This document shows positions 1-64,000 of a stretch of 64,000 bases of DNA, piece after piece. Positions within the stretch are counted from its first letter, which is position 1. The number at the start of each line of letters is the position of its first letter. A model generated the notes under the pieces. The model was not told the DNA's origin. It made no database searches and saw only the letters and a program-made list of their open reading frames with translations. Made by a program: the position numbers and the translations under genes. The DNA is from an uncultured Oceanisphaera sp. (GTDB lineage: Bacteria; Pseudomonadota; Gammaproteobacteria; Enterobacterales; Aeromonadaceae): the NCBI RefSeq assembly GCF_947495715.1, contig NZ_CANLZU010000018.1, positions 1-64,000 of the forward strand, written 5' to 3'.

Positions 1-89
1 GATCCCATGCCGAACTCAGAAGTGAAACGCACCCGCGCCGATGATAGTGTGGCAGCTGCCATGTGAAAGTAGGTCACAGTCAAACGCCT
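1..89 (+). rRNA. rrf: 5S ribosomal RNA, 3' part
   Basis: The first ~89 bases match the 3' three quarters of bacterial 5S rRNA, including the conserved CCGAACTCAGAAGTGAAACG segment and the GATGATAGTGTGG helix. The 5' end lies left of the window, so this closes an rrn operon entering from the left. The 3' end is placed at about 89 by comparison with remembered E. coli 5S. A strong hairpin follows directly. No tRNA gene is seen between it and ccoG. Confidence 0.93.
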
Positions 90-95
90 ATTACC

Positions 96-123
96 AAGCC
101 CCGCTCAAAGAGCGGGGCTTTTT
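96..123 (+). terminator. rrn operon terminator
   Basis: An 11-bp perfect stem (96-106 with 110-120, AAGCCCCGCTC) has an AAA loop and is followed by a short T run. It sits 6 nt after the 5S end, as expected for an intrinsic rrn terminator. Confidence 0.85.
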
Positions 124-288
124 GCGTTCCTGTTTTTTGTTCCGCCTTGTCTGCTGGTTGCGGTATTGATGGCGACCAGCATCCTTCGCTGTTTCACGGC
201 ATTTGCTGATCACTGTCATGGTTTATGAGACTCATAATGCTCTATCATGACGGACTGGACGGTAGGAGCTGGCTTCGGCATGAAAAGA

Positions 289-302
289 GTGATCAAGATC
301 AC
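289..302. promoter_or_regulatory. FNR/CRP-type operator upstream of ccoG
   Basis: GTGATCAAGATCAC is a perfect dyad one base per half-site from the FNR consensus (TTGAT-N4-ATCAA) and also close to CRP. Its centre (295.5) is about 41.5 bp upstream of a start site predicted from CAGAAT at 325-330, the class II activator geometry. ccoG belongs to cbb3 oxidase maturation, commonly FNR-controlled, so FNR is the more likely ligand. The rest of the 124-420 gap shows no gene. Confidence 0.45.
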
Positions 303-420
303 CTTTTTGACGGGTGTTTTGCTGCAGAATGCGGCATAACTCGTATTTTATCTGCAAGTTAAGATCTTTTTCCGAGCAGATAATTTAATCGCGGTCAGTC
401 AGAATAACCATGTGAGCATA

Positions 421-1842
421 ATGAACGATAAACATAAGCAGATAGACATCAAGGATGTCACCGAGGCGGTGCGTTCTCACAGGCCTACCGATGAAGGCCA
501 TATTTACGTACGAGCACAAAAGGGAAAATGGCAGCAACTGCGCAAGCTGATGGGCTGGTTTTTCATGCTGTTGTTTGCGGTAGGGCCCTGGATCAGCTGG
601 AACGGACACCAGGCCATACTGATCGATGTTGAGCAGCAGCGCTTTCAGATATTTTCGACCACCATCTGGCCACAGGATCTGACTCTGCTGGCTTTGTTGC
701 TGATGGTCGCGGCCTTCGCTCTGTTCTTTATCACCACCTTCCTCGGGCGGGTATGGTGCGGCTATCTGTGCCCACAGACCGTATGGACCTTTCTGTTTAT
801 CTGGTTCGAGGAAAAGCTGGAAGGCAGTGCCAACAAACGCCGCCAGTTGGACAAGTCACCCTGGAACGTCAACAAGATATGGCGCAAGAGTGCCAAGCAC
901 CTTTCCTGGCTGGCGGTATCGCTCTTTACCGGCTTTACCTTCATCGCCTATTTCGTTCCGGCAAGGGAGCTGGCGGTCGATCTGCTGACGTTCTCGACCA
1001 GCTTCTGGATTGGATTCTGGGTACTGTTCTTTGCGTTCTGTACCTATGGCAATGCGGGCTGGATGCGTACCATCATGTGTACCCACATCTGTCCCTATTC
1101 CCGCTTCCAGTCGGCAATGTTCGACAAAGATACCTATACGGTCAGCTATGATGTCGAACGGGGCGAGAGCCGTGGTCCGCGTCCGCGCAAGGCCGATCCC
1201 GAAAAACTGGGTCTGGGAGACTGTATCGACTGCAACCTCTGTGTTCAGGTCTGTCCGGCAGGCATCGATATTCGTGATGGTCTGCAATATGAGTGCATCA
1301 ACTGTGGTGCCTGCGTGGACGCCTGTGACCAGACCATGGATAGGATGGGCTACGAAAGAGGCCTTATCAGCTACACCACAGAACACAAGCTGCGACACAG
1401 AGAGACCCATGTCGCTCGTCCCAAGCTGATTGGTTACGGTGTTGTCATGGTGTTGATGCTGGCCGCCTTTGCCTATATGGCATCGAACATCATGCCGATG
1501 GGCATCGAGATCATTCGGGATCGTAACCAGCTGTATCGTGAAACCGTCGAAGGGTTGGTGGAGAATACCTACACCCTGAAAATCATGAACAAGACGCTAA
1601 GCACCGAAACCTACCGGCTCAATGTAGAAGGGATGGATGACGTGGACTGGATTGGCCCCGAAGAAGTGGTGGTTCGCGGTGGCGAGGTGTTGAGTTTGCC
1701 GATTAGCCTGGCGGCCGACCCTTATCTGCTGTCAACGCCGGTCAAGGACATCACCTTCGTGATGACGCATACCGGGCTGGATGAAAACGACAGCAAGGCC
1801 ACATTACGCAGCGAGAGTAAGTTCTTCAGTTCGATTAACTGA
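421..1842 (+). CDS. ccoG: CcoG (RdxA/FixG) cbb3 oxidase accessory ferredoxin
   Basis: A polytopic inner-membrane iron-sulfur protein that in characterised bacteria reduces copper for assembly of cbb3-type cytochrome oxidase. Visible are about four N-terminal membrane segments (one includes LTLLALLLMVAAFALFF), a WCGYLCPQTVW motif, two ferredoxin-type cysteine clusters (CIDCNLCVQVCP and CINCGACVDACD), one more membrane segment and a C-terminal Ig-like periplasmic domain. The length (473 aa) is normal. ATG 421 was chosen because the protein then begins MNDKHKQIDIKDV like family members; an in-frame GTG at 412 is possible. Neither has a strong ribosome site. No ccoNOP genes lie alongside. It is followed by its own terminator. 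Confidence 0.95.
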   Translation: MNDKHKQIDIKDVTEAVRSHRPTDEGHIYVRAQKGKWQQLRKLMGWFFMLLFAVGPWISWNGHQAILIDVEQQRFQIFSTTIWPQDLTLLALLLMVAAFALFFITTFLGRVWCGYLCPQTVWTFLFIWFEEKLEGSANKRRQLDKSPWNVNKIWRKSAKHLSWLAVSLFTGFTFIAYFVPARELAVDLLTFSTSFWIGFWVLFFAFCTYGNAGWMRTIMCTHICPYSRFQSAMFDKDTYTVSYDVERGESRGPRPRKADPEKLGLGDCIDCNLCVQVCPAGIDIRDGLQYECINCGACVDACDQTMDRMGYERGLISYTTEHKLRHRETHVARPKLIGYGVVMVLMLAAFAYMASNIMPMGIEIIRDRNQLYRETVEGLVENTYTLKIMNKTLSTETYRLNVEGMDDVDWIGPEEVVVRGGEVLSLPISLAADPYLLSTPVKDITFVMTHTGLDENDSKATLRSESKFFSSIN

Positions 1843-1865
1843 TACTCTTTAGTAACGCATACTTC

Positions 1866-1895
1866 AGACCGCAGCCCTTGCTGCGGTCTTTTTTT
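1866..1895 (+). terminator. ccoG terminator
   Basis: A 9-bp perfect stem (AGACCGCAG at 1866-1874 with 1881-1889) is followed by seven Ts. It lies just downstream of ccoG and a few bases before the srkA start codon. Confidence 0.88.
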
Positions 1896-1903
1896 GGAGC
1901 GGT

Positions 1904-2872
1904 ATGAACTACTACCAACTTACCCCCGACGTGATAGCCGATGCGCTGGTCAGTGTCGGTATTTATATTGATTCGGGACTCATGGCCCTGAACAGCTATG
2001 AAAACCGGGTCTACCGATTCAAGAGTGACAGCGATGGCATTCTGGTGGCCAAATTTTATCGGCCCCAGCGCTGGAGCCGGCAGCAAATCCAGGAGGAGCA
2101 TGATTTTCTGTTCGCGCTGGATGACGCCGGCGTGCGAGTGGCGGTCCCGCTGGTACGCGATCAGAACAGTGTGTTCGAGTTTGGCAACATGCTGTTTGCG
2201 GTCTGGCCCTCGGTCTCCGGTCGTCAGTTCGAGGCCGATAACCTCGACCAGCTGGAGGCGCTGGGAGAGCAACTGGGGCGGCTACACAGGGTCGGAGAGC
2301 GGTTTGTCTTGCGCCATCGACCACAGTTGAGTAGCGATGACTATCTGCTGCGGGCTCGAGGTGTGCTTGAGCAAGAGGCGATAATACCGAAGCGGCTGCG
2401 GGGCGAATTTTTTGCCCGGCTGAATGAAGTGGTAGATAAAGCGACCGCATTGTACCGGCCCAAACAGCAGCTGACCCTGCATTGTGACTGCCATGTCAGC
2501 AATATACTGTGGCGTGACGGACTCTGGCTGCTCGACTTCGATGATTGTCGCACCGGGCCGGCGGTACAGGACTTGTGGATGATGCTCAGCGGCACGCGGC
2601 AGGAGCAGCTGCTGCAGCTGGATACCTTGCTGGCCGGTTACGAGACGGTACGGGAATTCAATGCGGCAGAGCTGTCGTTGATTGAACCGCTCAGAGCCAT
2701 GCGTATGGTCAACTACATGGCCTGGCTGGCGGCGCGCTGGTCCGACCCTGCCTTTCCGGCCAATTTTCCCTGGTTTAACACCGAAGACTACTGGCAACAG
2801 CAGATTAGTGTGTTATCCGATCAATTGCAGAGTCTGGATGCGCTACCATTATCCTTGACCTCCTGGAACTGA
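1904..2872 (+). CDS. srkA: SrkA (RdoA/YihE) stress-response Ser/Thr kinase
   Basis: A cytosolic protein kinase of the APH/choline-kinase fold that counters stress-induced death in E. coli, where it is linked to the Cpx envelope response. The 322 aa align along their full length with remembered E. coli SrkA (328 aa). Shared blocks include LNSYENRVYRF near the N-terminus, KFYRPQRW (ATP-binding lysine), the catalytic loop as HCDCHVSNILW (HGDxHxxN in most relatives) and the metal-binding DFDD. It sits 40 bp upstream of dsbA, the same srkA-dsbA pair as in enterics. In E. coli that pair is partly co-transcribed. Confidence 0.94.
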   Translation: MNYYQLTPDVIADALVSVGIYIDSGLMALNSYENRVYRFKSDSDGILVAKFYRPQRWSRQQIQEEHDFLFALDDAGVRVAVPLVRDQNSVFEFGNMLFAVWPSVSGRQFEADNLDQLEALGEQLGRLHRVGERFVLRHRPQLSSDDYLLRARGVLEQEAIIPKRLRGEFFARLNEVVDKATALYRPKQQLTLHCDCHVSNILWRDGLWLLDFDDCRTGPAVQDLWMMLSGTRQEQLLQLDTLLAGYETVREFNAAELSLIEPLRAMRMVNYMAWLAARWSDPAFPANFPWFNTEDYWQQQISVLSDQLQSLDALPLSLTSWN

Positions 2873-2912
2873 TTACTTAACGTGAGTCAGCCTCTACTGA
2901 ACGAGATCCCGT

Positions 2913-3515
2913 ATGAAAAAATATATTGTTGTTTTGTTTACCCTGCTGCTGGCTCCACTGGTCAGTGCCGCTCCCGAATTCAAGGAGGGTGTTGAATACA
3001 AGGTGGTGAATGACGTTGCCAGCAGCAAACCGGAAGTGACCGAATTTTTTTCTTATGTCTGCTCGCATTGCTACAGCTTTGAACCCTTGATGCAAAAACT
3101 GCAAGAGCGGGTGCCACAAGTACAGCTGAAGAAAGTACCGGTGCCTTTTCTCGGCCGGGAACTGGGCCCTGTGCTGCAGCGTGCCTACGGGGCAGCGGTA
3201 TTGCTCAAGGTGGAAGACAAGCTGACGCCGGCCATCTTCGACCGAATTCATCGGCAGAAAAAAATGCCCGGCGACCTCGATGATATCAAGTCGATCTTCG
3301 TCGCCAATGATGTGGCAGCAAAGGACTTCGATGGCGTGATCAACAGCTTCGCGCTCAATGGCATGATCGCCCAGTACGACAAGGCCACCGAACGCTTCAA
3401 TGTGCGCGGCACGCCTACCATAGTGGTCAGAGACAAGTATGAACTGAACATGAGTGAAATTGGCTCGGAAGAGCGGTTTTACCGGGTAGTGGAATATCTG
3501 CTGTCTGCGGGCTGA
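2913..3515 (+). CDS. dsbA: DsbA thiol:disulfide oxidoreductase
   Basis: A periplasmic oxidase that puts disulfides into secreted proteins and is re-oxidised by DsbB. It has a Sec signal peptide (residues 1-19, ending VSA before APEF), a thioredoxin fold with the helical insertion, the active site CSHC in YVCSHCYSF, and the cis-proline loop in RGTPTIVV. The length (200 aa) is usual. The dipeptide between the cysteines is Ser-His, not the Pro-His of E. coli DsbA; this dipeptide sets redox potential in the family. It is second in the srkA-dsbA pair and converges on a small minus-strand gene. Confidence 0.95.
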   Translation: MKKYIVVLFTLLLAPLVSAAPEFKEGVEYKVVNDVASSKPEVTEFFSYVCSHCYSFEPLMQKLQERVPQVQLKKVPVPFLGRELGPVLQRAYGAAVLLKVEDKLTPAIFDRIHRQKKMPGDLDDIKSIFVANDVAAKDFDGVINSFALNGMIAQYDKATERFNVRGTPTIVVRDKYELNMSEIGSEERFYRVVEYLLSAG

Positions 3516-3522
3516 TGCATAA

Positions 3523-3552
3523 CCCCATGATGCGGTTTATTGCATCATGGGG
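3523..3552. terminator. Hairpin between convergent dsbA and unknown gene
   Basis: An 11-bp perfect stem (CCCCATGATGC at 3523-3533 with 3542-3552) lies between the dsbA stop and the end of the minus-strand gene. No T run follows on either strand, so it may be an RNA-stabilising hairpin or weak bidirectional terminator. Confidence 0.5.
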
Positions 3553-3556
3553 GCTG

Positions 3557-3862
3557 TCAGTTATGGCGCTTGCTCGGGGTGATGGTACGCACGTTGGACT
3601 GGCTGTCTTCCTGATAGCCTTCTCCCTGAGTTTGCCAATAGGTGGTTGGCAGGTGAAACAGATAATATTTTTCCCGATGAGTATCGGTGACAAATCCCAT
3701 GCCTTGTAAAGCCAGTTCATAATGAATATCGGTAATGAACTCGTGAGTAAAGCGTTGTCGACCTGAGAGCAAGGCGATATCCGATTTGGTCAGATAAACT
3801 CCGGTCTGCACTTCCTTGAAACGCTCATGCAGCCAAATGGCAAATTCCTTCGCACTTTTCAT
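3557..3862 (-). CDS. Small conserved-looking protein of unknown function
   Basis: An ORF of 101 aa with a strong ribosome site (AAAGGAG a few bases before the ATG at 3862). The sequence is mixed polar/hydrophobic with no signal peptide or membrane segment. It begins MKSAKEFAIWLHERFKEV and contains ALLSGRQRFTHEFITDIHYEL, which could be a small winged-helix-like fold; that is a guess. I do not recognise the family. It lies between dsbA and comM, with its own start signals, in codon use like its neighbours. Confidence 0.7.
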   Translation of the reverse strand: MKSAKEFAIWLHERFKEVQTGVYLTKSDIALLSGRQRFTHEFITDIHYELALQGMGFVTDTHREKYYLFHLPTTYWQTQGEGYQEDSQSNVRTITPSKRHN

Positions 3863-3916
3863 CCATTACTCCTTTAGATCGAGGCTGTCTGTTTAGGTAT
3901 AGCAGTTATTGCCGAA

Positions 3917-5428
3917 TCAGTTCTGTAACTGCTGCAGCAGCCTGTCCATGGCCCGATAGCCCAATGCTTCGATTAAGTGATGACGGCCTATCTTTTCCTC
4001 ATGCTCCAGATCGGCGATGGTTCTGGCGACCCGGATCAATTTATGCCAGGCGCGAATGGAAAGCTTCATTCGGTGCAGCGCCTGCTCCAGAAACTCGGCA
4101 TCTTCCTGCTCCAGTGGACAAAATCTGTCCAGCTCGGCGGCACTGAGCCGGGCATTGGTCTTGCCGGCACGTTTCAGTTGTCGCTCTCTGGCTGCCAGTA
4201 CTCTTTGGCGGATCTGGGCAGAGCGTTCGGCCTTGGGGCGGGCACGGCTCAGCTCACCCGGTGGTAATAACGGTATTTCTACCGACAAATCGAAACGATC
4301 CAGAAAAGGCCCGGATATTTTACTCAGGTAACGCAGTATCTGCTCGGAAGAGCTGCGGCGGTAGCCGTCGGCGTAGTGGCCGCAAGGGCTGGGATTCATG
4401 GCGCCAATTAACTGGAAGCGGGCGGGAAAGGTGACCCGGTGCGCCGCCCGGGCGATAGAGATACGGCAGGTTTCGAGCGGCTCGCGCAGGGCATCCAGTA
4501 CCCGGCGTTCAAACTCGGTCATTTCATCGAGAAACAATACCCCGTTATGGGCCAGAGAGATTTCCCCGGGGCGGGGATAGCTGCCACCGCCGACCAGCGC
4601 CACGGCAGAGGACGAATGATGAGGCTGACGGAAGGCGCGCAGGCACCAGTTTTCGGGATCCAGACTCAGACCGCTGATGGATTTGATGGCCGCGGCCTCG
4701 AGGGCTTCTTCTTCGCTCATCGGTGGCAACAGCCCCGGCAAACGGCTGGCCAGCATGCTCTTGCCGGTTCCCGGAGGACCAAGCAGCAGCAGGTTGTGCT
4801 CACCGGCAGCGGCAATTTCCAATGCCCGCTTACCGCCCTCCTGACCGATAACATCGCAAAGATCGGTGGAGTAATCGCGCTCTTTCGACATAACTCGTTC
4901 AGGCGTCGCCAATTCGCCTTCTTGCTGCAGCCAGGCGGTAATGGCCAGCAGGTGGGGAGCCAGTCTGGCCGGACAGGGATGGATTACGCCGGCCTCGATG
5001 CCGTTTCCGGCGGGCAGTACCAGTATTCGCTCACTGTCGCGGGCGGCCAGTACCGCCGGCAGGGCCCCTTTAATCGATCGCAGTGCTCCGGTCAGGGCCA
5101 GCTCGCCCAAAAACTCCAGCTGCTCCAGGCTGGTGGTGGGGATCTGGCCGGAGGCGGCAAGAATGGCCATGGCGATAGGCAAGTCGAAACGACCACCGTC
5201 TTTGGGCAGATCGGCGGGGGCCAGGTTGACGGTGATACGCCGGGCAGGAAATTCAAAACCGGCATTCAGCAGGGCACTGCGTACCCGGTCCCGGGCTTCC
5301 TTGACCGTGGTTTCCGGCAGGCCGACGATATTGAAGGCGGGCAGGCCATTGGCAAGATGAGCTTCAACGGTAACCAGTGGTGCAACAACGCCCAGACTGG
5401 CGCGGGCAAAAACAACGGCGAGTGACAT
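3917..5428 (-). CDS. comM: ComM/YifB Mg-chelatase-type AAA+ ATPase
   Basis: A hexameric helicase that drives branch migration of integrated single-stranded DNA during natural transformation (shown for ComM of Vibrio/Haemophilus). It has an N-terminal Lon-protease-like domain (residues 1-180), Walker A GPPGTGKS, Walker B LFLDEM, the AMNPSPCG arginine-finger region and a C-terminal Mg-chelatase domain. The length (503 aa) is typical. It is transcribed away from the ilv leader. The ATG at 5428 lies in a good family N-terminus (MSLAVVFARASLGV). The flanking AT-rich stretch 5429-5620 must hold promoters for both comM and ilv, but I could not assign a convincing -35/-10 pair there. Confidence 0.94.
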   Translation of the reverse strand: MSLAVVFARASLGVVAPLVTVEAHLANGLPAFNIVGLPETTVKEARDRVRSALLNAGFEFPARRITVNLAPADLPKDGGRFDLPIAMAILAASGQIPTTSLEQLEFLGELALTGALRSIKGALPAVLAARDSERILVLPAGNGIEAGVIHPCPARLAPHLLAITAWLQQEGELATPERVMSKERDYSTDLCDVIGQEGGKRALEIAAAGEHNLLLLGPPGTGKSMLASRLPGLLPPMSEEEALEAAAIKSISGLSLDPENWCLRAFRQPHHSSSAVALVGGGSYPRPGEISLAHNGVLFLDEMTEFERRVLDALREPLETCRISIARAAHRVTFPARFQLIGAMNPSPCGHYADGYRRSSSEQILRYLSKISGPFLDRFDLSVEIPLLPPGELSRARPKAERSAQIRQRVLAARERQLKRAGKTNARLSAAELDRFCPLEQEDAEFLEQALHRMKLSIRAWHKLIRVARTIADLEHEEKIGRHHLIEALGYRAMDRLLQQLQN

Positions 5429-5621
5429 CCGGTCTCCCTGGTGTTTTGTTTTTTAAAAATAACTGTTTTTAGATTTTTTAACTGCGTTTATGGGGCCCTA
5501 TTCGGTCGCTTTTTTTATTTTGTAAACAATAAAGTCTTGTCTAGTCTAGTTCATCATGCTAGTTCTATAGGCCAGCTGAGTCGGAGGTTCCGGCTCGTAA
5601 TCCTATTGAGTGGTCGGTGAC

Positions 5622-5714
5622 ATGAATTCGTTTGTACGTTTCGTCAGCATTATCGTGGTCCTAGTGGTGATTATTAAATCTCCACTCGGGGTACTGTGGT
5701 CTGACGAAACGTAA
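5622..5714 (+). CDS. ilvL: IlvL attenuator leader peptide
   Basis: A 30-codon ORF too short for most gene callers, rich in branched-chain residues in its middle ([10 protein letters not shown] at codons 9-18, plus two Leu and one Val later). It lies directly before an intrinsic terminator and ilvG. Its position, start (MNSFVRFVS) and composition parallel E. coli IlvL. Its translation rate would sense Ile-, Val- and Leu-tRNA charging and decide whether the downstream attenuator forms. The peptide itself probably has no other role. Confidence 0.85.
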
Positions 5715-5770
5715 AACAACCGGCAGACACAACACAAAACCCCCGAGTCACCCACTCGGGGGTTTTTTTT
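5636..5770 (+). promoter_or_regulatory. ilv operon transcription attenuator
   Basis: All expected parts are visible. The terminator is a perfect stem (5738-5748 with 5754-5764) followed by T8. The antiterminator is ACTCGGGG at 5684-5691, which can pair with the 5' arm of the terminator at 5741-5748. The protector is ACGTTTCGTCAG at 5636-5647, perfectly complementary over 12 bases to 5701-5712 and enclosing the antiterminator strand. A ribosome stalled on the Ile/Val codons would cover 5636-5647, free the antiterminator and allow readthrough into ilvG. Confidence 0.85.
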
Positions 5771-5793
5771 TAAACCGGCTTTGGCAGCAACAC

Positions 5794-7488
5794 ATGGATA
5801 GTAATAAAATGAATGGCGCACAGTACATCGTTCAGACCCTGAAACAACAGGGAGTCACCCAGATCTTCGGCTACCCCGGCGGCGCCATCATGCCGCTCTA
5901 TGACGCCCTCTACGACGGTGGGGTGGAACATCTGCTGTGTCGTCACGAGCAGGCGGCCGCATTGGCTGCCGTGGGCTATGCCAGAGCCAGTGGTCAGGTG
6001 GGCGTGTGTATGGCCACTTCCGGCCCCGGCGCAACCAACCTGATCACCGGTCTGGCCGATGCCATGCTCGACTCCATTCCGCTGGTGGCCATCACCGGTC
6101 AGGTACCCATGGCCGCCATCGGTACCGATGCCTTTCAGGAAGTGGACGTACTGGGTATGTCGCTGTCCTGCACCAAACACTCCTATCTGGTCGAGAACGT
6201 CGAGGATCTGGGCGCAGTGATCGCCGAAGCCTTTGAAGTGGCCCGCTCCGGCCGGCCCGGCCCCGTGTTGATCGACGTGCCCAAGAATATTCAGGTTGCC
6301 CCGGTCGAGCCCAAGCCAACCCCGACCTTCAGCACCGCAGCCAATGCTCTGGATGAAGACGCCCTGGCTCAGGCTCAGGCCATGCTGACCTCGGCGAAGA
6401 AGCCGGTGTTGTATGTTGGTGGCGGCGTCGGCATGGCCAACGCCGAAGCAGAATTACGCGCTTTTGCCCGGAAGAGTGGCATTCCTGCCGTGACCACCCT
6501 CAAGGGAATCGGCACCCTGAATCCGGATGACGAGCTGTTTTTGGGCATGCTCGGCATGCACGGTACAAAAGCCGCCAACCTGGCGGTTCAGCAGAGTGAT
6601 CTGCTGATTGTGGTTGGGGCGCGTTTCGACGATCGGGTGACCGGCAAGCTGGACGCCTTTGCGGTCAACGCCAAGGTGATTCACCTGGACAAGGACGCTT
6701 CCGAGTTTGGCAAGGTACGCGACGCTCAGGTGAGCATGGATGCAGATCTGGCAACGGTATTGCCGCTGTTGGTAAGTGATAAGTTGGTAAGTGATAAGTT
6801 GGGTAATGACGGACTGGCCATCGACGACTGGCGCCGGCACTGCAAGGCGCTCATAGCCGATCACGGCTGGCGTTACGATCACCCGGGCGAGGCCATCTAC
6901 GCCCCGCTGGCACTCAAGCAGTTGAGCGAGGCCCTGCAGGATACCGCCATGGTGAGCTGTGATGTGGGTCAGCATCAAATGTGGGTGGCGCAGCACATGC
7001 GCTTTACCAGTCCGCGCAATCACCTGAGCAGCTCAGGCCTGGGTACCATGGGCTTTGGTCTGCCGGCGGCCATCGGTGCCAAGCTGGCTCGGCCCGAACA
7101 CGAGTCGGTACTGGTGTCCGGCGATGGCTCCTTCATGATGAACGTGCAGGAACTGGGCACCCTCAAGCGGGCCCAGCTGCCGGTAAAAATGGTGCTGCTC
7201 GACAACCAGCGTCTGGGCATGGTGCGCCAGTGGCAGGAACTGTTCTTCGACGGTCGCTACAGCGAAACCATTCTGACCGACAACCCCGATTTTGTGGCCA
7301 TGGCCGCCGCCTTCAATATTCCCGGTGAAACCATCACCCGCAAAGAGGAAGTGGAGCCCGCCATTCAGCGCATGCTGGCGTCCGAGACCGCCTATCTGTT
7401 GCATGTGCGTATTTCAGAACAGGAAAACGTCTGGCCCCTGGTGCCACCCGGCGTTGCCAACGACCAGATGATGGAGAAAAAAGCATGA
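5794..7488 (+). CDS. ilvG: Acetolactate synthase II, large subunit
   Basis: A ThDP- and FAD-dependent enzyme that condenses two pyruvates, or pyruvate with 2-oxobutyrate, in the first common step of valine/leucine/isoleucine synthesis. It has an N-terminal pyrimidine-binding domain with [15 protein letters not shown] and the catalytic Glu in RHEQAA, a central FAD domain, and a C-terminal ThDP motif ([14 protein letters not shown]). It matches remembered E. coli IlvG throughout, and the frame is intact, unlike E. coli K-12 ilvG. Two starts are possible: ATG 5794, or ATG 5809 (MNGAQ, the E. coli start). A 15-bp tandem repeat lies at 6769-6798. The stop overlaps the ilvM start. Confidence 0.96.
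6769..6798 (+). repeat. 15-bp in-frame tandem duplication inside ilvG
   Basis: TTGGTAAGTGATAAG occurs twice without mismatch (6769-6783 and 6784-6798), with the start of a third unit. It encodes [11 protein letters not shown] in the linker before the C-terminal ThDP domain, where E. coli IlvG has no such repeat. Probably a recent slippage duplication tolerated in a loop. Confidence 0.9.
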
Positions 7489-7745
7489 ACCAGCATAACT
7501 TGCAGATAGAAACCCAGTTTCGTCCCGAAGTTCTCGAACGAGTGCTCCGTTTGATCCGTCATCGCGGCTTTCGAGTGGATGACATGGAAATGTCCACCTC
7601 GGTTGATTGTAAACACCTTAATATTAGGGTTACTGTCAGCAGTGACAGGGCCATTCAGCTGTTGAGTCGTCAACTGGAAAAGCTGATGGATATAACCCGT
7701 GTCGATGCGCAGCTTGTGGAGCAACGATTCAGAAAAACGGCGTGA
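7485..7745 (+). CDS. ilvM: Acetolactate synthase II, small regulatory subunit
   Basis: An 86-aa ACT-domain protein that partners IlvG and is needed for full activity and stability. It begins [23 protein letters not shown], typical of IlvM, with the short single ACT fold rather than the two-domain IlvN/IlvH form. It overlaps ilvG by 4 nt (ATGA), indicating translational coupling and equal dosage. Confidence 0.93.
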
Positions 7746-7756
7746 GGGAGCAACCA

Positions 7757-8680
7757 ATGTCGACTGCCAAATACATCTGGTTCAATGGTGATATGGTGCC
7801 CTGGGAAAAAGCCCAGGTGCATGTAATGAGTCATGCGCTGCACTACGGCTCTTCGGTGTTTGAAGGCATTCGTGCCTATGAGACCCCCAAGGGCCCGATG
7901 ATTTTTCGGCTGGAAGAGCACGTACAGCGCCTGTTCGATTCCGCCAAAATCTATCGAATGCAGATCCCCTATACCCATGCAGAATTGATGGACGCCTGCA
8001 GAAAAGCGGTCAGCGAGAACGAGCTGAACAGCGCCTACCTGCGGCCGCTGGTGTTTATCGGCAATGTCGGCATGGGTCTCAACGCGCCCAAAGACGTGCC
8101 GTGCGACGTGATTGTTGCCGCCATTCCCTGGGGTGCCTATCTGGGCGAAGAAGGGCTGGAGCGGGGCGTAGACGTTTGTGTGACCTCCTGGAACCGGCTG
8201 GCGCCCAATACCATGCCTACCGGTGCCAAGGCCGGCGGTAACTATCTGTCTTCCCAGCTGATCTCCGGTGAAGCCAAGCGCCACGGTTATGACGAGGGTA
8301 TTTCACTGGACGTGCACGGCCACCTGAGTGAAGGGGCGGGCGAGAATCTGTTCCTGATCAAGAACAAGGTGCTCTATACCCCGCCGGTTACCGCCTGTAT
8401 CCTGCCCGGTATCACCCGAGATACCCTGATGACCCTGGCGCGTGAAGCCGGTTATCAGGTGAGGGAAGAAGCCATCTCTCGCGAGGCGCTGTATCTGGCC
8501 GATGAAATGTTCATGACCGGTACCGCCGCCGAAGTGACCCCGGTACGCAGCGTAGACGGCATCGAGCTCGGGGCCGGTAAACGAGGCCCGATCACCACCG
8601 AATTGCAGAAAGCCTTCTTCGGGCTGTTCGACGGCAGCACCAGGGACAAATGGGGTTGGTTGACCCCGGTGAAAGATTGA
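7757..8680 (+). CDS. ilvE: Branched-chain amino acid aminotransferase
   Basis: A PLP fold-type IV transaminase doing the last step of Val, Leu and Ile synthesis. The family blocks [18 protein letters not shown], the PLP-lysine region ([21 protein letters not shown] follows [18 protein letters not shown]) and [10 protein letters not shown] are present. The protein is 307 aa (E. coli 309). ATG 7757 was chosen because GAGGGAG lies at a proper distance and the N-terminus ([11 protein letters not shown]) matches the family. An upstream in-frame start at 7742 overlaps the ilvM stop but lacks a ribosome site. It follows ilvM within 12 nt. Confidence 0.96.
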
Positions 8681-8749
8681 TTTTCAAATAAGAGAGAGGG
8701 GCGCGCGGCGCCCCTGCTTTACTCAATTGTTGTTACAGGAGTTTAAAGA

Positions 8750-10600
8750 ATGCCAAGGTATCGTTCCGCCACCACCACTCACGGCCGCAACATGGCCGGC
8801 GCCCGCGCCCTGTGGCGCGCCACCGGCATGACCGAAGGCGACTTCGGCAAGCCGATCATCGCGGTGGTCAACTCCTTTACCCAGTTTGTGCCGGGCCATG
8901 TGCACCTGAAAGACATGGGCCAGCTGGTGGCGCGTGAAATCGAGGCCGCCGGTGGTGTCGCCAAGGAATTCAACACCATCGCCGTGGATGACGGCATCGC
9001 CATGGGCCACGGCGGCATGCTCTACAGCCTGCCCAGCCGGGATCTGATCGCCGACTCGGTCGAATACATGGTCAATGCCCACTGTGCCGATGCCATGGTG
9101 TGTATCTCCAACTGCGACAAGATCACCCCCGGTATGCTGATGGCCGCCTTGCGGGTCAATATTCCGGTTATCTTCGTTTCCGGTGGCCCCATGGAAGCCG
9201 GCAAGACCAAGCTGTCCGAGCAGATCATCAAGCTGGATCTGGTGGATGCCATGGTACAGGGCGCCGATCCTACCGTGTCCGACGCTCAGAGTGAGCAGGT
9301 CGAGCGCAGCGCCTGCCCGACCTGCGGCTCCTGCTCCGGTATGTTTACCGCCAACTCCATGAACTGCCTGACCGAAGCGCTGGGCCTGTCTCAACCGGCC
9401 AACGGCTCTTTGCTGGCGACCCACGCGGATCGGGAGCAGCTGTTCAAGTCTGCCGGTCATCGTATCGTCGAGCTGACCAAGCGTTATTACGAGCAGGACG
9501 ACGACTCGGCCCTGCCGCGCAATATCGCCACCAAGGCGGCGTTTGAAAACGCCATGGTGCTGGACGTAGCCATGGGCGGCTCCACCAATACGGTGCTGCA
9601 CCTGCTGGCTGCCGCTCACGAGGCCGGTGTCGACTTCACCATGGCCGACATCGATGCCCTGTCGCGCAAGGTACCCCAGTTGTGCAAGGTGGCGCCGTCC
9701 ACCCCGAAATATCATATGGAAGACGTACACCGTGCCGGTGGTGTCATGGGTATTCTCGGCGAGCTGGACCGTGCCGGTCTGCTGCACACCGAATTGCCGA
9801 CCGTGCTGGGCATGACCCTGGCCGAGCAGCTGGCCAAGTACGATGTAATGGTGACCGAAGACGAAGCGGTGAAATCCATGTTCCGTGCCGGTCCCGCCGG
9901 TATTCGTACCACCAAAGCGTTCAGCCAGGATTGCCGCTGGCCGACCCTGGACGACGACCGTCGTGAGGGCTGTATTCGCAGTCTGGAGCATGCCTACAGT
10001 CAGGAAGGCGGTCTGGCCGTATTGTCCGGCAACCTGGCGGTAGACGGTTGTATCGTCAAGACCGCCGGTGTGTCCGACGACAACCTGGTGTTCCGTGGTC
10101 CCGCCCGTATCTATGAAAGTCAGGATACGGCGGTAGAAGGCATTCTGGGGGGCGAAGTGAAAGCCGGTGACGTGGTGGTGATCCGCTACGAAGGTCCCAA
10201 AGGTGGCCCCGGCATGCAGGAAATGCTCTATCCCACCACCTATCTCAAGTCGATGGGGCTGGGCACCCAGTGCGCACTGATCACCGACGGTCGTTTCTCC
10301 GGTGGTACTTCGGGCCTGTCCATCGGTCATGTCTCTCCCGAGGCGGCCAACGGCGGCACCATAGCGCTGGTACAGAACGGCGACATCATCGATATCGACA
10401 TTCCGGGCCGCAGCATAGTGCTGGACGTGGCCGAGTCGGAACTGGCTGCCCGTCGTGAAATCATGAACGCCAAAGGCGAACAGGGCTGGCGCCCGGTTGA
10501 TCGCGAGCGGGAAGTGTCCTTTGCCCTGCGCGCCTACGCGTCGCTGGCCACCAGTGCCGACAAGGGCGCGGTACGCGACATCAGCAAGCTGGGAGGATAA
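8750..10600 (+). CDS. ilvD: Dihydroxy-acid dehydratase
   Basis: An iron-sulfur dehydratase converting 2,3-dihydroxy-3-methylbutanoate and -pentanoate to the 2-oxo acids. It is 616 aa, the E. coli length, with cluster-ligand cysteines in [13 protein letters not shown] and [18 protein letters not shown], and the C-terminal [17 protein letters not shown] block. TACAGGAG precedes the ATG. It lies 69 bp after ilvE, with no obvious terminator between. Iron-sulfur content makes it oxidant-sensitive in E. coli. Confidence 0.97.
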
Positions 10601-10602
10601 GC

Positions 10603-12156
10603 ATGGCACAACCGGCATTGAAAGAGGGCGCCGCCTTGCGGTCGGCGACCGAATACCTGCGTTGCATCCTGCTGTCTCCGGTGTACGAGGCGGCGCGGGT
10701 GACCCCGCTGTCGCCGCTCAAGAAGATTTCCGAGCGGCTGGGGCACCACGTTTCGCTGAAACGGGAAGACATGCAACCGGTGCATTCTTTCAAGCTACGG
10801 GGTGCCTACAACAAGATAGCCCAGCTCAGCCCCGAGCAGCAGCAGGCCGGAGTGATTGCAGCGTCGGCCGGTAATCATGCCCAGGGTGTGGCCTTGTCGG
10901 CTTCCAAGCTGGGCATCGACGCCACCATAGTGATGCCGGTGGTCACCCCCGACATCAAGGTGGAGTCGGTGCGTCGGTTCGGCGGCAAGGTGATATTGCA
11001 CGGCAATAACTTCGACGAAGCCTACGCCCGTTGTCTGGCACTGGCGCAGGAGCATAGCCTGACCCTGATACCGCCCTTCGATGATGAAGACGTGATCGCC
11101 GGTCAGGGCACCATAGGGCGCGAACTGCTGGAGCAGGATACCCGCCTGACCCATGTGTTTGTGCCGGTGGGCGGCGGCGGTCTGGCGGCCGGGGTATCGG
11201 TTTACATCAAGCAGTTACTGCCCCAGGTCAAGGTGATCGGCGTCGAGGCCGAGGGCTCGGCCTGTCTCAAGGCCGCGCTCAAGGCCGGTGAAATCGTCAC
11301 CCTGGATCGGGTCAGTATGTTTGCCGACGGGGTGGCGGTGAAGCGTATGGGCACCGAAACCTTTCGTCTGTGTCAGCAATATCTCGATGGAGTGGTGACC
11401 GTCAGCTCCGACGAGATCTGCGCCGCGCTCAAGGATATCTTCGAAGATACCCGCGCCATCGCCGAGCCGTCGGGCGCGCTGTCGCTGGCCGGGCTGAAGA
11501 AGTACAGCCAGGCGGGCGATTACCAACATGCCCGCATGGCGGCGGTGCTCAGCGGGGCCAACGTCAACTTCCATTCTCTGCGGTACGTGTCCGAGCGTTG
11601 CGAGCTGGGTGAAAAGCGGGAAGGGGTGCTGGCGGTGACCATTCCCGAGCGCAAGGGGGCCTTTATCGAGTTTTGCGAGGTACTCGGCAACCGCATGGTG
11701 ACTGAGTTCAACTATCGCTACTCGTCGGAAGACAAGGCGGCGCTGCTGGTGTCGGTGCGGCTCAGCGACGGTGATCGTGAACTGGCCCAGATCATGATGG
11801 AACTGGAGCAGGCCGGTTATCCGGTGGCCAACATGACCGACAACGATCTGGCCAAATCCCATGTGCGTTACATGGTGGGTGGCCGGCCACCCAAGGCGCT
11901 GAACGAACGGCTGTACAGTTTTCGTTTTCCCGAGCAGCCGGGCGCCCTGATGCGCTTTCTGCATACTCTGGGGACCTACTGGAACATCAGCCTGTTTCAC
12001 TACCGTAACCACGGTGCCGAATTTGGCCGGGTACTCTGTGCCTTTGAACTGCCCGATCGGGATCTGGCCTCGTTCGAACGCCACCTGGCCGAGCTGGGCT
12101 ACCGCTGGGATGAGGTAACGCAGGATCCCGCCTACCAGTTTTTCCTCGCTCATTAA
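10603..12156 (+). CDS. ilvA: Threonine deaminase, biosynthetic
   Basis: A PLP enzyme converting threonine to 2-oxobutyrate, the committed step to isoleucine, normally feedback-inhibited by Ile. It has a catalytic fold-II domain with the PLP lysine in SFKLRGAYNK, the glycine loop GGGGLAAG and SAGNHAQG, then two C-terminal ACT-like regulatory domains (about residues 330-515). At 517 aa it is the long, allosteric type, not the short catabolic TdcB. It starts 2 nt after the ilvD stop and ends the operon before a strong hairpin. Confidence 0.97.
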   Translation: MAQPALKEGAALRSATEYLRCILLSPVYEAARVTPLSPLKKISERLGHHVSLKREDMQPVHSFKLRGAYNKIAQLSPEQQQAGVIAASAGNHAQGVALSASKLGIDATIVMPVVTPDIKVESVRRFGGKVILHGNNFDEAYARCLALAQEHSLTLIPPFDDEDVIAGQGTIGRELLEQDTRLTHVFVPVGGGGLAAGVSVYIKQLLPQVKVIGVEAEGSACLKAALKAGEIVTLDRVSMFADGVAVKRMGTETFRLCQQYLDGVVTVSSDEICAALKDIFEDTRAIAEPSGALSLAGLKKYSQAGDYQHARMAAVLSGANVNFHSLRYVSERCELGEKREGVLAVTIPERKGAFIEFCEVLGNRMVTEFNYRYSSEDKAALLVSVRLSDGDRELAQIMMELEQAGYPVANMTDNDLAKSHVRYMVGGRPPKALNERLYSFRFPEQPGALMRFLHTLGTYWNISLFHYRNHGAEFGRVLCAFELPDRDLASFERHLAELGYRWDEVTQDPAYQFFLAH

Positions 12157-12160
12157 GCCA

Positions 12161-12200
12161 TGCCGGCAAGGGCCCCTTGTGGCCCTTGCCGGCACTCTAT
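12161..12200 (+). terminator. ilv operon terminator
   Basis: A perfect 14-bp stem (TGCCGGCAAGGGCC at 12161-12174 with 12181-12194) with a 6-nt loop follows the ilvA stop at once. The tail is only moderately T-rich, so efficiency is uncertain. Confidence 0.7.
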
Positions 12201-12225
12201 TTAACGCCATCAGTCTCATCTTGAG

Positions 12226-12253
12226 TTGACAAGCCGTTAACATTGTGTACATT
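12226..12253 (+). promoter_or_regulatory. Putative sigma-70 promoter for urea transporter gene
   Basis: TTGACA (12226-12231), 16-bp spacer, TACATT (12248-12253), in an AT-rich patch between the ilv terminator and the transporter start at 12325. Sequence match only. Confidence 0.45.
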
Positions 12254-12324
12254 TTTTTGTTGAAAAAAATACCACTTCCTGCTCTAATCCTGCTCGTTTC
12301 TTCATTATCTTCAGGGTTCCCACT

Positions 12325-13167
12325 ATGGGTCTGTTGTCTGCTTTACTGGCTTCCATCAGTCAGATCTATTTTGTTAACCGTCCGTTAGCCGGCTTGTTAA
12401 TTACCTTGGGTGTGTTCTGGGCGTCCCCTTATATGGGACTGGCCATGCTGATCGCGACCCTGAGCGGAGTTCTGACGGCACACTTTCTTAAATACGATCC
12501 CGAATTACAGGCCGAAGGCTGTTATGGCTTCAACGCGGCGCTGGTCGGGCTGTCACTGGCGCTGTTTGCTCCGCCCGGTGCCGGCATGCTGGTTGCCGCC
12601 GCCGTGGTAGGTGCCGTGTCGTGCCCGCTCTATTATCTACTGCGCCAGGTTGCCAATATTCCCTGCTATACCCTGCCGTTCAACCTGTTGATTTTGCCCT
12701 GGTTATACTGGACCGGGCAGCGTCTGGCCGACGAGGTACCGAGCAATTACGAGTTTTCGTTATCGGCCATCGGTCAGGTGATTTTTCTGCCGGACACGGT
12801 ACCGGCGGTCATGGTCTGTGCCGCTCTGTTGCTGGCCGGCATCGGTAACTTGGGCTGGGCCTTCGTCGGCGCCGTGATCACCAGTGGCACCGCCACCTTC
12901 CTGCTGATTAATCCCGACTATATCAACTTCGGCCTGACCGGTTACAACGGCGTACTGGCGGCGGTGGCCATGTTCTGGCATCAGTTCAAGCCGGGCTGGA
13001 GCATACTGGCTGCCGTGCTGGCGGGCCTGATGACGGCCGCCATGCTGAAAACCGGGCTGCCGATGCTGACCATGCCGTTTGTGCTGAGTTGCTGGCTGTG
13101 TCTGGCGTTACGCCGCGGCTTTTGTTATTACCAGACCAAATACATGACCGACAGGGAGAAGGTGTGA
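12325..13167 (+). CDS. Urea transporter (UT family)
   Basis: A polytopic membrane protein of 280 aa, nearly all hydrophobic helices. It has the internal two-fold repeat of the UT/SLC14 family: GFNAALVGL with TLPFNLLI in the first half, and GYNGVLAAVA with TMPFVLSCW in the second. Members form urea-permeable channels. No urease genes lie in the window, so it may serve uptake or export for a urease elsewhere. Its stop overlaps the next gene's start (TGATGA), so the two are probably co-expressed. Confidence 0.88.
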   Translation: MGLLSALLASISQIYFVNRPLAGLLITLGVFWASPYMGLAMLIATLSGVLTAHFLKYDPELQAEGCYGFNAALVGLSLALFAPPGAGMLVAAAVVGAVSCPLYYLLRQVANIPCYTLPFNLLILPWLYWTGQRLADEVPSNYEFSLSAIGQVIFLPDTVPAVMVCAALLLAGIGNLGWAFVGAVITSGTATFLLINPDYINFGLTGYNGVLAAVAMFWHQFKPGWSILAAVLAGLMTAAMLKTGLPMLTMPFVLSCWLCLALRRGFCYYQTKYMTDREKV

Positions 13168-14033
13168 TGAAACTGGGTTTTATCGGAATAGGCTTGATGG
13201 GCAAGCCGATGACGCAGCGGCTGCTGCAAGCCGGCTTTGAAGTTTCGGTGTGGAACCGCAGTGCGGACAAGCTGGCCGAGGTCAAGGCCGCCGGAGCCAC
13301 TGTGGCCGGCAGCATCAGCGAGCTGGTAGAGCAGGTGGATCTGGTGCTGTTGTGCCTGGCCAACACCGCAGTAGTGGAAGAAGTGGTATTTGGTGCCGGT
13401 GGTGTGGCCGGACACGGCCGGGCGGATCAGCTGCTGGTGGACTTTTCCAGTTCCGATCCGGAAGCGACCCGGGACTTCGCCGCCCGCCTCAAGGTGCAGT
13501 GCGGCATGGGGTGGGTCGACTCGCCGGTGTCCGGCGGCGTGGCCGGTGCCGAAGCCGGCACCTTGGCCATCATGTGCGGTGGTGAAGCAGCAGACATAGA
13601 ACGCATTCGGCCCATGCTGGCGCCCTTGTCGCAACGGTCCACCCACATGGGCCCGGTTGGCGCCGGTCAGGTCACCAAGGTGTGCAACCAGATGATAGTG
13701 GGCTGCAACCTGATGGTGCTGGCGGAAATGATGGCACTGGCCAAGGTCAGCGGCGTGTCTGCCGACAAGATTCCCGAAGCGTTGGCCGGCGGTTTTGCCG
13801 ACTCCAAGCCGATGCAGATTACCGGGCCCCTGATGGCGGCTGAGTCCGATCCGGATCCCAAGTGGCACGTGCGCACCCTGCTCAAGGATCTGGACATGGC
13901 AGTAGCCCAGAGCCTGCGCGAAGGCAGCGCCACCCCCATGTCGGGCCTAGCGGCACAGCTGATGCGCCAACACGGCAGCAAGGGCTACCTGGAGCGGGAC
14001 CCCGCTACCCTGATCAAGCTGTACAAGGATTGA
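13167..14033 (+). CDS. NAD(P)-dependent beta-hydroxyacid dehydrogenase
   Basis: A 288-aa member of the 3-hydroxyisobutyrate / tartronate-semialdehyde reductase family. It has an N-terminal Rossmann domain with GFIGIGLMGKPM, the substrate motif DSPVSGGVAGAEAGTLAIM, catalytic lysine in GAGQVTKVCNQ, and the helical C-terminal domain. The exact substrate (3-hydroxyisobutyrate, tartronate semialdehyde, succinic semialdehyde or other) cannot be read from sequence. It starts inside the stop of the urea transporter gene and is closed by a strong terminator. No valine-degradation or glyoxylate genes are adjacent. Confidence 0.88.
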   Translation: MKLGFIGIGLMGKPMTQRLLQAGFEVSVWNRSADKLAEVKAAGATVAGSISELVEQVDLVLLCLANTAVVEEVVFGAGGVAGHGRADQLLVDFSSSDPEATRDFAARLKVQCGMGWVDSPVSGGVAGAEAGTLAIMCGGEAADIERIRPMLAPLSQRSTHMGPVGAGQVTKVCNQMIVGCNLMVLAEMMALAKVSGVSADKIPEALAGGFADSKPMQITGPLMAAESDPDPKWHVRTLLKDLDMAVAQSLREGSATPMSGLAAQLMRQHGSKGYLERDPATLIKLYKD

Positions 14034-14034
14034 T

Positions 14035-14061
14035 AAAAAAGGAGCCTAAGGCTCCTTTTTT
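14035..14061 (+). terminator. Terminator after dehydrogenase gene
   Basis: AAAAAAGGAGCC pairs perfectly with GGCTCCTTTTTT around a TAA loop, so it should terminate on both strands. An almost identical terminator lies at 14400-14427, on the other side of the hairpin element. Confidence 0.9.
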
Positions 14062-14091
14062 ATCGGCTATGCAGATAACTCCGCTTAAATC

Positions 14092-14358
14092 GGACAAAGG
14101 GCCCGCTCCGCCGACTCGCCGTAAACCCATCCATGGGGGCTCCACCGCGCCATCCCTGGCGCAGAGGGTCGGCGGAGCAGATCCCTTCGTCCTCCTTGAT
14201 GCTACAGAGTCATCTGTTGGCATCGTCTGTAGGCAACTCGGAGCTCAGAAAGAGGCAACAGAGACGAGCTCCCACGACCGTGAAATGCCAGGGATGGCAT
14301 TTCCGAGCCCTCAGGGATGAGTTTATGGCGTGTCGTGGGAGCCGACTGTGTTGCCTCT
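14092..14358 (+). repeat. Compound-hairpin intergenic element, copy 1
   Basis: Module A: outer arms 14092-14115 and 14168-14192 (GGACAAAGGG...CCGCCGAC against its complement), enclosing hairpins at 14126-14137 (loop TCCA) and 14147-14162 (stem GCGCCA, loop TCCC). A spacer runs to ~14250. Module B: outer arms AGAGGCAACA...CTCCCACGAC against GTCGTGGGAGCC...TTGCCTCT, enclosing hairpins at 14282-14303 (stem GAAATGCCA, loop GGGA) and 14310-14321 (loop GGGA). It lies between the convergent dehydrogenase gene and hemY. Open frames here are by-products of the repeats. Other copies are at 25446, 37442 and 62392. Confidence 0.85.
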
Positions 14359-14399
14359 GAATTTCGGGCCAGAGGCTTAATCAAGTAAGTGTAAAGCAC

Positions 14400-14427
14400 A
14401 AAAAAGGAGCCTCACGGCTCCTTTTTT
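14400..14427 (-). terminator. hemY-side bidirectional terminator
   Basis: The same 12-bp stem as at 14035-14061 (AAAAAAGGAGCC/GGCTCCTTTTTT) with loop TCAC. It closes the hemCDXY operon on the minus strand. Confidence 0.88.
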
Positions 14428-14448
14428 GTTGTCTTGATCAATACCGGC

Positions 14449-15624
14449 TCAGGGAGCCAGTGCCAGGCTGTGGCGATAGTAGTCGTTCGCCTTGGCCAGA
14501 TCCTTACGCTTTTCTGCCAGACCGGCCAGCAGCACATAGTCGCCGGCGTAGGGCTTGAGTGCCACCGCCTGCTGCAAGTGTGTCTCCGCTTCTTCCGGCT
14601 TGTCGTCCTTCAGATACAGTTGACCCAGAGTGGAGTGCAGTTCGGGCAGGGTTTCTTTCTTCGCCTGCTTCTCCAGTATGGTCAGCAGCGGATGATAATC
14701 GCTCAGCTGCAATCGGGTCATGCAGGCCAGTAGTCGAGGATCGGTCTTCTTGTTCAGGCCTTCCAGCAGCAACTGCTGGGCTTCTTTATGGGCCTTGAGT
14801 CCAATCAGTCGATCGCACAGCGGGGCCAGAATCTCGGCCTGGTATTTTTCCTTGCGCGGCAGACCCTGCCACAGGGCAATCAGCCCTTCGCTGCCATCGG
14901 CGTTGGCGGTGCTGTCAAACCAGCCGGCATAGGCCTGCTGAGTCAGTTGCTGCTGCTCGTCGACCTCGAGCAGCCCTTTGCCTGCCAGTGCCTCCAGGGT
15001 GCCCAGCAAGGATGACCATTCACCGGTGGCGAAATAGACGTCTTTCTGCAGCTTGAGCAGCGCCGGCTGGCTGCCGTATTCTTTCTCCAGCTGGCGCACA
15101 CCGCTCAGGGCCTGTTCCAGTTGCCCCTGCTGATACTGCAATCGAGCCTGCGTCAGGCCCACGGCCAGGCCGGCACCGGGACTCTGCTCATGAGCCTGGC
15201 GCAAATAGTCGTCGCGCTTTTCTTCATGGCCCAGCGCCTGAGCGGCGGTGGCCGCATTCAGATAGTTGAGCAGCGCCTGATCGTTGCCCTTGGTCCCCTT
15301 GAGCAGCATCTTTTCGGCGGTGGCGTAGTCTTCCGCCACCAGCGCCTGCATGCCGCTTTGGGTGTAATTCAGGGCCTTGCGACGGCGACGGCCGACAAAC
15401 CAGTTGCGGGTGCGATGGCTGACGCCAAAGATCCGACCCAGCAGCCACTCGATGAACAGCAGCAACACATAAAACAGCACCACGGCTACCAGAAACACGG
15501 TGACGGTGGTTTCGATGGTGTAGTTACCGGCAGCCAGCAGTACATAACCCTGCTGACCGGTGATGTCCGGACCTATGACCAGGCCGGCGACCAGAATGAC
15601 GACGATAATGGCAAGACGTATCAT
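14449..15624 (-). CDS. hemY: HemY, TPR membrane protein of the hem operon
   Basis: An inner-membrane protein (391 aa) with two N-terminal membrane segments (MIRLAIIVVILVAGLVIG and TVTVFLVAVVLFYVLLLFIEWLL by composition) and a long helical TPR region reaching the C-terminus. It is the gammaproteobacterial HemY linked to late haem synthesis, unrelated to Bacillus HemY oxidase. Its biochemical role is not settled; a scaffold for haem enzymes has been proposed. It lies 11 bp after hemX as last gene of hemCDXY. Confidence 0.92.
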   Translation of the reverse strand: MIRLAIIVVILVAGLVIGPDITGQQGYVLLAAGNYTIETTVTVFLVAVVLFYVLLLFIEWLLGRIFGVSHRTRNWFVGRRRRKALNYTQSGMQALVAEDYATAEKMLLKGTKGNDQALLNYLNAATAAQALGHEEKRDDYLRQAHEQSPGAGLAVGLTQARLQYQQGQLEQALSGVRQLEKEYGSQPALLKLQKDVYFATGEWSSLLGTLEALAGKGLLEVDEQQQLTQQAYAGWFDSTANADGSEGLIALWQGLPRKEKYQAEILAPLCDRLIGLKAHKEAQQLLLEGLNKKTDPRLLACMTRLQLSDYHPLLTILEKQAKKETLPELHSTLGQLYLKDDKPEEAETHLQQAVALKPYAGDYVLLAGLAEKRKDLAKANDYYRHSLALAP

Positions 15625-15635
15625 GGACTTCTCCC

Positions 15636-16769
15636 TTACAGGCCGGTCAGCAGGCGTTGCAGCCTGTCATCCAGCAGTTGCTGCAGGCGTTCCTGAGCGC
15701 TGAACTGCTCGGGATAGTCCACCTTGATCTGCTGGCCCTCAAGCTGAGCGAGCTGCTCCAGCATGAACTGGCGCACACTGTCGTCGGCAAAATAGTCCTG
15801 CAGCCATTGCTCGGCCTGGGTCAGGGAGCTGTCGTAGATGTCCTGCTGCTCGCGGTAGACCGCCAGTTGAGCCTGCAGCAGCTTGCCCTTGAGGTTTTCG
15901 CTCAGGTACCAGTGTTGCTGTGGTGACAACAGGGCTTCCACGTTGCCGTCGCGACGGCGCACGGTCACGAAGTCGTCGCTGAAGCTGGCCCAGCTTTTCT
16001 TCAGATTTTCCTTCCAGTCGCTGACCGACTCGGACAGGGTGAAGTCCGGCGCTTCGGCCCGGGCCATGATGACACCGGCCAGGGTGAGCTTGTCGACCTG
16101 ATCGTTGATGCTGTTGAGCTTGATCACCAGACCTTCCCGGTCGACTTTTTTTACCGACTTGATGTTGGCGATATCATCAGCCAGCGCGCGGCGTACCGGG
16201 GTCAGGCCGGGATCGTTGAGCGCGGCCAGCCGTTCGTCGGCATTGGCCAGCATCATGGCGGCGGAAACGGCGTCCTGCTCCAGCCAGAGCTTGCGACCGG
16301 CCATGCGCACCAGATATTCGGCTTCCGCCAGCATCCAGTCGTTGGGGCGCTTACTGTCCAGATCCAGCACCTTGTGCGACAGACCCTCGAGCTGTTCGCT
16401 GGTACTGTTCTGGTTGCTTACCACGGCGGCCAGTTTGCTGCTCTGGGCGGCTTCGGCCTGCTCTAAGCGGCTCTGCTGCTGTTGCAGTTCGGTCTGCATC
16501 CGGTTCAGTTGCTCGGTCTGGGCCAGCGCCTGGTTGTGACCGTGCCAGTACAGTATTGCCGCCAGCACGATGGCAATGACAATGGCGATAATGGCCAGTA
16601 TCTTGCCGGATGAAGCGGTCTTCTTCTGTTCAGGCGCTTGTTGTTCCGGTGCTTTTGACTCCGGAGAAGGTGACGTTTCAGGCGATAATGCCTGCTGTTG
16701 CTCGGCATCAACCTCGCCGGCAACCGCCGTGTTCTGATGATCCTGTTTATTGTCAGTCTTGTCTGTCAT
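15636..16769 (-). CDS. hemX: HemX, hem operon membrane protein
   Basis: A protein of 377 aa: an acidic/Gln-rich N-terminal cytoplasmic tail, one membrane segment (ILAIIAIVIAIVLAAILYW near residue 60), then a coiled-coil stretch rich in Gln and Glu and a periplasmic helical domain. It matches the HemX family of proteobacteria, historically annotated as uroporphyrinogen methyltransferase without good support. ATG 16769 (MTDKTDNKQ) was chosen because GAGGAAACGG precedes it; it overlaps the hemD end by 17 nt. Confidence 0.9.
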   Translation of the reverse strand: MTDKTDNKQDHQNTAVAGEVDAEQQQALSPETSPSPESKAPEQQAPEQKKTASSGKILAIIAIVIAIVLAAILYWHGHNQALAQTEQLNRMQTELQQQQSRLEQAEAAQSSKLAAVVSNQNSTSEQLEGLSHKVLDLDSKRPNDWMLAEAEYLVRMAGRKLWLEQDAVSAAMMLANADERLAALNDPGLTPVRRALADDIANIKSVKKVDREGLVIKLNSINDQVDKLTLAGVIMARAEAPDFTLSESVSDWKENLKKSWASFSDDFVTVRRRDGNVEALLSPQQHWYLSENLKGKLLQAQLAVYREQQDIYDSSLTQAEQWLQDYFADDSVRQFMLEQLAQLEGQQIKVDYPEQFSAQERLQQLLDDRLQRLLTGL

Positions 16770-17511
16770 TCCGTTTCCTCTCATCCAGAGCGGCAATCAG
16801 TGCCTGGTTGGATGCACCTTCTGCATTAATGACCTGAGTGAAGCCCAGCTCCCTGGCCTCGATGGCAACCCGTATGCTGGGAACAATCAATAAACGGCTT
16901 AGCAGCCAGTCCTTTGCGCTGACGGCCGCCAGCTGAACAATATGATGCAGCAGGCCGCCACTGGTGATGATAATACTGTCCACATCCTGGCTCTGCCAGC
17001 TTTTAACCAAGGCGCCGCTCGAATCTTTATGATAACGGCGGCGGTAGACTTCGCAGTAATCGACCAGAGCGCCCCTTTGCATCAGGGTGGGGGCGATCAG
17101 GTGACGACCGCCATTGCCCCGCAAAATCACCACTCGGCGCCCGGCCAGTTGCTGCAGGGCCGGCAGTGAAATAATGCCCTCGGAGCGAGGATCGTCGGGC
17201 ACGGCGGCACCGGGAACCCCCACCTCGGCAAAGGCTTTTCCGGTGGCGTCGCCCACGGCAATATAGTTGGCCTTGGGCCAGCCATGCCCCTGTTGTTTCA
17301 AGGCATTATCGGCGAAATGGACCGCCTGTACGCTGACCGCTATCACATAATCTCGAGCCGACAGGCCGTCGAGCAGGGCCGACAGCCGGTCAAACTCGGC
17401 ACCGGCCTCAAAGCTCAGCAGCGGGCTGGTCACCGGTTGGTGACCAGCCGCCAGCAGGGCCTGACTCAGGCTGGCGGCCTGCGGCTCGGCGCGTACCACC
17501 AGCGGTGTCAT
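16753..17511 (-). CDS. hemD: Uroporphyrinogen-III synthase
   Basis: Closes hydroxymethylbilane to uroporphyrinogen III with inversion of ring D. At 252 aa it has the two-domain, weakly conserved HemD pattern: N-terminal [17 protein letters not shown], then the later [10 protein letters not shown] and [18 protein letters not shown] blocks. Identification rests on these and on its place between hemC and hemX. It overlaps hemC by 4 nt (ATGA). Confidence 0.92.
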
Positions 17512-18437
17512 GACCGATAAACCTCGTCCAGTATCTTGTCGGCGCCCCGGGCCAGCAGTCGCTTGGCCATTTCTGCGCCCATGCTCTCACCCTGAGAGGC
17601 GGGGCCGGTCATCTCTTCATAGATGATCTGGCTGCCGTCGGGGCGACCAACCAGGCCGCGCAGCCAGAGTTGGTCACCCTGGAGCTCGGCGTAGGAGCCG
17701 ATAGGCACCTGGCAACCGCCCTGCAGGCCGTGGTTCATGGCGCGTTCCGCCACCACCCGCAGCCGGGTTTCCGGGTGATCGAGAGGAGCCAGCAGTTCGA
17801 GCAACTCGGCATCATCCAGTCGGCATTCGATGCCCACGGCGCCCTGGCCATTGGCGGGCAGGCTGTCTTCCGGGCTCATCAGGCCGGCGATACGCTCGTC
17901 CAGCTCCAGCCGCTTCAGACCGGCGGCGGCCAGAATGATGGCGTCGTACTGGCCTTCATCCAGCTTGCGCAGTCGGGTCTGTACGTTGCCGCGCAGGGTC
18001 TTGACCTCGAGGTGCGGATAACGGGCACGAACCTGGCATTCCCGGCGCAGGCTGGCGGTGCCGACCACGGCGCCGGCCGGCAGCTGTTCGAGATGGGTAT
18101 AGTGATTGGAAACAAAGGCATCACGCGGGTCTTCCCGCTCGCAGATCACGGTCAGGCCCAGGCCCTCGGGAAATTCCACCGGCACATCTTTCATCGAATG
18201 CACCGCAATATCGGCGCGACCGTCCAGCATGGCCTGCTCCAGCTCCTTGATGAAGAGCCCCTTGCCGCCAATCTTGGACAGGGGCGTGTCGAGCAGTACA
18301 TCACCCTGGGTGGTCATCGGCACCAGTTCGACACCGATATGGGGATGCAGTTGCTCCAGCCGGGCCTTGACATAATGGGCCTGCCATAGCGCCAACAGGC
18401 TCTTGCGGGTGGCGATGCGGATGATGCGGTTTGCCAT
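17508..18437 (-). CDS. hemC: Hydroxymethylbilane synthase (porphobilinogen deaminase)
   Basis: Polymerises four porphobilinogens into hydroxymethylbilane. The 309-aa protein begins with [15 protein letters not shown] and has [38 protein letters not shown] and the cysteine that carries the dipyrromethane cofactor in [11 protein letters not shown]. It is first in the hemCDXY operon and divergent from cyaA, the classical enteric arrangement. The shared 197-bp spacer holds the promoters of both. Confidence 0.96.
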
Positions 18438-18570
18438 GTGAATCTCTTCTTTGTGTCCATTAATACGCCGATACTATCATTCCTGTCGGCGCTTTACAGG
18501 GGGGAGAAGAAGGCGCGGCGGCATGTTATCGAAATGTGTCCTGCCACATATTGTTCATCTACCGGCTAAT

Positions 18571-18586
18571 TGTTACCATGATCACA
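18571..18586 (+). promoter_or_regulatory. Putative CRP-cAMP site upstream of cyaA
   Basis: TGTTACCATGATCACA fits the CRP consensus TGTGA-N6-TCACA with one mismatch. It lies 49 bp before the cyaA start codon in the hemC-cyaA spacer. E. coli cyaA is repressed by CRP-cAMP at a promoter site, so this is likely the same feedback loop. Confidence 0.6.
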
Positions 18587-18634
18587 CTTTTGACCTGTTC
18601 CGGGTCTGTGTCGGTCCACCAAAGGCCTGAACCC

Positions 18635-21157
18635 TTGCACGCGAATTTTCACCGGCTCGTCGAGCGATGTGAGCAGTTTAACCAGCAGAAGCAGGACCGA
18701 GCCCTGGCGGTGATGAGCCGTTATGGCCAGCAGGTCTTTCAGTTGCTGCCGGTGCTGTTGCACTATCATCATCCCCTGTTGCCGGGCTATGTGCCGGGTG
18801 ACGTGCCTGCGGGCGTGTGCCATTTCCTGCCCAATTCACGTCAGCAGCAGTTTATCGATGAACTCTGCGAGGCCGCCAATGGTCATCAGGGGCTGGAGCA
18901 CGGTCAGAACGAAATCTTCGGCATCTATTGCATGGGCAGCACCTCGTCCATCGGCCAGAGCCGTCATTCCGATCTGGATGTCTGGGTCTGTTATTCCCAC
19001 CTGATGGCGCCGGAGCGGGTTGCCCGGCTGCAGCAGAAATGTCTGCTGATTTCCCAGTGGGCCGAGCAGCGCCAGGTCGAGCTTAATCTGTTTCTGATCC
19101 CGGACAATAAATTCCGCACCGACAATCAACAGCTGGTTCAAGGCGAAAGCTGTGGTAGTGCCCAGCACCTGCTGTTGCTGGACGAGTTTTACCGCAGTCA
19201 TTTGCACATTGCCGGCAAGCGGCTGGTGTGGATGTTTGCGCCCGGCAAGCTGGGCCCGCGCTACGATCGCTTTGTGGCCGAACAGTTTGCCAACGGCACC
19301 CTGAATCACGACGAATGGCTGGATCTGGGCGGCTTTGACCGCATTCCGGCAGAAGAGTACTTCGGCTCGGCCCTGTGGCAGTTGTACAAGAGCATCGACT
19401 CGCCCTACAAGGCGGTGCTGAAAACGGTGCTGATGGAAGCCTATTCCCACGAATATCCGGACACCCGGTTGCTTTGTCGTGATCTCAAGGGGCATTTTCA
19501 TACCGCCGACCGACTCGATGAACGCCAGGATCACTACATGCTGATGCTGGAAAAGGTGACCGGCTACCTCAAGTCCATCGGTGATGACAAACGGCTCGAT
19601 CTGGTGCGGCGCTGTTTTTATCTCAAGGTGTCGGAAGGGCTGGATCTGAGCCCGGACCATGATGACCGGGAGCAGGATAGCTGGCGGCGAACCCGGATTA
19701 ATCAGCTGGTGTCGGCCTGGGGCTGGCCTGCGGAAAAAGTCGCCTTGCTGAACGACCGGGCCCACTGGAAGGTGGAGCAGGTGAGGTCCGCCTACGGCGA
19801 GCTGCTGGAAGCCCTGATGCTGAGCTATCGCAACCTGATCCAGTTTGCCCGGCGCAACAACATCAGCGAGTCGATCAACCCGGAAGACATCGGCATTCTG
19901 TCGCGCAAGCTGTATGCGGCCTTTGAAAACCTGTCGGGCAAGGTGCAGCTGATCAACCTGCACATAGCGCCGGACTTGAGCGAGCCGAACATCAGCCTGG
20001 TGCAGGTACCCGAAGGCCGAGTCAACAAGGCCGGCTGGTACCTGTACAAGCATGGGCTGACGCCCGCGGACATCCTCGGCCGCAGCGCCCTGGAATACAG
20101 CGGCTATGTGGGCAAACTGATCGCCTGGGCCCACTTCAATGGCCTGCTGGTAACGGATACCCGGTTGCACCTGTTCAACCAGGATACCGATGTCAGCCAG
20201 CGCCATTTGCAGGAGTACTGCGATGACCTGGCGCGACTCTTCCCGGTACGGACCCCTTCACCCAGTAATTTGGCGCTGAGCCGCCCCTGCGAGGTGCGCC
20301 AGCTCGGCATCTTCCTCAATCTGGAACAGGATCCCACCGCCCGCTGGGGCGACCGGCCCATCGAATTCAACGCCAGAACCAGCGATCCCTTCAGCTTCGG
20401 CCAGCAACTGGAAAATCTGGTCGGCTCGGTGGACTTGCTCTATCGCAACTCCTGGGACGAAATTCGCACCCTGCACTTCAGCGGGCCTACCGCGGTGGTG
20501 GATGCGCTCACCACCATTCTCGGCAAGATGCACCAGGGCGCCAATGCCCCGGAAAGCCTGCAGGTGTTCTGTTACAGCTTTAATTTTCGCAGCCTGATCC
20601 GCACCCGTTTCGAACAGCTGATCAATGAATGTATCGGTCTGCGACTGGCGCGGGATCAGGGCAGCACCGTCAAGACCCTGCAACTGGGCACCGAAGAGTA
20701 CGGTATCTTCTTCGAGCGGCGCGGGGTCAGCGTACAAAAGCGGGAAGCGGCGGTAGACGCTGGCCGGCAGCCAGCCCGGTTGCCGCCGACCCATCGCACC
20801 TTGCGGCTGGATCAGCAGGCGGGCAAACCGATACCCGAGATAGTGGATGTCTATGCCAGTGAAGGGCTGATGCAGTTCTTCTTTGAAGACAGCGGTGACG
20901 ACTACAACCTCTATATTCTCGACGAGGCCAACCGGGTAGAGGTTTACCGCCAGGTGGCGGGCAGCAAGGACGAGTTGGTGCAGAGCATCAATCGTTTCTA
21001 TACCTCCGACCAGCAGGTGGCCGGCCAGAGTCATTTTGCCCATTTCAACCTGCCGCAATATTACGAAATCGTGGCAGAAGAGGGGCAATATCGGGTGTTG
21101 CCCTACCGCACCGTCAAGGAGGACCGGGACGATCACCGGCCCTGCCCGGCCGGTTAG
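18635..21157 (+). CDS. cyaA: Class I adenylate cyclase
   Basis: Makes cAMP from ATP; the regulatory C-terminal half responds to the glucose PTS in relatives. The catalytic N-terminal half has the nucleotidyltransferase signature [22 protein letters not shown] (split here: GSTSS then the DLD metal ligands). [15 protein letters not shown] and the C-terminal FNLPQYYEI also match E. coli. The start is taken as TTG 18635: translation from there gives ten residues before RCEQFN, the spacing of E. coli CyaA, which also starts at TTG, and AAAGG lies upstream. Length 840 aa. Its end overlaps cyaY by 4 bp, tail to tail. Confidence 0.94.
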
Positions 21158-21465
21158 AGTGCCAGCTCGGTGTCACCCTGGCGTTGTGCCTGCAGGCTGA
21201 GCCAGCTCAGCAGCTCAACACCCTGGCGGTTATCGATCCACTTATCGCCCTGCAGGGCGAAGTGATGGCCGTTCTCCCGGGTGGCCAGCCAGATCTGATG
21301 CAGCGGCTCCTGGCGATTGATCACGAACTTGATGTTGTTCTCGAAGGTCAGCGTCATGACGCCGCCGATGGTTTCGCAGTCGATATCGACGCCGCTGCTA
21401 TCGATGCACTCTTCAATATGCTGGTAAATGGCATCCGCCAGAGCATGGAACTCACTGTCTTTCAT
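21154..21465 (-). CDS. cyaY: CyaY (bacterial frataxin)
   Basis: An iron-binding regulator of iron-sulfur cluster assembly that slows IscS/IscU in vitro. The 103-aa protein has the acidic first helix ([19 protein letters not shown]), the beta-sheet with [23 protein letters not shown], and [14 protein letters not shown] 21465 has AGGAA upstream. It is convergent with cyaA and divergent from lptM, as in enterics. Confidence 0.95.
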
Positions 21466-21537
21466 CGCCCGCTTCCTATTGCTTTTGAGAATGTGAATGC
21501 GATTATAAGAGCCTGGAAACATATTCACAGTCATCCT

Positions 21538-21660
21538 ATGAACATATTCAAGCTAACCGCACTGGTTGCCCTGTTCCTGAGTCTGGCGGCATGCGGCCTG
21601 AAAGGCCCGCTGACCCTGCCGGATACCGAGCAACAGCAACCCCGGGTTGAGCAGTCGTAA
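21538..21660 (+). CDS. lptM: LptM (YifL) small lipoprotein
   Basis: A 40-aa lipoprotein precursor with signal peptide and lipobox LAAC followed by GLKGPL, the hallmark of the family. In E. coli LptM binds the LptDE outer-membrane LPS translocon and helps LptD reach its correct disulfide pattern. The mature part is very short (23 aa) against about 48 in E. coli. It lies between cyaY and lysA, 11 bp before lysA. Confidence 0.88.
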   Translation: MNIFKLTALVALFLSLAACGLKGPLTLPDTEQQQPRVEQS

Positions 21661-21671
21661 AGGAAAATACC

Positions 21672-22928
21672 TTGGATTATTTTAATTATCAGGACGATGG
21701 CCGCCTTTACGGTGAAGCCTGCGATCTTACTCGTCTGGCCGAGCAACACGGCACGCCGCTCTATGTCTATTCCCGCGCCACCCTGGAACGGCACTGGAAA
21801 GCCTTCGACGAGGCGGCCGGTGAGGTCAATCATCTGATCTGCTACGCGGTGAAGGCCAACTCCAACCTGGCAGTGCTCAACGTGCTGGCCCGCCTGGGTT
21901 CCGGTTTCGATATCGTGTCAAAAGGCGAGCTGAGTCGCGTGCTGGCCGCCGGCGGCGATCCGCGCAAGGTGGTGTTTTCCGGTGTCGGCAAGCGGGTTGA
22001 TGAAATCCGCTTCGCCCTGGAACAGAACATTTTCTGCTTCAACGTGGAATCGGTCGCCGAGCTTTCGCGTATCAACCAGATTGCGGGTGACATGGGTCGC
22101 AAGGCGCCGGTTTCCATTCGGGTGAACCCGGACATCGATGCCGGCACCCATCCCTACATCTCCACCGGGCTGAAAGAAAACAAGTTCGGCATTCCCATCG
22201 AACAGGCGCAGGAAATCTACCGCCAGGCGGCGGCGATGGCGCACCTCGATATTCACGGGGTCGACTGTCATATCGGCTCTCAGCTGACCGAGCTGTCACC
22301 CTTCCTGGAAGCGGTAGACAAGCTGCTGGCGCTGATTGATGCCCTGGCCGACGACGGCATTCACATTCGCCATCTGGATGTGGGCGGCGGTCTGGGCGTG
22401 CGTTACGACAACGAAACGCCGCCCGAGCCCAGCCTGTACGCCGAACAGCTCAAGGCGCGGCTGCAGAATCGCAACCTGACCCTGGTATTTGAACCGGGCC
22501 GGGCCATTGCCGCCAATGCCGGTGTGCTGCTGACCCGGGTCGAGCATCTGAAGCCGGGTGAAGCCAAGAACTTCGCCATCGTCGATGCGGCCATGAACGA
22601 CCTGATCCGTCCGGCGCTGTACAGTGCCTGGCAGGCCATTATTCCGCTGGATAAAACCCTGGAACGCCCGGCCGCCGTCTATGACATCGTGGGCCCGGTG
22701 TGTGAAACCGGCGACTTTATCGGCAAGGATCGGGAATTGGCGATCACCGAAGGTGATCTGCTGGCGGTGCGTTCTGCCGGTGCCTATGGCTTTGTGATGG
22801 CGTCCAACTACAACAGCCGCCCCCGTGCCGCCGAAGTGATGGTGGACGGCGAACAGGCCCTGGTAGTGCGTGAACGCGAGCAGCTGTCCGATTTGTGGCG
22901 GGGCGAAAGCCTGTTGCCCGAATCCTGA
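21672..22928 (+). CDS. lysA: Diaminopimelate decarboxylase
   Basis: A PLP (alanine-racemase fold) enzyme making lysine from meso-DAP. The PLP lysine is in CYAVKANSN, with HIGSQLTELSPF, the phosphate-binding GGGLGV, EPGRAI, and the substrate CETGDF near the C-terminus. Length 418 aa. The start is a TTG at 21672 (MDYFNYQDDGRLYGE) with AAGGA at proper spacing; no ATG fits. It is followed 9 bp later by dapF, which makes its substrate. Confidence 0.95.
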   Translation: MDYFNYQDDGRLYGEACDLTRLAEQHGTPLYVYSRATLERHWKAFDEAAGEVNHLICYAVKANSNLAVLNVLARLGSGFDIVSKGELSRVLAAGGDPRKVVFSGVGKRVDEIRFALEQNIFCFNVESVAELSRINQIAGDMGRKAPVSIRVNPDIDAGTHPYISTGLKENKFGIPIEQAQEIYRQAAAMAHLDIHGVDCHIGSQLTELSPFLEAVDKLLALIDALADDGIHIRHLDVGGGLGVRYDNETPPEPSLYAEQLKARLQNRNLTLVFEPGRAIAANAGVLLTRVEHLKPGEAKNFAIVDAAMNDLIRPALYSAWQAIIPLDKTLERPAAVYDIVGPVCETGDFIGKDRELAITEGDLLAVRSAGAYGFVMASNYNSRPRAAEVMVDGEQALVVREREQLSDLWRGESLLPES

Positions 22929-22937
22929 GGGGTGAAC

Positions 22938-23765
22938 GTGATCCAGTTTTCCAAGATGCAGGGGCTCGGCAACGACTTTATGGTGGTCGATGGCGTTACC
23001 CAGAAGGTATTTTTCAATCCCGAGGTGATTCGGCAACTGGCCGACCGTCATTTTGGTGTCGGCTTCGATCAGCTGTTGTTGGTGGAGCCGCCCTATGATC
23101 CGGACCTCGACTTTCACTATCGCATCTTCAATGCCGACGGCTCCGAGGTAGAGCAGTGCGGCAACGGCGCCCGCTGCTTCGCCCGCTTTGTGCGGCTGAA
23201 GGGGCTGACCCATAAAGACCGGATCAGCGTCAGTACCCAGAAAGGCAACATAGTGCTGCAGCTGGAGAAAGACAATCAGGTCACGGTCAACATGGGCGTG
23301 CCCGAGTTTGATCCGGGAAAGATTCCGTTCAAGGCTCAGAAGGCCGAGAAAACCTATCTGGTGCGGGCCGAGCAGCAGACGGTGCTCTGTGGCGCCGTGT
23401 CGATGGGCAACCCGCACTGTGTGCTGGAAGTGGATGACATCAACACCGATCAGGTGGCGATGCTGGGTCCCGAGCTGGAAAATCACGATCGCTTTCCGGC
23501 TCGGGTCAACGTTGGTTTCATGCAGATCCTCAATGCCCGCGAGATCAAGCTGCGGGTGCATGAACGCGGTGCAGGGGAAACCCTGGCCTGCGGCACCGGT
23601 GCCTGTGCGGCGGCGGTGATGGGCATGAGCTGGGGCAAGCTGGCGGATCGGGTGCAGGTGCAGCTGCCCGGCGGCAACCTCAGCATCGCCTGGAAGGGGC
23701 CGGGCAAACCGGTGTACATGACGGGCCCGGCAGAACACGTATTTGACGGACAGATCAACCTATGA
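22938..23765 (+). CDS. dapF: Diaminopimelate epimerase
   Basis: A cofactor-independent epimerase turning LL-DAP into meso-DAP for lysine and peptidoglycan. The two catalytic cysteines are in [13 protein letters not shown] and [12 protein letters not shown]. Also present are [15 protein letters not shown] and GNPHCV. GTG 22938 was chosen: GAGGGG lies 6 nt upstream, while the in-frame GTG at 22932 overlaps that ribosome site. Length 275 aa. It ends inside the DUF484 start (ATGA). Confidence 0.96.
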
Positions 23766-24499
23766 CCGAAAACGTGACCGATCAGGTAACCAAGAGTCGC
23801 CAGTGTGCCGAAACGGGGTTGGACGACAGCCAGATAGCCGACTATCTGGCTGCCAGGCCTCATTTCTTCGACCGCCATCGCACCCTGCTGGAGCAGTTGC
23901 GGCTGCCCCACGAGCAGCGTGGCAGCGTGTCGCTGGTAGAGGCGAAGCTGGATCGTCAACGCCAGCGCATTTACGAGCTGGAAGATGAAATCACCGGGCT
24001 GATGACGGTGGCCGGAGAAAACGAACGCATCTTTCGCGTCTACATGGACCTGATCCCCCGCCTGTTCGAATGCACCAGTATCAGCGAGCTGGAACGGCTG
24101 ATGTGCCGCACCCTGCAGGAACAGCTGCGCATCTCGGCGCTGCGGCTGGTGCTGGATCCGCGCACCTATCCGAGTGAGCAGAGTCCGGCCGGTGAGCAGC
24201 TGGAACGGATTTATCGCGAGCGAATGGCGAGCCAGGATGTGTATCTGGGGCGGCTCGGCAAGGACGAAAAGTCCCGGCTGTTTCAGGACGCCATGGTGAA
24301 CTCCTGCGCCCTGATCCGGCTGGGCAAGCAGGGTGAAATGGGCCTGCTGGCCTTTGGCAGTATCGACAGCGGGCATTATCGCTCGGGCATGGATACCCTG
24401 CTGATCCGCCAGCTGGCCGACATTCTCGCGCTGCTGCTGCCCAGGCTGGTGTTATCGGCCTCGGAACGACCGGCAGCGGTGGTCGATGACCACCGCTGA
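23762..24499 (+). CDS. DUF484 family protein
   Basis: A 245-aa soluble protein found between dapF and xerC in many gammaproteobacteria (YigA/DUF484). It has an N-terminal helical segment ([18 protein letters not shown]), a coiled-coil linker, and a GAF-like domain in the second half (residues ~85-230). The function is unknown. It overlaps both neighbours (4 nt with dapF, 14 nt with xerC), so it is tightly coupled to them. Confidence 0.88.
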
Positions 24500-25403
24500 G
24501 TTGGCCCCGGCCATTACCGAATTTCTCGAATACCTGCGGGTAGAGCGCCAGCTGAGTGTGCATACCCGCGCCGGTTACGGCCGCCACCTCAACGCCATGG
24601 CCGGGCAACTGGCCGAGTTGTCGTTGGCCAGCTGGTCGGCACTCACGGTCAGTCATGTGCGGGGCATTGCCACCCGTATGCACAAGAGCGGTCTGTCGCC
24701 GCGCTCCATTGCCACCAAGCTCAGCAGCCTGCGCAGTTTTTGCGACTGGCTGACCCTGCAGGGGCAACTGTCTGCCAATCCTGCCCGGGGCGTCAGCGCG
24801 CCCAAGCAGGGGCGGCCGCTGCCCAAGAATCTGGACGTGGACGAGCTGCATCAGCTGATGAACATCGACGAGGCCGATCCCCTCGCGGTGCGCGATCGGG
24901 CCATCATGGAGCTGATGTATTCATCCGGCCTGCGGCTGGCCGAACTGGTCAACCTGAATCTGGGCGATATTCAGTTTGACGAGCGCCAGGTGCGGGTGAT
25001 CGGCAAGGGCAACAAGGAGCGCATTCTGCCGGTGGGCCGCATGGCGCTGGAGTGGCTGGACAAGTGGCTCAAGGTACGCGGCGGCTTGGTCGGGCCCGAC
25101 GAGCCGGCGCTGTTTGTCAGCCAGCGGCAGCGACGCATCAGCCATCGCAGCGTGCAGTTGCGGCTGGCCCAGTGGGGCGGCAAGCAGGCATTGTCGAGCC
25201 ATATTCACCCGCACAAGCTGCGCCATTCCTTTGCCACCCACATGCTGGAGTCGAGTGGCGACCTGCGGGCGGTACAGGAACTGCTGGGTCATGCGGATCT
25301 GGCTACCACCCAGATCTATACCCACCTGGATTTTCAGCATCTGGCCAAGGCCTACGATCAGGCCCACCCCAGAGCCAAACGCAGCAAGGATGAAGACGCC
25401 TGA
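24486..25403 (+). CDS. xerC: XerC site-specific tyrosine recombinase
   Basis: Works with XerD at dif to resolve chromosome dimers under FtsK control. It has a SAM-like N-terminal core-binding domain (residues 1-95) and a C-terminal catalytic domain with Arg in SGLRLAEL, the HxxR box HKLRHSFATHML, and GHADLATTQIYTH with the nucleophilic Tyr. Length 305 aa. It is the last gene of the lysA-dapF-DUF484-xerC string. In E. coli yigB-uvrD follow directly; here a hairpin element lies in between. Confidence 0.95.
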   Translation: MTTAELAPAITEFLEYLRVERQLSVHTRAGYGRHLNAMAGQLAELSLASWSALTVSHVRGIATRMHKSGLSPRSIATKLSSLRSFCDWLTLQGQLSANPARGVSAPKQGRPLPKNLDVDELHQLMNIDEADPLAVRDRAIMELMYSSGLRLAELVNLNLGDIQFDERQVRVIGKGNKERILPVGRMALEWLDKWLKVRGGLVGPDEPALFVSQRQRRISHRSVQLRLAQWGGKQALSSHIHPHKLRHSFATHMLESSGDLRAVQELLGHADLATTQIYTHLDFQHLAKAYDQAHPRAKRSKDEDA

Positions 25404-25445
25404 CGTCTGGATATTAAGTATCTACTCATATTGAGAAATCAGGCC

Positions 25446-25847
25446 AGAGGCAACACAGCCGCCTCCCTCGACACGCCACTGGGCTAGCCATCTTTGCTGG
25501 GTAATGGCTGCGAATATTCACTGGATATTCGGTCCATTACCCAACAAAGATACACGGCAGCAAGCTGCCCCATGGGGGCTCGGAAATGCCGTCTGACCGC
25601 CAGGGAGGGCGGGAATGCCGTAACGGCAGGAGCATTTTCCGGCCCTGGCATTTCACGGTCGTGGGAGTCGTTCTCTGTTGCCTCTTCTTGAACACCGAGT
25701 GGTCCGTAGACGGCGCCAACAGGGCACGCCGGTGTATAAAGGAGGACAAAGGGATCTGCTTCTTCGACCATCACATGACAGGGATGTCATGTGCTGAGCG
25801 CCACAAGGAGGTGCTTGAGCGGGTCGAAGAAGCGGGCCCTTTGGCCG
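25446..25847 (-). repeat. Compound-hairpin intergenic element, copy 2 (inverted, expanded)
   Basis: The reverse orientation of copies 1, 3 and 4. Module B starts at AGAGGCAACA (25446). Module A lies at the right, from GGACAAAGGG (25744) to AGCGGGCCCTTTGGCCG (ending 25847), enclosing the hairpin 25772-25793 (stem CACATGACA, loop GGGA). Module B has gained sequence: a foldback with 18-nt arms and one mismatch (25490-25507 with 25534-25551), GGCAG/CTGCC at 25556-25569, and CCGCC-AGGGA-GGGCGG. It splits xerC from yigB. The 25404-25932 gap holds nothing else recognisable. Confidence 0.8.
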
Positions 25848-25932
25848 ATGTTTTCGGCAAATTCAACAAGGCTCCGGATGTTGAGCCTGCTTTTTGGTTA
25901 GAATCCCTCATCTCCCGTTATCAGGAATCCTC

Positions 25933-26640
25933 ATGCGCTTTTACAAACGACTGACGAAGGTCAAGGTACTCAGCTTCGATCTGGACGATACCTTATACGA
26001 CAACGTGCCGGTGATCGCGGCGGCGGAAGCCTGGCTGCTGGATGCGCTTAAGCAGCAGCACCCGGAGTCGACCCTGCTTGGCAAAGACAACCTGGCGGCA
26101 ATCAAGCGTCGGATTTTGCTGGAACAGCCCGAACTGAGCCACGACGTGAGCGCCTGCCGCCTGCGGGTGCTGAGCGAAGGCCTGCGGCAACAGGGGTTGG
26201 ATGAGGCGCGGGCGGCGGCCATGGCCGAAGAGTTTTATCGGGGCTTTCTGGAGCAGCGCGGTAAAATTACGGTGCCGGAGGCCACTCACCGAGTGCTGTC
26301 GGCGCTGGGTCAGAAGTACCGGCTGGCGGTGATCACCAACGGCAATCTGCCGATTGAGCATACCGAGCTGGCGCCTTATTTCGATATTGTGCTGCGGGCC
26401 GGCGTTGACGGCCGCATGAAACCGGCACCGGATTTGTTCAACCGGCTGGCCGAGCAAACCGGGGTGAGCCTGTCGGAGATCCTGCACATCGGTGACCATA
26501 TCAACACCGACGTGGCCGGTGCCGTGCACAGCGGCTGTCAGGCAATATGGCTCAACGACCATGGCCGGACCGAGGCGGATCTGCGTTGTTTGCCCCATGT
26601 CGCCCTGGAGCGGTTGGAGCAAATGCTGGAGCTGTTATAA
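25933..26640 (+). CDS. yigB: YigB HAD-family flavin-precursor phosphatase
   Basis: A HAD hydrolase (235 aa). E. coli YigB dephosphorylates the riboflavin intermediate 5-amino-6-(5-phosphoribitylamino)uracil and FMN. Visible are motif I FDLDDTLYDN, motif II ITNGN, and motifs III/IV with KPAPDLF and HIGDHINTDVAGA. ATG 25933 (MRFYKRL) matches the E. coli start and has AGGA upstream; a longer form from 25894 is unlikely. It stands between two hairpin elements. Confidence 0.9.
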   Translation: MRFYKRLTKVKVLSFDLDDTLYDNVPVIAAAEAWLLDALKQQHPESTLLGKDNLAAIKRRILLEQPELSHDVSACRLRVLSEGLRQQGLDEARAAAMAEEFYRGFLEQRGKITVPEATHRVLSALGQKYRLAVITNGNLPIEHTELAPYFDIVLRAGVDGRMKPAPDLFNRLAEQTGVSLSEILHIGDHINTDVAGAVHSGCQAIWLNDHGRTEADLRCLPHVALERLEQMLELL

Positions 26641-26679
26641 TCGCCACCATACTGTAATGTCGATCGTTCAGGCGTTATC

Positions 26680-26862
26680 GGGATAGAGGGCCGCCACACC
26701 AACACGCAGCATTGAATGCCACCTTCGCTTGTTGCCTGCTGCGAACTTTCACCGGAAGTTTGGTCAGGCAACAAGCTTGGTACTCGCGAGCAAGCTCGCC
26801 CCTGTATGCTCGGCGATGGCATCCCTGCCATCGACGGTTGGTTTAGGCCATCCCTCTATCCC
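26680..26862. repeat. Related compound-hairpin element before uvrD
   Basis: The outer stem GGGATAGAGGG (26680-26690) pairs perfectly with CCCTCTATCCC (26852-26862). Inside are CTTGTTGCCTG/CAGGCAACAAG, which itself encloses AACTT/AAGTT, then GCGAG-CAAG-CTCGC, and the hairpin 26814-26833 (stem CGATGGCA, loop TCCC). Outer sequences differ from copies 1-4, but the TCCC-loop hairpin is the same type, so this looks like another subfamily. Confidence 0.65.
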
Positions 26863-26912
26863 TCCCGGCTGGATCGGCATTGCGCCAAACTATGAAATTT
26901 AAGGGAGCCAAG

Positions 26913-29081
26913 ATGGATGTATCCAGCCTGCTTGACGGCATGAACGACAAGCAACGGGAGGCGGTTGCCGCCCCCGCCCAGAACATGCTGGTGCTGGCCG
27001 GTGCCGGCAGTGGCAAGACCCGGGTGCTGGTGCATCGCATCGCCTGGCTGATGCAGGTGGAGCAGGTTCCGGCTTCTGCCATTCTGGCGGTCACCTTTAC
27101 CAACAAGGCCTCGGCGGAAATGCGTGGCCGGGTCGAGCAGTTGCTCGGCGGCCGGCTGTTCGGGCTCTGGCTCGGTACCTTTCACGGTCTGGCGCACCGG
27201 CTGTTGCGGGCGCATCACCTGGATGCCAATTTGCCGCAGGACTTTCAGATCCTGGACTCGGACGATCAGTTACGCCTGCTCAAGCGCATCCTCAAGGGCA
27301 TGAACCTGGATGAAAAGCAGTGGCCGCCCCGGCAGGCTGCCGGGTTCATCAATGCCCGCAAGGACGAAGGCCTGCGCCCGAAGGACATTCAGGTACTGAA
27401 TGATCCGATGCAGAAAACCTATCAGCGTATCTATCAGGTGTACCAGGACACCTGTGATCGGGCCGGGCTGGTGGATTTTGCCGAGCTGTTGCTGCGCGCC
27501 CACGAGCTGTGGCTGCATAAACCCCACATCCTGGCTCACTATCAGGACCGCTTCCGCCATATTCTGGTGGACGAATTTCAGGATACCAACAGCATTCAGT
27601 ACGCCTGGTTGCAGATGCTGGCGGGGCAGCAGGCCCGGGTCATGATAGTGGGCGACGACGATCAGTCCATCTACGGCTGGCGTGGCGCCCGGGTCGAGAA
27701 CATCGCCCGTTTTCTGCGCGACTTTCCCGGCGCCGAGACCATACGCCTGGAGCAGAACTACCGTTCTACCGGCACCATCCTCAAGGCCGCCAACACCCTG
27801 ATTGCCAACAATGCCGAGCGCATGGGCAAGGAGTTGTGGACCGACGGCGAAGAAGGCGAGTCCATCGCTCTCTATGGTGCCTTCAACGAGGTGGATGAAG
27901 CCCGCTTTGTGGTCGAGCGCATCAAGCAGTGGCGTCAGCAGGACGGACTCTTGACTGAGGCAGCCATTCTGTATCGCAACAACGCCCAGTCCCGGGTGCT
28001 GGAAGAGGCGCTGATCCAGGCGCGATTGCCCTACCGCATCTATGGTGGCCTGCGCTTCTTCGATCGGCAGGAAATCAAGGATGCGCTGGGCTATCTGCGG
28101 TTGATGAACAACAGAGGCGACGAGGCGGCGTTCGAGCGTATCGTCAACACTCCCACCCGGGGTATCGGTGAACGGACCCTGGGTCTGGTACGTCAGGCGG
28201 CCCGCGAGCGGCAGGTGACGTTGTGGCAGTCGGCCTGGGCATTGGTAGAAGAAAAAGTACTGACCGGCCGTGCCGCCTCGGCGGTGAGCCGTTTTCTGGC
28301 GCTGATCAACCAGCTGGAAGACGAAACCCGCGAGCTGCCGCTGCATGTGCAGACCGACCGGGTGATCGAGCTGTCCGGACTCAAGGCCATGTATCAGGCC
28401 GAAAAGGGCGAAAAGGCCCAGGCGCGGGTAGAAAACCTGGAAGAACTGGTCAGCGCCACCCGCCAGTTCTCCCCGTCGGAAGACGACGACATGCCGCTGC
28501 TGTCGGCCTTTCTGTCGCATGCGGCGCTGGAGGCGGGCGAGAGTCAGGCCGATCAGTTCGACGATGCGGTGCAGCTGATGACGCTGCACTCGGCCAAGGG
28601 CCTGGAATTCCCGCTGGTGTTCATGGTGGGAGTGGAAGAGGGCATGTTCCCCAGTCAGCAGTCGGCGGAAGAAAGCCAACGGCTGGAAGAAGAGCGCCGC
28701 CTGGCCTATGTGGGGATGACCCGCGCCATGAGCAAGCTCTATATCAGCCACGCCGAGAGCCGCCGGCTCTACGGCCGGGAAATGTTTCACCGCCCCAGCC
28801 GTTTCATCAAGGAACTGCCCGGTGACTGCCTGGAAGAAATCCGGCTCAAGGCCAGTGTCAGCCGTGCCGTGCCCAATGGCCGCTTCAGCCAGGATCGGGT
28901 GCAGGAAACCTTCAATGAAACCGGGTTCAGGCTGGGCCAGCGGGTGGCGCATCCCAAATTTGGCGAGGGCATAGTGCTCAACTTCGAAGGCGCCGGTGAT
29001 CACAGCCGGGTGCAGGTCAACTTCAATGACGGCGGCAGCAAGTGGCTGGTCACCGCCTACGCCCGGCTGGAAGCGCTTTAA
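26913..29081 (+). CDS. uvrD: DNA helicase II (UvrD)
   Basis: An SF1A 3'-5' helicase of mismatch and nucleotide-excision repair. At 722 aa it matches remembered E. coli UvrD end to end: Walker A GAGSGKT, VTFTNKA, DEFQDTN, DDDQSIYGWRGA, EQNYRS, TLHSAKGLEF, and VGMTRA. The C-terminal Tudor-like domain contains KFGEGIVLN. ATG 26913 (MDVSSLLDGMNDKQ) has AAGGGAG upstream and matches E. coli. No LexA-type CTG-N10-CAG box is visible in front. It converges on a LysE-family gene. Confidence 0.97.
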   Translation: MDVSSLLDGMNDKQREAVAAPAQNMLVLAGAGSGKTRVLVHRIAWLMQVEQVPASAILAVTFTNKASAEMRGRVEQLLGGRLFGLWLGTFHGLAHRLLRAHHLDANLPQDFQILDSDDQLRLLKRILKGMNLDEKQWPPRQAAGFINARKDEGLRPKDIQVLNDPMQKTYQRIYQVYQDTCDRAGLVDFAELLLRAHELWLHKPHILAHYQDRFRHILVDEFQDTNSIQYAWLQMLAGQQARVMIVGDDDQSIYGWRGARVENIARFLRDFPGAETIRLEQNYRSTGTILKAANTLIANNAERMGKELWTDGEEGESIALYGAFNEVDEARFVVERIKQWRQQDGLLTEAAILYRNNAQSRVLEEALIQARLPYRIYGGLRFFDRQEIKDALGYLRLMNNRGDEAAFERIVNTPTRGIGERTLGLVRQAARERQVTLWQSAWALVEEKVLTGRAASAVSRFLALINQLEDETRELPLHVQTDRVIELSGLKAMYQAEKGEKAQARVENLEELVSATRQFSPSEDDDMPLLSAFLSHAALEAGESQADQFDDAVQLMTLHSAKGLEFPLVFMVGVEEGMFPSQQSAEESQRLEEERRLAYVGMTRAMSKLYISHAESRRLYGREMFHRPSRFIKELPGDCLEEIRLKASVSRAVPNGRFSQDRVQETFNETGFRLGQRVAHPKFGEGIVLNFEGAGDHSRVQVNFNDGGSKWLVTAYARLEAL

Positions 29082-29110
29082 CATGACGGAGCCCGTCTCG
29101 GCGTGGGCCG

Positions 29111-29743
29111 TCAGGCAAATTCTGCCTTGATGACCAGCCACAGTATGGAGCCGGCTACGCCGCAGAACAACAGGCCGCACAGGCCGTTGATCGACCGGCT
29201 CCAGGCCTGCAGTCTCGCCTGCACCCGGGATGAGGACAACCAGTAGGCCAGCAGCACAAACCAGATCAGGCTCAGCAAAAACAGCTCTGCCACCAGGGCG
29301 GTGCGGGTCAGCCAGTTGACCTCCGGGCCGACCAGGGCGGCGAGCAGACCGATGAAAAACACCAATGCCTTGGGATTGAACAGGTTGGTATTGAACCCGG
29401 ACCAGAAGCCATTGCCGGGCAGTCCGCCGGCAGCGGTCGGCATTCCTGGAGCGGCAGCCGGCGTCAGTGCCGCCTGCAACGCCCCCCAACCCAGCCAGCC
29501 CATATAAACCGCGCCTGCCAGCCGAACCAGGGTAAACAGCAGCGGATGTCCCTGGATCAGCAGGCTGATGCCGGTGAGGCTCAGTATGCTGTGTACCAGT
29601 ATGCCGGCGGCAATGCCGAGCGCGGCCCCCATGGCTGCTCGACGCTGGGCAGCAAAACGCAGCATCAGCGCCATATCCGGACCTGGGCTGGCCAGCGCGA
29701 CGAGATGGATAAGTCCTATGGTAACAAGCAGTGAGAGATTCAT
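29111..29743 (-). CDS. LysE/RhtB-family amino acid exporter
   Basis: A 210-aa inner-membrane protein with about six hydrophobic helices and the family N-terminal signature (HLVALASPGPDMALMLRFA), plus FNTNLFNPKALVFF in the middle. Family members export homoserine, threonine, lysine, leucine or other small amino acids; the substrate here cannot be told. ATG 29743 has GGAG upstream. The AraC-type gene 62 bp upstream on the same strand is a plausible regulator. Confidence 0.88.
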   Translation of the reverse strand: MNLSLLVTIGLIHLVALASPGPDMALMLRFAAQRRAAMGAALGIAAGILVHSILSLTGISLLIQGHPLLFTLVRLAGAVYMGWLGWGALQAALTPAAAPGMPTAAGGLPGNGFWSGFNTNLFNPKALVFFIGLLAALVGPEVNWLTRTALVAELFLLSLIWFVLLAYWLSSSRVQARLQAWSRSINGLCGLLFCGVAGSILWLVIKAEFA

Positions 29744-29804
29744 GTTCGGCTCCAGCAATGGTGAGACCCCAGCTTAGGGAGCAGGTCAGCGGTCGGCTTG
29801 TAAG

Positions 29805-30593
29805 TTATTGCATCTGGGTGCGAAAGCGGGCCGGCGTCAGCCGGTAGGCGGCCACGAAGGCGCGGTGAAAGTGGGCCTGATCGAAAAAGCCCACAGCTTG
29901 GGCTGTGTCGGCGATAGTGGTGCCGGCGGCCAGGTATTTTTTAGCCGCCTCTAGCCGCAGTCGCTTGAGGTAGGCGTGGGGGGTGATACCCATGGCCGCG
30001 TTGAACCGGCGCAAGAACTGAAAGCGGGACAGACCGAGTTCGGCGGCGAGCTGTTCCAGGTGATGGGGCGCGTCTAGCTCGGCCAGCAGTTTGTCCCTGA
30101 TGCGAGTGAGGGCGGGCGGCGCCAGCGGCTGTAGTTCCTGATGGGGGAAGAAGGTGGACAACAGTGCCAGCAGGCGGTTTTCGGCTTCCTGCCGGCTGAG
30201 TTGCTCCTGCTCCAGTTGCCGGTGCAGCGTCAGGCTCTGCCGATAGAGCCGGGGCTGGTTGAGCAGGGGTTGTCCGAAGTAGGGCGTGGCCTGCTGCAGC
30301 TCCTCGGCCAGGCCTGCCATCAACTCGGGCGCAATGGAAAACACCCGTACCCGAAAGCCCTGCTCGTCGAAGCAACTGCCGTCGTGGGCGATATCCGGGT
30401 TGAGCAGCGACAGCTGACCCGGCGCCAGCGGCGACGAGCTACCTTTATGGATAAATTTCTGTGCTCCCAGCTCAACCAAGCCGATATGGTAGTCGAGATG
30501 GATATGGCGACCATAGGTGAAGCCGGCATGGTTAGCCAGGCACAACTCCAGGCCGTCCAAGCCAGGGTATTTCCAGTATTTTACGCTGCTCAT
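29805..30593 (-). CDS. AraC-family transcriptional regulator
   Basis: A 262-aa regulator: an N-terminal cupin-like sensor domain (residues ~10-100, HIHLDYHIGLVELG and PGQLSLLNPDIAHDG) and a C-terminal double helix-turn-helix (about 165-262) with LSRFQFLRRFNAAMGITPHAYLKRLRL and AVGFFDQAHFHRAF. This cupin/AraC pairing often regulates a neighbouring LysE exporter in proteobacteria, fitting the gene downstream. The ligand is unknown. Confidence 0.9.
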   Translation of the reverse strand: MSSVKYWKYPGLDGLELCLANHAGFTYGRHIHLDYHIGLVELGAQKFIHKGSSSPLAPGQLSLLNPDIAHDGSCFDEQGFRVRVFSIAPELMAGLAEELQQATPYFGQPLLNQPRLYRQSLTLHRQLEQEQLSRQEAENRLLALLSTFFPHQELQPLAPPALTRIRDKLLAELDAPHHLEQLAAELGLSRFQFLRRFNAAMGITPHAYLKRLRLEAAKKYLAAGTTIADTAQAVGFFDQAHFHRAFVAAYRLTPARFRTQMQ

Positions 30594-30597
30594 GGCA

Positions 30598-31518
30598 TTA
30601 TTTTAGCGTGCCGAGGGCGCCGCTGTTTTGTAAAGAATTGCGTCGCCGCTGCCTGACTCCGTCCAGGGTATAAATCACCAGCGCCACCCAGATCAGGGCG
30701 AAGGTGATGATTTTGTCCTGGGTGAAGGGTTCGTCGTACAGCCACACCGCCAGCAGAAACATCAGGCTGGGGCCCAGGTACTGGAAAAAGCCGAGGGTCG
30801 ACAGCTTGAGCCGCTTGGCGGCGCCGGCAAACAGCAGCAGCGGTGCCGTGGTCACGATGCCGGCGGAGATCAGCCACAGGTTGGTGTTGAGCGAGTTGTT
30901 GCTCATCTGGCTGGTGGCGCTGTCGGCAAAGCCCCACAGATAAACGGTGGCGAGGGGCAGCAAAACCAGGGTCTCCATCATCAGACCGGTAAAGGGGTCT
31001 ACCGGCACTTTCTTGCGAATAAGACCATAGCAGCCAAAAGAAATGGCCAGTACCAGCGCCACCCAGGGCAGGCTGCCGAATACCAGCAGCTGAATCACCA
31101 CCCCGCTGGCCGCCAGGCCCACCGCCAGCCACTGGGTAGGACGAAAGCGTTCGGCCAGAAACAGCATGGCCAGCACGATATTGAACAGCGGATTGATGTA
31201 ATAACCCAGGCTGGCGTCCAGTATATGGCCGTTGTTCACCGCCCAGATATAGACCAGCCAGTTCCCCCCGATGATGACCGATGACAGCATCAGCATCAGC
31301 AGGTGCTTCGGCTCACGCAATATGGCCCGGACTCGCGGCCAGTAACCGAGAGCGCTTATCAGCACCAGCAGCAGCAGGAACGACCAGATCACCCTATGGG
31401 TAAGAATTTCGTAAGCCGGTACGTGCATCAGTTGTTTGAAGTAGATAGGGGCTATGCCCCACAGGAAGTACGCCCCGAGGGCAAAAATGGCACCCTGAGT
31501 GGCCTGGTCTTTTTCCAT
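30598..31518 (-). CDS. rarD: RarD-type EamA transporter
   Basis: A ten-helix drug/metabolite-superfamily permease (306 aa). The N-terminus GAIFALGAYFLWGIAPIYFKQL and EILTHRVIWSF are characteristic of RarD. The name comes from chloramphenicol sensitivity; the natural substrate is not established. ATG 31518 (MEKDQATQG) was chosen by alignment to E. coli; ATG 31524 is an alternative and neither has a clear ribosome site. It is divergent from recQ. Confidence 0.88.
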   Translation of the reverse strand: MEKDQATQGAIFALGAYFLWGIAPIYFKQLMHVPAYEILTHRVIWSFLLLLVLISALGYWPRVRAILREPKHLLMLMLSSVIIGGNWLVYIWAVNNGHILDASLGYYINPLFNIVLAMLFLAERFRPTQWLAVGLAASGVVIQLLVFGSLPWVALVLAISFGCYGLIRKKVPVDPFTGLMMETLVLLPLATVYLWGFADSATSQMSNNSLNTNLWLISAGIVTTAPLLLFAGAAKRLKLSTLGFFQYLGPSLMFLLAVWLYDEPFTQDKIITFALIWVALVIYTLDGVRQRRRNSLQNSGALGTLK

Positions 31519-31735
31519 GGTCATAAATCTGGCTGGGGGGAGAAAAGGCCAGTGTAACGACAATATGCCAGGACTGACCAGCAGCAAATGTCACTATGGC
31601 AGGGAATCCGAGAGGTTTCGAGTGGATACTTTTTTGCCCAACCAAGAGGCTGGCCATGACCCCGGGACCGGTCCGGTTTATTGTTGTCGGGCTCTGCTTT
31701 ACAATGTTGCTTCGCTTTTACCCCTGCAGGCCGAG

Positions 31736-33562
31736 ATGAACTCCTTAACCGAAGAACCTGATTCCGTTCCCATTCCCGACACACCGCTGGCGGTGTTGCA
31801 GCAGGTGTTCGGCTACCAGAGCTTTCGTGACGGCCAGCAGGAGATCATCGATACCGTGATTGCCGGACGCGACGCTCTGGTGATCAAGCCCACCGGCGGC
31901 GGCAAGTCCATCTGTTATCAGATTCCGGCCCTGCTGCGCCCCGGTATGACCATAGTAGTCTCGCCGCTGATTTCCTTGATGAAGGATCAGGTGGATACTC
32001 TGGTTGCCAACGGGGTGGCTGCGGTCTATATCAACAGCTCGTTGAGCCGGGAAGAGATGCTGCGCCACTTTGCGGCCATGCGCCGGGGCGAGATCAAACT
32101 GGTTTATGTGTCGCCGGAACGGCTGCTGCAGCATGAATTCATGGAGCGGATCGGCGAGCTGGAGCTGGGGCTGTTCGCCATCGACGAGGCCCATTGTATT
32201 TCCCAATGGGGGCACGACTTTCGGCCCGAATACGCGGCCCTGGGGCGACTCAAGCAGTGGTTCCCCCATATTCCGGTGATGGCGCTCACCGCCACCGCCG
32301 ACGAGGCCACGCGGCAGGACATGTTGAGCCGGCTGAGCCTGACCGATCCGCTTATTCATATCTCCAGCTTCGACCGGCCCAATATTCGCTACACCCTGGT
32401 GGATAAATTCAAGGGTATCGAGCAGCTGTTGCGCTACGTGGCCGAACAGCCGGGTCACTGCGGCATCGTCTATTGTTCCAGCCGCAAGCGGGTGGAAGAG
32501 GTGGCCGAACGGCTGCTGGCCCGGGGCCACAAGGCGGCCAGCTATCATGCGGGCTTGCCGCTGGAACTGCGCCAGTCGGTGCAGGAGCGTTTTATCCGCG
32601 ACGATCTGGACATAGTGGTGGCCACCGTTGCCTTCGGCATGGGCATCGACAAGCCCAATGTGCGCTATGTGGTGCACTACGACATTCCCAAGAATATCGA
32701 GTCCTATTATCAGGAAACCGGCCGTGGCGGCCGGGATGGCCTGCCGGCAGAGGCACTGCTGCTGTACGATCCGGGTGATGTGGGGCGGGTGCGGCGCTTG
32801 CTGGAAAACAGCGACAACGAACAGCAGGTACAGGTAGAGTTGTACAAGCTCAACGTGATGGCGGCGTTTGCCGAGTCGCTGACCTGTCGGCGTCAGGTCT
32901 TGCTCAACTACTTCGGCGAATACCAGCGCGAGCCCTGTGGCAACTGCGATATCTGCCTGGACCCGCCCAAAAGCTACGATGGCACCGAAGATGCGCGAAA
33001 GGCGTTGTCCTGTGTTTATCGGGTGGGTCAGCACTTCGGCGTCATCTATGTGGTGGAGGTGTTGCGTGGTGCAGACACCCAGCGTATTCGCGAACACGGC
33101 CACGACAAGCTCTCTACCTATGGGCTGGGCAAAGACAAGAGTCAGGAGCACTGGGTCAGCGTGATTCGTCAGCTGATTCATTCCGGCCTGCTGACCCAGA
33201 ACATCACCCGCAACATGGTGCTGCAGCTGACCGAGGCGGCACGACCGATATTGCGCGGCGAGGCCGGTTTGCAACTGGCGGAGCCGAGACTGGTGCGGGT
33301 AAAGCAGAAAGACAAGGGTGAAGCGGTATTGAGCCGGCCCGAAGACAGAGCCTTGTTCAAGGAGCTGCGGCAACTGCGCAAGCAGCTGGCGGTAGAGGCA
33401 GATGTGCCGCCTTATGTGGTATTCAGCGACGCGACCCTGACCGAGCTGGCCCGTTATCGACCCAAAACCGAGCCGGAACTGCTGGGTATCAACGGGGTGG
33501 GACAACGCAAGCTGGAGCGCTACGGCGGGGCTTTTCTGGCGCTGCTGCGCCGGCAGGACTAG
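31736..33562 (+). CDS. recQ: ATP-dependent DNA helicase RecQ
   Basis: A 3'-5' SF2 helicase acting in RecF-pathway recombination and fork restart. At 608 aa (E. coli 609) it has FGYQSFRDGQQEII, Walker A KPTGGGKS, DEAH in IDEAHCISQWGHDFRPEY, and FDRPNIRY. YQETGRGGRDG is followed by the zinc-binding CGNCDICLDPP, winged helix and C-terminal HRDC domain. ATG 31736 (MNSLTEEP) is the first family-consistent start; longer forms extend into the promoter region shared with rarD. Confidence 0.96.
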   Translation: MNSLTEEPDSVPIPDTPLAVLQQVFGYQSFRDGQQEIIDTVIAGRDALVIKPTGGGKSICYQIPALLRPGMTIVVSPLISLMKDQVDTLVANGVAAVYINSSLSREEMLRHFAAMRRGEIKLVYVSPERLLQHEFMERIGELELGLFAIDEAHCISQWGHDFRPEYAALGRLKQWFPHIPVMALTATADEATRQDMLSRLSLTDPLIHISSFDRPNIRYTLVDKFKGIEQLLRYVAEQPGHCGIVYCSSRKRVEEVAERLLARGHKAASYHAGLPLELRQSVQERFIRDDLDIVVATVAFGMGIDKPNVRYVVHYDIPKNIESYYQETGRGGRDGLPAEALLLYDPGDVGRVRRLLENSDNEQQVQVELYKLNVMAAFAESLTCRRQVLLNYFGEYQREPCGNCDICLDPPKSYDGTEDARKALSCVYRVGQHFGVIYVVEVLRGADTQRIREHGHDKLSTYGLGKDKSQEHWVSVIRQLIHSGLLTQNITRNMVLQLTEAARPILRGEAGLQLAEPRLVRVKQKDKGEAVLSRPEDRALFKELRQLRKQLAVEADVPPYVVFSDATLTELARYRPKTEPELLGINGVGQRKLERYGGAFLALLRRQD

Positions 33563-33573
33563 GGTGTGGAAAT

Positions 33574-33601
33574 AAAAAAGCGGGTCCGCCTGAGCGGACC
33601 C
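33574..33601 (-). terminator. Terminator between convergent recQ and cytochrome c gene
   Basis: An 8-bp stem (GGGTCCGC at 33582-33589 with 33594-33601). Read on the minus strand it is followed by CTTTTTTATTT, a good intrinsic terminator for the cytochrome gene. It may also slow recQ transcription. Confidence 0.8.
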
Positions 33602-33609
33602 TAACCGTT

Positions 33610-33909
33610 TTACAGGCTGGCGTAGTAGGCAGCCAGATCTTCCATGTCCTGGTCGGACAGCGGCATGGCCATGGGGGCCATGATGGCGTTGTTACGCTCG
33701 CCGGCCTTGAATGCTTTCAGCTGGCTGACGATGTAGGCCGCTTTCTGGCCGGCCAGGTTGGGGTAGATCTCCACGGCGGAAATCCCTTCGGCACCATGGC
33801 AGGCAGCACAAACGGCAGACTTGGCTTTGCCGGCTTCGGCATCACCGGCGGCGAAGGCCGGAGCGCTGAGCATGGTCAGAGCGGCGGCGGCGGTCATCAA
33901 TTTTTTCAT
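33610..33909 (-). CDS. Small periplasmic monohaem cytochrome c
   Basis: A 99-aa precursor with Sec signal peptide ([20 protein letters not shown]), one haem-binding CAACH and a likely axial Met in MAPMAMPL. It resembles one half of a dihaem cytochrome c4 (compare the gene at 58590), i.e. a class I c5/c553-like electron carrier. GGAG lies before the ATG. It may serve the cbb3 oxidase implied by ccoG, but no oxidase genes are near. It stands alone, divergent from selO. Confidence 0.9.
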
Positions 33910-34122
33910 GATAGAACTCCATTTTTTTTAGTAGAGGTATTGCTTCCGGACGTCGTTAAATGGCGATAGCTGAGGACAAGACCGGATTTGAACTGACTAT
34001 CTTACGGTTGTTATCCGGCGCCTGCAGGGTGGAGATCAGTAATCGCTATTTATTTCACCAAAGCAGTATAAAGTAAGCCAAGGCCAAAAAGAAAATGCCG
34101 TCGATGGCTACAGGACCAAAAC

Positions 34123-35556
34123 ATGATATTAAACAATAGATATGCAGAGTTTGACTGGGCCGGTGCCCGGGTCGAGCCGACTCCTCTGTCATCGCCCCGG
34201 CTGTTGTTGCTCAATCGAGACCTTGCCGACGAGCTGGGCATGGACCTGTCTGAAGCACAGTGGCGGGATCTGACCGGTGGTAACCGGTTGCTGCCGGAAA
34301 TGGAGCCCTTTGCCCAGGTGTACGCCGGCCATCAGTTCGGCGGCTTCAGCCCCCAGCTGGGTGATGGCCGTGCCCTGCTGCTGGGCGAGGTGGTGGCGCC
34401 GAGCGGTGCGCGTTGGGATCTGCATCTCAAGGGGGCCGGCAAGACACCGTATTCCCGCTTTGGTGACGGCCGGGCCGTATTGCGCTCTTCGCTGCGCGAA
34501 TATCTGGCCTCCGAGGCCATGCATCATCTGGGTATCGCCACCACGCGGGCGTTAAGCCTGGTCGGCAGTGAAGAGCCGGTATACCGGGAGCGGGTGGAGC
34601 CGGGTGCGGCGGTACTGCGGGCGGCCCCCAGTCATCTGCGTTTCGGTCACTTCGAGTATTTCTATTATAGCGGTAAGCCGGAGAGGATCCCGACCCTGCT
34701 CGACTACCTGATCGATACCCAGTGGCCCGATCTCGCCAAAGATCAGGCCGGTTATGCTGCGTTGTTCGAACGGGTGGTGGAAAAGACGGCGACCATGATC
34801 GCCCGGTGGCAACTGGTCGGCTTCTGTCATGGCGTGATGAACACCGACAACATGTCGATGCTGGGACTGACCCTGGATTATGGCCCCTACGGTTTTCTCG
34901 ATGCCTACGATCCGGACCATATCTGCAATCATTCTGATCCGGGGGGCCGCTATGCCTACGATCAACAGCCGGCGGTCGGCAACTGGAACCTGCAGCGACT
35001 GGCCCAGTCTCTGTCCGGGGTGATCGAGCTGGAGGCATTGCAGCAGGCGCTGGGTAAATACGAGTACCTGTTGCTGTCGGCCTATTCCGAGGGCATGCGC
35101 CAGAAGCTGGGGCTGGATGGCTGGGAAGATGAGGATCCGGCGCTGTTCCGGGAGATGTTTGACCTGATGCAGAGCCAGAAGGTGGATTACAGCTGCTGGT
35201 TTCGCCGCCTGGCGCAGTTGACATCAAGCGGCGCCGTGCCCGATGCGGTGTTGGCGTTGCTTGCCGATCCCGAAGCCTGGAGTGACTGGTTTGGCCGTTA
35301 TCAGGCCCGGCTGGCGCGCGAGGGCAAGGCCCAGGCCGATAAGGTCGCACAGATGAATGCGGTCAATCCCAAATACATACTGCGCAACCATCTGGCTCAG
35401 CAGGCGATAGAGCAGGCGGAGCAGGGCGACATGAGCGAGGCCGACCGGCTGCTGATGCTGCTGGCCCGTCCCTTCGACGAGCAGCCCGAACTGGATCATT
35501 ACGCCATGCCGGCGCCGGCATGGGCCGAATCACTCTGTATTTCCTGCAGCTCCTGA
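34123..35556 (+). CDS. selO: SelO (YdiU) protein adenylyltransferase
   Basis: A pseudokinase-fold enzyme that transfers AMP to Ser/Thr/Tyr of redox and metabolic proteins under oxidative stress. It is 477 aa (E. coli 478), with PFAQVYAGHQFGGFSPQLGDGRA, HLKGAGKTPYSRFGDGRAVLRSS (long motif, residues ~85-110), the active-site loop HGVMNTDNMS and DYGPYGFLDAY, and the conserved C-terminal CISCSS. Its last cysteine region is where eukaryotic homologues carry selenocysteine. The stop overlaps the next start (TGATG). Confidence 0.95.
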   Translation: MILNNRYAEFDWAGARVEPTPLSSPRLLLLNRDLADELGMDLSEAQWRDLTGGNRLLPEMEPFAQVYAGHQFGGFSPQLGDGRALLLGEVVAPSGARWDLHLKGAGKTPYSRFGDGRAVLRSSLREYLASEAMHHLGIATTRALSLVGSEEPVYRERVEPGAAVLRAAPSHLRFGHFEYFYYSGKPERIPTLLDYLIDTQWPDLAKDQAGYAALFERVVEKTATMIARWQLVGFCHGVMNTDNMSMLGLTLDYGPYGFLDAYDPDHICNHSDPGGRYAYDQQPAVGNWNLQRLAQSLSGVIELEALQQALGKYEYLLLSAYSEGMRQKLGLDGWEDEDPALFREMFDLMQSQKVDYSCWFRRLAQLTSSGAVPDAVLALLADPEAWSDWFGRYQARLAREGKAQADKVAQMNAVNPKYILRNHLAQQAIEQAEQGDMSEADRLLMLLARPFDEQPELDHYAMPAPAWAESLCISCSS

Positions 35557-35837
35557 TGATGGCGACCACGATGCTTAACAGCGATACCCCCCTGACCATG
35601 GAAAACTTTCCCGCCTGGGCCGAGGCACTGATCAAGGAGCTGGATCTCGAACTGCTCGAACAGGAGCAGGGCGCCGACTATTACCAGTGGCTGGTCAGCT
35701 TTGAAGAAAGCCGGTTATTTCTGTGCTTTCAGCACTATGCGGACTGTGCCTGGCTGCAGCCGTTGAGCGAGCGGGATCGGGATGTGGCCGACTGGCTGAC
35801 CACCCAGTGGAACCGCCCGCATGGCCCCAAGGACTGA
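35556..35837 (+). CDS. DUF3630-like small protein
   Basis: An acidic soluble protein of 93 aa with FEESRLFLCFQHYADCAWLQPLSERDRDVADWL, resembling the DUF3630 family of marine gammaproteobacteria. The function is unknown. The start is uncertain: ATG 35556 overlaps the selO stop (TGATG), suggesting coupling; ATGs at 35559, 35571 and 35598 are alternatives, none with a strong ribosome site. Confidence 0.65.
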   Translation: MMATTMLNSDTPLTMENFPAWAEALIKELDLELLEQEQGADYYQWLVSFEESRLFLCFQHYADCAWLQPLSERDRDVADWLTTQWNRPHGPKD

Positions 35838-35955
35838 TGACCGGGGCTGAATGTGTTTGGCGTGCGGCTCTGGAAACTAATTTCAGGTAAAGACAAAAAA
35901 GCGATGACAGGGTAAGATGGCGCCGCACGCATTCCGGTGGTTAAAAAGAAAGCAG

Positions 35956-35983
35956 TTGTCAATGTCGAGTGGCTGGCTATACT
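35956..35983 (+). promoter_or_regulatory. yhhQ promoter
   Basis: TTGTCA (35956-35961), 16-bp spacer, TATACT (35978-35983). The predicted start near 35990 gives a ~47-nt leader that just contains the riboswitch-like hairpin at 36000-36031. Confidence 0.6.
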
Positions 35984-35999
35984 GGGCGCCGTTTCCGGG

Positions 36000-36031
36000 A
36001 TGGGTTCCCTAACCCCATTAATCAAAAAGGT
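36000..36031 (+). promoter_or_regulatory. Putative preQ1-I riboswitch, translational
   Basis: A compact hairpin has stem ATGGG (36000-36004) with CCCAT (36014-36018) and loop TTCCCTAAC. An A-rich tail ends in AAAAAGG (36024-36030), whose AGG can pair with loop CCT (36008-36010) to form an H-type pseudoknot. AGG is also the Shine-Dalgarno of yhhQ, whose ATG is at 36037. Size, layout and target gene (a queuosine-precursor transporter) fit the preQ1-I class: ligand binding would hide the ribosome site. Confidence 0.65.
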
Positions 36032-36036
36032 AAAAA

Positions 36037-36708
36037 ATGGTTATTTCTCCTGCTCAATACCGCACGGCGCTGATTCGGCTGTCGCTGTTCCATGTTGCCA
36101 TCATTGCCGCCAGTAACTATCTGGTGCAGCTGCCCTTTACCCTGTTCGGCTTTCATACCACCTGGGGCGCGCTCAGTTTTCCCTTCATCTATCTGGCCAC
36201 GGATCTGACGGTACGCATCTTCGGGGCCGACATGGCGCGACGCATCATCTTTCTGGTGATGCTGCCGGCACTGGTCACCTCTTATGTGTTGTCGGTGCTG
36301 TTTTTCGAGGCGCAATATCAGGGACTGGCCTCCCTGTCCGAGTTCAACCTGTTTGTGGCCCGTATCGCCCTGGCCAGCTTCATGGCTTATGTGCTGGGGC
36401 AGATCATGGATGTCTCGGTATTCAACCGGCTGCGGCAGATAAAGACCTGGTGGGTGGCACCCACCTGTTCCACCATCTTCGGTAACCTGGTCGATACTCT
36501 GGTGTTCTTCGGCCTGGCGTTTTATCGCTCACCGGATCCCTTCATGGCCCAGCACTGGGTTGAAATTGCCTGGGTGGATTACGGCGTCAAGCTGGTGTTC
36601 AGTCTGGTGTTGTTCGTGCCCGCCTATGGTCTGCTGCTCAAATACCTGAGCAGCAAGTTTGTCGGCCACGCCAACACCGGCGTCGAGGTTGGCGTTAAAG
36701 CCGGGTGA
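36037..36708 (+). CDS. yhhQ: Queuosine precursor transporter YhhQ
   Basis: An inner-membrane protein of 223 aa with about six helices, of the ECF-like COG1738 family that imports 7-cyano- and 7-aminomethyl-7-deazaguanine. It has SNYLVQLPFTLFGFHTTWGALSFP, FPFIYLATDLTVRIFG, and WVAPTCSTIFGNLVDTLVFF. AAGG lies 6 nt before the ATG within the putative preQ1 switch. Its end overlaps the next, convergent gene by 14 bp. Confidence 0.93.
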   Translation: MVISPAQYRTALIRLSLFHVAIIAASNYLVQLPFTLFGFHTTWGALSFPFIYLATDLTVRIFGADMARRIIFLVMLPALVTSYVLSVLFFEAQYQGLASLSEFNLFVARIALASFMAYVLGQIMDVSVFNRLRQIKTWWVAPTCSTIFGNLVDTLVFFGLAFYRSPDPFMAQHWVEIAWVDYGVKLVFSLVLFVPAYGLLLKYLSSKFVGHANTGVEVGVKAG

Positions 36709-37306
36709 TTGCCGCGATATCGAGGGCCTCGGCATAGGCGTTGAGGTCCTCTTCCGTTACGCTCCGGCCGTTGAGCTGGATCAGGATGCGGTTGGCCACC
36801 AGCATCTGCAGCTCCCGGCGACTGCCTTCCTCTTTCATCATGGCGGTTTGTCCCTGAATGCGCTTTATCTTGTAACCTCCCATGGCCGCCATGCTGGGGT
36901 TGGTAAAGAGTACTGCCATGGTCTGCAGCAGGGGGGAGTCTTTGGTAATGCTGATTTCCAGGCTGCCGCCGTCTTTACGATAGCGGCGGGATGCGTTGAT
37001 ACCACCGCCGAAAAAGGCCGCCGAACCGGCCTGGGTATTTACCTTTTCGGCCTGCCAGCCGGCAAGTGGCTCCGGAAACAGGGTGCCGAGTTCGCCGGCC
37101 TGCAACTGACGGATCAGGGTGGCGACATAATCGAACTGTGCCGCCGCCTGTGACAGCTCGCCGGCGTCAAAGGCCCGGTTACCTTCGGTGATGGCCTGCC
37201 TGATGTCGGCGTTGGTTTCGGCTTGAGTATCGGTCTCATCGGCGAACGGTGCACCGGGCAGCAAGAGCCCCGCCCATAACCCAATCCATAAATACGGTTT
37301 GTTCAT
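36695..37306 (-). CDS. Exported protein of unknown function
   Basis: A 203-aa precursor with a Sec signal peptide (MNKPYLWIGLWAGLLLPGAPFA) and GGAGGG ribosome site. The N-terminal part is helical and TPR-like (EGNRAFDAGELSQAAAQFDYVATLIRQ). The C-terminal part is alpha/beta with AFFGGGINASRRYRKDGGSLEISITKDSP. I do not recognise a named family. It is probably soluble and periplasmic. Upstream lies hairpin element copy 3, so its promoter must fall in 37307-37441. Confidence 0.82.
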   Translation of the reverse strand: MNKPYLWIGLWAGLLLPGAPFADETDTQAETNADIRQAITEGNRAFDAGELSQAAAQFDYVATLIRQLQAGELGTLFPEPLAGWQAEKVNTQAGSAAFFGGGINASRRYRKDGGSLEISITKDSPLLQTMAVLFTNPSMAAMGGYKIKRIQGQTAMMKEEGSRRELQMLVANRILIQLNGRSVTEEDLNAYAEALDIAAITRL

Positions 37307-37441
37307 CTGCTTCCCTCCGGCTGTCTTTCACCCATTGTAGTCAAGTTGCCACCGGGGGGAGTCAGGGGCGGGAGCAAGGAAAAGCTGCAGTAATACCACT
37401 TACATTAAACACTCGATCTTGTTGACTGTCATACCTATCCC

Positions 37442-37725
37442 GGACAAAGGGCCCGCTCCACCGACTCGCTCAAGCACCTCCTTGTGACGCTCAGCACATG
37501 ACGTCCCTGTCATGTGATGGTCGGCGGAGCAGATCCCTTTGCCCTCCTTGATGCTCCGGTGTCGCCTGTTAGCGCTGCCTGGGGACAACTCGGTGTTCCA
37601 GAAGAGGCAACAGAGAACGGCTCCCACGACCGTGAAATGCCAGGGACGGCATTTCCGAGCCCCCACGGATGGGTTTATGGCGTGTCGAGGGAGGCGGCTG
37701 TGTTGCCTCTGGTCAGGATGACCAG
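37442..37725 (+). repeat. Compound-hairpin intergenic element, copy 3
   Basis: Same orientation and modules as copy 1. Module A encloses the hairpin 37495-37516 (stem CACATGAC, core loop TCCC). Module B encloses 37634-37655 (stem GAAATGCC, loop AGGGAC) and 37662-37673 (stem CCCA, loop CGGA). Outer arms run AGAGGCAACA...CTCCCACGAC to CGTGTCGAGG...TTGCCTCT. A terminal hairpin follows at 37709-37725 (stem CTGGTCA, loop GGA). It lies between an unknown gene's start and ryhB. Confidence 0.85.
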
Positions 37726-37761
37726 ATTATTACCGGGATTGGTATAAGTGTAGAAATTTAT

Positions 37762-37790
37762 TTGCAATTACAAATGATAACGATTATCGT
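37762..37790 (+). promoter_or_regulatory. ryhB promoter with Fur box
   Basis: TTGCAA (37762-37767), 17-bp spacer, TATCGT (37785-37790). Overlapping the -10 is TGATAACGATTATCG (37775-37789), 13 of 15 matches to the 7-1-7 Fur box TGATAATNATTATCA. Iron-loaded Fur bound here would block transcription. Confidence 0.8.
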
Positions 37791-37796
37791 TACTTT

Positions 37797-37934
37797 GCTT
37801 TCGGAACATGACTTCCACTCTCTTCTGCAGTAGGTGAAGCCTCTTTCCAGCGGTAGGTGAAGACAGCTTGCGAAGGCACGACATTGCTCACATTGCTTCC
37901 AGAGTTTTAGGCCGGCTTATGCCGGCCTTTTTTT
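37797..37934 (+). ncRNA. ryhB: RyhB iron-stress small RNA
   Basis: An Hfq-dependent sRNA that in E. coli/Vibrio represses mRNAs of iron-using proteins (sodB, sdh, fum and others) when iron is short. Positions 37876-37902 (GCACGACATTGC...CACATTGCTTCCAG) are, from memory, identical to the RyhB target-pairing core. A Fur box lies upstream, and a perfect 8-bp terminator stem (37909-37916 with 37921-37928) plus T7 follows. The ~138-nt length is longer than E. coli (90) and shorter than V. cholerae. The extra 5' part holds a near-duplicate of ~22 nt (both units end TAGGTGAAG, at 37831 and 37854). The 5' end is predicted from the promoter. Confidence 0.9.
37909..37934 (+). terminator. ryhB terminator
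   Basis: AGGCCGGC-TTAT-GCCGGCCT followed by T7. It also lies just beyond the elbB end on the other strand. Confidence 0.9.
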
Positions 37935-37939
37935 GCTTC

Positions 37940-38587
37940 TTACATTTCCAGCAGTCGTTTCACCAGCTTGCCGATGCCGGTATCGGCTTCGGTGATGTTT
38001 TGGGCCAGCATATAGGCGGGGGTGGATATCACCCGGTAATGGCTGTCTTCCACCACGTCGGTCACCGCGCAGCCTATGTGTTCACCGCCCATGGCGGTAA
38101 AGGCCTCGGCCACGGCGGCCTTTGTTCCTATGGTACCCTTGACGCCCGCCGGATAAACGCGAGGGATCATGACCGGCGAGATACAGCAGTAACCGGCGGG
38201 TTTACGTGCGGCGGCAAAGCCCTTGCAGACGCGCAGCACCTGCGGATCCAGTTGGGCGTCGGCACCCTTGACGGCAAAATCGCACAGGTTTTTGGCGGCA
38301 CCGAAGCCGCCGGGCAGCAACAGGGCATCGAAGTCGTCCGCGTTCAGCTCGGTGAGCGGCTTGATGTCGCCACGGGCGATGCGGGCGGCTTCTTCCAGCA
38401 CATTGCGATTGCCCGGTTCCTCCTCACCGCCGAGATGATTGATCACATGATGCTGGGGCTTGTCGGGGGCAAAACACTGATAGCTGGCCCCTTGCCTGGC
38501 CAGGTGCAGCAGACACAACACGGCCTCGTGAATTTCTGCTCCGTCATAGACGCCGCAGCCGCTCAGAATAACGGCAACTTTTTTCAT
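37940..38587 (-). CDS. elbB: ElbB (YhbL), DJ-1/PfpI-type glyoxalase
   Basis: A DJ-1/PfpI fold protein of 215 aa; E. coli ElbB (217 aa) has weak glyoxalase III activity and is linked to isoprenoid metabolism. It has KVAVILSGCGVYDGAEIHEAV, the nucleophile region in PAGYCCISPVM, and LLLPGGFGAAKNL. ATG 38587 has AAGGAG upstream; an extended frame would run into the adjacent MITE-like element. It converges on ryhB. Confidence 0.93.
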   Translation of the reverse strand: MKKVAVILSGCGVYDGAEIHEAVLCLLHLARQGASYQCFAPDKPQHHVINHLGGEEEPGNRNVLEEAARIARGDIKPLTELNADDFDALLLPGGFGAAKNLCDFAVKGADAQLDPQVLRVCKGFAAARKPAGYCCISPVMIPRVYPAGVKGTIGTKAAVAEAFTAMGGEHIGCAVTDVVEDSHYRVISTPAYMLAQNITEADTGIGKLVKRLLEM

Positions 38588-38609
38588 GTCAGTCTCCTTA
38601 TTGGGCATT

Positions 38610-38876
38610 AGGGTCTGTTGACCTTTCGAGATGATTTTTGCAGCAGTTTGTGGGGGGCTTGATACAAGGCAGCGCTTATGCCATGTAGTCACTCTACATA
38701 AATAAGCGATAACGCAGTAGCAAGCCCCCACAAGCGCTGCCCTGCGGGTTCGGCTAAACGCGTTTTTCTCTTTGTTGAGAGGGCATTGCTTAGAATGACT
38801 AGGCTACACCCCTCTCGCCGCGATAAAAACGCGTTTAACTCGAACAAAATTTAACCTCGAAAGGTCAACAGACCCT
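38610..38876. mobile_element. MITE-like foldback element (267 bp)
   Basis: Perfect 21-bp terminal inverted repeats: AGGGTCTGTTGACCTTTCGAG at 38610-38630 (long form; core GGGTCTGTTGACC) and its complement at 38856-38876. Inside are two more palindromic blocks: TTGTGGGGGGCTTG...ATGTAG-TCACT-CTACAT...CAAGCCCCCACAA on the left, and AAACGCGTTTTT...AAAAACGCGTTT enclosing GAGAGGG/CCCCTCTC on the right. There is no ORF of note and no clear target-site duplication. This fits a non-autonomous element mobilised by a transposase elsewhere. It lies 23 bp upstream of elbB and may carry promoter or terminator signals. Confidence 0.75.
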
Positions 38877-38883
38877 CAGTTTG

Positions 38884-39099
38884 GCATTCACAATCTGTGA
38901 TCCCGCACCGGGCGATCCGTCAGAACTATGCTAGCATTTATTTCGCTCAACAATTGTTCAGAACTTCGTTGCTGTCGATTTTCCACATTTTCAGATCCGC
39001 AAGCAAGATCCACATTTAAAATATAAGCTTTTGATATTTAATGGATCTTTTATTTTATCAGGATCTTGCCGCGATCCGCTTTGCACAGAGTTATCCACA
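38884..39099 (+). other. DnaA-box/GATC cluster upstream of polA (oriC-like)
   Basis: Consensus DnaA box TTATCCACA at 39091-39099. Weaker boxes in the same orientation: TTTTCCACA (38979), CTTTGCACA (39079), AGATCCACA (39006), GCATTCACA (38884). There are seven GATC sites between 38899 and 39076. GATCTTTTATTTT at 39044-39056 matches the oriC 13-mer GATCTNTTNTTTT and sits in an AT-rich stretch. The segment CAGAGTTATCCACAG also occurs, as I recall it, around R4 of E. coli oriC. It may be a DnaA/Dam-controlled polA promoter region or an origin-like module; sequence alone does not decide. Confidence 0.5.
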
Positions 39100-39177
39100 G
39101 GCTTGTCCGGGGCCATCGTGGTGTCGGCGGCCCGGCTGTGGCATGCTAGCGGCCAACGCATTAACGAGAAAGATGTC

Positions 39178-41913
39178 ATGGTTGCCATTCCTGCCAAACC
39201 CCTGATCCTGGTCGATGGATCTTCCTATCTGTACCGTGCCTATTTTGCTTCCCAGCAGGCCGATTTACGCACCAGCGACGGTCGTCCCAGCGGTGCGATC
39301 CGAGTGGTCACCAACATGCTGCGCAGCCTGCACAAGCAGTTTCCCGACTCCAGGGTGACGGTAGTATTTGACGCCAAGGGCAAAACCTTTCGCGACGAAA
39401 TCTACCCGGAATACAAGGCGCAACGACCCTCGATGCCGGACGATCTGCGCAGCCAGGTTCAGCCCATTCATGACATCATTCGAGCCATGGGGCTGCCGTT
39501 GTTGATCGAAGATGGAGTTGAGGCGGATGACGTGATCGGCACCCTGGCCCGCCAGGCGACCGAACAGCAGCTGGATGTGGTGATCAGCACCGGCGACAAG
39601 GACATGGCCCAGCTGGTGTCGGATCATGTGCTGCTGATGGATACCATGAAGAACAGCTTCATGGATCGCGACGGCGTGGTAGAGAAGTTTGGCGTGCCGC
39701 CGGAACTGATCATCGATCTGCTGGCGCTGGTCGGCGACAAAGTCGACAACATTCCCGGCATGCCCGGAGTGGGCGAAAAAACCGCGCTGGCCCTGTTGCA
39801 GGGGCTGGGTTCGATCGACGAGATTGCCGCCAATACCGACAAGGTGGCCGCGCTGGGCTTTCGCGGATCCAAGACGTTTGCCGCCAAATTCGTCGAACAT
39901 CAGGAGATGGTCAGGCTGTCACGCGAGCTGGCGACCATCAAGACCGACGTGGCACTGGAGTGGGGCCCGGCCGATCTGCAGCAAAGCGAGCCCGACACCG
40001 AGGCCCTGCGCGCCCTGTATCAGGAATACGAGTTCCGCAACCTGCTGAAAGAGCTGGATCCCGAAGCCGAAGAAGAAGAGCAGCAGGCGGCACCGGCCAT
40101 GGCCACCGACTATCAGACCCTTCTCACCGAAGCAGAGCTGAACGACTGGGTCGAGCGGCTGGCGCAGGCGCCTTATTTTGCCTTCGACACCGAAACCACC
40201 AGCCTCAACTATAGAGATGCCCGGGTGGTGGGCGTGTCTTTTGCCGTCGAGCCGGGTCAGGCCGCCTATGTGCCCTTCGGCCATGATTATCTGGATGCGC
40301 CCGAACAGCTGAGCGAAGCCACCGTGCTGGGCGCGCTCAAGCCGCTGCTGGAAGACGAACAAGTCGTCAAGCTGGGCCAGAACCTGAAATACGATGCCAA
40401 CGTACTGAAAAATCATGGTATCGAGCTGAAAGGCATCGGCCTGGATACCATGCTGGAATCTTATGTACTGAATTCGGTGCAAACCCGGCACGACATGGAC
40501 AGCATGGCGGCGTTCTATCTCAACCATAACACCATGTCGTTCGAGTCTATTGCCGGCAAGGGCGCCAAACAGCTGACCTTCAACCAGATACCGCTGGAGC
40601 AGGCCGGTCCCTATGCGGCGGAAGACGCCGACGTTACCCTGCGGCTGCATCACCATCTGGCACCGAAACTGGCGGTCGAACCCGAGCTGCAGCAGGTATT
40701 CAGCGATATCGAAATGCCGCTGGTGCCGATACTGGCGCGAATGGAATATACCGGGGTGCGTATCGACAGCGGCTTGCTGGCCATTCAGAGCGAAGAAATT
40801 GCCAAGCGCCTGAAAGAGCTGGAGCTGGAAGCCTTTGAACTGGCCGGTGAACCCTTCAATCTGGGCTCACCCAAGCAGTTGGGCGAAATTCTGTTTACCA
40901 GGCTCGAACTGCCGGTGCTGAAGAAAACCCCCAAGGGCGCACCCTCTACCGCCGAAGAAGTGCTGCAGGAACTGGCGCTGGACTATCCGCTTCCCAAGCT
41001 GCTGATGGAATACCGTGGCCTGAGCAAGCTCAAGTCGACCTATACCGACAAGTTGCCACAGATGGTCAACGAGCACAGCGGTCGCATTCATACCTCCTAC
41101 CATCAGGCCAATACCGCCACCGGCCGGCTGTCGTCCTCGGATCCCAACCTGCAGAACATTCCCATCCGTACCGCGGAAGGACGGCGTATTCGCCAGGCCT
41201 TCGTGGCGGCGCCCGGTTACCGGGTGGTGGCGGCGGATTACTCCCAGATTGAACTGCGCATCATGGCGCACCTGTCGCGAGACAAGGGCCTGCTGGACGC
41301 CTTCGCCCAGGGGCTGGATATTCACAAGGCCACCGCCGCCGAGGTGTTCGGTGTGGCGCTGGATCAGGTGACCACAGAACAGCGCCGCCGAGCCAAGGCC
41401 ATCAACTTCGGCCTTATTTACGGCATGAGCGCCTTTGGACTGTCGCGCCAGCTTGGCATCGGCCGTAATGAGGCCCAGCAGTACATGGATATCTATTTCG
41501 AGCGTTATCCGGGCGTGCTGCGCTACATGGAAGACACCCGTGCCCTGGCCGCCGACAAGGGTTATGTGTCTACCCTGTTCGGTCGCCGACTGTACCTGCC
41601 GGAGATCAATGCCAAGAACGGTGCCCGCCGCAAGGGGGCCGAACGGGCCGCAATCAATGCGCCGATGCAGGGCACCGCCGCCGATATCATCAAGAAGGCG
41701 ATGATTCAGGTTTCGGGCTGGCTGGAGCAGCAACAAATCGATGAGGTACAGATGCTGATGCAGGTGCACGATGAGCTGGTGTTCGAAATTCGCGCAGACA
41801 AGGTGGCCGGCTTCAAGGAGCAGATCCGCGAGCTGATGGAGCAGGCCGCCAGCCTGGATGTGCCGCTGCTGGTGGAAGTCGGCGAAGGCGACAACTGGGA
41901 CGAGGCGCATTAA
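39178..41913 (+). CDS. polA: DNA polymerase I
   Basis: Repair and Okazaki-fragment polymerase, 911 aa. The N-terminal 5'-3' exonuclease domain has [27 protein letters not shown] and [10 protein letters not shown] 3'-5' proofreading domain with [11 protein letters not shown] and NLKYDANVL keeps the metal ligands. Polymerase motifs A ([16 protein letters not shown]), B ([15 protein letters not shown]) and C ([10 protein letters not shown]) are intact. ATG 39178 ([14 protein letters not shown]) matches the E. coli start. No Spot 42-like RNA is seen downstream, unlike E. coli. Confidence 0.97.
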
Positions 41914-41920
41914 CTATTGC

Positions 41921-41976
41921 GTGAGGTGTGAGGGGTGAGGGGTAAAATACCTTACGCCTCACCATTTACTCCTCAC
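41921..41976. repeat. GTGAGG-type short palindromic repeat, copy 1
   Basis: GTGAGGTGTGAGG (41921-41933) and TTACGCCTCAC (41952-41962) recur at 57061-57084. A larger fold pairs GTGAGGGGTAAA (41935-41946) with TTTACTCCTCAC (41965-41976), 11 of 12. It lies just after polA. Confidence 0.6.
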
Positions 41977-42023
41977 GGCTTCCGGCTGGCATTTGCCTGC
42001 CGGGGTCGTTATTATCGAGTCTT

Positions 42024-42109
42024 GTTAGTCGGGGAGCCGCGAGGCTGAGACGGTATCAATGCCGGACCCGCCGTACCTGATCCAGTTAATGCTGGCGTAG
42101 GAAACTAAC
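42024..42109 (+). promoter_or_regulatory. TPP riboswitch (THI element)
   Basis: The conserved segments of the thi-box are present in order: CGGGGAGCC, GGCTGAGA, GGACCCG, TACCTGATCCAGTTAATGCTGGCGTAGG. The P1 stem closes as GTTAGT (42024-42029) with ACTAAC (42104-42109). It precedes thiD, so thiamine pyrophosphate should lower thiD expression. GGCAA/TTGCC (42111-42128) may be part of the expression platform; the ribosome site AAGGAT is 27-32 nt further on. Confidence 0.93.
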
Positions 42110-42160
42110 GGGCAAGCGTCAGTTTGCCGGTGGTGCCTTCGCCCGGAGGACCATAAGGAT

Positions 42161-42997
42161 ATGACCAGTCACACCCCTCAAGATCATCAAGCCGCCAGTC
42201 ACAAACCGATAGTGCTGACCATTGCCGGATCCGACAGCGGTGGTGGTGCCGGTATTCAGGCCGACATCAAGGCCATTTCTGCCACCGGCGGCTATGCCTG
42301 CTCGGTGATCACCGCCCTGACCGCCCAGAACACCCGCGGTGTCAGCGCCGTGCATCCGGTACCGCAGGAGATGATCCGGGCGCAGCTGGAGGCGGTATTC
42401 AGCGATTTGCAGGTCACGGCGGTCAAGGTCGGCATGCTGGGCGACAGCGCCACCATTCGTACCGTGGCCGAGGTATTGCGCCGTTATCGTCCGGCCCATC
42501 TGGTGGTGGATCCGGTGATGGTCACCGCCAATGGCGACATGCTGCTGGCCGAGGATGCGGTCATCAGCCTGCGGGAAGAACTGCTGCCACTGGCCGATGT
42601 GATCACCCCCAATCTGCCGGAGGCGGCGGCGCTGATCGGTAGCCCAGTGCCTGCAACCCTGGCCGATGTCGAGTCTCTGTTTGCCGGACTCGTCAACCTG
42701 GACTGTGCTGCGGTGCTGCTCAAGGGCGGTTTTCTGCAGCAGGAGTCGCGCAGTCCGGACTGGTTATTGAAGGATGGCGAAGTACACTGCTTCGATACGC
42801 CGCGGGTGATTACCCCCAATACCCACGGCACCGGCTGCACCCTGTCGGCGGCGCTGGCCTGTTATCTGGGGCAGGGCCTGGCGATGGATCTGGCGGTCTC
42901 CACCGCCAAGCATTATATCGATCAGGCCATTCTGGCCGGCAGCAGTTTGCGCATCGGGCAGGGGCGAGGGCCGGTGGAGCATTTCTTCTCGCGCTGA
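42161..42997 (+). CDS. thiD: HMP/HMP-P kinase ThiD
   Basis: A ribokinase-family enzyme that phosphorylates hydroxymethylpyrimidine twice for thiamine synthesis or salvage. It has LTIAGSDSGGGAGIQADIKA, the substrate/metal VDPVMV, ITPNLPEA and the anion-hole THGTGCTLSAALA. Length 278 aa. It is the only gene behind the TPP riboswitch; no thiC, thiE or thiM is adjacent, so the full pathway, if present, lies elsewhere. Confidence 0.95.
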   Translation: MTSHTPQDHQAASHKPIVLTIAGSDSGGGAGIQADIKAISATGGYACSVITALTAQNTRGVSAVHPVPQEMIRAQLEAVFSDLQVTAVKVGMLGDSATIRTVAEVLRRYRPAHLVVDPVMVTANGDMLLAEDAVISLREELLPLADVITPNLPEAAALIGSPVPATLADVESLFAGLVNLDCAAVLLKGGFLQQESRSPDWLLKDGEVHCFDTPRVITPNTHGTGCTLSAALACYLGQGLAMDLAVSTAKHYIDQAILAGSSLRIGQGRGPVEHFFSR

Positions 42998-43025
42998 AGG
43001 AATGGCATAAATAGCGATCGGTATC

Positions 43026-43064
43026 GCACGCAGAGCCGCCATTACCGGGCTCTGCTTGCGTTTT
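43026..43064 (+). terminator. thiD terminator
   Basis: Stem GCAGAGCC (43030-43037) with GGCTCTGC (43048-43055), extended by a flanking ACGC/GCGT, ending in TTTT. Confidence 0.6.
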
Positions 43065-43124
43065 GATGGGGTGGCTTGTAGTATCGACCGCCATAACAAC
43101 TTAAAAAAACATTCGATTAACTGC

Positions 43125-43154
43125 TTGAAAGTTAATTGAAATGCTTCCTAATAT
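43125..43154 (+). promoter_or_regulatory. Possible promoter of the mrp operon
   Basis: TTGAAA (43125-43130), 18-bp spacer, TAATAT (43149-43154), in the AT-rich end of the thiD-mrpA gap. Sequence match only. Confidence 0.35.
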
Positions 43155-43236
43155 AGCCTGCGCCCTGTGCCGTTCTCCCTCTGTTTTTTCGCTAATTCTG
43201 TTGCCTGAACAGGCATGGAAATGAGGCCGTTTGCCT

Positions 43237-45537
43237 ATGCTTTTTGCTGTTATTTCGGGTTTTGTGTTAGCGGCGCTGGTGCCCCGCCTGTCGTCTGTTC
43301 TGGGGACGAAAATCGGCTGGGTCCTGGCGGTGCTGCCGGCTGCCCTGTTTGGCTACTTTCTGGGTTTCTGGCCACAGGTGACCACGGGTCAGACCGTGCT
43401 GCAGAGCCATGAATGGATTCCCAGCCTGGGTATCAACCTCAGCTTCATGGTGGATGGCCTCAGCCTGATGTTCGCGCTGCTGATCACCGGCATAGGTACC
43501 TTTATCTTTATTTACGCCGGCCGCTATCTGCAGGGCCATAAAGATATTCACAAGTTGCTGATGTACCTGCTGGCCTTCATGGCCGCCATGCTGGGGCTGG
43601 TGCTGTCCAGCAACCTGATTTCGCTGTTTGTGTTCTGGGAGCTGACCAGCTTTACCTCCTATCTGCTGATTGGTTTCAACCACGAGCAGGAAAAAGCCCG
43701 CAAGGCGGCGCTGCAGGGGTTCTTTATTACCGTCGGTGGCGGTCTGGCGCTGATGGCGGGTCTGATCCTGCTGGGCAACATCGGTGGCAGTTTCGAGTTG
43801 AATGAACTGCTGGCTCAAGATGTGGATATACAGCAACACCCGCTGTTTCTGGCGATGATGGTGTTGATCCTGCTGGGCGCCTTTACCAAGTCGGCTCAGA
43901 CTCCCTTCCATTTCTGGCTGCCCAATGCCATGGCGGCGCCGACCCCGGTCAGCGCCTATCTGCACTCGGCCACCATGGTCAAGGCGGGTGTTTATCTGAT
44001 GGCGCGCTTGCAGCCGATGATGGCCGGTAGCGAGGCCTGGATGATGACGCTGTCGCTGTTTGGCGGCGTGACCATGACGGTGGGCGCCCTGATGGCGGTA
44101 TGCAGCACCGATCTCAAGCGCATTCTCGCCTTTTCCACCATCATGGCGCTGGGCACCCTGACCATGCTGATCGGCATCGGTACCCCCCATGCGCTGGAGG
44201 CGGCCATGGTGTTTCTGCTGGCTCATGCGTTGTACAAGGGCGCCCTGTTCATGGCGGCGGGCACCCTGGATCATGCCACCGGCACCAAGGATGTACGCGA
44301 TCTGGGCGGGCTGCGTAAATACATGCCGCAAACGGCGCTGTTCATCACCCTGGCCGCGCTGTCGCTGGCCGGTATTCCACCGCTGTTCGGTTTTATCGCC
44401 AAGGAACTGATGTTCGAGGCGGCACTGGGCGCGCCCTGGTTGTCGAAGCTGTTGATCGTGCTGTCGGTCATCACCGCCATCGGCATAGTGGCGTCGGCCG
44501 CGCTGGTGGCGATCAAACCCTTTTACGGGCCATTGAAGCCCACGCCCAAAACGCCCCACGAAGCGCCACTGGCGATGCGGCTGGGCTTTACCCTGCTGGC
44601 CATTGTCGGTCTGTTGCTGGGATTGATGCCGAGTCTGGTGACGCCTTTGCTGCAGGCGGCGGTAACCGCCATTGGCGGGGCCCCGGCGGCCGAGCTGAAA
44701 CTGGCGCTGTGGCACGGTTTCAACCTGCCGCTGCTGCTCAGTGCGCTGGCATTGGCGTGTGGCGGCCTGCTTTATCATCACTGGGATCGCATACGCGATC
44801 CGCTGGCCGCCGCCCTTAATCCCCTGGCCTATGGTCCCGAGCGGAGCTATGAGCGAATGATGGATGGCCTTCAGGTGGTGGCGAAGGGCCAGACCCGCAT
44901 ACTGCAGAATGGCTATATGACCCACTATATTCTGACCATATTGCTGACCACCATCGCCCTGCTGGCCTATGCCTTCTGGTCGGAAGACGCCTTTGTCTAC
45001 TCGCTGTCGTTCGAGGGAGTGCGCTTCTATGAAGTGGTGATCAGCCTGTTGATGCTGGTGGCGGTGGTGTATGCCGGCGCCACCCATCTGCGGTTGGGCG
45101 CGGTGGCGGCCATCGGGGTGCTGGGCTTTGCCATGGCGATGATTTATGTGTTCTTCAGCGCGCCGGATCTGGCTATTACCCAGGTATTGGTCGAGACCCT
45201 GACCGTGATCATGCTGGTGCTGGTGCTGTTTCGTCTGCCCGGTTTTCAGGACCTGTCGAGCCCGCTGGTACGCTGGCGCGATGCGGCCGTGGCCGGTGCC
45301 TTCGGGGTGCTGGTGACCATGATGGTGCTCACCGTGAACCAGTCGACCCTGCCGGGCGAGGGCATTACCGCCTATCTGGTGGAAAACAGCTATGTGGTGG
45401 CGCACGGGCGTAACATCGTCAACGTCATACTGGTCGACTTCCGGGCGCTGGATACTTTGGGCGAGATCTTCGTGCTGGCGCTGGCGGCCATCGGCGTCAA
45501 TGCCATGATTCGCTTTCGTTGGGAGACGCAGAAATGA
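43237..45537 (+). CDS. mrpA: Mrp Na+/H+ antiporter subunit A
   Basis: The large NuoL-like subunit of the multisubunit cation/proton antiporter, 766 aa, about 20 helices. It has the NuoL/M core ([55 protein letters not shown] as a long block near residues 215-255) and the C-terminal MrpA extension with [25 protein letters not shown] 43237 was chosen; TTG 43231 lies too near the GAGG ribosome site. First of seven genes with overlapping or adjoining ends. It exports Na+ and aids pH homeostasis, in keeping with a saline habitat. Confidence 0.93.
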
Positions 45538-45965
45538 GATCGGATACCTCCATCATACTGCAGACCGCTACCCGCATGCTGGTGCCGCTGTTGCTGTTGT
45601 TCTCCATCTTTTTGCTGTTGCGCGGCCATAACGATCCCGGGGGCGGCTTTATCGCCGGGCTGGTGGCGTCCAGCGCCTTTGCCCTGCATCTGTTCGCCTT
45701 TGATGCCAGCAGCACCAAGAAGCTGATGAAGGTGGAAAGTCAGCTGCTGATGGGCGTCGGCCTGTTGCTGGCGTTGCTGAGCGGCATGGTCGGCGTGGTG
45801 TGGCGGGGCCAGCCCTTTTTGACCAGCCAGTGGGGCACCCTCTATGTGCCGGGCATCGGCGAGCTGGCGGTGAGTACTCCCCTGCTGTTCGATATCGGTG
45901 TTTACCTGGTGGTGATCGGCGTGGTGTCGACCATATTGCTGTCACTGGACAAGGTGGAGGAATAA
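45534..45965 (+). CDS. mrpB: Mrp antiporter subunit B
   Basis: A 143-aa membrane protein with four helices and the MnhB signature [25 protein letters not shown] 45534 overlaps the mrpA stop (ATGA). Confidence 0.92.
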
Positions 45966-46313
45966 ATGGAAAACCTGTTTGCTTTCGTGATTGGCGGTCT
46001 CTACGCCACGGCGCTGTTCATGATGCTCAGACGCAGCATCGTCAAACTGGTGATCGGGCTCATGATTCTGTCCAACGCCGCCAACCTGCTGATCCTGACC
46101 GGGGGTGGCCTGGTGCGGGGCGCACCGCCATTGATTCCGGAAGGACTGTCGCAACCGGCCGGCATCATCGCCGACCCACTGCCTCAGGCGCTGATCCTGA
46201 CCGCCATCGTCATCAGTTTCGGTGTGCTGGCCTTTGCCGTGGTGCTGATCCACCGTGCCTATGAAGTTATCGGGGCCGATGACATGAACGAAATGAAGAG
46301 CACAGACTCGTGA
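45966..46313 (+). CDS. mrpC: Mrp antiporter subunit C
   Basis: A 115-aa NuoK-like subunit with three helices; [17 protein letters not shown] and [16 protein letters not shown] are typical, the latter holding the conserved [11 protein letters not shown]. It starts directly after the mrpB stop. Confidence 0.93.
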
Positions 46314-47812
46314 ATATAGCCGTTATCCTACCCATATTTATCCCCATGCTGGCCGGTGCCCTGACCCTGATCTGCTGGCGCTGGCGTTTGGTTCAGCGCT
46401 GGATTTCGGTGCTGTCCGGCAGCAGCCTCTTGCTGGCCGCGCTTTATCTGTTCACCCAGGTACGCCAGGAAGGCATTCTGGTGGCCTACGTCGGCAACTG
46501 GTCGGCGCCCTACGGCATTACTCTGGTGGCGGATTTGCTCAGCGCCATCATGGTGCTGGTGACCGGCATCATCGGCCTGGCGGTGGCGGTGTACTCGCTG
46601 GCCACCATGAGCCGCAACCACGAAGCCTTCGGCTATTACCCTTTGCTGCATCTGATGCTGGCCGGGGTGGCTGGCGCCTTTCTCACCGGTGACATCTTCA
46701 ACCTCTATGTGTGGTTCGAGATCATGCTGGTGGCCTCGTTCGGCCTGATGATACTGGGGGGCGAGCGGGCGCAGATGGAAGGGGCGGTCAAGTACGTGAC
46801 CCTGAACCTGATCTCGTCGGCGCTGTTTCTGACCGCCGTGGGCCTGCTGTACGGTTACGCGGGTACCCTGAACATGGCGGATCTGGCGCTGAAGCTGGGC
46901 AACGGCGAGCAGCCGGGGCTGGTGACGGTGATCGCCATGCTGTTTCTGGTGGCGTTCGGCATCAAGGCGGCGGCCTTTCCGCTGTTCTTCTGGCTGCCCG
47001 CCTCCTACCACACGCCGCCGGTGGCCATTTCGGCGGTGTTTGCCGGTCTGTTGACCAAGGTGGGGGTCTATGCGCTGTATAGGGTGTTCAGCCTGATCTT
47101 CGTGCAGGATGTGGGGCTGACCCACCACAGCATCTTGATGGGCATGGGTATTTTCACCATGCTGACCGGGGTGCTGGGGGCGGCGGCCCAGTTCGAGGTG
47201 CGCCGCATTCTGTCTTTCCATATCGTCAGCCAGATTGGTTACATGCTGGTGGGGCTGGCGCTGTTTACGCCGCTGGCCATTGCCGGCGGTGTCTTCTATA
47301 TCTTTCATCACATCATAGTGAAGACCAACCTGTTCCTGATCAGCGGCATCATGTATCGCTATCACGGCAGCTATGATCTGGCGCGGCTGGGTGGCCTGTA
47401 TCGCTCCGCGCCCTGGCTGGCGCTGCTGTTTCTGATCCCGGCAATGTCGCTGGCGGGGCTGCCGCCCCTGTCGGGCTTTTTCGCCAAATACACGGTGATC
47501 AAGGCCGGTATCGAGGCGCAGTCCTGGCTGATGGTAACCATAGCGCTGATCGTCGGTTTGCTGACCCTGTATTCGATGGTCAAGATCTGGGCCGAGGCGT
47601 TCTGGAAGCCGTTGCCGGAAGAGGCCAAGTCGTTGCGTGGCGCCGAGGATCCGAGCCGGTATGTGTTGTATCTGCCGGTATTGAGCCTGGCCCTGCTGAC
47701 CCTGGCCATCGGCTTTGGTGCCGAATGGTTTGTGCAGCTGGCGCTGGAAACGGCGGAGCAGCTGTTGACGCCGGCCGGTTATATCGAGGCGGTACTGGGA
47801 GTAAGCCGATGA
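46310..47812 (+). CDS. mrpD: Mrp antiporter subunit D
   Basis: A 500-aa NuoM/N-like proton-channel subunit with ~14 helices; [54 protein letters not shown] (residues ~222-255) and the broken-helix lysine region are conserved. GTG start overlaps the mrpC stop (GTGA). Confidence 0.93.
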
Positions 47813-48282
47813 GAGCCTTTGGTTGGAATATGCTGCTGGCCCTGCTGTGGGTCATATTGTCCGGCAACTACAGCATCAGCAACCTGGTGGCCGGCATGTT
47901 GCTGAGCTATCTGGTGCTGGCCTATGTGGCGCGGGACAAGCCGATGTTTGCCAATTATTTCGGCAAGCTGCCGCAAATCATTCGCTTCATCCTGTTTTTT
48001 ATCTGGGATCTGATCAAGGCCAATGCCCGGGTCGCCCATGATGTGCTGACGCCGACGCACCTGATGCGACCCGGGGTGATCGCCATACCGCTGGATCTCA
48101 AGGATGATGCCGGCATTTCGCTGTTTGCCAACCTGATCACCGTGACCCCGGGTTCACTGGCACTGGATGTGTCCAGCGATCGCAAGGTGTTGTATGTACA
48201 CATGATGTACCTGGATAGCGAGGCCCGCCAGCTGGCGGAATTGAAGGCCCTGGAGGCCCGTGTACTGGACTTGTTGAGATAA
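47809..48282 (+). CDS. mrpE: Mrp antiporter subunit E
   Basis: A 157-aa subunit with two N-terminal helices and a cytoplasmic tail; [15 protein letters not shown] and LYVHMMYLD are the MnhE marks. ATG 47809 overlaps the mrpD stop (ATGA); longer in-frame extensions lie within mrpD and are not needed. Confidence 0.92.
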
Positions 48283-48286
48283 GCCG

Positions 48287-48562
48287 ATGCTTGAGTTTGC
48301 TATTACCTTGTCGTTTGTGTTTTTGAGTGTCGGGCTGGTGCTGGCCACGATACGCTTGCTGCGTGGCCCGACCCTGCCGGATCGGGTGGTGGCGCTGGAA
48401 GTGATCGCCTCGCTGACGGTGGGTTTTATTCTGCTGTACAGCATCAGCTACCAGGCGCCCCAGTTTATCGACGTGGCCATTGTGCTGGCGCTCACGTCCT
48501 TCATGACGGCGGTGGGCTTTGCCCGCTATCTGGAACGGGGAGGCAAGCGCCATGATGACTGA
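48287..48562 (+). CDS. mrpF: Mrp antiporter subunit F
   Basis: A 91-aa subunit with three helices; LLRGPTLPDRVVALEVI is the MnhF signature. It starts 4 nt after mrpE. Confidence 0.92.
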   Translation: MLEFAITLSFVFLSVGLVLATIRLLRGPTLPDRVVALEVIASLTVGFILLYSISYQAPQFIDVAIVLALTSFMTAVGFARYLERGGKRHDD

Positions 48563-48932
48563 AATCATGACCAGTCTGCTGCTGTTGCTCGGCTCCTTTT
48601 TGATGCTGCTGTCCGGCATCGGCATTATTCGCATGCCGGATTTGCTGACCCGCATGCACGCGACCAGCAAGGCGGGGGCCCTGGGCATTGGCCTGATGGC
48701 CTGCGGCTTCGCGGTGTTTTATGGCGATAACGTCAGTGTGGTGGTGCGCGCTCTGGCGGTGGTGGTGTTCGTGATTGTCACCGCCCCGGTGGCGGCTCAT
48801 GTGCTGGCCCGGGCCGGTTACTTTGTGGGCATCAAGCTGTGGGAAGGCACGGTCAAGGACGTAATCAAGGAACGCTACGACCTCAAGACCCACCGGCTGG
48901 GCAGCTCGCCCCGCAAGCGGGAAGAAGACTGA
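48552..48932 (+). CDS. mrpG: Mrp antiporter subunit G
   Basis: A 126-aa subunit with three helices; GIIRMPDLLTRMHATSKAGALG is the MnhG signature. GGGAGG at 48538-48543 fits ATG 48552 (ATG 48555 also possible), giving an 11-nt overlap with mrpF. It ends the operon; CGCCAG/CTGGCG at 48937-48965 forms a hairpin between it and the convergent response-regulator gene. Confidence 0.92.
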   Translation: MMTEIMTSLLLLLGSFLMLLSGIGIIRMPDLLTRMHATSKAGALGIGLMACGFAVFYGDNVSVVVRALAVVVFVIVTAPVAAHVLARAGYFVGIKLWEGTVKDVIKERYDLKTHRLGSSPRKREED

Positions 48933-48978
48933 TGACCGCCAGCGGAGGCTGAGCTGCTTCTGGCGATCAACTGGGTAC

Positions 48979-49374
48979 TTAGGCAGATTGAGCCTGTTGC
49001 CAGATGGCCTTGATCTGCACGGGTAACTGTATGGGGTCGAAGGGCTTGGCGATCACGTCCAGCGCCCCCATCGCCTTGTAGGCGGCAATTTCCTGCGGCT
49101 GTATCTTGGCGGTCATGAAGGCCACCGGGGTGGTGGCCTGAGCGGGATTCTGCCGCAGCGCCGTCAGGGTAGAGGGACCGTCCATGCCCGGCATCATCAC
49201 ATCCAGCAGTATCATGTCGGGATCAAAATCGGCCACCTGCTCCAGGGCCTGCTCGCCGGAGGCGCACAGCAGTACCGTAAAACCGCCGACGGTCTCCAGC
49301 GCCAGCTGGGCGATTTCACGAATGTCGTCGTCGTCTTCCACATACAGAATACGTTGGGGGGCGGTCTTGAGCAT
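48979..49374 (-). CDS. Single-domain response regulator
   Basis: A CheY-like receiver of 131 aa with no output domain: acidic pocket VEDDDD (residues 12-17), phospho-acceptor Asp58 in MILLDVMMPGMDG, Thr in FMTAK, and the conserved Lys in IAKPFDP. ATG 49374 (MLKTAPQRILYVEDD) has AAGGAC upstream. It lies downstream of the REC-HDOD gene on the same strand and may pass phosphate to the HPt protein encoded above, or act by protein contact. Confidence 0.88.
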   Translation of the reverse strand: MLKTAPQRILYVEDDDDIREIAQLALETVGGFTVLLCASGEQALEQVADFDPDMILLDVMMPGMDGPSTLTALRQNPAQATTPVAFMTAKIQPQEIAAYKAMGALDVIAKPFDPIQLPVQIKAIWQQAQSA

Positions 49375-49403
49375 GATGTCGTCCTTGTCGTCTGGTGTCA
49401 GAT

Positions 49404-50561
49404 TTATTCCGGTGTGTCGGCCAGCCATTTTTCGGGTTCCAGCCCGGCCTGGCGCAACATGCGCAGCGCGTCGCGGCCGTGCAGTTTTGACGCAACCCGC
49501 AGCCCCGCCAGGTGCATGATCAGCAGAGCGCGCTGGGTAGCATGGGCCGGGGCAACATGTATGGCACCAATCAGTTCCCTTGTCGGTAGCGGTAGCCCCC
49601 ATTGCTGCTTGAGCCGGTTGCCGTAGTTCGGCGCCCACTGGGCGAGCAACTGTTCCGGCGGCGCGTCGTCGAGGCTGCCGCCGCGGGTAATGAAATCCTG
49701 CAGTACGCGCAATACCGCCAGCTCTCCGCTGCGACTCAGCAAACCGGCGGTATAACAGTTCAAGCCATTCAGACCGATGCTCAGTGCCATGGCCCGGGCG
49801 ATAGTGGCGACCTGCTCGGCGGTGGTCTGGTAGTGACGGGCCAGCTCGATCAGGCGTTCATCGTGCAGGGAGCCGGTAACGTCGAGCGCCAGTGCCATGG
49901 CGGTGCGTAACGACAGATCCACGCCCAGGGTGGCAATGGCCTCGTCCAGCCGGCTCACCGGCTTGCCGCTGCGTTTCAGCGACGCGCCGTTGGCCTGTTT
50001 CAGCAAGCGGGCAGTCAATGCCGGCTGGTTTTTCCAGTTTTGGGCCAGGTCGGTCGGTGACAGGCTGTCGCTGTTGGCCAGCAGGGGCAGCACGGCGTTC
50101 TGATCGAGCTCGGTTGGCAGGCGCAGCGTATCGGTCAGTGCCTGGTTCAGCCAGTCATCCAGCGACGGCAGCGCAGACGGCTGCTGGCCGGTGGACAGAT
50201 CGGCATGCAGCAGCGGCATCAGGCGTTGCTGCAGCATGGTCACATCGAACGGCTTGGCGATAAAATCGCTGATACCATAACGGGCGGCGGCCATCACGTG
50301 CTGGCGGTCGGAGCTGGCGCTGATCATGACGATGGGGGTGGCCGTGTCGGTGCTGCGAATGAGTTTGACCAGCTCGAGCCCCGAGCCGTCCGGCAGATTC
50401 CAGTCGCAGAGCACCAGTTGTGCCGGCTGTCGGCGCCAGGCCATTTTGGCCTGACCGACGCTGGTCGCCTGGGTCACTTGGGCCCCGGCAACCGAATTGG
50501 TCAGCACCATTTCCACCAGATCGGCGATGAGCAAATCGTCTTCCAGCAGCAGTATGTTCAT
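49404..50561 (-). CDS. Response regulator with HDOD output domain
   Basis: A 385-aa protein: N-terminal receiver (residues 1-120; LLLEDDL, Asp53 in LCDWNLPDGSG, Lys in IAKPFDV) and a C-terminal HDOD domain (about 145-350; LLKQANGASLKRSGKPVSRLDEAIATLG by composition). HDOD domains bind protein or nucleotide ligands and are often tied to c-di-GMP or stress signalling, usually without catalytic HD residues. It begins 3 nt after the GGDEF gene stop, so the two form one operon. Confidence 0.88.
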   Translation of the reverse strand: MNILLLEDDLLIADLVEMVLTNSVAGAQVTQATSVGQAKMAWRRQPAQLVLCDWNLPDGSGLELVKLIRSTDTATPIVMISASSDRQHVMAAARYGISDFIAKPFDVTMLQQRLMPLLHADLSTGQQPSALPSLDDWLNQALTDTLRLPTELDQNAVLPLLANSDSLSPTDLAQNWKNQPALTARLLKQANGASLKRSGKPVSRLDEAIATLGVDLSLRTAMALALDVTGSLHDERLIELARHYQTTAEQVATIARAMALSIGLNGLNCYTAGLLSRSGELAVLRVLQDFITRGGSLDDAPPEQLLAQWAPNYGNRLKQQWGLPLPTRELIGAIHVAPAHATQRALLIMHLAGLRVASKLHGRDALRMLRQAGLEPEKWLADTPE

Positions 50562-50564
50562 GGT

Positions 50565-52235
50565 TTATCCGTTGTCGACAGGCAAGGTAGGTAAATAATA
50601 ACAGCTGACTCCGTTTCGGCCCTGATGTTTTCGCTGATACAACGCCTCGTCGGCGGCATTAAGTGCATGTTCTGCCGATATAAATTGATTCAGATCGGCC
50701 AGGCCGACACTGACGGTCACCCCGAACTTGTGTTCACTGCCATTGAAGCTCAGGGCGGCAAAATGACGGCAGATCTGCTCGAACATGGTTTTGGCCTGTG
50801 ACAGATCGCAGTCGGGCAGTATGGCCACAAACTCTTCACCGCCGTAGCGACCCAGATGATCGGTAATGCGCAGCCGCTTGTGCAGCAGATTGGCCAGCGC
50901 CTTGATCACCTGATCGCCAATGGCATGGCCGTGATTGTCGTTGATCTGTTTGAAGTGATCCAGATCCAGCATGGCCACCGTAGTGCTGTGGCCGAGCCGC
51001 TGCACCCGGGAAAACTCGTGGCTCAGGGCCTGCTTGATGTGCGTGTGATTGAGCAAGCCGGTCAGGCCATCGCAGGACACCAGTTTCGACAGCTGACGGG
51101 CCCGGTAATAGAGGATACGCACGGTACGGATCAGCTGTTGATCGGAAATCGGTTTGGTGATGAATTCATCGGCGCCCTGGGCCAGGGCGCTGAGCTGTTG
51201 ATCCCGATCCTGCTCCGAAGAGAGATAGATAATCGGCAAGCTCAGCCACTGGGGTTCAAAACGGATCATTCGCGCCAGGGTCACGCCGGAATAGGGCGCC
51301 ATGTTGATGTCCATCAGCACTATGTCCGGTCGAAACTCCGCCAGCGTACTCAGCAGGGCGGCGGGCCGGGTCATGACCCTGACATTCATACCGGCGGTGG
51401 TCAGCACCAGGCGATAATGCTCGGCCAGTTCTTCATCGTCGTCCAGTAGCAATACCCTGGCGGCCTGCGTCTGCTGTTGCTCGCGATTCAGTTGCTCGAT
51501 GCGTTCTGCCAGGCCGGGTATCTCTACCGGCAGGGTGAACAGGCCACTGGCCCCCAGTTCGGCGAGGCGATAGCGGGCGTCAAAGTCGTCATCTGCACCG
51601 ATGCAGATAATCGGGGCCTTCTTCTGCCGGCAACGGCGGGCCTGGACCGTGTTCCAGGTGGCGGCCGGCTCCAGATGATGGGCACAGGTGACGATGGTGG
51701 TGTTGTGATGCCAGTACCGGGCCGGAATATCATCAACGGCAACATGGTGCGCGATGTTGAAACCGTAGCGGCTGAGGGCCGAAACCAGCTCGGTCAGCTC
51801 GGCTCCCAGGATCAGCACTTCGGTCGCCTCTGCTGCGGTCGAAGGCGATGTGAGTGGCGTTGCGGCCGAGGGCGAAGTTGATTCATCATCCTGGTGCAGC
51901 AGCGAGGTTAATCGTTGCAGTTGCTCAAGAAAATCGGCGTCGATCACGCGCTGAATTCGGGCAGCAGACAGGTCGGGGCATTCCAGCAATGACGTGAGGC
52001 GATGCTCCAGGCTGCGGGCCTTCTGCCCCAGTTCGACAAAGCCGAAGGTGCCGGAAGAGCCGGCCAGCCGGTGCAGTAACTGGTAGAGGGCGGTGATATC
52101 GCCACAACGGCCGCCTGTTTGTTGCCATTGTTGAACTTCCAGCACCATGGCGTCGAGCTGGGTGGCCGTTCTCTCGGCAAACCGGGTTTTCAACAGGGCA
52201 AGCTTGCTCTCCATTACGCTCGGATCAGGCGGCAT
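50565..52235 (-). CDS. HPt-pseudoREC-REC-GGDEF diguanylate cyclase
   Basis: A 556-aa protein. An N-terminal HPt domain has His55 in LYQLLHRLAGSSGTFGF. A receiver-like domain lacking the acceptor Asp follows (about 140-250, LILGAELTELVSAL to GASGLFTLPVE). Then comes a complete receiver (VLLLDDDEELAEHY, Asp in VLMDINMAPYSG, Lys in FITKPISD). The C-terminal GGDEF domain carries GGEEF at 465-469 and an RITD inhibitory site upstream, so it should make c-di-GMP with product feedback. ATG 52235 follows GGAGG. First gene of the minus-strand group, divergent from the kinase genes. Confidence 0.9.
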   Translation of the reverse strand: MPPDPSVMESKLALLKTRFAERTATQLDAMVLEVQQWQQTGGRCGDITALYQLLHRLAGSSGTFGFVELGQKARSLEHRLTSLLECPDLSAARIQRVIDADFLEQLQRLTSLLHQDDESTSPSAATPLTSPSTAAEATEVLILGAELTELVSALSRYGFNIAHHVAVDDIPARYWHHNTTIVTCAHHLEPAATWNTVQARRCRQKKAPIICIGADDDFDARYRLAELGASGLFTLPVEIPGLAERIEQLNREQQQTQAARVLLLDDDEELAEHYRLVLTTAGMNVRVMTRPAALLSTLAEFRPDIVLMDINMAPYSGVTLARMIRFEPQWLSLPIIYLSSEQDRDQQLSALAQGADEFITKPISDQQLIRTVRILYYRARQLSKLVSCDGLTGLLNHTHIKQALSHEFSRVQRLGHSTTVAMLDLDHFKQINDNHGHAIGDQVIKALANLLHKRLRITDHLGRYGGEEFVAILPDCDLSQAKTMFEQICRHFAALSFNGSEHKFGVTVSVGLADLNQFISAEHALNAADEALYQRKHQGRNGVSCYYLPTLPVDNG

Positions 52236-52403
52236 TTTTACCTCCGGTACTCGGCTTGTGTTTCTGCGGCCATCGGGTAATGACTGCAGGGATGATAGGC
52301 TATAAAGCCCCATGCGAAACTTATCATGGGGTTGCCGATTGTGGTATACCCATATTTGACACCGTATCCGTTATGCACTACCACGACAAGGACGAGATAG
52401 CAC

Positions 52404-54236
52404 ATGCGATTATCGCTGAAGGGACGAATAGCGCTCATTATCATGACCGGTGCCGTGCTGACGGTCGTGGCCGTGCTGTTGACGGTCTATCACTCGCTGG
52501 TGGACGACCTCGAGCAGTTGCACCGCCAGCGCCAGGCGGAGGAAACGGTCAGGGCGGCCGAGCAGGTGGAGCAGGTGCTGGCCCTCAGGCTGAATGCGCT
52601 GGAAAGCTTCAGCGCCCAGTTGTCTAACGGACTCAACCTCGACCCCATGAGCCAGTTGCTCACCAAGATGGAGCGGCAGCGCCATCTGCGAAGATTCTTT
52701 CCGGATGGCCTTATGGTCTTTGACAGCAACGGCACCGCCATCGCCGAAAGCACGCTGGTGCCGGGGCGAGTGGGTACCAATTATGCGGATCGGCCTCATT
52801 TCAAGCGGCTCTTTACCACCCGCAAGCCGGTGATCAGTCACCCCATTATCGGACGTACCACAGGAGCGCCGCTGGTGTCCTTTTTGAGTCCGATCCTGTC
52901 GGATGACGGCGATTTGCTCGGTATTCTGGGTGGGGTGATCAATCTGGCCCAGACCTCCATTCTGCCGAAGCGGCGACTGGCCGATGCCCTGCGGGAAGGG
53001 GTGACTTTCAGGATTCTGGACACCGACAACCTGGTGTATGTCTATAACGGTGCCGATTTGTCGAGTGAACTGCAACCATTGCCTGCCCCCGGGGAGAGTC
53101 CGCTGATTGACGCCGCCCTGTCCGGTTTCAATATCGGCATCACCCAGGATGAAAATCGGCAGCAAATGGTCTTTGCCACCACCCATCTGGAGCAATTGCG
53201 GTGGGTGTTCGTTCGTGCCGTGCCCTACGACCAGGTGATTGCCCCGGCCCGGGCATTTTTTCTGCGTTTTGCCGGCATCAGTGTGCTGATTGGCGGCGGA
53301 CTGGCGCTGCTGGCATTCTGGCTGGCCTGGACCGCGATGCGGCCGCTGGAATTCATGACCCGACAAATCCGGCGCATGGCGACCCAGGCCGCGAATAACC
53401 AGCAGTTGCCCGAAACCGGCGTAACCGAGGTGGCGGAGCTGGCACGGGCCTTCAACCAGCTGACCGCCGAGCGCAAGGCGTTGAGCGAGGTCAAGGATGA
53501 CTTCGTGGCGGTGGTCAGTCATGAACTGCGTACTCCGCTGACCTCGATCAACGGGGCGCTGAAGCTGATGCAGTCGGGGGCGGTGGGCGCCCTGCCGGAA
53601 AAAGCCGATAACCTGACGTTGCTGGCATTGCGCAACGGCGAGCGTTTGCAGACCATCATCAATGACCTGCTGGACTTCAACAAGCTGAATGCCGGTAAGC
53701 TGGAACTGGCACCCAAGCCCTGCTGTATCATGACGCTGGTCAAGGAGGCGATAGCCGGTAACCGACCCATGGCCGATGACTACCGGGTGACCCTGTGCAG
53801 CGCCACCGCCCCGGTGCCATCGGCATACCTCGATCCGCTGCGCTTGCGGCAGGTTCTGGATAACCTGATCAGCAATGCCATCAAATTTTCTCCGCCCGGC
53901 GGTACCGTCACGGTACGGGTCGAGTGGCATCTCCCCGACTGGCTGCGGATTACCGTCAGCGATCAGGGAGAAGGCATTCCGGAAGCCTTTGGTGGTCGTC
54001 TGTTCGAGCGTTTTGCCCAGGCCGAACACGGCACCATGCGTGCCAGCAGAGGAACCGGGCTGGGCCTGGCGATTTGCAAGGAACTGGTGGAATTGATGGA
54101 AGGGCGCATCGGTTTTTATAACCGGGACGGTGCCCATCTGTGGGTGGAGCTGCCGGGTGCGGTTTCGAGCGATAGTACCGAGCATCGGATTATTGAGGAT
54201 ATGAGTGATGATCATCCCATCTGTACCGACCGATGA
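52404..54236 (+). CDS. Membrane sensor histidine kinase (Cache-HAMP-HisKA)
   Basis: A 610-aa inner-membrane kinase: membrane segment 8-28, periplasmic Cache-type sensor (about 30-285; DGLMVFDSNGTAIAESTLVPG and YADRPHFKRLFTTRKPVIS), second segment 287-308, HAMP linker, HisKA with His373 in VVSHELRTPLTSI, and HATPase with N box DNLISNAIKFSPPGG, DQGEGIPE and GTGLGLAICKELV. No receiver domain is attached. Its end overlaps the next kinase gene by 29 nt, so both are co-translated. The ligand is unknown. Confidence 0.92.
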   Translation: MRLSLKGRIALIIMTGAVLTVVAVLLTVYHSLVDDLEQLHRQRQAEETVRAAEQVEQVLALRLNALESFSAQLSNGLNLDPMSQLLTKMERQRHLRRFFPDGLMVFDSNGTAIAESTLVPGRVGTNYADRPHFKRLFTTRKPVISHPIIGRTTGAPLVSFLSPILSDDGDLLGILGGVINLAQTSILPKRRLADALREGVTFRILDTDNLVYVYNGADLSSELQPLPAPGESPLIDAALSGFNIGITQDENRQQMVFATTHLEQLRWVFVRAVPYDQVIAPARAFFLRFAGISVLIGGGLALLAFWLAWTAMRPLEFMTRQIRRMATQAANNQQLPETGVTEVAELARAFNQLTAERKALSEVKDDFVAVVSHELRTPLTSINGALKLMQSGAVGALPEKADNLTLLALRNGERLQTIINDLLDFNKLNAGKLELAPKPCCIMTLVKEAIAGNRPMADDYRVTLCSATAPVPSAYLDPLRLRQVLDNLISNAIKFSPPGGTVTVRVEWHLPDWLRITVSDQGEGIPEAFGGRLFERFAQAEHGTMRASRGTGLGLAICKELVELMEGRIGFYNRDGAHLWVELPGAVSSDSTEHRIIEDMSDDHPICTDR

Positions 54237-57042
54237 ATGGCAGCGATTGCAGGCGCTGATGGCCACCGGTCTGCTGGACAGCCCACCGGAAGCGCGTTTC
54301 GATCGACTGACCCGCATTGCCCAGAGCAGTTTTGGTGTCGACATCGCCCTGGTGTCGCTGGTAGACAGCGAACGACAGTGGTTCAAATCGGCTCAGGGGC
54401 TGGGGGAGGTGTGCGAAACCGGCCGCGAGATCTCGTTTTGTGGCCACGCCATCCTGGACAGCGGCCTGCTGGTGGTGGAGGACGCCCACCTCGATCCCCG
54501 GTTTTTCGATAACCCGCTGGTCTTGCAGCCGCCGCATATTCGTTTTTATGCGGGGGCCCCCCTGCATACCTCGGGTGGTTATCGCATCGGTACCCTCTGT
54601 ATCATCGACAGCAAGCCACGCACATTTGGCGCGGCGGAGAGCGAGCTGTTACGGATCATGGCCGACACGGTGGAAGAGCAAATCAACCAGTCCCAGCTGA
54701 CCGAGTTACGTCGCAGCCTGCAGGCGAGCGAATCCCGTGCCCAGTTGGTGATTGAGGGGGCGCACATCGGTATCTGGCAATGCGACATGCAAACCGGTCG
54801 CTGTGAATTCAATGAACGCTGGGCCGATATGCTGGGCTATCGGCTGGCGGAGCTGGCGCCCTTGACTTTCGACACCTGGAAAAGCCGGGTTCATCCGGAC
54901 GATGTGGTGGGCGCTACGGTGGCGATGAAACGGCATCTGGCGGGGAAGGAGCCGGTCTATGAATGCAAGTTTCGCATGAAGCATAAAGCGGGGCACTGGG
55001 TCTGGTTACAAAGCCGGGGCCGCTTGTTCAGCCGTGACGACGATGGGAAGCCGCTGATGATGTATGGCACCCATGCGGATATTACTACCGAGCGAGAGAC
55101 GCTGGCACAGCTGGAGCGCAAGAACCGGGCGCTCCAGCTGCTTAATCGTATCGCCTTTGAACTGGACGGCAGCTTGGACCAACAAATCACCCAGGCATTG
55201 TCGTTGGGGTGCGATTATCTGCAGCTGGAGCTGGGTATCGTCAGCGAAATCCTGGGCGAGGTGTACGCGGTACGTTGGGTGGCGGCGCCGCCCGAAGCCG
55301 AAATCGCGCCCGGATTGCACTTTGTGCTGGAACAAACCTACTGCCACCTGTTGCTGCAGCAACCCGGTGTGATGGCCATCCAGCATATGGCTCACTCGTC
55401 GTTTCAACAGGCCGAGTGCTATCGGCAGTTCGGGCTCGAAAGTTACATCGCCATTCGACTTCTGGTCGATGGCCAGTTGTTCGGTACCCTCAACTTTTCT
55501 GCCGTCGCACCGAGGGAATGGCCTTTCGATGACACCGACCGCATGTTCATCGGGCTGCTGGCGCGCTGGCTCGAAGACATGCTGGGAAAACGGGCGCAGC
55601 AGGAGCGGCTGGACAAGCTGGTCGAGCAGACTCCGGGCATGCTGTACCAGTACCGGCTGTGGCCGAATGGCCACAGCGCCTTTCCTTACAGCAGCAGCGG
55701 CATCGAGCAGATTTACCGGGTTTCGCCCGAGGCGGTGAAAGAGAATGCCGCCGTGGTATTCGAGCGCATTCATGGGCCGGATCTGGAGCAGGTCAGCGCG
55801 TCAATTCAGGCATCGGAGCGTCATCTTGCCATCTGGCATACCCAGTACCGGGTCGTGCAGCAAGACGGCTCCCTGCGGTGGGTGGAAGGACGGGCCCGGC
55901 CCGAACGGCTGGATGATGGCAGCACCGTCTGGCACGGCTACCTGACCGATATTCAGCATGAAAAACAGGCGGAACTGGCGCTGGCCGACAGCGAGCGGCG
56001 GCTGCGAGGGCTGTTTGAGCTGTCTTCCATCGGCATTGCCCTCAATGATTTTTCGACCGGTGCCTTTATCGATGTCAACCGAGCGCTGCTGGATGCGACC
56101 GGGTTCGACAAGGAACATCTGCTGGCGCTGGATTATCGCGTGCTTACCCCGGAGGAATACAAGGCGGCAGACCAGCAGGCGTTGGAGCAACTGAAGCTTC
56201 ATGGCAGTTATCCGCCCTATGAAAAAGAGTACACCCGTTGGGATGGGTCACGCTTTCCGGTTCGCCAGCGGGGGATGTTGGTCCGCGATGCGGCAGGCAA
56301 GACGCTGTTGTGGTCTTTTGTCGAGGATATTTCCGCGCTGAAGCAGGTGGAGCAGATGCAAAGGGAATTCGTGGCCACCGTGAGCCACGAACTGCGCACG
56401 CCGCTGACCTCCATTACCGGCTCACTCGGGTTGTTGAACCAGGGGGTGCTGGGTGATCTGCCGGCCAAAGCCGGCCAGATGGTACGGGTGGCTCATAACA
56501 ACAGCAAGCGACTGAATTTGTTGATCAACGACTTGCTCGATATGGAAAAGCTGGTGGCCGGCAAGATGCCGTTTTGTCTGCAAGCCTGTGATTTGGCAGA
56601 GCTGATCCATGAGGCGGTGGAAATGAACCGCCCATTGGGCAAGGAGCGAGGTGTCTGCCTCGAGATTGGCACCATGGCGGCGGAGGCGCGAGTGCAGGCA
56701 GACAGGGACAGACTGCTGCAGGCCTTGTCCAACCTGCAGTCCAATGCCATCAAGTTTTCGCCGGAGCAGGGCCGGGTGCTGATCTCCACCGAATGGCAAG
56801 GCACCGACCGACTACGCATTCTGGTGCGTGATCGGGGAGACGGGATCCCCGATAGTTTTCGTTCGCGCATCTTCCAGAAGTTTGCCCAGGCCGACAGCTC
56901 GGATACCCGCAAGAAAGGCGGTACCGGGCTGGGCCTGGCCATTACCCGGGAGCTGCTGGAACGGATGGGGGGCAGCGTCGACTTCGAATCGACGCCGGGC
57001 CAGGGCAGTTGTTTCTGGCTGGAGATACCGGCGGCGGAATAA
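54208..57042 (+). CDS. Soluble multi-sensor histidine kinase (GAF-PAS-GAF-PAS-PAS)
   Basis: A 944-aa cytoplasmic kinase with no membrane segment. A GAF domain (about 20-155; GREISFCGHAILDSGLLVVEDA) is followed by PAS/PAC (165-300; KHKAGHWVWLQSRGRLFSRDD), a second GAF (310-450), two PAS/PAC units (465-590 and 600-715), HisKA with His727 in TVSHELRTPLTSITGS, and HATPase with LQSNAIKFSPEQG and GTGLGLAITRELLE. ATG 54208 has GAGG upstream; an adjacent GTG at 54205 is possible. It overlaps the Cache kinase gene. No haem- or flavin-specific motif was recognised. Confidence 0.9.
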   Translation: MIIPSVPTDEWQRLQALMATGLLDSPPEARFDRLTRIAQSSFGVDIALVSLVDSERQWFKSAQGLGEVCETGREISFCGHAILDSGLLVVEDAHLDPRFFDNPLVLQPPHIRFYAGAPLHTSGGYRIGTLCIIDSKPRTFGAAESELLRIMADTVEEQINQSQLTELRRSLQASESRAQLVIEGAHIGIWQCDMQTGRCEFNERWADMLGYRLAELAPLTFDTWKSRVHPDDVVGATVAMKRHLAGKEPVYECKFRMKHKAGHWVWLQSRGRLFSRDDDGKPLMMYGTHADITTERETLAQLERKNRALQLLNRIAFELDGSLDQQITQALSLGCDYLQLELGIVSEILGEVYAVRWVAAPPEAEIAPGLHFVLEQTYCHLLLQQPGVMAIQHMAHSSFQQAECYRQFGLESYIAIRLLVDGQLFGTLNFSAVAPREWPFDDTDRMFIGLLARWLEDMLGKRAQQERLDKLVEQTPGMLYQYRLWPNGHSAFPYSSSGIEQIYRVSPEAVKENAAVVFERIHGPDLEQVSASIQASERHLAIWHTQYRVVQQDGSLRWVEGRARPERLDDGSTVWHGYLTDIQHEKQAELALADSERRLRGLFELSSIGIALNDFSTGAFIDVNRALLDATGFDKEHLLALDYRVLTPEEYKAADQQALEQLKLHGSYPPYEKEYTRWDGSRFPVRQRGMLVRDAAGKTLLWSFVEDISALKQVEQMQREFVATVSHELRTPLTSITGSLGLLNQGVLGDLPAKAGQMVRVAHNNSKRLNLLINDLLDMEKLVAGKMPFCLQACDLAELIHEAVEMNRPLGKERGVCLEIGTMAAEARVQADRDRLLQALSNLQSNAIKFSPEQGRVLISTEWQGTDRLRILVRDRGDGIPDSFRSRIFQKFAQADSSDTRKKGGTGLGLAITRELLERMGGSVDFESTPGQGSCFWLEIPAAE

Positions 57043-57060
57043 GATAGTAAGGTGTGAATG

Positions 57061-57084
57061 GTGAGGTGTGAGGTTACGCCTCAC
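57061..57084. repeat. GTGAGG-type short palindromic repeat, copy 2
   Basis: GTGAGGTGTGAGG directly followed by TTACGCCTCAC, which folds as GTGAGG/CCTCAC. The same two blocks occur at 41921-41962. It sits between the convergent kinase gene and rsuA and may help end both transcripts. Confidence 0.6.
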
Positions 57085-57106
57085 TCTGCCCCCCGCACCC
57101 TTTACG

Positions 57107-57793
57107 TCAAATCGAGGCGACTTCGGCGGCGGTGAGATGACGCCACTCGCCCGGAGCCAGGCTGTCATCCAGCACTATGTCCCCGATTTGCAGCCGGTGC
57201 AGGCCCATCACATGATTGCCGACGGCGGCAAACATCCGTTTCACCTGGTGATATTTGCCTTCCTGTATGGTCAGCAGTACCCGAGTAGGGGTGATCACTT
57301 CCAGGCCGGCCGGCAGGGTCGTCTTGTCTTCGCCGTGCAGCTCCAGCCCTTGAGCGAAGCGCTCGGCGACATCCTCTGCCAGCGGTTCGGCCAGATCGAC
57401 CCGATACACCTTGTTGCAGGCATTTTTGGGCGAGCGCAGGCGGTGCGACCACTTGCCATCGTCGGTCAGCAGCAGCAGGCCGGTAGTATCCACATCCAGC
57501 CGCCCGGCGCACTGCATGCTGCGGCGCAGCTCCGGGGGCAGCAGTTGCAGCACACAGGGGTGGTCTTCATCCTGGGTGGAACTGATATAACCGGCGGGCT
57601 TGTGCAACAGCAGATAGCGCGGCCCCGGTGCCATCAGCAGACGACCTTCGAGGCGCACTTCCTGACCGTTGATCTGTTGGTCGCTCTTTTTGACCACGAT
57701 GCCATCGACGGTCACATCACCCCGGTGCAGGGCCTTTTTGGCCACGGAGCGGGTCAGGCCGGTACTTTCGCTCAGAAAGCGATCGAGGCGCAT
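57107..57793 (-). CDS. rsuA: 16S rRNA pseudouridine-516 synthase RsuA
   Basis: Isomerises U516 of 16S rRNA. The 228-aa protein has an N-terminal S4 RNA-binding domain ([20 protein letters not shown]) and catalytic Asp in GRLDVDTTGLLLLTDDG, with EGKYHQVKRMFAAVGN near the end. Its start overlaps the engB stop (TGATG), an unusual pairing compared with E. coli, where rsuA lies elsewhere. Confidence 0.93.
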   Translation of the reverse strand: MRLDRFLSESTGLTRSVAKKALHRGDVTVDGIVVKKSDQQINGQEVRLEGRLLMAPGPRYLLLHKPAGYISSTQDEDHPCVLQLLPPELRRSMQCAGRLDVDTTGLLLLTDDGKWSHRLRSPKNACNKVYRVDLAEPLAEDVAERFAQGLELHGEDKTTLPAGLEVITPTRVLLTIQEGKYHQVKRMFAAVGNHVMGLHRLQIGDIVLDDSLAPGEWRHLTAAEVASI

Positions 57794-58446
57794 CAGGCGT
57801 TCTCACCGTCGGCGCTTGCTGCCGCCGGCTCATCGTCCTGATCCTGCAGCAGCCATTCGCTGAGGATTTCCTTGGCTCTGTCCAGGCCCAGGCCCTTGAG
57901 CGAACTGAACGATTCGACTCGAATGTCGCCACCGAACACGGTCACGGCTTCGCGCACTCGCAGCACTTCGGACTTGCGCGGGCCCGGCTTGAGCTTGTCA
58001 CACTTGGTCAGCAGTGCCAGTACCGGCAGCTTGCTTTCGCTGGCCCATTGCAGCAACTGCTGATCGATGTCCTTGAGCGGATGCCGAATGTCCATCAGCA
58101 CCACCAGACCCTTGAGGCTTTCGCGGTGTTGCAGGTAGACCGACAGGGCTCGCTGCCATTTCAACTTCATTTCTTCCGGCACCTTGGCATAGCCGTAGCC
58201 GGGCAGATCGATCAGCCGCTTGCCTTCGCTCAGCTCGAACACGTTGATCAGCTGGGTACGGCCCGGGGTTTTACTGGTCCGCGCCAGACTTTTCTGCTGC
58301 GTTATGGTGTTAAGTGCGGATGATTTACCGGCGTTTGAGCGTCCGGCAAAAGCTATCTCTATGCCGCTGTCTTCCGGCATTTGATTGATATCGGGCGCGC
58401 TGGTAATAAAGCGGGCGGTGTTAAAATTTATCTGCTTGTTATTCAA
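57793..58446 (-). CDS. engB: Ribosome-biogenesis GTPase EngB (YihA/YsxC)
   Basis: An essential-type TRAFAC GTPase for 50S assembly, 217 aa. G1 [10 protein letters not shown]2 region [11 protein letters not shown]3 DLPGYGYA, G4 TKCDKL are all present. It is transcribed away from the cytochrome c4 gene. In E. coli it neighbours polA; here it lies 15 kb from polA, with mrp and signalling genes between. Confidence 0.95.
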
Positions 58447-58589
58447 TATGAATTCCCCCGGGTTCTGAACCCGCTTTGCTTACTTTTTCGCAAAATCATT
58501 GTAGAATGGTGTCGTTTTTTGAATCGCATTGTAACATGCCCTCGCAGGTATGTGATCTGGAAGCTCTTACAACGAGAAGTCGGAACGTC

Positions 58590-59207
58590 ATGAAAAAAAT
58601 TATTTTCACGCTAGCCTTAACACTCGGAATGGCCGGTGTTGTCCAGGCACAGGGCGATGTCGAAGCAGGTAAAGCCAAATCTGCCACCTGCGTGGCATGC
58701 CACGGTGCCGATGGCAACAGCCCGACCGATATGTATCCCAAACTGGCCGGTCAGCATGCCTCTTACCTGGCCAAGCAACTGGCCGAGTTCAAGGCCGCCG
58801 CCACCGGTGGTGAAGGCCGTGCCAACGCCATCATGGGCGGCATGTCCATGCCGCTGAGCGAACAGGACATGGCCGATGTGGCTGCCTATTTCGCCAGCCA
58901 GGCCGTTACCCCTGTCGCCACGCCGGAAGAGGTGATCGAGCAGGGTGCCGCCCTGTATCAGGGTGGTGACATCGAGCGCGGTATTACCGCCTGTATCGCC
59001 TGTCACGGCCCCCGTGGCGAAGGCCTGGAATCGGCCAAGTTCCCGCGGCTGTCTGGTCAGTACCCTGCCTATATTGCGGCTCAGCTGAAGATGTTCCGCA
59101 GTGGCGAGCGTGCCAACGACCACAACGGCATGATGCGCGGCGTTGCTGCCAAGCTGACCGATAACGATATCGACGTACTGTCCCAGTACGTAGCGGGTCT
59201 GCGTTAA
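58590..59207 (+). CDS. Dihaem cytochrome c4
   Basis: A periplasmic electron carrier, 205-aa precursor with signal peptide (MKKIIFTLALTLGMAGVVQA) and two homologous halves. The haem motifs are CVACH and CIACH, with axial Met in GGMSMPLSEQD and in NGMMRGVAAKLTD. Cytochrome c4 feeds terminal oxidases, notably cbb3 types, in many gammaproteobacteria. It lies next to engB as in Vibrio and Pseudomonas. A GC-rich hairpin (59220-59236) followed by a T-rich patch may end the message. Confidence 0.93.
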   Translation: MKKIIFTLALTLGMAGVVQAQGDVEAGKAKSATCVACHGADGNSPTDMYPKLAGQHASYLAKQLAEFKAAATGGEGRANAIMGGMSMPLSEQDMADVAAYFASQAVTPVATPEEVIEQGAALYQGGDIERGITACIACHGPRGEGLESAKFPRLSGQYPAYIAAQLKMFRSGERANDHNGMMRGVAAKLTDNDIDVLSQYVAGLR

Positions 59208-59255
59208 TACTATCACTCCGGGGGCCCGGCGCCCCCTGCTTTCTCTGGTTTCCCC

Positions 59256-59918
59256 ATGTCTGCCCTGCTGCACGACCTGAACTGTCCCCTTTGTGACCAT
59301 ATCGAGACGTCTCTGTTCTGGCAGGATGCGCGGCGGCGTTACCATTGCTGTGAGCGGTGCCGACTGATTTTTGTCGACCCCGACAATCGGCTGGATGCGG
59401 CAGCGGAGAAGGCAGAATATGATTTGCATGAGAATCGGCCCGATGACATGGGCTATCGGCGTTTTCTGGCGCGAGTGGCCGATCCGCTGATGACCCGCCT
59501 GCCGGCAGGCAGCCGAGGGCTCGATTTCGGTTGTGGCCCCGGCCCGGCGCTGGCGGCCATGCTGAGTGAAGCAGGCTTTGCCACCACCACCTATGATCCT
59601 TACTATGCACATTATCCGGACCGGTTGCAGCAGCGTTACGACTTTGTCTGCTGCACCGAGGCGATAGAACATTTTTACCGGCCGGGCAGGGAATGGCAGC
59701 AGTTGCTGACCCTGCTTCGACCGGGAGGCTGGCTGGCCATCATGACCAAGCTGGCTCGAGACCAGGCGGCCTTTGCCAACTGGCATTACAAACAGGATCC
59801 CACCCATGTCAGCTTTTTCAGCCGGGAAACCTTTCTCTGGCTGGCGGCACGGGACGGGCTCGGTATCGAATTCATCGGTGCCGATGTGATACTTCTGCAA
59901 ATACCGGAGTCTGTATGA
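59256..59918 (+). CDS. Class I SAM-dependent methyltransferase
   Basis: A 220-aa protein with an N-terminal zinc-ribbon-like part (CPLC...CERC, residues ~10-40), then a Rossmann methyltransferase domain. Motif I is GLDFGCGPGPALAAML, followed by DFVCCTEAIEHF and LLRPGGWLAIMTKLA. The substrate is unknown; RNA, protein or small-molecule acceptors are all possible. It overlaps yihI by 4 nt (ATGA), which suggests a job in or near ribosome assembly, but this is context only. Confidence 0.82.
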   Translation: MSALLHDLNCPLCDHIETSLFWQDARRRYHCCERCRLIFVDPDNRLDAAAEKAEYDLHENRPDDMGYRRFLARVADPLMTRLPAGSRGLDFGCGPGPALAAMLSEAGFATTTYDPYYAHYPDRLQQRYDFVCCTEAIEHFYRPGREWQQLLTLLRPGGWLAIMTKLARDQAAFANWHYKQDPTHVSFFSRETFLWLAARDGLGIEFIGADVILLQIPESV

Positions 59919-60505
59919 CACGCATTAAAAAGACCCGTACTCCGGGTCAAATCGGAGCCCGCAAGGAAAGTCGGGAAACTGCCGAGCAGAGCAAGGATCG
60001 CAAGCGCAAGGCCAAACGCAAGGGGCTGGCACCCGGCTCCCGGCATAACACCGGCGAGTCCGGCCAGCAGCACGGCGGCAGCAAGACACCTCGGGATCCG
60101 CGTCTGGGTTCGAAAAAACCGATAGCCCTGGTGCAGGGGGAAACCACCAAGGTGGCCGATTCCTCCAAGCCTGCCAAGCCGGCCAAGGCCCCCAAACCGG
60201 CCAGGGTAACACCGGTTATCGACACCGATGTCGAGGCGCTGACGCCGGAACAGGAACTGGAGCAGCTGGAAAACAACGAGCGGCTCAATACCCTGCTGGA
60301 TAAAGTGGATGCGGGCGAGAAGCTGGGCAAAAACGATGCCGGCTGGCTGGACCAGACCCTGGCTCGTCATCAGCAGTTGCTGGAAGAACTCGGCCTGCTG
60401 GAAGAAGATGAAGAAGAGCCGGCAGAAGGCGACGATCTCTGGACCCGTTTTATGGATGCGGATCTTGATCCTGCGCAATACGAAGACAAGGAAGATAAGT
60501 CATGA
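59915..60505 (+). CDS. yihI: YihI, activator of the GTPase Der
   Basis: A GAP-like regulator of Der (EngA) in 50S assembly. At 196 aa it has a very basic, disordered N-terminal half with RKAKRKGLAPGSRH and DPRLGSKKPIAL, conserved in E. coli YihI, and an acidic helical C-terminal half (EQELEQLENNERLNTLLDKV). A Lys/Pro/Ala-rich stretch near residues 85-100 is an insertion relative to E. coli. ATG 59915 matches the family start. It overlaps both neighbours. Confidence 0.9.
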   Translation: MTRIKKTRTPGQIGARKESRETAEQSKDRKRKAKRKGLAPGSRHNTGESGQQHGGSKTPRDPRLGSKKPIALVQGETTKVADSSKPAKPAKAPKPARVTPVIDTDVEALTPEQELEQLENNERLNTLLDKVDAGEKLGKNDAGWLDQTLARHQQLLEELGLLEEDEEEPAEGDDLWTRFMDADLDPAQYEDKEDKS

Positions 60506-60960
60506 TCTCACCCTGGTTGATTGCCGCCCTCGTGGGCGGCGTCATCATAGTGGGGCTGGCGGTTTATGCGGGTAGATTGCTGGCTCGACTGAAGCTGCAA
60601 ACCCAGCGCCAGCAGCAGGCCATTACCCGGCGTAACGAGCGTATTCTGGAGAGCATTCGCACCATCGCCATGGCGGTGCGCGAAGATCAATGCAACCTGT
60701 CGGAAGGCGCCATTCGGCTGGCCAACCTGCTCAACGCCCTGCAGTTTGCACAGCCAAAGGAATTTGCCGGCGAATACCCGGGCCTCTACGATCTGTATGA
60801 ACGGGTCAGAGAAATGCCGACCCACGACGCCCGCAAGCAGTACAAGCGCAACGAAATCATGCGTATGGATCTGCAACGAGCCGGTTTCGAACAGGAACTG
60901 GAAGCACAAATCAAAATTGAGGTAACGCGGCTGGCCAGCCTGGAACTGCCCGGTCGCTGA
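60502..60960 (+). CDS. DUF2489 family membrane-anchored protein
   Basis: A 152-aa protein with one N-terminal membrane helix (WLIAALVGGVIIVGLAVYAG) and a helical cytoplasmic domain containing RIANLL-type heptads. It matches the DUF2489 family found between yihI and hemN in Vibrio and Aeromonas. The function is unknown. It overlaps yihI by 4 nt and is 12 nt from hemN. Confidence 0.87.
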   Translation: MISPWLIAALVGGVIIVGLAVYAGRLLARLKLQTQRQQQAITRRNERILESIRTIAMAVREDQCNLSEGAIRLANLLNALQFAQPKEFAGEYPGLYDLYERVREMPTHDARKQYKRNEIMRMDLQRAGFEQELEAQIKIEVTRLASLELPGR

Positions 60961-60972
60961 CCGGGAGAGGTT

Positions 60973-62343
60973 ATGTCAGCACAGATAGAGTGGGATCAGG
61001 CCCTGATCGAAAAGTATAACTATTCGGGGCCGCGTTATACTTCTTACCCCACGGCGCTGGAGTTCAATGACGGCTTTGGCATGGCGGAACTCGAAGCCGC
61101 CGCCGGCCGTTATCCCGGACGACCGCTGTCGCTCTATGTGCATATCCCCTTCTGCCACAAGCTGTGTTACTACTGTGGCTGCAACAAGGTCATCACCCGT
61201 CACCAGGACAAGGCCGACATCTACCTTGATTATCTGGAGCGGGAAGTTGCGCGTCTGGCACCGCTGTTTGTCGATCGCACCGTAACCCAGTTGCACTGGG
61301 GCGGCGGCACCCCCACCTTTTTGACCGAACCCCAGATCCGTCGTCTGAACGGCCTGCTGCGCCGGCACTTTCGCTTTGCCGAACAGGGCGAATTCAGCAT
61401 CGAGATCGATCCGCGCCGCATCGAGCTGAGCCTGCTGGATGTGCTGAAAGAGGAAGGTTTCAACCGTATCAGCCTGGGCGTGCAGGACTTCAACAAAGAC
61501 GTGCAGCGGGTGGTCAACCGGGAGCAGGATAACGACTTCATCAAGGCGCTGGTCAGCCGGGCCGCCGAGCTGGGCTTCGGCTCCACCAATCTGGATCTGA
61601 TCTACGGCCTGCCGCTGCAGACCCCGGAAAGCTTTCACCATACCCTGGAACAGGTGGTGGCGATGAAGCCGGCCCGTCTGTCGGTGTTCAATTATGCTCA
61701 CCTGCCGAGCCGTTTCTCTGCCCAGCGCAAGCTGAAAGATGAGGATATGCCGGCCCCGGCGAAGAAGCTGGCGATGTTGCAGGACAGCATCGCCTATCTG
61801 ACCGGCCAGGGTTATCAGTTTATCGGCATGGATCACTTTGCGCTGCCGGACGACAGCCTGGCGGTGGCCCAGCGGGAAGGCGAGCTGCACCGCAATTTTC
61901 AGGGTTATACCACCCAGGGTGACTGCGATTTACTGGGGCTGGGGGTGTCGGCCATCAGCATGATTGGTGATGCCTACTCCCAGAATCACAAGGATCTGAA
62001 GCTGTATTACGGCCAGCTGGACGAATTGGGCCACGCCCAGACCGTCGGCTATGCCCTGAACGAAGACGACTGTCTGCGCCGGGATCTGATCAAGACGTTG
62101 ATCTGCAACTTCGAGCTGGAATTCGCGCCGCTGGAGCGGCAGTACGGCATTGGTTTTGCCGACTATTTCGCCGAGGATCTCAAGCTGCTGCAGACCTTCA
62201 TCGACGATGGTCTGGTGACCTTGAGCGACGACGCCATCAAGGTTGCGGCCAAGGGCCAGCTGCTGATCCGCAATATCTGCATGTGTTTCGACGTGCACCT
62301 GCGCCGCCAGGCGCGGATGCAACAGTTCTCGCGGGTTATTTAA
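60973..62343 (+). CDS. hemN: Oxygen-independent coproporphyrinogen III dehydrogenase
   Basis: A radical-SAM enzyme making protoporphyrinogen IX without oxygen. At 456 aa (E. coli 457) the cluster cysteines are C61, C65 and C68 in PFCHKLCYYCGC, with GGGTPTFL, IEIDPRR, ISLGVQDF and NLDLIYGLPLQT. Last of the methyltransferase-yihI-DUF2489-hemN string. No FNR site was found near it. Hairpin element copy 4 follows. Confidence 0.96.
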   Translation: MSAQIEWDQALIEKYNYSGPRYTSYPTALEFNDGFGMAELEAAAGRYPGRPLSLYVHIPFCHKLCYYCGCNKVITRHQDKADIYLDYLEREVARLAPLFVDRTVTQLHWGGGTPTFLTEPQIRRLNGLLRRHFRFAEQGEFSIEIDPRRIELSLLDVLKEEGFNRISLGVQDFNKDVQRVVNREQDNDFIKALVSRAAELGFGSTNLDLIYGLPLQTPESFHHTLEQVVAMKPARLSVFNYAHLPSRFSAQRKLKDEDMPAPAKKLAMLQDSIAYLTGQGYQFIGMDHFALPDDSLAVAQREGELHRNFQGYTTQGDCDLLGLGVSAISMIGDAYSQNHKDLKLYYGQLDELGHAQTVGYALNEDDCLRRDLIKTLICNFELEFAPLERQYGIGFADYFAEDLKLLQTFIDDGLVTLSDDAIKVAAKGQLLIRNICMCFDVHLRRQARMQQFSRVI

Positions 62344-62391
62344 GCGAAGCGCTACGACGCAATCGAAGCTGCATGTTCGTTGTCACATATC

Positions 62392-62658
62392 GGACAAAGG
62401 GCCCGCTCCGCCGACACGCCATGAACCCATCCGTGGGAGCTCTCTGTTTCATCCCTGAAACAGAAGGTCGGCGGAGCAGATCCCTTTGTCCTCCTTTGAG
62501 CCGCGCGTTGTCAGATGGTACTCCCAACAAACAGCTCCGGTTCATGGAGGAGGCTGCAGGGATTGCCTTAGCCGACCGTCACATGACAGGGATGTCATGT
62601 GCTGAGCGCTACATGGACGTACTTGAAGCGTGTCGGAAGAGGCAACCCTGGTGCCTCT
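62392..62658 (+). repeat. Compound-hairpin intergenic element, copy 4
   Basis: Same orientation as copies 1 and 3. Module A: arms from GGACAAAGGG (62392) to CCCTTTGTCC (ending 62491), enclosing CCCA-TCCG-TGGG and the hairpin 62444-62463 (stem CTGTTTCA, loop TCCC). Module B is diverged: it carries hairpin 62580-62601 (stem CACATGACA, loop GGGA), identical to one in copy 2's module A, and ends in AGAGGCA/TGCCTCT (62638-62658). It lies between convergent hemN and add and fills the gap 62344-62685. Confidence 0.82.
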
Positions 62659-62685
62659 TGTTCACAGAGCCACCGAGGGGATGGG

Positions 62686-63690
62686 TTACTCCCTTGCGGC
62701 GCTGGCCAGCAGCAGGGCGGCTTTTTCTTCGGCGCTGATAAAGGCCATGGCCAGGGCGTTTTCCTGACACCGGCGGGTCTGCACCGGCGTCAGGCCGGTG
62801 GCCAGCGCGGCATCGGTATATTCATGACGCAGCTCTATGCCCTGTACCGCCGGGTCGTCGGTATTCAGACAAACTGACAGGCCTTTTTCCAGAAAGCGGT
62901 GAATGGGATGGCTGCTCAGCTCGGTGACCGTGCTGGTCTGCAGGTTGGAGGTCAGACAGGTTTCGATACCGATGCGTTGCTTGGCCAGATAGTCGAGCAG
63001 GGATTCGTCCTGTACCGCTTTTACCCCGTGGCCGATGCGCTCGGCACCCAGCTCCCGAATGGCCTGCCAGACGCTGTTACTGCCCGCCGCTTCACCGGCG
63101 TGCACCGTGATATGCAGACCGGCGTCGCGCACCCGTCGAAAGTGCTCTTCGAACAGCCCGCCGGGAAACCCCAACTCGTCACCGGCCAGATCCATGGCGA
63201 TGAGTTTGTCCTTGTGGGCCAGACAGGCGGCCAGCTCTCGTTCGCAGGCCTGTTGGCCGAAGGTGCGACTCATGATGCCGATCAGCTTGACCGGTACGCC
63301 GAAGTCGCGGCTGCCGGCGGCCACCCCGTCGATCACCGCTTCCACCACGCCCTCGGGGTCGAGGTGGTGGCTCATCGCCATGTAGCCGGGGCTGAAGCGC
63401 AGCTCGGCATAGTCGATGCCGGCGCGTTGCAGATCCTCGACGTTTTCATAGGCGACCCGACGGCAGGCATCGTAACTGCCCAGCACCCTGACGCCCCAGT
63501 CCAGTTTGGCGAGAAACGACATCAGATCCGGTGCATTATCCCTTACCTGCACATGAGGGCGCAGCCCCGCCAGGGTGGTGGCGGGCAGCGCCATGTCAAA
63601 GCGCTGGCCCAGTTCCAGTATGGTGGCGGGACGGATATTGCCATCCAGATGACGGTGCAGGTCGAGCAGGGGCAGACTGGGATCTATCAT
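62686..63690 (-). CDS. add: Adenosine deaminase
   Basis: A zinc amidohydrolase that deaminates adenosine to inosine for purine salvage. At 334 aa (E. coli 333) the zinc and catalytic motifs are [23 protein letters not shown] and [11 protein letters not shown] 63690 ([14 protein letters not shown]) has GAGGAAAT upstream. Its C-terminus runs up to hairpin element copy 4. Confidence 0.95.
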
Positions 63691-63715
63691 GGCATTTCCT
63701 CGTGGTGTGGAGCCG

Positions 63716-64000
63716 TTAGTCTTTATCCTCGGCCAAATGGTCTTCACCATGCAACTCTTTCAGCTTGCGGGTCAGGGTATTGCGACCCCAGCCGAGCAGA
63801 CGGGCGGCGTCCTGTTTGTGACCCTGAGTATGGGTCAGGGCACAGTCGAGCAGGATGCGTTCGAAGTCGGGCAGGGCATGAGCCAGCAGATGTTGATGAC
63901 CCAGGGCCAGTTCTTGCCGGGCCCAGTCCTGCAGCGCCTGACGCCAGTCTTGCGTGGCGCCGCTTTTGTCTTTCTCCCGTTCCTTTTGCATCAGCTCGGG
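63716..64000 (-). CDS. glnG: Nitrogen regulator NtrC (GlnG), C-terminal part
   Basis: Only the last ~94 codons are inside; the frame stays open at the right edge (PELMQKE...). The end carries the Fis-type DNA-binding helix-turn-helix [27 protein letters not shown], matching remembered E. coli NtrC almost exactly. The AAA+ and receiver domains lie beyond the window. It is read in the same direction as add, 25 bp upstream of it. Confidence 0.92.

Follow-up and report, generated by a model that had tools for sequence, protein, structure and literature searches.

Related repeats and RNAs

The closest described relative of the elements analysed here is YPAL, a mobile, intergenic repeat known from Yersinia and from Erwinia carotovora and described there as one single unit (PMC2759123, PMC2229807); according to a review, it might affect the stability of upstream transcripts (PMC2229807). 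The target-site duplications reported for YPAL vary from 3 to 26 bp. The YPAL/Ysr224 repeat has been known since 2006-2007, and one survey places it with those annotated sRNAs that are most abundant. When examining a window of 64,000 nucleotides from an uncultured Oceanisphaera sp., we found four elements, at the positions assigned to them by a first-pass annotation that had overlooked their identity as mobile repeats of the YPAL type. All four are instances of one mobile, non-coding repeat that occurs in many gamma-proteobacteria and has YPAL as its Yersinia version. The published 168-bp RU-2 of Y. pestis shares with the modules the core of the junction, the two CANGGATG loops, and GAGC and GCG as junction residues. 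In an alignment with three window modules it matches along the entire core, the invariant columns of which include GAGC, GCG and the two GGA loops, and the outer arms diverge. By contrast with the single YPAL unit, the family described here forms inverted doublets and tandem arrays, has other stem sequences and extends across the class.

The repeat is not wholly new, given that YPAL/RU-2 of Yersinia contains the module and that four module loci are covered, on the other strand, by the Rfam family Ysr224 (Yersinia sRNA 224, RF02770). These matches above the gathering score are at L237 and L212 in Pectobacterium and at L145 and L146 in genomes of the same order; modules elsewhere give weak matches, and the window gives none at the gathering score (70 bits). 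The Rfam model, moreover, represents the UCC strand, in another fold. The novelty lies in a superfamily that spans the class, in the junction and the loop match, and in the doublet order and the asymmetry of G.U over A.C; in those parts of the YPAL literature that could be consulted, we found no report of the junction, a CsrA match or a superfamily.

Two further systems invite comparison. REP sequences, which bear a GTAG or CGTC tag, form the doublets known as REPINs and BIMEs. Such doublets are short, mobile and inverted, are built from a structured module and occur in high copy number. The present family has these properties of the doublets, but its modules are 73-nt junctions rather than palindromes of 20-40 nt, the length given for REP (PMC3733652). 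CsrA is a global regulator, the free level of which is set by RNA decoys (PMC4894983, PMC4383904). The CsrA sponges of the CsrB/RsmY/RsmZ type carry several GGA hairpin loops on one RNA, as does the present family, which, however, is dispersed, mobile and junction-based and has no known promoter; the corresponding Rfam families do not match the window at the gathering score. The TwoAYGGAY RNA, considered on account of its loop name, gave no match at four loci with E up to 10, although its model may have been absent from the search set.

Elements of the window and their family

The module is a covarying three-way junction of about 73 nt (73 model positions), with two hairpins on one strand. The small hairpins of the first-pass annotation are real, but each of the foldback modules thought to enclose them is one three-way junction. 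A covariance model built from 93 modules of the Oceanisphaera genome, including seven from the window, detects seven strong modules in the window. Copy 1 (14092-14358) is an inverted doublet in which the GGA strand is minus in the left module (14106-14177; 85.7 bits; loops CAGGGATG and CATGGATG on the minus strand) and plus in the right one (14269-14341; 96.2 bits; CAGGGATG twice on the plus strand). The inverted doublet of copy 3 (37440-37712), located upstream of a RyhB match (37872-37934), comprises a left module on the minus strand (37456-37529; 72.1 bits; loops CAGGGACG and CAAGGAGG on that strand) and a right module on the plus strand (37621-37693; 92.5 bits; CAGGGACG and CACGGATG). Copy 4 (62392-62658), between convergent ORFs, has the same arrangement, with a minus-strand left module (62406-62476; 85.0 bits; CAGGGATG and CACGGATG on the minus strand) and a plus-strand right module (62567-62641; 65.5 bits; CAGGGATG and CATGGACG). 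In copy 2 (25446-25850), the right module (25759-25832, plus; 72.3 bits; CAGGGATG and CAAGGAGG) is accompanied by a left module that is remodelled by extra hairpins and matches weakly (25553-25663, minus; 18.3 bits, E 0.003). The exposure of GGA on opposite strands, previously proposed for copies 1, 3 and 4, holds in these copies and, by the weak match, in copy 2 as well, and the presence of ACAGGGATGT within hairpins of copies 2 and 4 was confirmed. To the four copies has to be added a degenerate solitary module at 26763-26846 on the minus strand (29.2 bits, E 9e-7), which had been missed. One more match to the covariance model, the tenth in the window (53458-53520, plus; 15.3 bits, E 0.027), is at chance level.

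The repeat family of the window elements numbers at least 150 modules in the Oceanisphaera genome and is present in 75 of the 369 sampled genomes, within the gamma-proteobacterial class; a search of plasmids and phages for it gave no match. Inverted doublets account for 37 of the 59 elements of the own genome and solitary modules for 122 of the 163 elements of other genomes; doublets are 62:4 in the count made with a foreign set free of own-genome loci. Within the genus, copy number ranges from 2 to at least 120, depending on the species.

Conserved structure and loops

The stems covary, as the first-pass annotation had argued from the four copies. Standard pairs occupy 91.3% of the 2532 own-genome pair cells compared to 75.9% in shuffles, and 386 cells, compared to 125 in shuffles, are changed on both sides. 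In the class-wide alignment, the share of standard pairs is 91.2% vs 61.2%, and 23 of the 27 pairs show changes on both sides. Selection on structure is strongly supported by this covariation, in the own genome and class-wide, and the elements are neither devoid of covariation nor simple duplicates with random loops.

The loops, by contrast, are fixed: CANGGANG is found in 179 of 181 scorable own-genome hairpins (5 of 186 loops, those with a gap, being omitted) and in 177 of 186 scorable hairpins class-wide (6 of 192 omitted), not counting loci L165-L244, for which the selecting pattern already contained GGGA loops. This CANGGANG core corresponds to the RsmE/CsrA consensus, published as A/UCANGGANGU/A, and the sites lie in hairpin loops, in pairs, about 22-25 nt apart from start to start. 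All six fixed positions and both free positions of the loop coincide with the consensus, a stronger match than had previously been noticed; the outermost A/U positions of the consensus are stem positions in the modules and are variable. Pairing alone does not explain the conservation of the loop A, since it is retained in all 57 own-genome cases in which the opposite base is other than T. When the whole copies are folded as RNA, both strands fold, and the module loops leave their GGA bases unpaired (P 0.9-1), with two exceptions, both at the initial G of the second loop (P 0.08 on the plus strand of copy 4 and 0.48 on the minus strand of copy 3).

The pairs of the GGA strand are, moreover, asymmetric. 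G.T exceeds A.C by 29:10 (p 0.003) in the own-genome set, the only one that was found blind to structure, and by 53:19 (p 0.00008) class-wide and 57:32 (p 0.011) in the pattern-chosen loci, two sets aligned by a model that favours G.U over A.C; only hexaloop A-N pairs are omitted from these counts. By clustered origins, with more pair columns omitted (7 own-genome, 4 class-wide and 5 pattern-chosen, or 2 in another count), the ratios are 16:6, 36:12 and 44:19, respectively, the p value for the structure-blind set being only 0.053. The asymmetry suggests that the folding strand is the GGA strand.

The best explanation for these features is putative docking of CsrA. We give roughly an even chance to the full reading, in which non-autonomous mobile repeats of a single gamma-proteobacterial superfamily, YPAL/RU-2 among them, carry candidate docking sites for CsrA. 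Selection would act on the GGA strand in its three-way-junction fold, the paired CANGGANG loops of which are laid out suitably for a CsrA/RsmA dimer to bind both sites. GGA-strand transcripts would bind CsrA and so alter mRNA fate locally, and the copies collectively would titrate CsrA; we infer transcription, binding and the effect on mRNA or free CsrA from the features described above. Most own-genome elements being inverted doublets, a transcript of either strand would display one pair of sites. Solitary modules, which are commoner elsewhere, show sites in one direction only, so this two-strand logic is not general. If the prediction is correct, jumping DNA may scatter candidate docking sites for a master regulator, such that paired CsrA sites reside on a mobile element with more than 100 copies, their number and placement differ between close species, and copy changes could shift CsrA output even with CsrA and CsrB themselves unaltered. 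The YPAL/Ysr224 repeat also gains a role that can be put to the test, and its natural range reaches well outside Yersinia.

Gene context, mobility and alternative explanations

The elements sit between genes, preferring convergent gaps and avoiding divergent promoters. With genes called by longest-ORF heuristics, and counting those elements that have a gene no more than 700 nt away on either side (which omits 33 of 163 in other genomes and 2 of 59 in the own genome), convergent and divergent gaps are 39:16 with modules vs 40:46 without in other genomes (p 0.005), and 32:5 vs 5:18 in the own genome (p 9e-7). This preference is compatible with a stabiliser or attenuator of mRNA 3' ends, the fold of which would protect or shape upstream transcripts, as proposed for YPAL (PMC2229807), with the loops serving folding or a protein other than CsrA. 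Among solitary and same-strand modules between tandem genes, there is no bias for GGA in sense: 31 are GGA-sense vs 42 UCC-sense (p 0.24), divided into 24 vs 37 in other genomes and 7 vs 5 in the own genome. Under the stabiliser explanation, this is to be expected given that both strands fold. Structure alone, however, requires no CANGGANG in both loops while nearly every stem pair varies, nor does a structural role predict the wobble asymmetry, so we consider this explanation unlikely, if a serious contender. A transcription terminator was set aside as the main role, since the fold, the loops and the gene context all point to something more.

The missing sense bias counts against CsrA docking as well, as do the modelling of Ysr224 on the UCC strand and the existence of element-bearing genomes that gave no CsrA match. 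The earlier proposal that the transcripts are CsrA decoys or regulated 3' UTRs is partly supported: the motif match stands, and the simple 3'-UTR reading has the 31 vs 42 split and the strand of Ysr224 against it.

The same two genes that flank copy 4 lie without a module between them in 12 of 23 other loci, only one flank having been found in the remaining 11; this is the one site examined, and its empty state in 12 relatives fits mobility. The intergenic flanks diverge too far from those of the relatives to define a target-site duplication of 3-26 bp. Hairpins serve the IS200/IS605 enzymes or the REP-associated (RAYT) enzymes as a single-stranded DNA substrate, and the junction with its loops could, in principle, be recognized in this form by a transposase or relaxase, the resemblance to CsrA sites being coincidental. 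The filled and empty sites, the absence of gene-sense bias and the REPIN-like inverted doublets are all in accord with such recognition, and tolerance of G.T over A.C could likewise be a property of a substrate made of one DNA strand. IS608-like enzymes, though, are expected to be coupled to the lagging strand. In genome G023, among the 64 modules listed of 75, 29 are GGA-leading vs 35 GGA-lagging (27 vs 35 without two modules near the turning point), so the expectation for IS200/IS605-like elements is not borne out. An autonomous form, in which two modules would enclose a transposase, was also considered and rejected: judged by eye, the ORFs between paired modules look like ordinary chromosomal genes, and neither a transposase of any kind nor, specifically, a RAYT or Y1 transposase gene was seen there. 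Recognition of DNA would furthermore reduce to coincidence the fit to the CsrA site at all of its six fixed positions and at its two free ones, and we regard it as doubtful.

A neutral selfish repeat, with a structure that reflects ancestry and recent copying and no role for the host, would account for the high copy number, its wide variation within the genus (2 to at least 120) and the site that is empty in relatives. Recent copying alone is unlikely to yield compensatory change at nearly every pair with unchanged loops; such changes across families of the class, with the loops constant, call for selection at least on active copies and make strict neutrality improbable. That a class-wide mobile RNA family disperses paired CsrA sites through gamma-proteobacterial genomes, rewires and buffers the CsrA network and copies itself via folded GGA-strand RNA, as a bacterial SINE-like retroelement, seems highly improbable, even if such copying would fit the strand-specific wobble, the 3-26 bp duplications reported for YPAL and the fact that no partner transposase was seen.

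CsrA across genomes, doublet arms and tandem arrays

With regard to CsrA docking, the distribution of CsrA itself shows a modest association with the elements, by statistics that ignore phylogeny: CsrA was found in 65 of 66 element-bearing genomes of good quality vs 58 of 67 non-bearing ones (Fisher p 0.017), and, over all genomes, in 75 of 80 vs 67 of 80, which is not significant (p 0.078). A CsrA match is absent in 5 of the 80 element-bearing genomes, one of them (G600) of good quality; in the G600 module, at L163, the loops are intact.

A comparison within 35 own-genome doublets gave their arms a lower similarity score than left-right partners after shuffling (24.3 vs 31.6, sd 2.0), which would fit avoided cross-pairing, but could also be produced by subfamily history. 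In two tandem arrays (L084 and L151), which bring to mind the multiple GGA loops of the CsrB/RsmY/RsmZ sponges, the two-loop module is repeated five and six times.

A repeat family of three-way junctions

The four compound hairpin elements of the first-pass annotation (copies 1 to 4, at 14092-14358, 25446-25847, 37442-37725 and 62392-62658) were all found in the window and belong to a repeat family. Copy 4 has at least 51 BLAST matches in the 3.65-Mb genome of the same organism (40 of the 212 candidates scored), and the genome-wide covariance-model search proposed in that annotation yielded at least 150 modules there. Read along the strand that carries the GGA loops (the GGA strand; the opposite one is the UCC strand), the module is about 73 nt long. 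In order, it comprises the outer stem and the first hairpin, whose hinge T is invariant in the own-genome and class-wide alignments; next come a lone A and a short GC clamp from which the second hairpin arises, followed by the conserved sequence TT-AC-GCG. This architecture is a three-way junction. A degenerate further module, missing from the earlier annotation, lies at 26763-26846, downstream of a HAD-like ORF. Copy 2 contains an extra long hairpin (25490-25551, 18-bp stem) that stands where its left module would have the second small hairpin; judged by eye, similar hairpins are present in three other loci (L015, L020 and L046) and represent a recurrent remodelled subtype.

In the own genome, 37 of the 59 elements are doublets of inverted modules, usually with a core-to-core gap of 91 nt and all with the GGA strand minus in the left module and plus in the right one. 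The 163 elements from other genomes include 122 solitary modules, 25 minus-plus and 4 plus-minus doublets, 1 minus-plus-plus element and 11 same-strand runs, and the overall ratio of minus-plus to plus-minus doublets is 62:4. Tandem same-strand arrays of four to six modules, at L084:829-1573 (period about 168 nt), L107:1248-2078 (about 253 nt), L151:1935-3143 (about 227 nt) and L231:2433-4003 (about 290 nt), resemble CsrB-style multi-site arrays.

Selection on the fold

The proposed covariation of the stems was borne out. Among 93 own-genome modules collected with a sequence profile blind to pairing, standard pairs occupy 91.3% of the pair cells compared with 75.9% in shuffled alignments, and double changes number 386 versus 125. 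Double changes occur at 24 of 28 pairs once modules from six genomes of other genera and families are added, and at 23 of 27 pairs in the class-wide alignment, which is 91.2% paired versus 61.2%; shifting the partners by 1-3 columns reduced pairing to 28-48% across these three sets. When copies 1, 3 and 4 were folded as whole RNAs, the two modules formed separate local folds and kept both hairpins on either strand, with the second hairpin varying in detail. The GGA loops are mostly open in the whole-copy folds, the first G being paired or half-paired in two of these loops. The left module of copy 2, which is remodelled, did not show the two loops.

A G.T pair on the GGA strand becomes G.U in GGA-strand RNA, whereas an A.C pair corresponds to G.U in RNA of the UCC strand. 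When just the hexaloop pairs are excluded, G.T exceeds A.C by 29:10 (p 0.003) in the structure-blind set, 53:19 (p 0.00008) in the class-wide set and 57:32 (p 0.011) in the set chosen with a GGGA-loop pattern, the latter two being aligned with an RNA model that may lean toward such an excess. Counted by clustered, likely independent origins, the respective ratios are 16:6, 36:12 and 44:19 (p 0.053, 0.0007 and 0.002, with more columns excluded). This excess points to folding of the GGA strand, as RNA or as single-stranded DNA, in preference to a double-stranded cruciform.

Relationship to YPAL, distribution and probable mobility

The RU-2/YPAL sequence printed in PMC2759123 contains the module. 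According to a review (PMC2229807), YPAL elements duplicate 3-26 bp of target sequence, at or beside dyad symmetry, and may alter how stable upstream transcripts are. At module loci L237 and L212 (both in Pectobacterium), L145 and L146, Rfam Ysr224 exceeds its cut-off score, on the strand opposite to the GGA strand; a survey (PMC9029176) ranks Ysr224 with the most abundant of the annotated sRNAs and describes it as responding to temperature.

The model has hits in all 23 same-genus genomes, the own one included, in both of two other genera of the family and, elsewhere in the order, in 4 of 16 members; g20, another genus of the family, is mostly devoid of hits (of the genomes listed, 1 has a hit and at least 20 have none). 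Broader sampling gave 87 positives among 394 genomes of the order, 75 among 369 of the class (67 of 272 genera) and 29 among 398 of the phylum, all 29 within the same class. Hosts of the DNA pattern among the matches listed include Shewanella, Zobellella, Marinobacter, Microbulbifer, Halopseudomonas, Pectobacterium, Rheinheimera and Sedimenticola.

The copy 4 site was sought in 23 genomes of the genus, and 23 loci besides the own one were compared. The module is absent between both flanking genes in 12 of these, including the three closest full-length relatives, and only one flank was found in the other 11. The intergenic sequence of the relatives differs from the own one and is too unlike it for a target duplication to be readable. 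At this one site, the relatives may instead have lost the module. The empty sites (L283, L284, L285 and others) harbor short repeats of the type CATTCCCC / GGGGAATG, which form a dyad between the convergent genes. Altogether, the repeats very probably constitute a mobile YPAL superfamily whose junction fold is under selection.

Loop conservation and CsrA

Both hairpins end in C-A-N-G-G-A-N-G, in 179 of 181 scorable own-genome cases and 177 of 186 class-wide cases, the class-wide counts being not independent of the search because the models used there reward these loops. All four bases occur at each N position, and the loop A persists even opposite a base other than T (57 of 57 such own-genome cases). 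The suggested likeness to CsrA sites holds: the RsmE/CsrA consensus A/UCANGGANGU/A, as printed in PMC6849547 and PMC6153318, is matched at fixed and free positions alike.

CsrA (PF02599) is found in 75 of 80 module-bearing genomes (73 from the class sample and seven others, the own one included) versus 67 of 80 non-bearing ones (79 hand-picked from the class sample, and G030; Fisher p 0.078), and, among good-quality genomes, in 65 of 66 versus 58 of 67 (Fisher p 0.017). This association is consistent with a CsrA role but is no proof, given that the statistics ignore lineage. Several observations speak against such a role: one genome (G600, 98% complete) yielded no CsrA match yet has intact loops in L163; solitary and same-strand modules between tandem genes display no preference for the GGA sense (31 GGA-sense to 42 UCC-sense, p 0.24; 24:37 in other genomes and 7:5 in the own genome); and the Ysr224 model describes the UCC strand. 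A search of the partly accessible literature found no link between YPAL and CsrA, although a paper on both that does not mention RsmA could escape it, and absence from print is not claimed. The main alternative is a putative DNA-processing enzyme that reads the loops, which would explain their conservation. CsrA binding may be the reason for the loop conservation, with the chances about evenly balanced.

Gene and replication context

Module-bearing gaps are enriched for convergent over divergent genes, with ratios of 32:5 versus 5:18 in module-free gaps of the own genome (p 9e-7) and 39:16 versus 40:46 at the loci of other genomes (p 0.005). In genome G023, with replichores assigned from GC skew, GGA is on the leading strand in 29 and on the lagging strand in 35 of the 64 modules listed out of 75. 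On its contig C1, 42 of the 64 listed modules are on the minus strand, in both replichores, a bias that none of the explanations considered covers.

Copy 3 departs from the usual convergent setting: it is flanked by a leftward ORF (36695-37306) and an Rfam RyhB match (37872-37934), and a Fur-box-like sequence is present near 37770 in the region 37440-37934. This places the copy close to the probable promoter of an iron sRNA. The window also contains a TPP riboswitch match (42020-42120, 74.2 bits), and a module-bearing locus of Zobellella denitrificans carries group II intron domains (L180:3473-5226).
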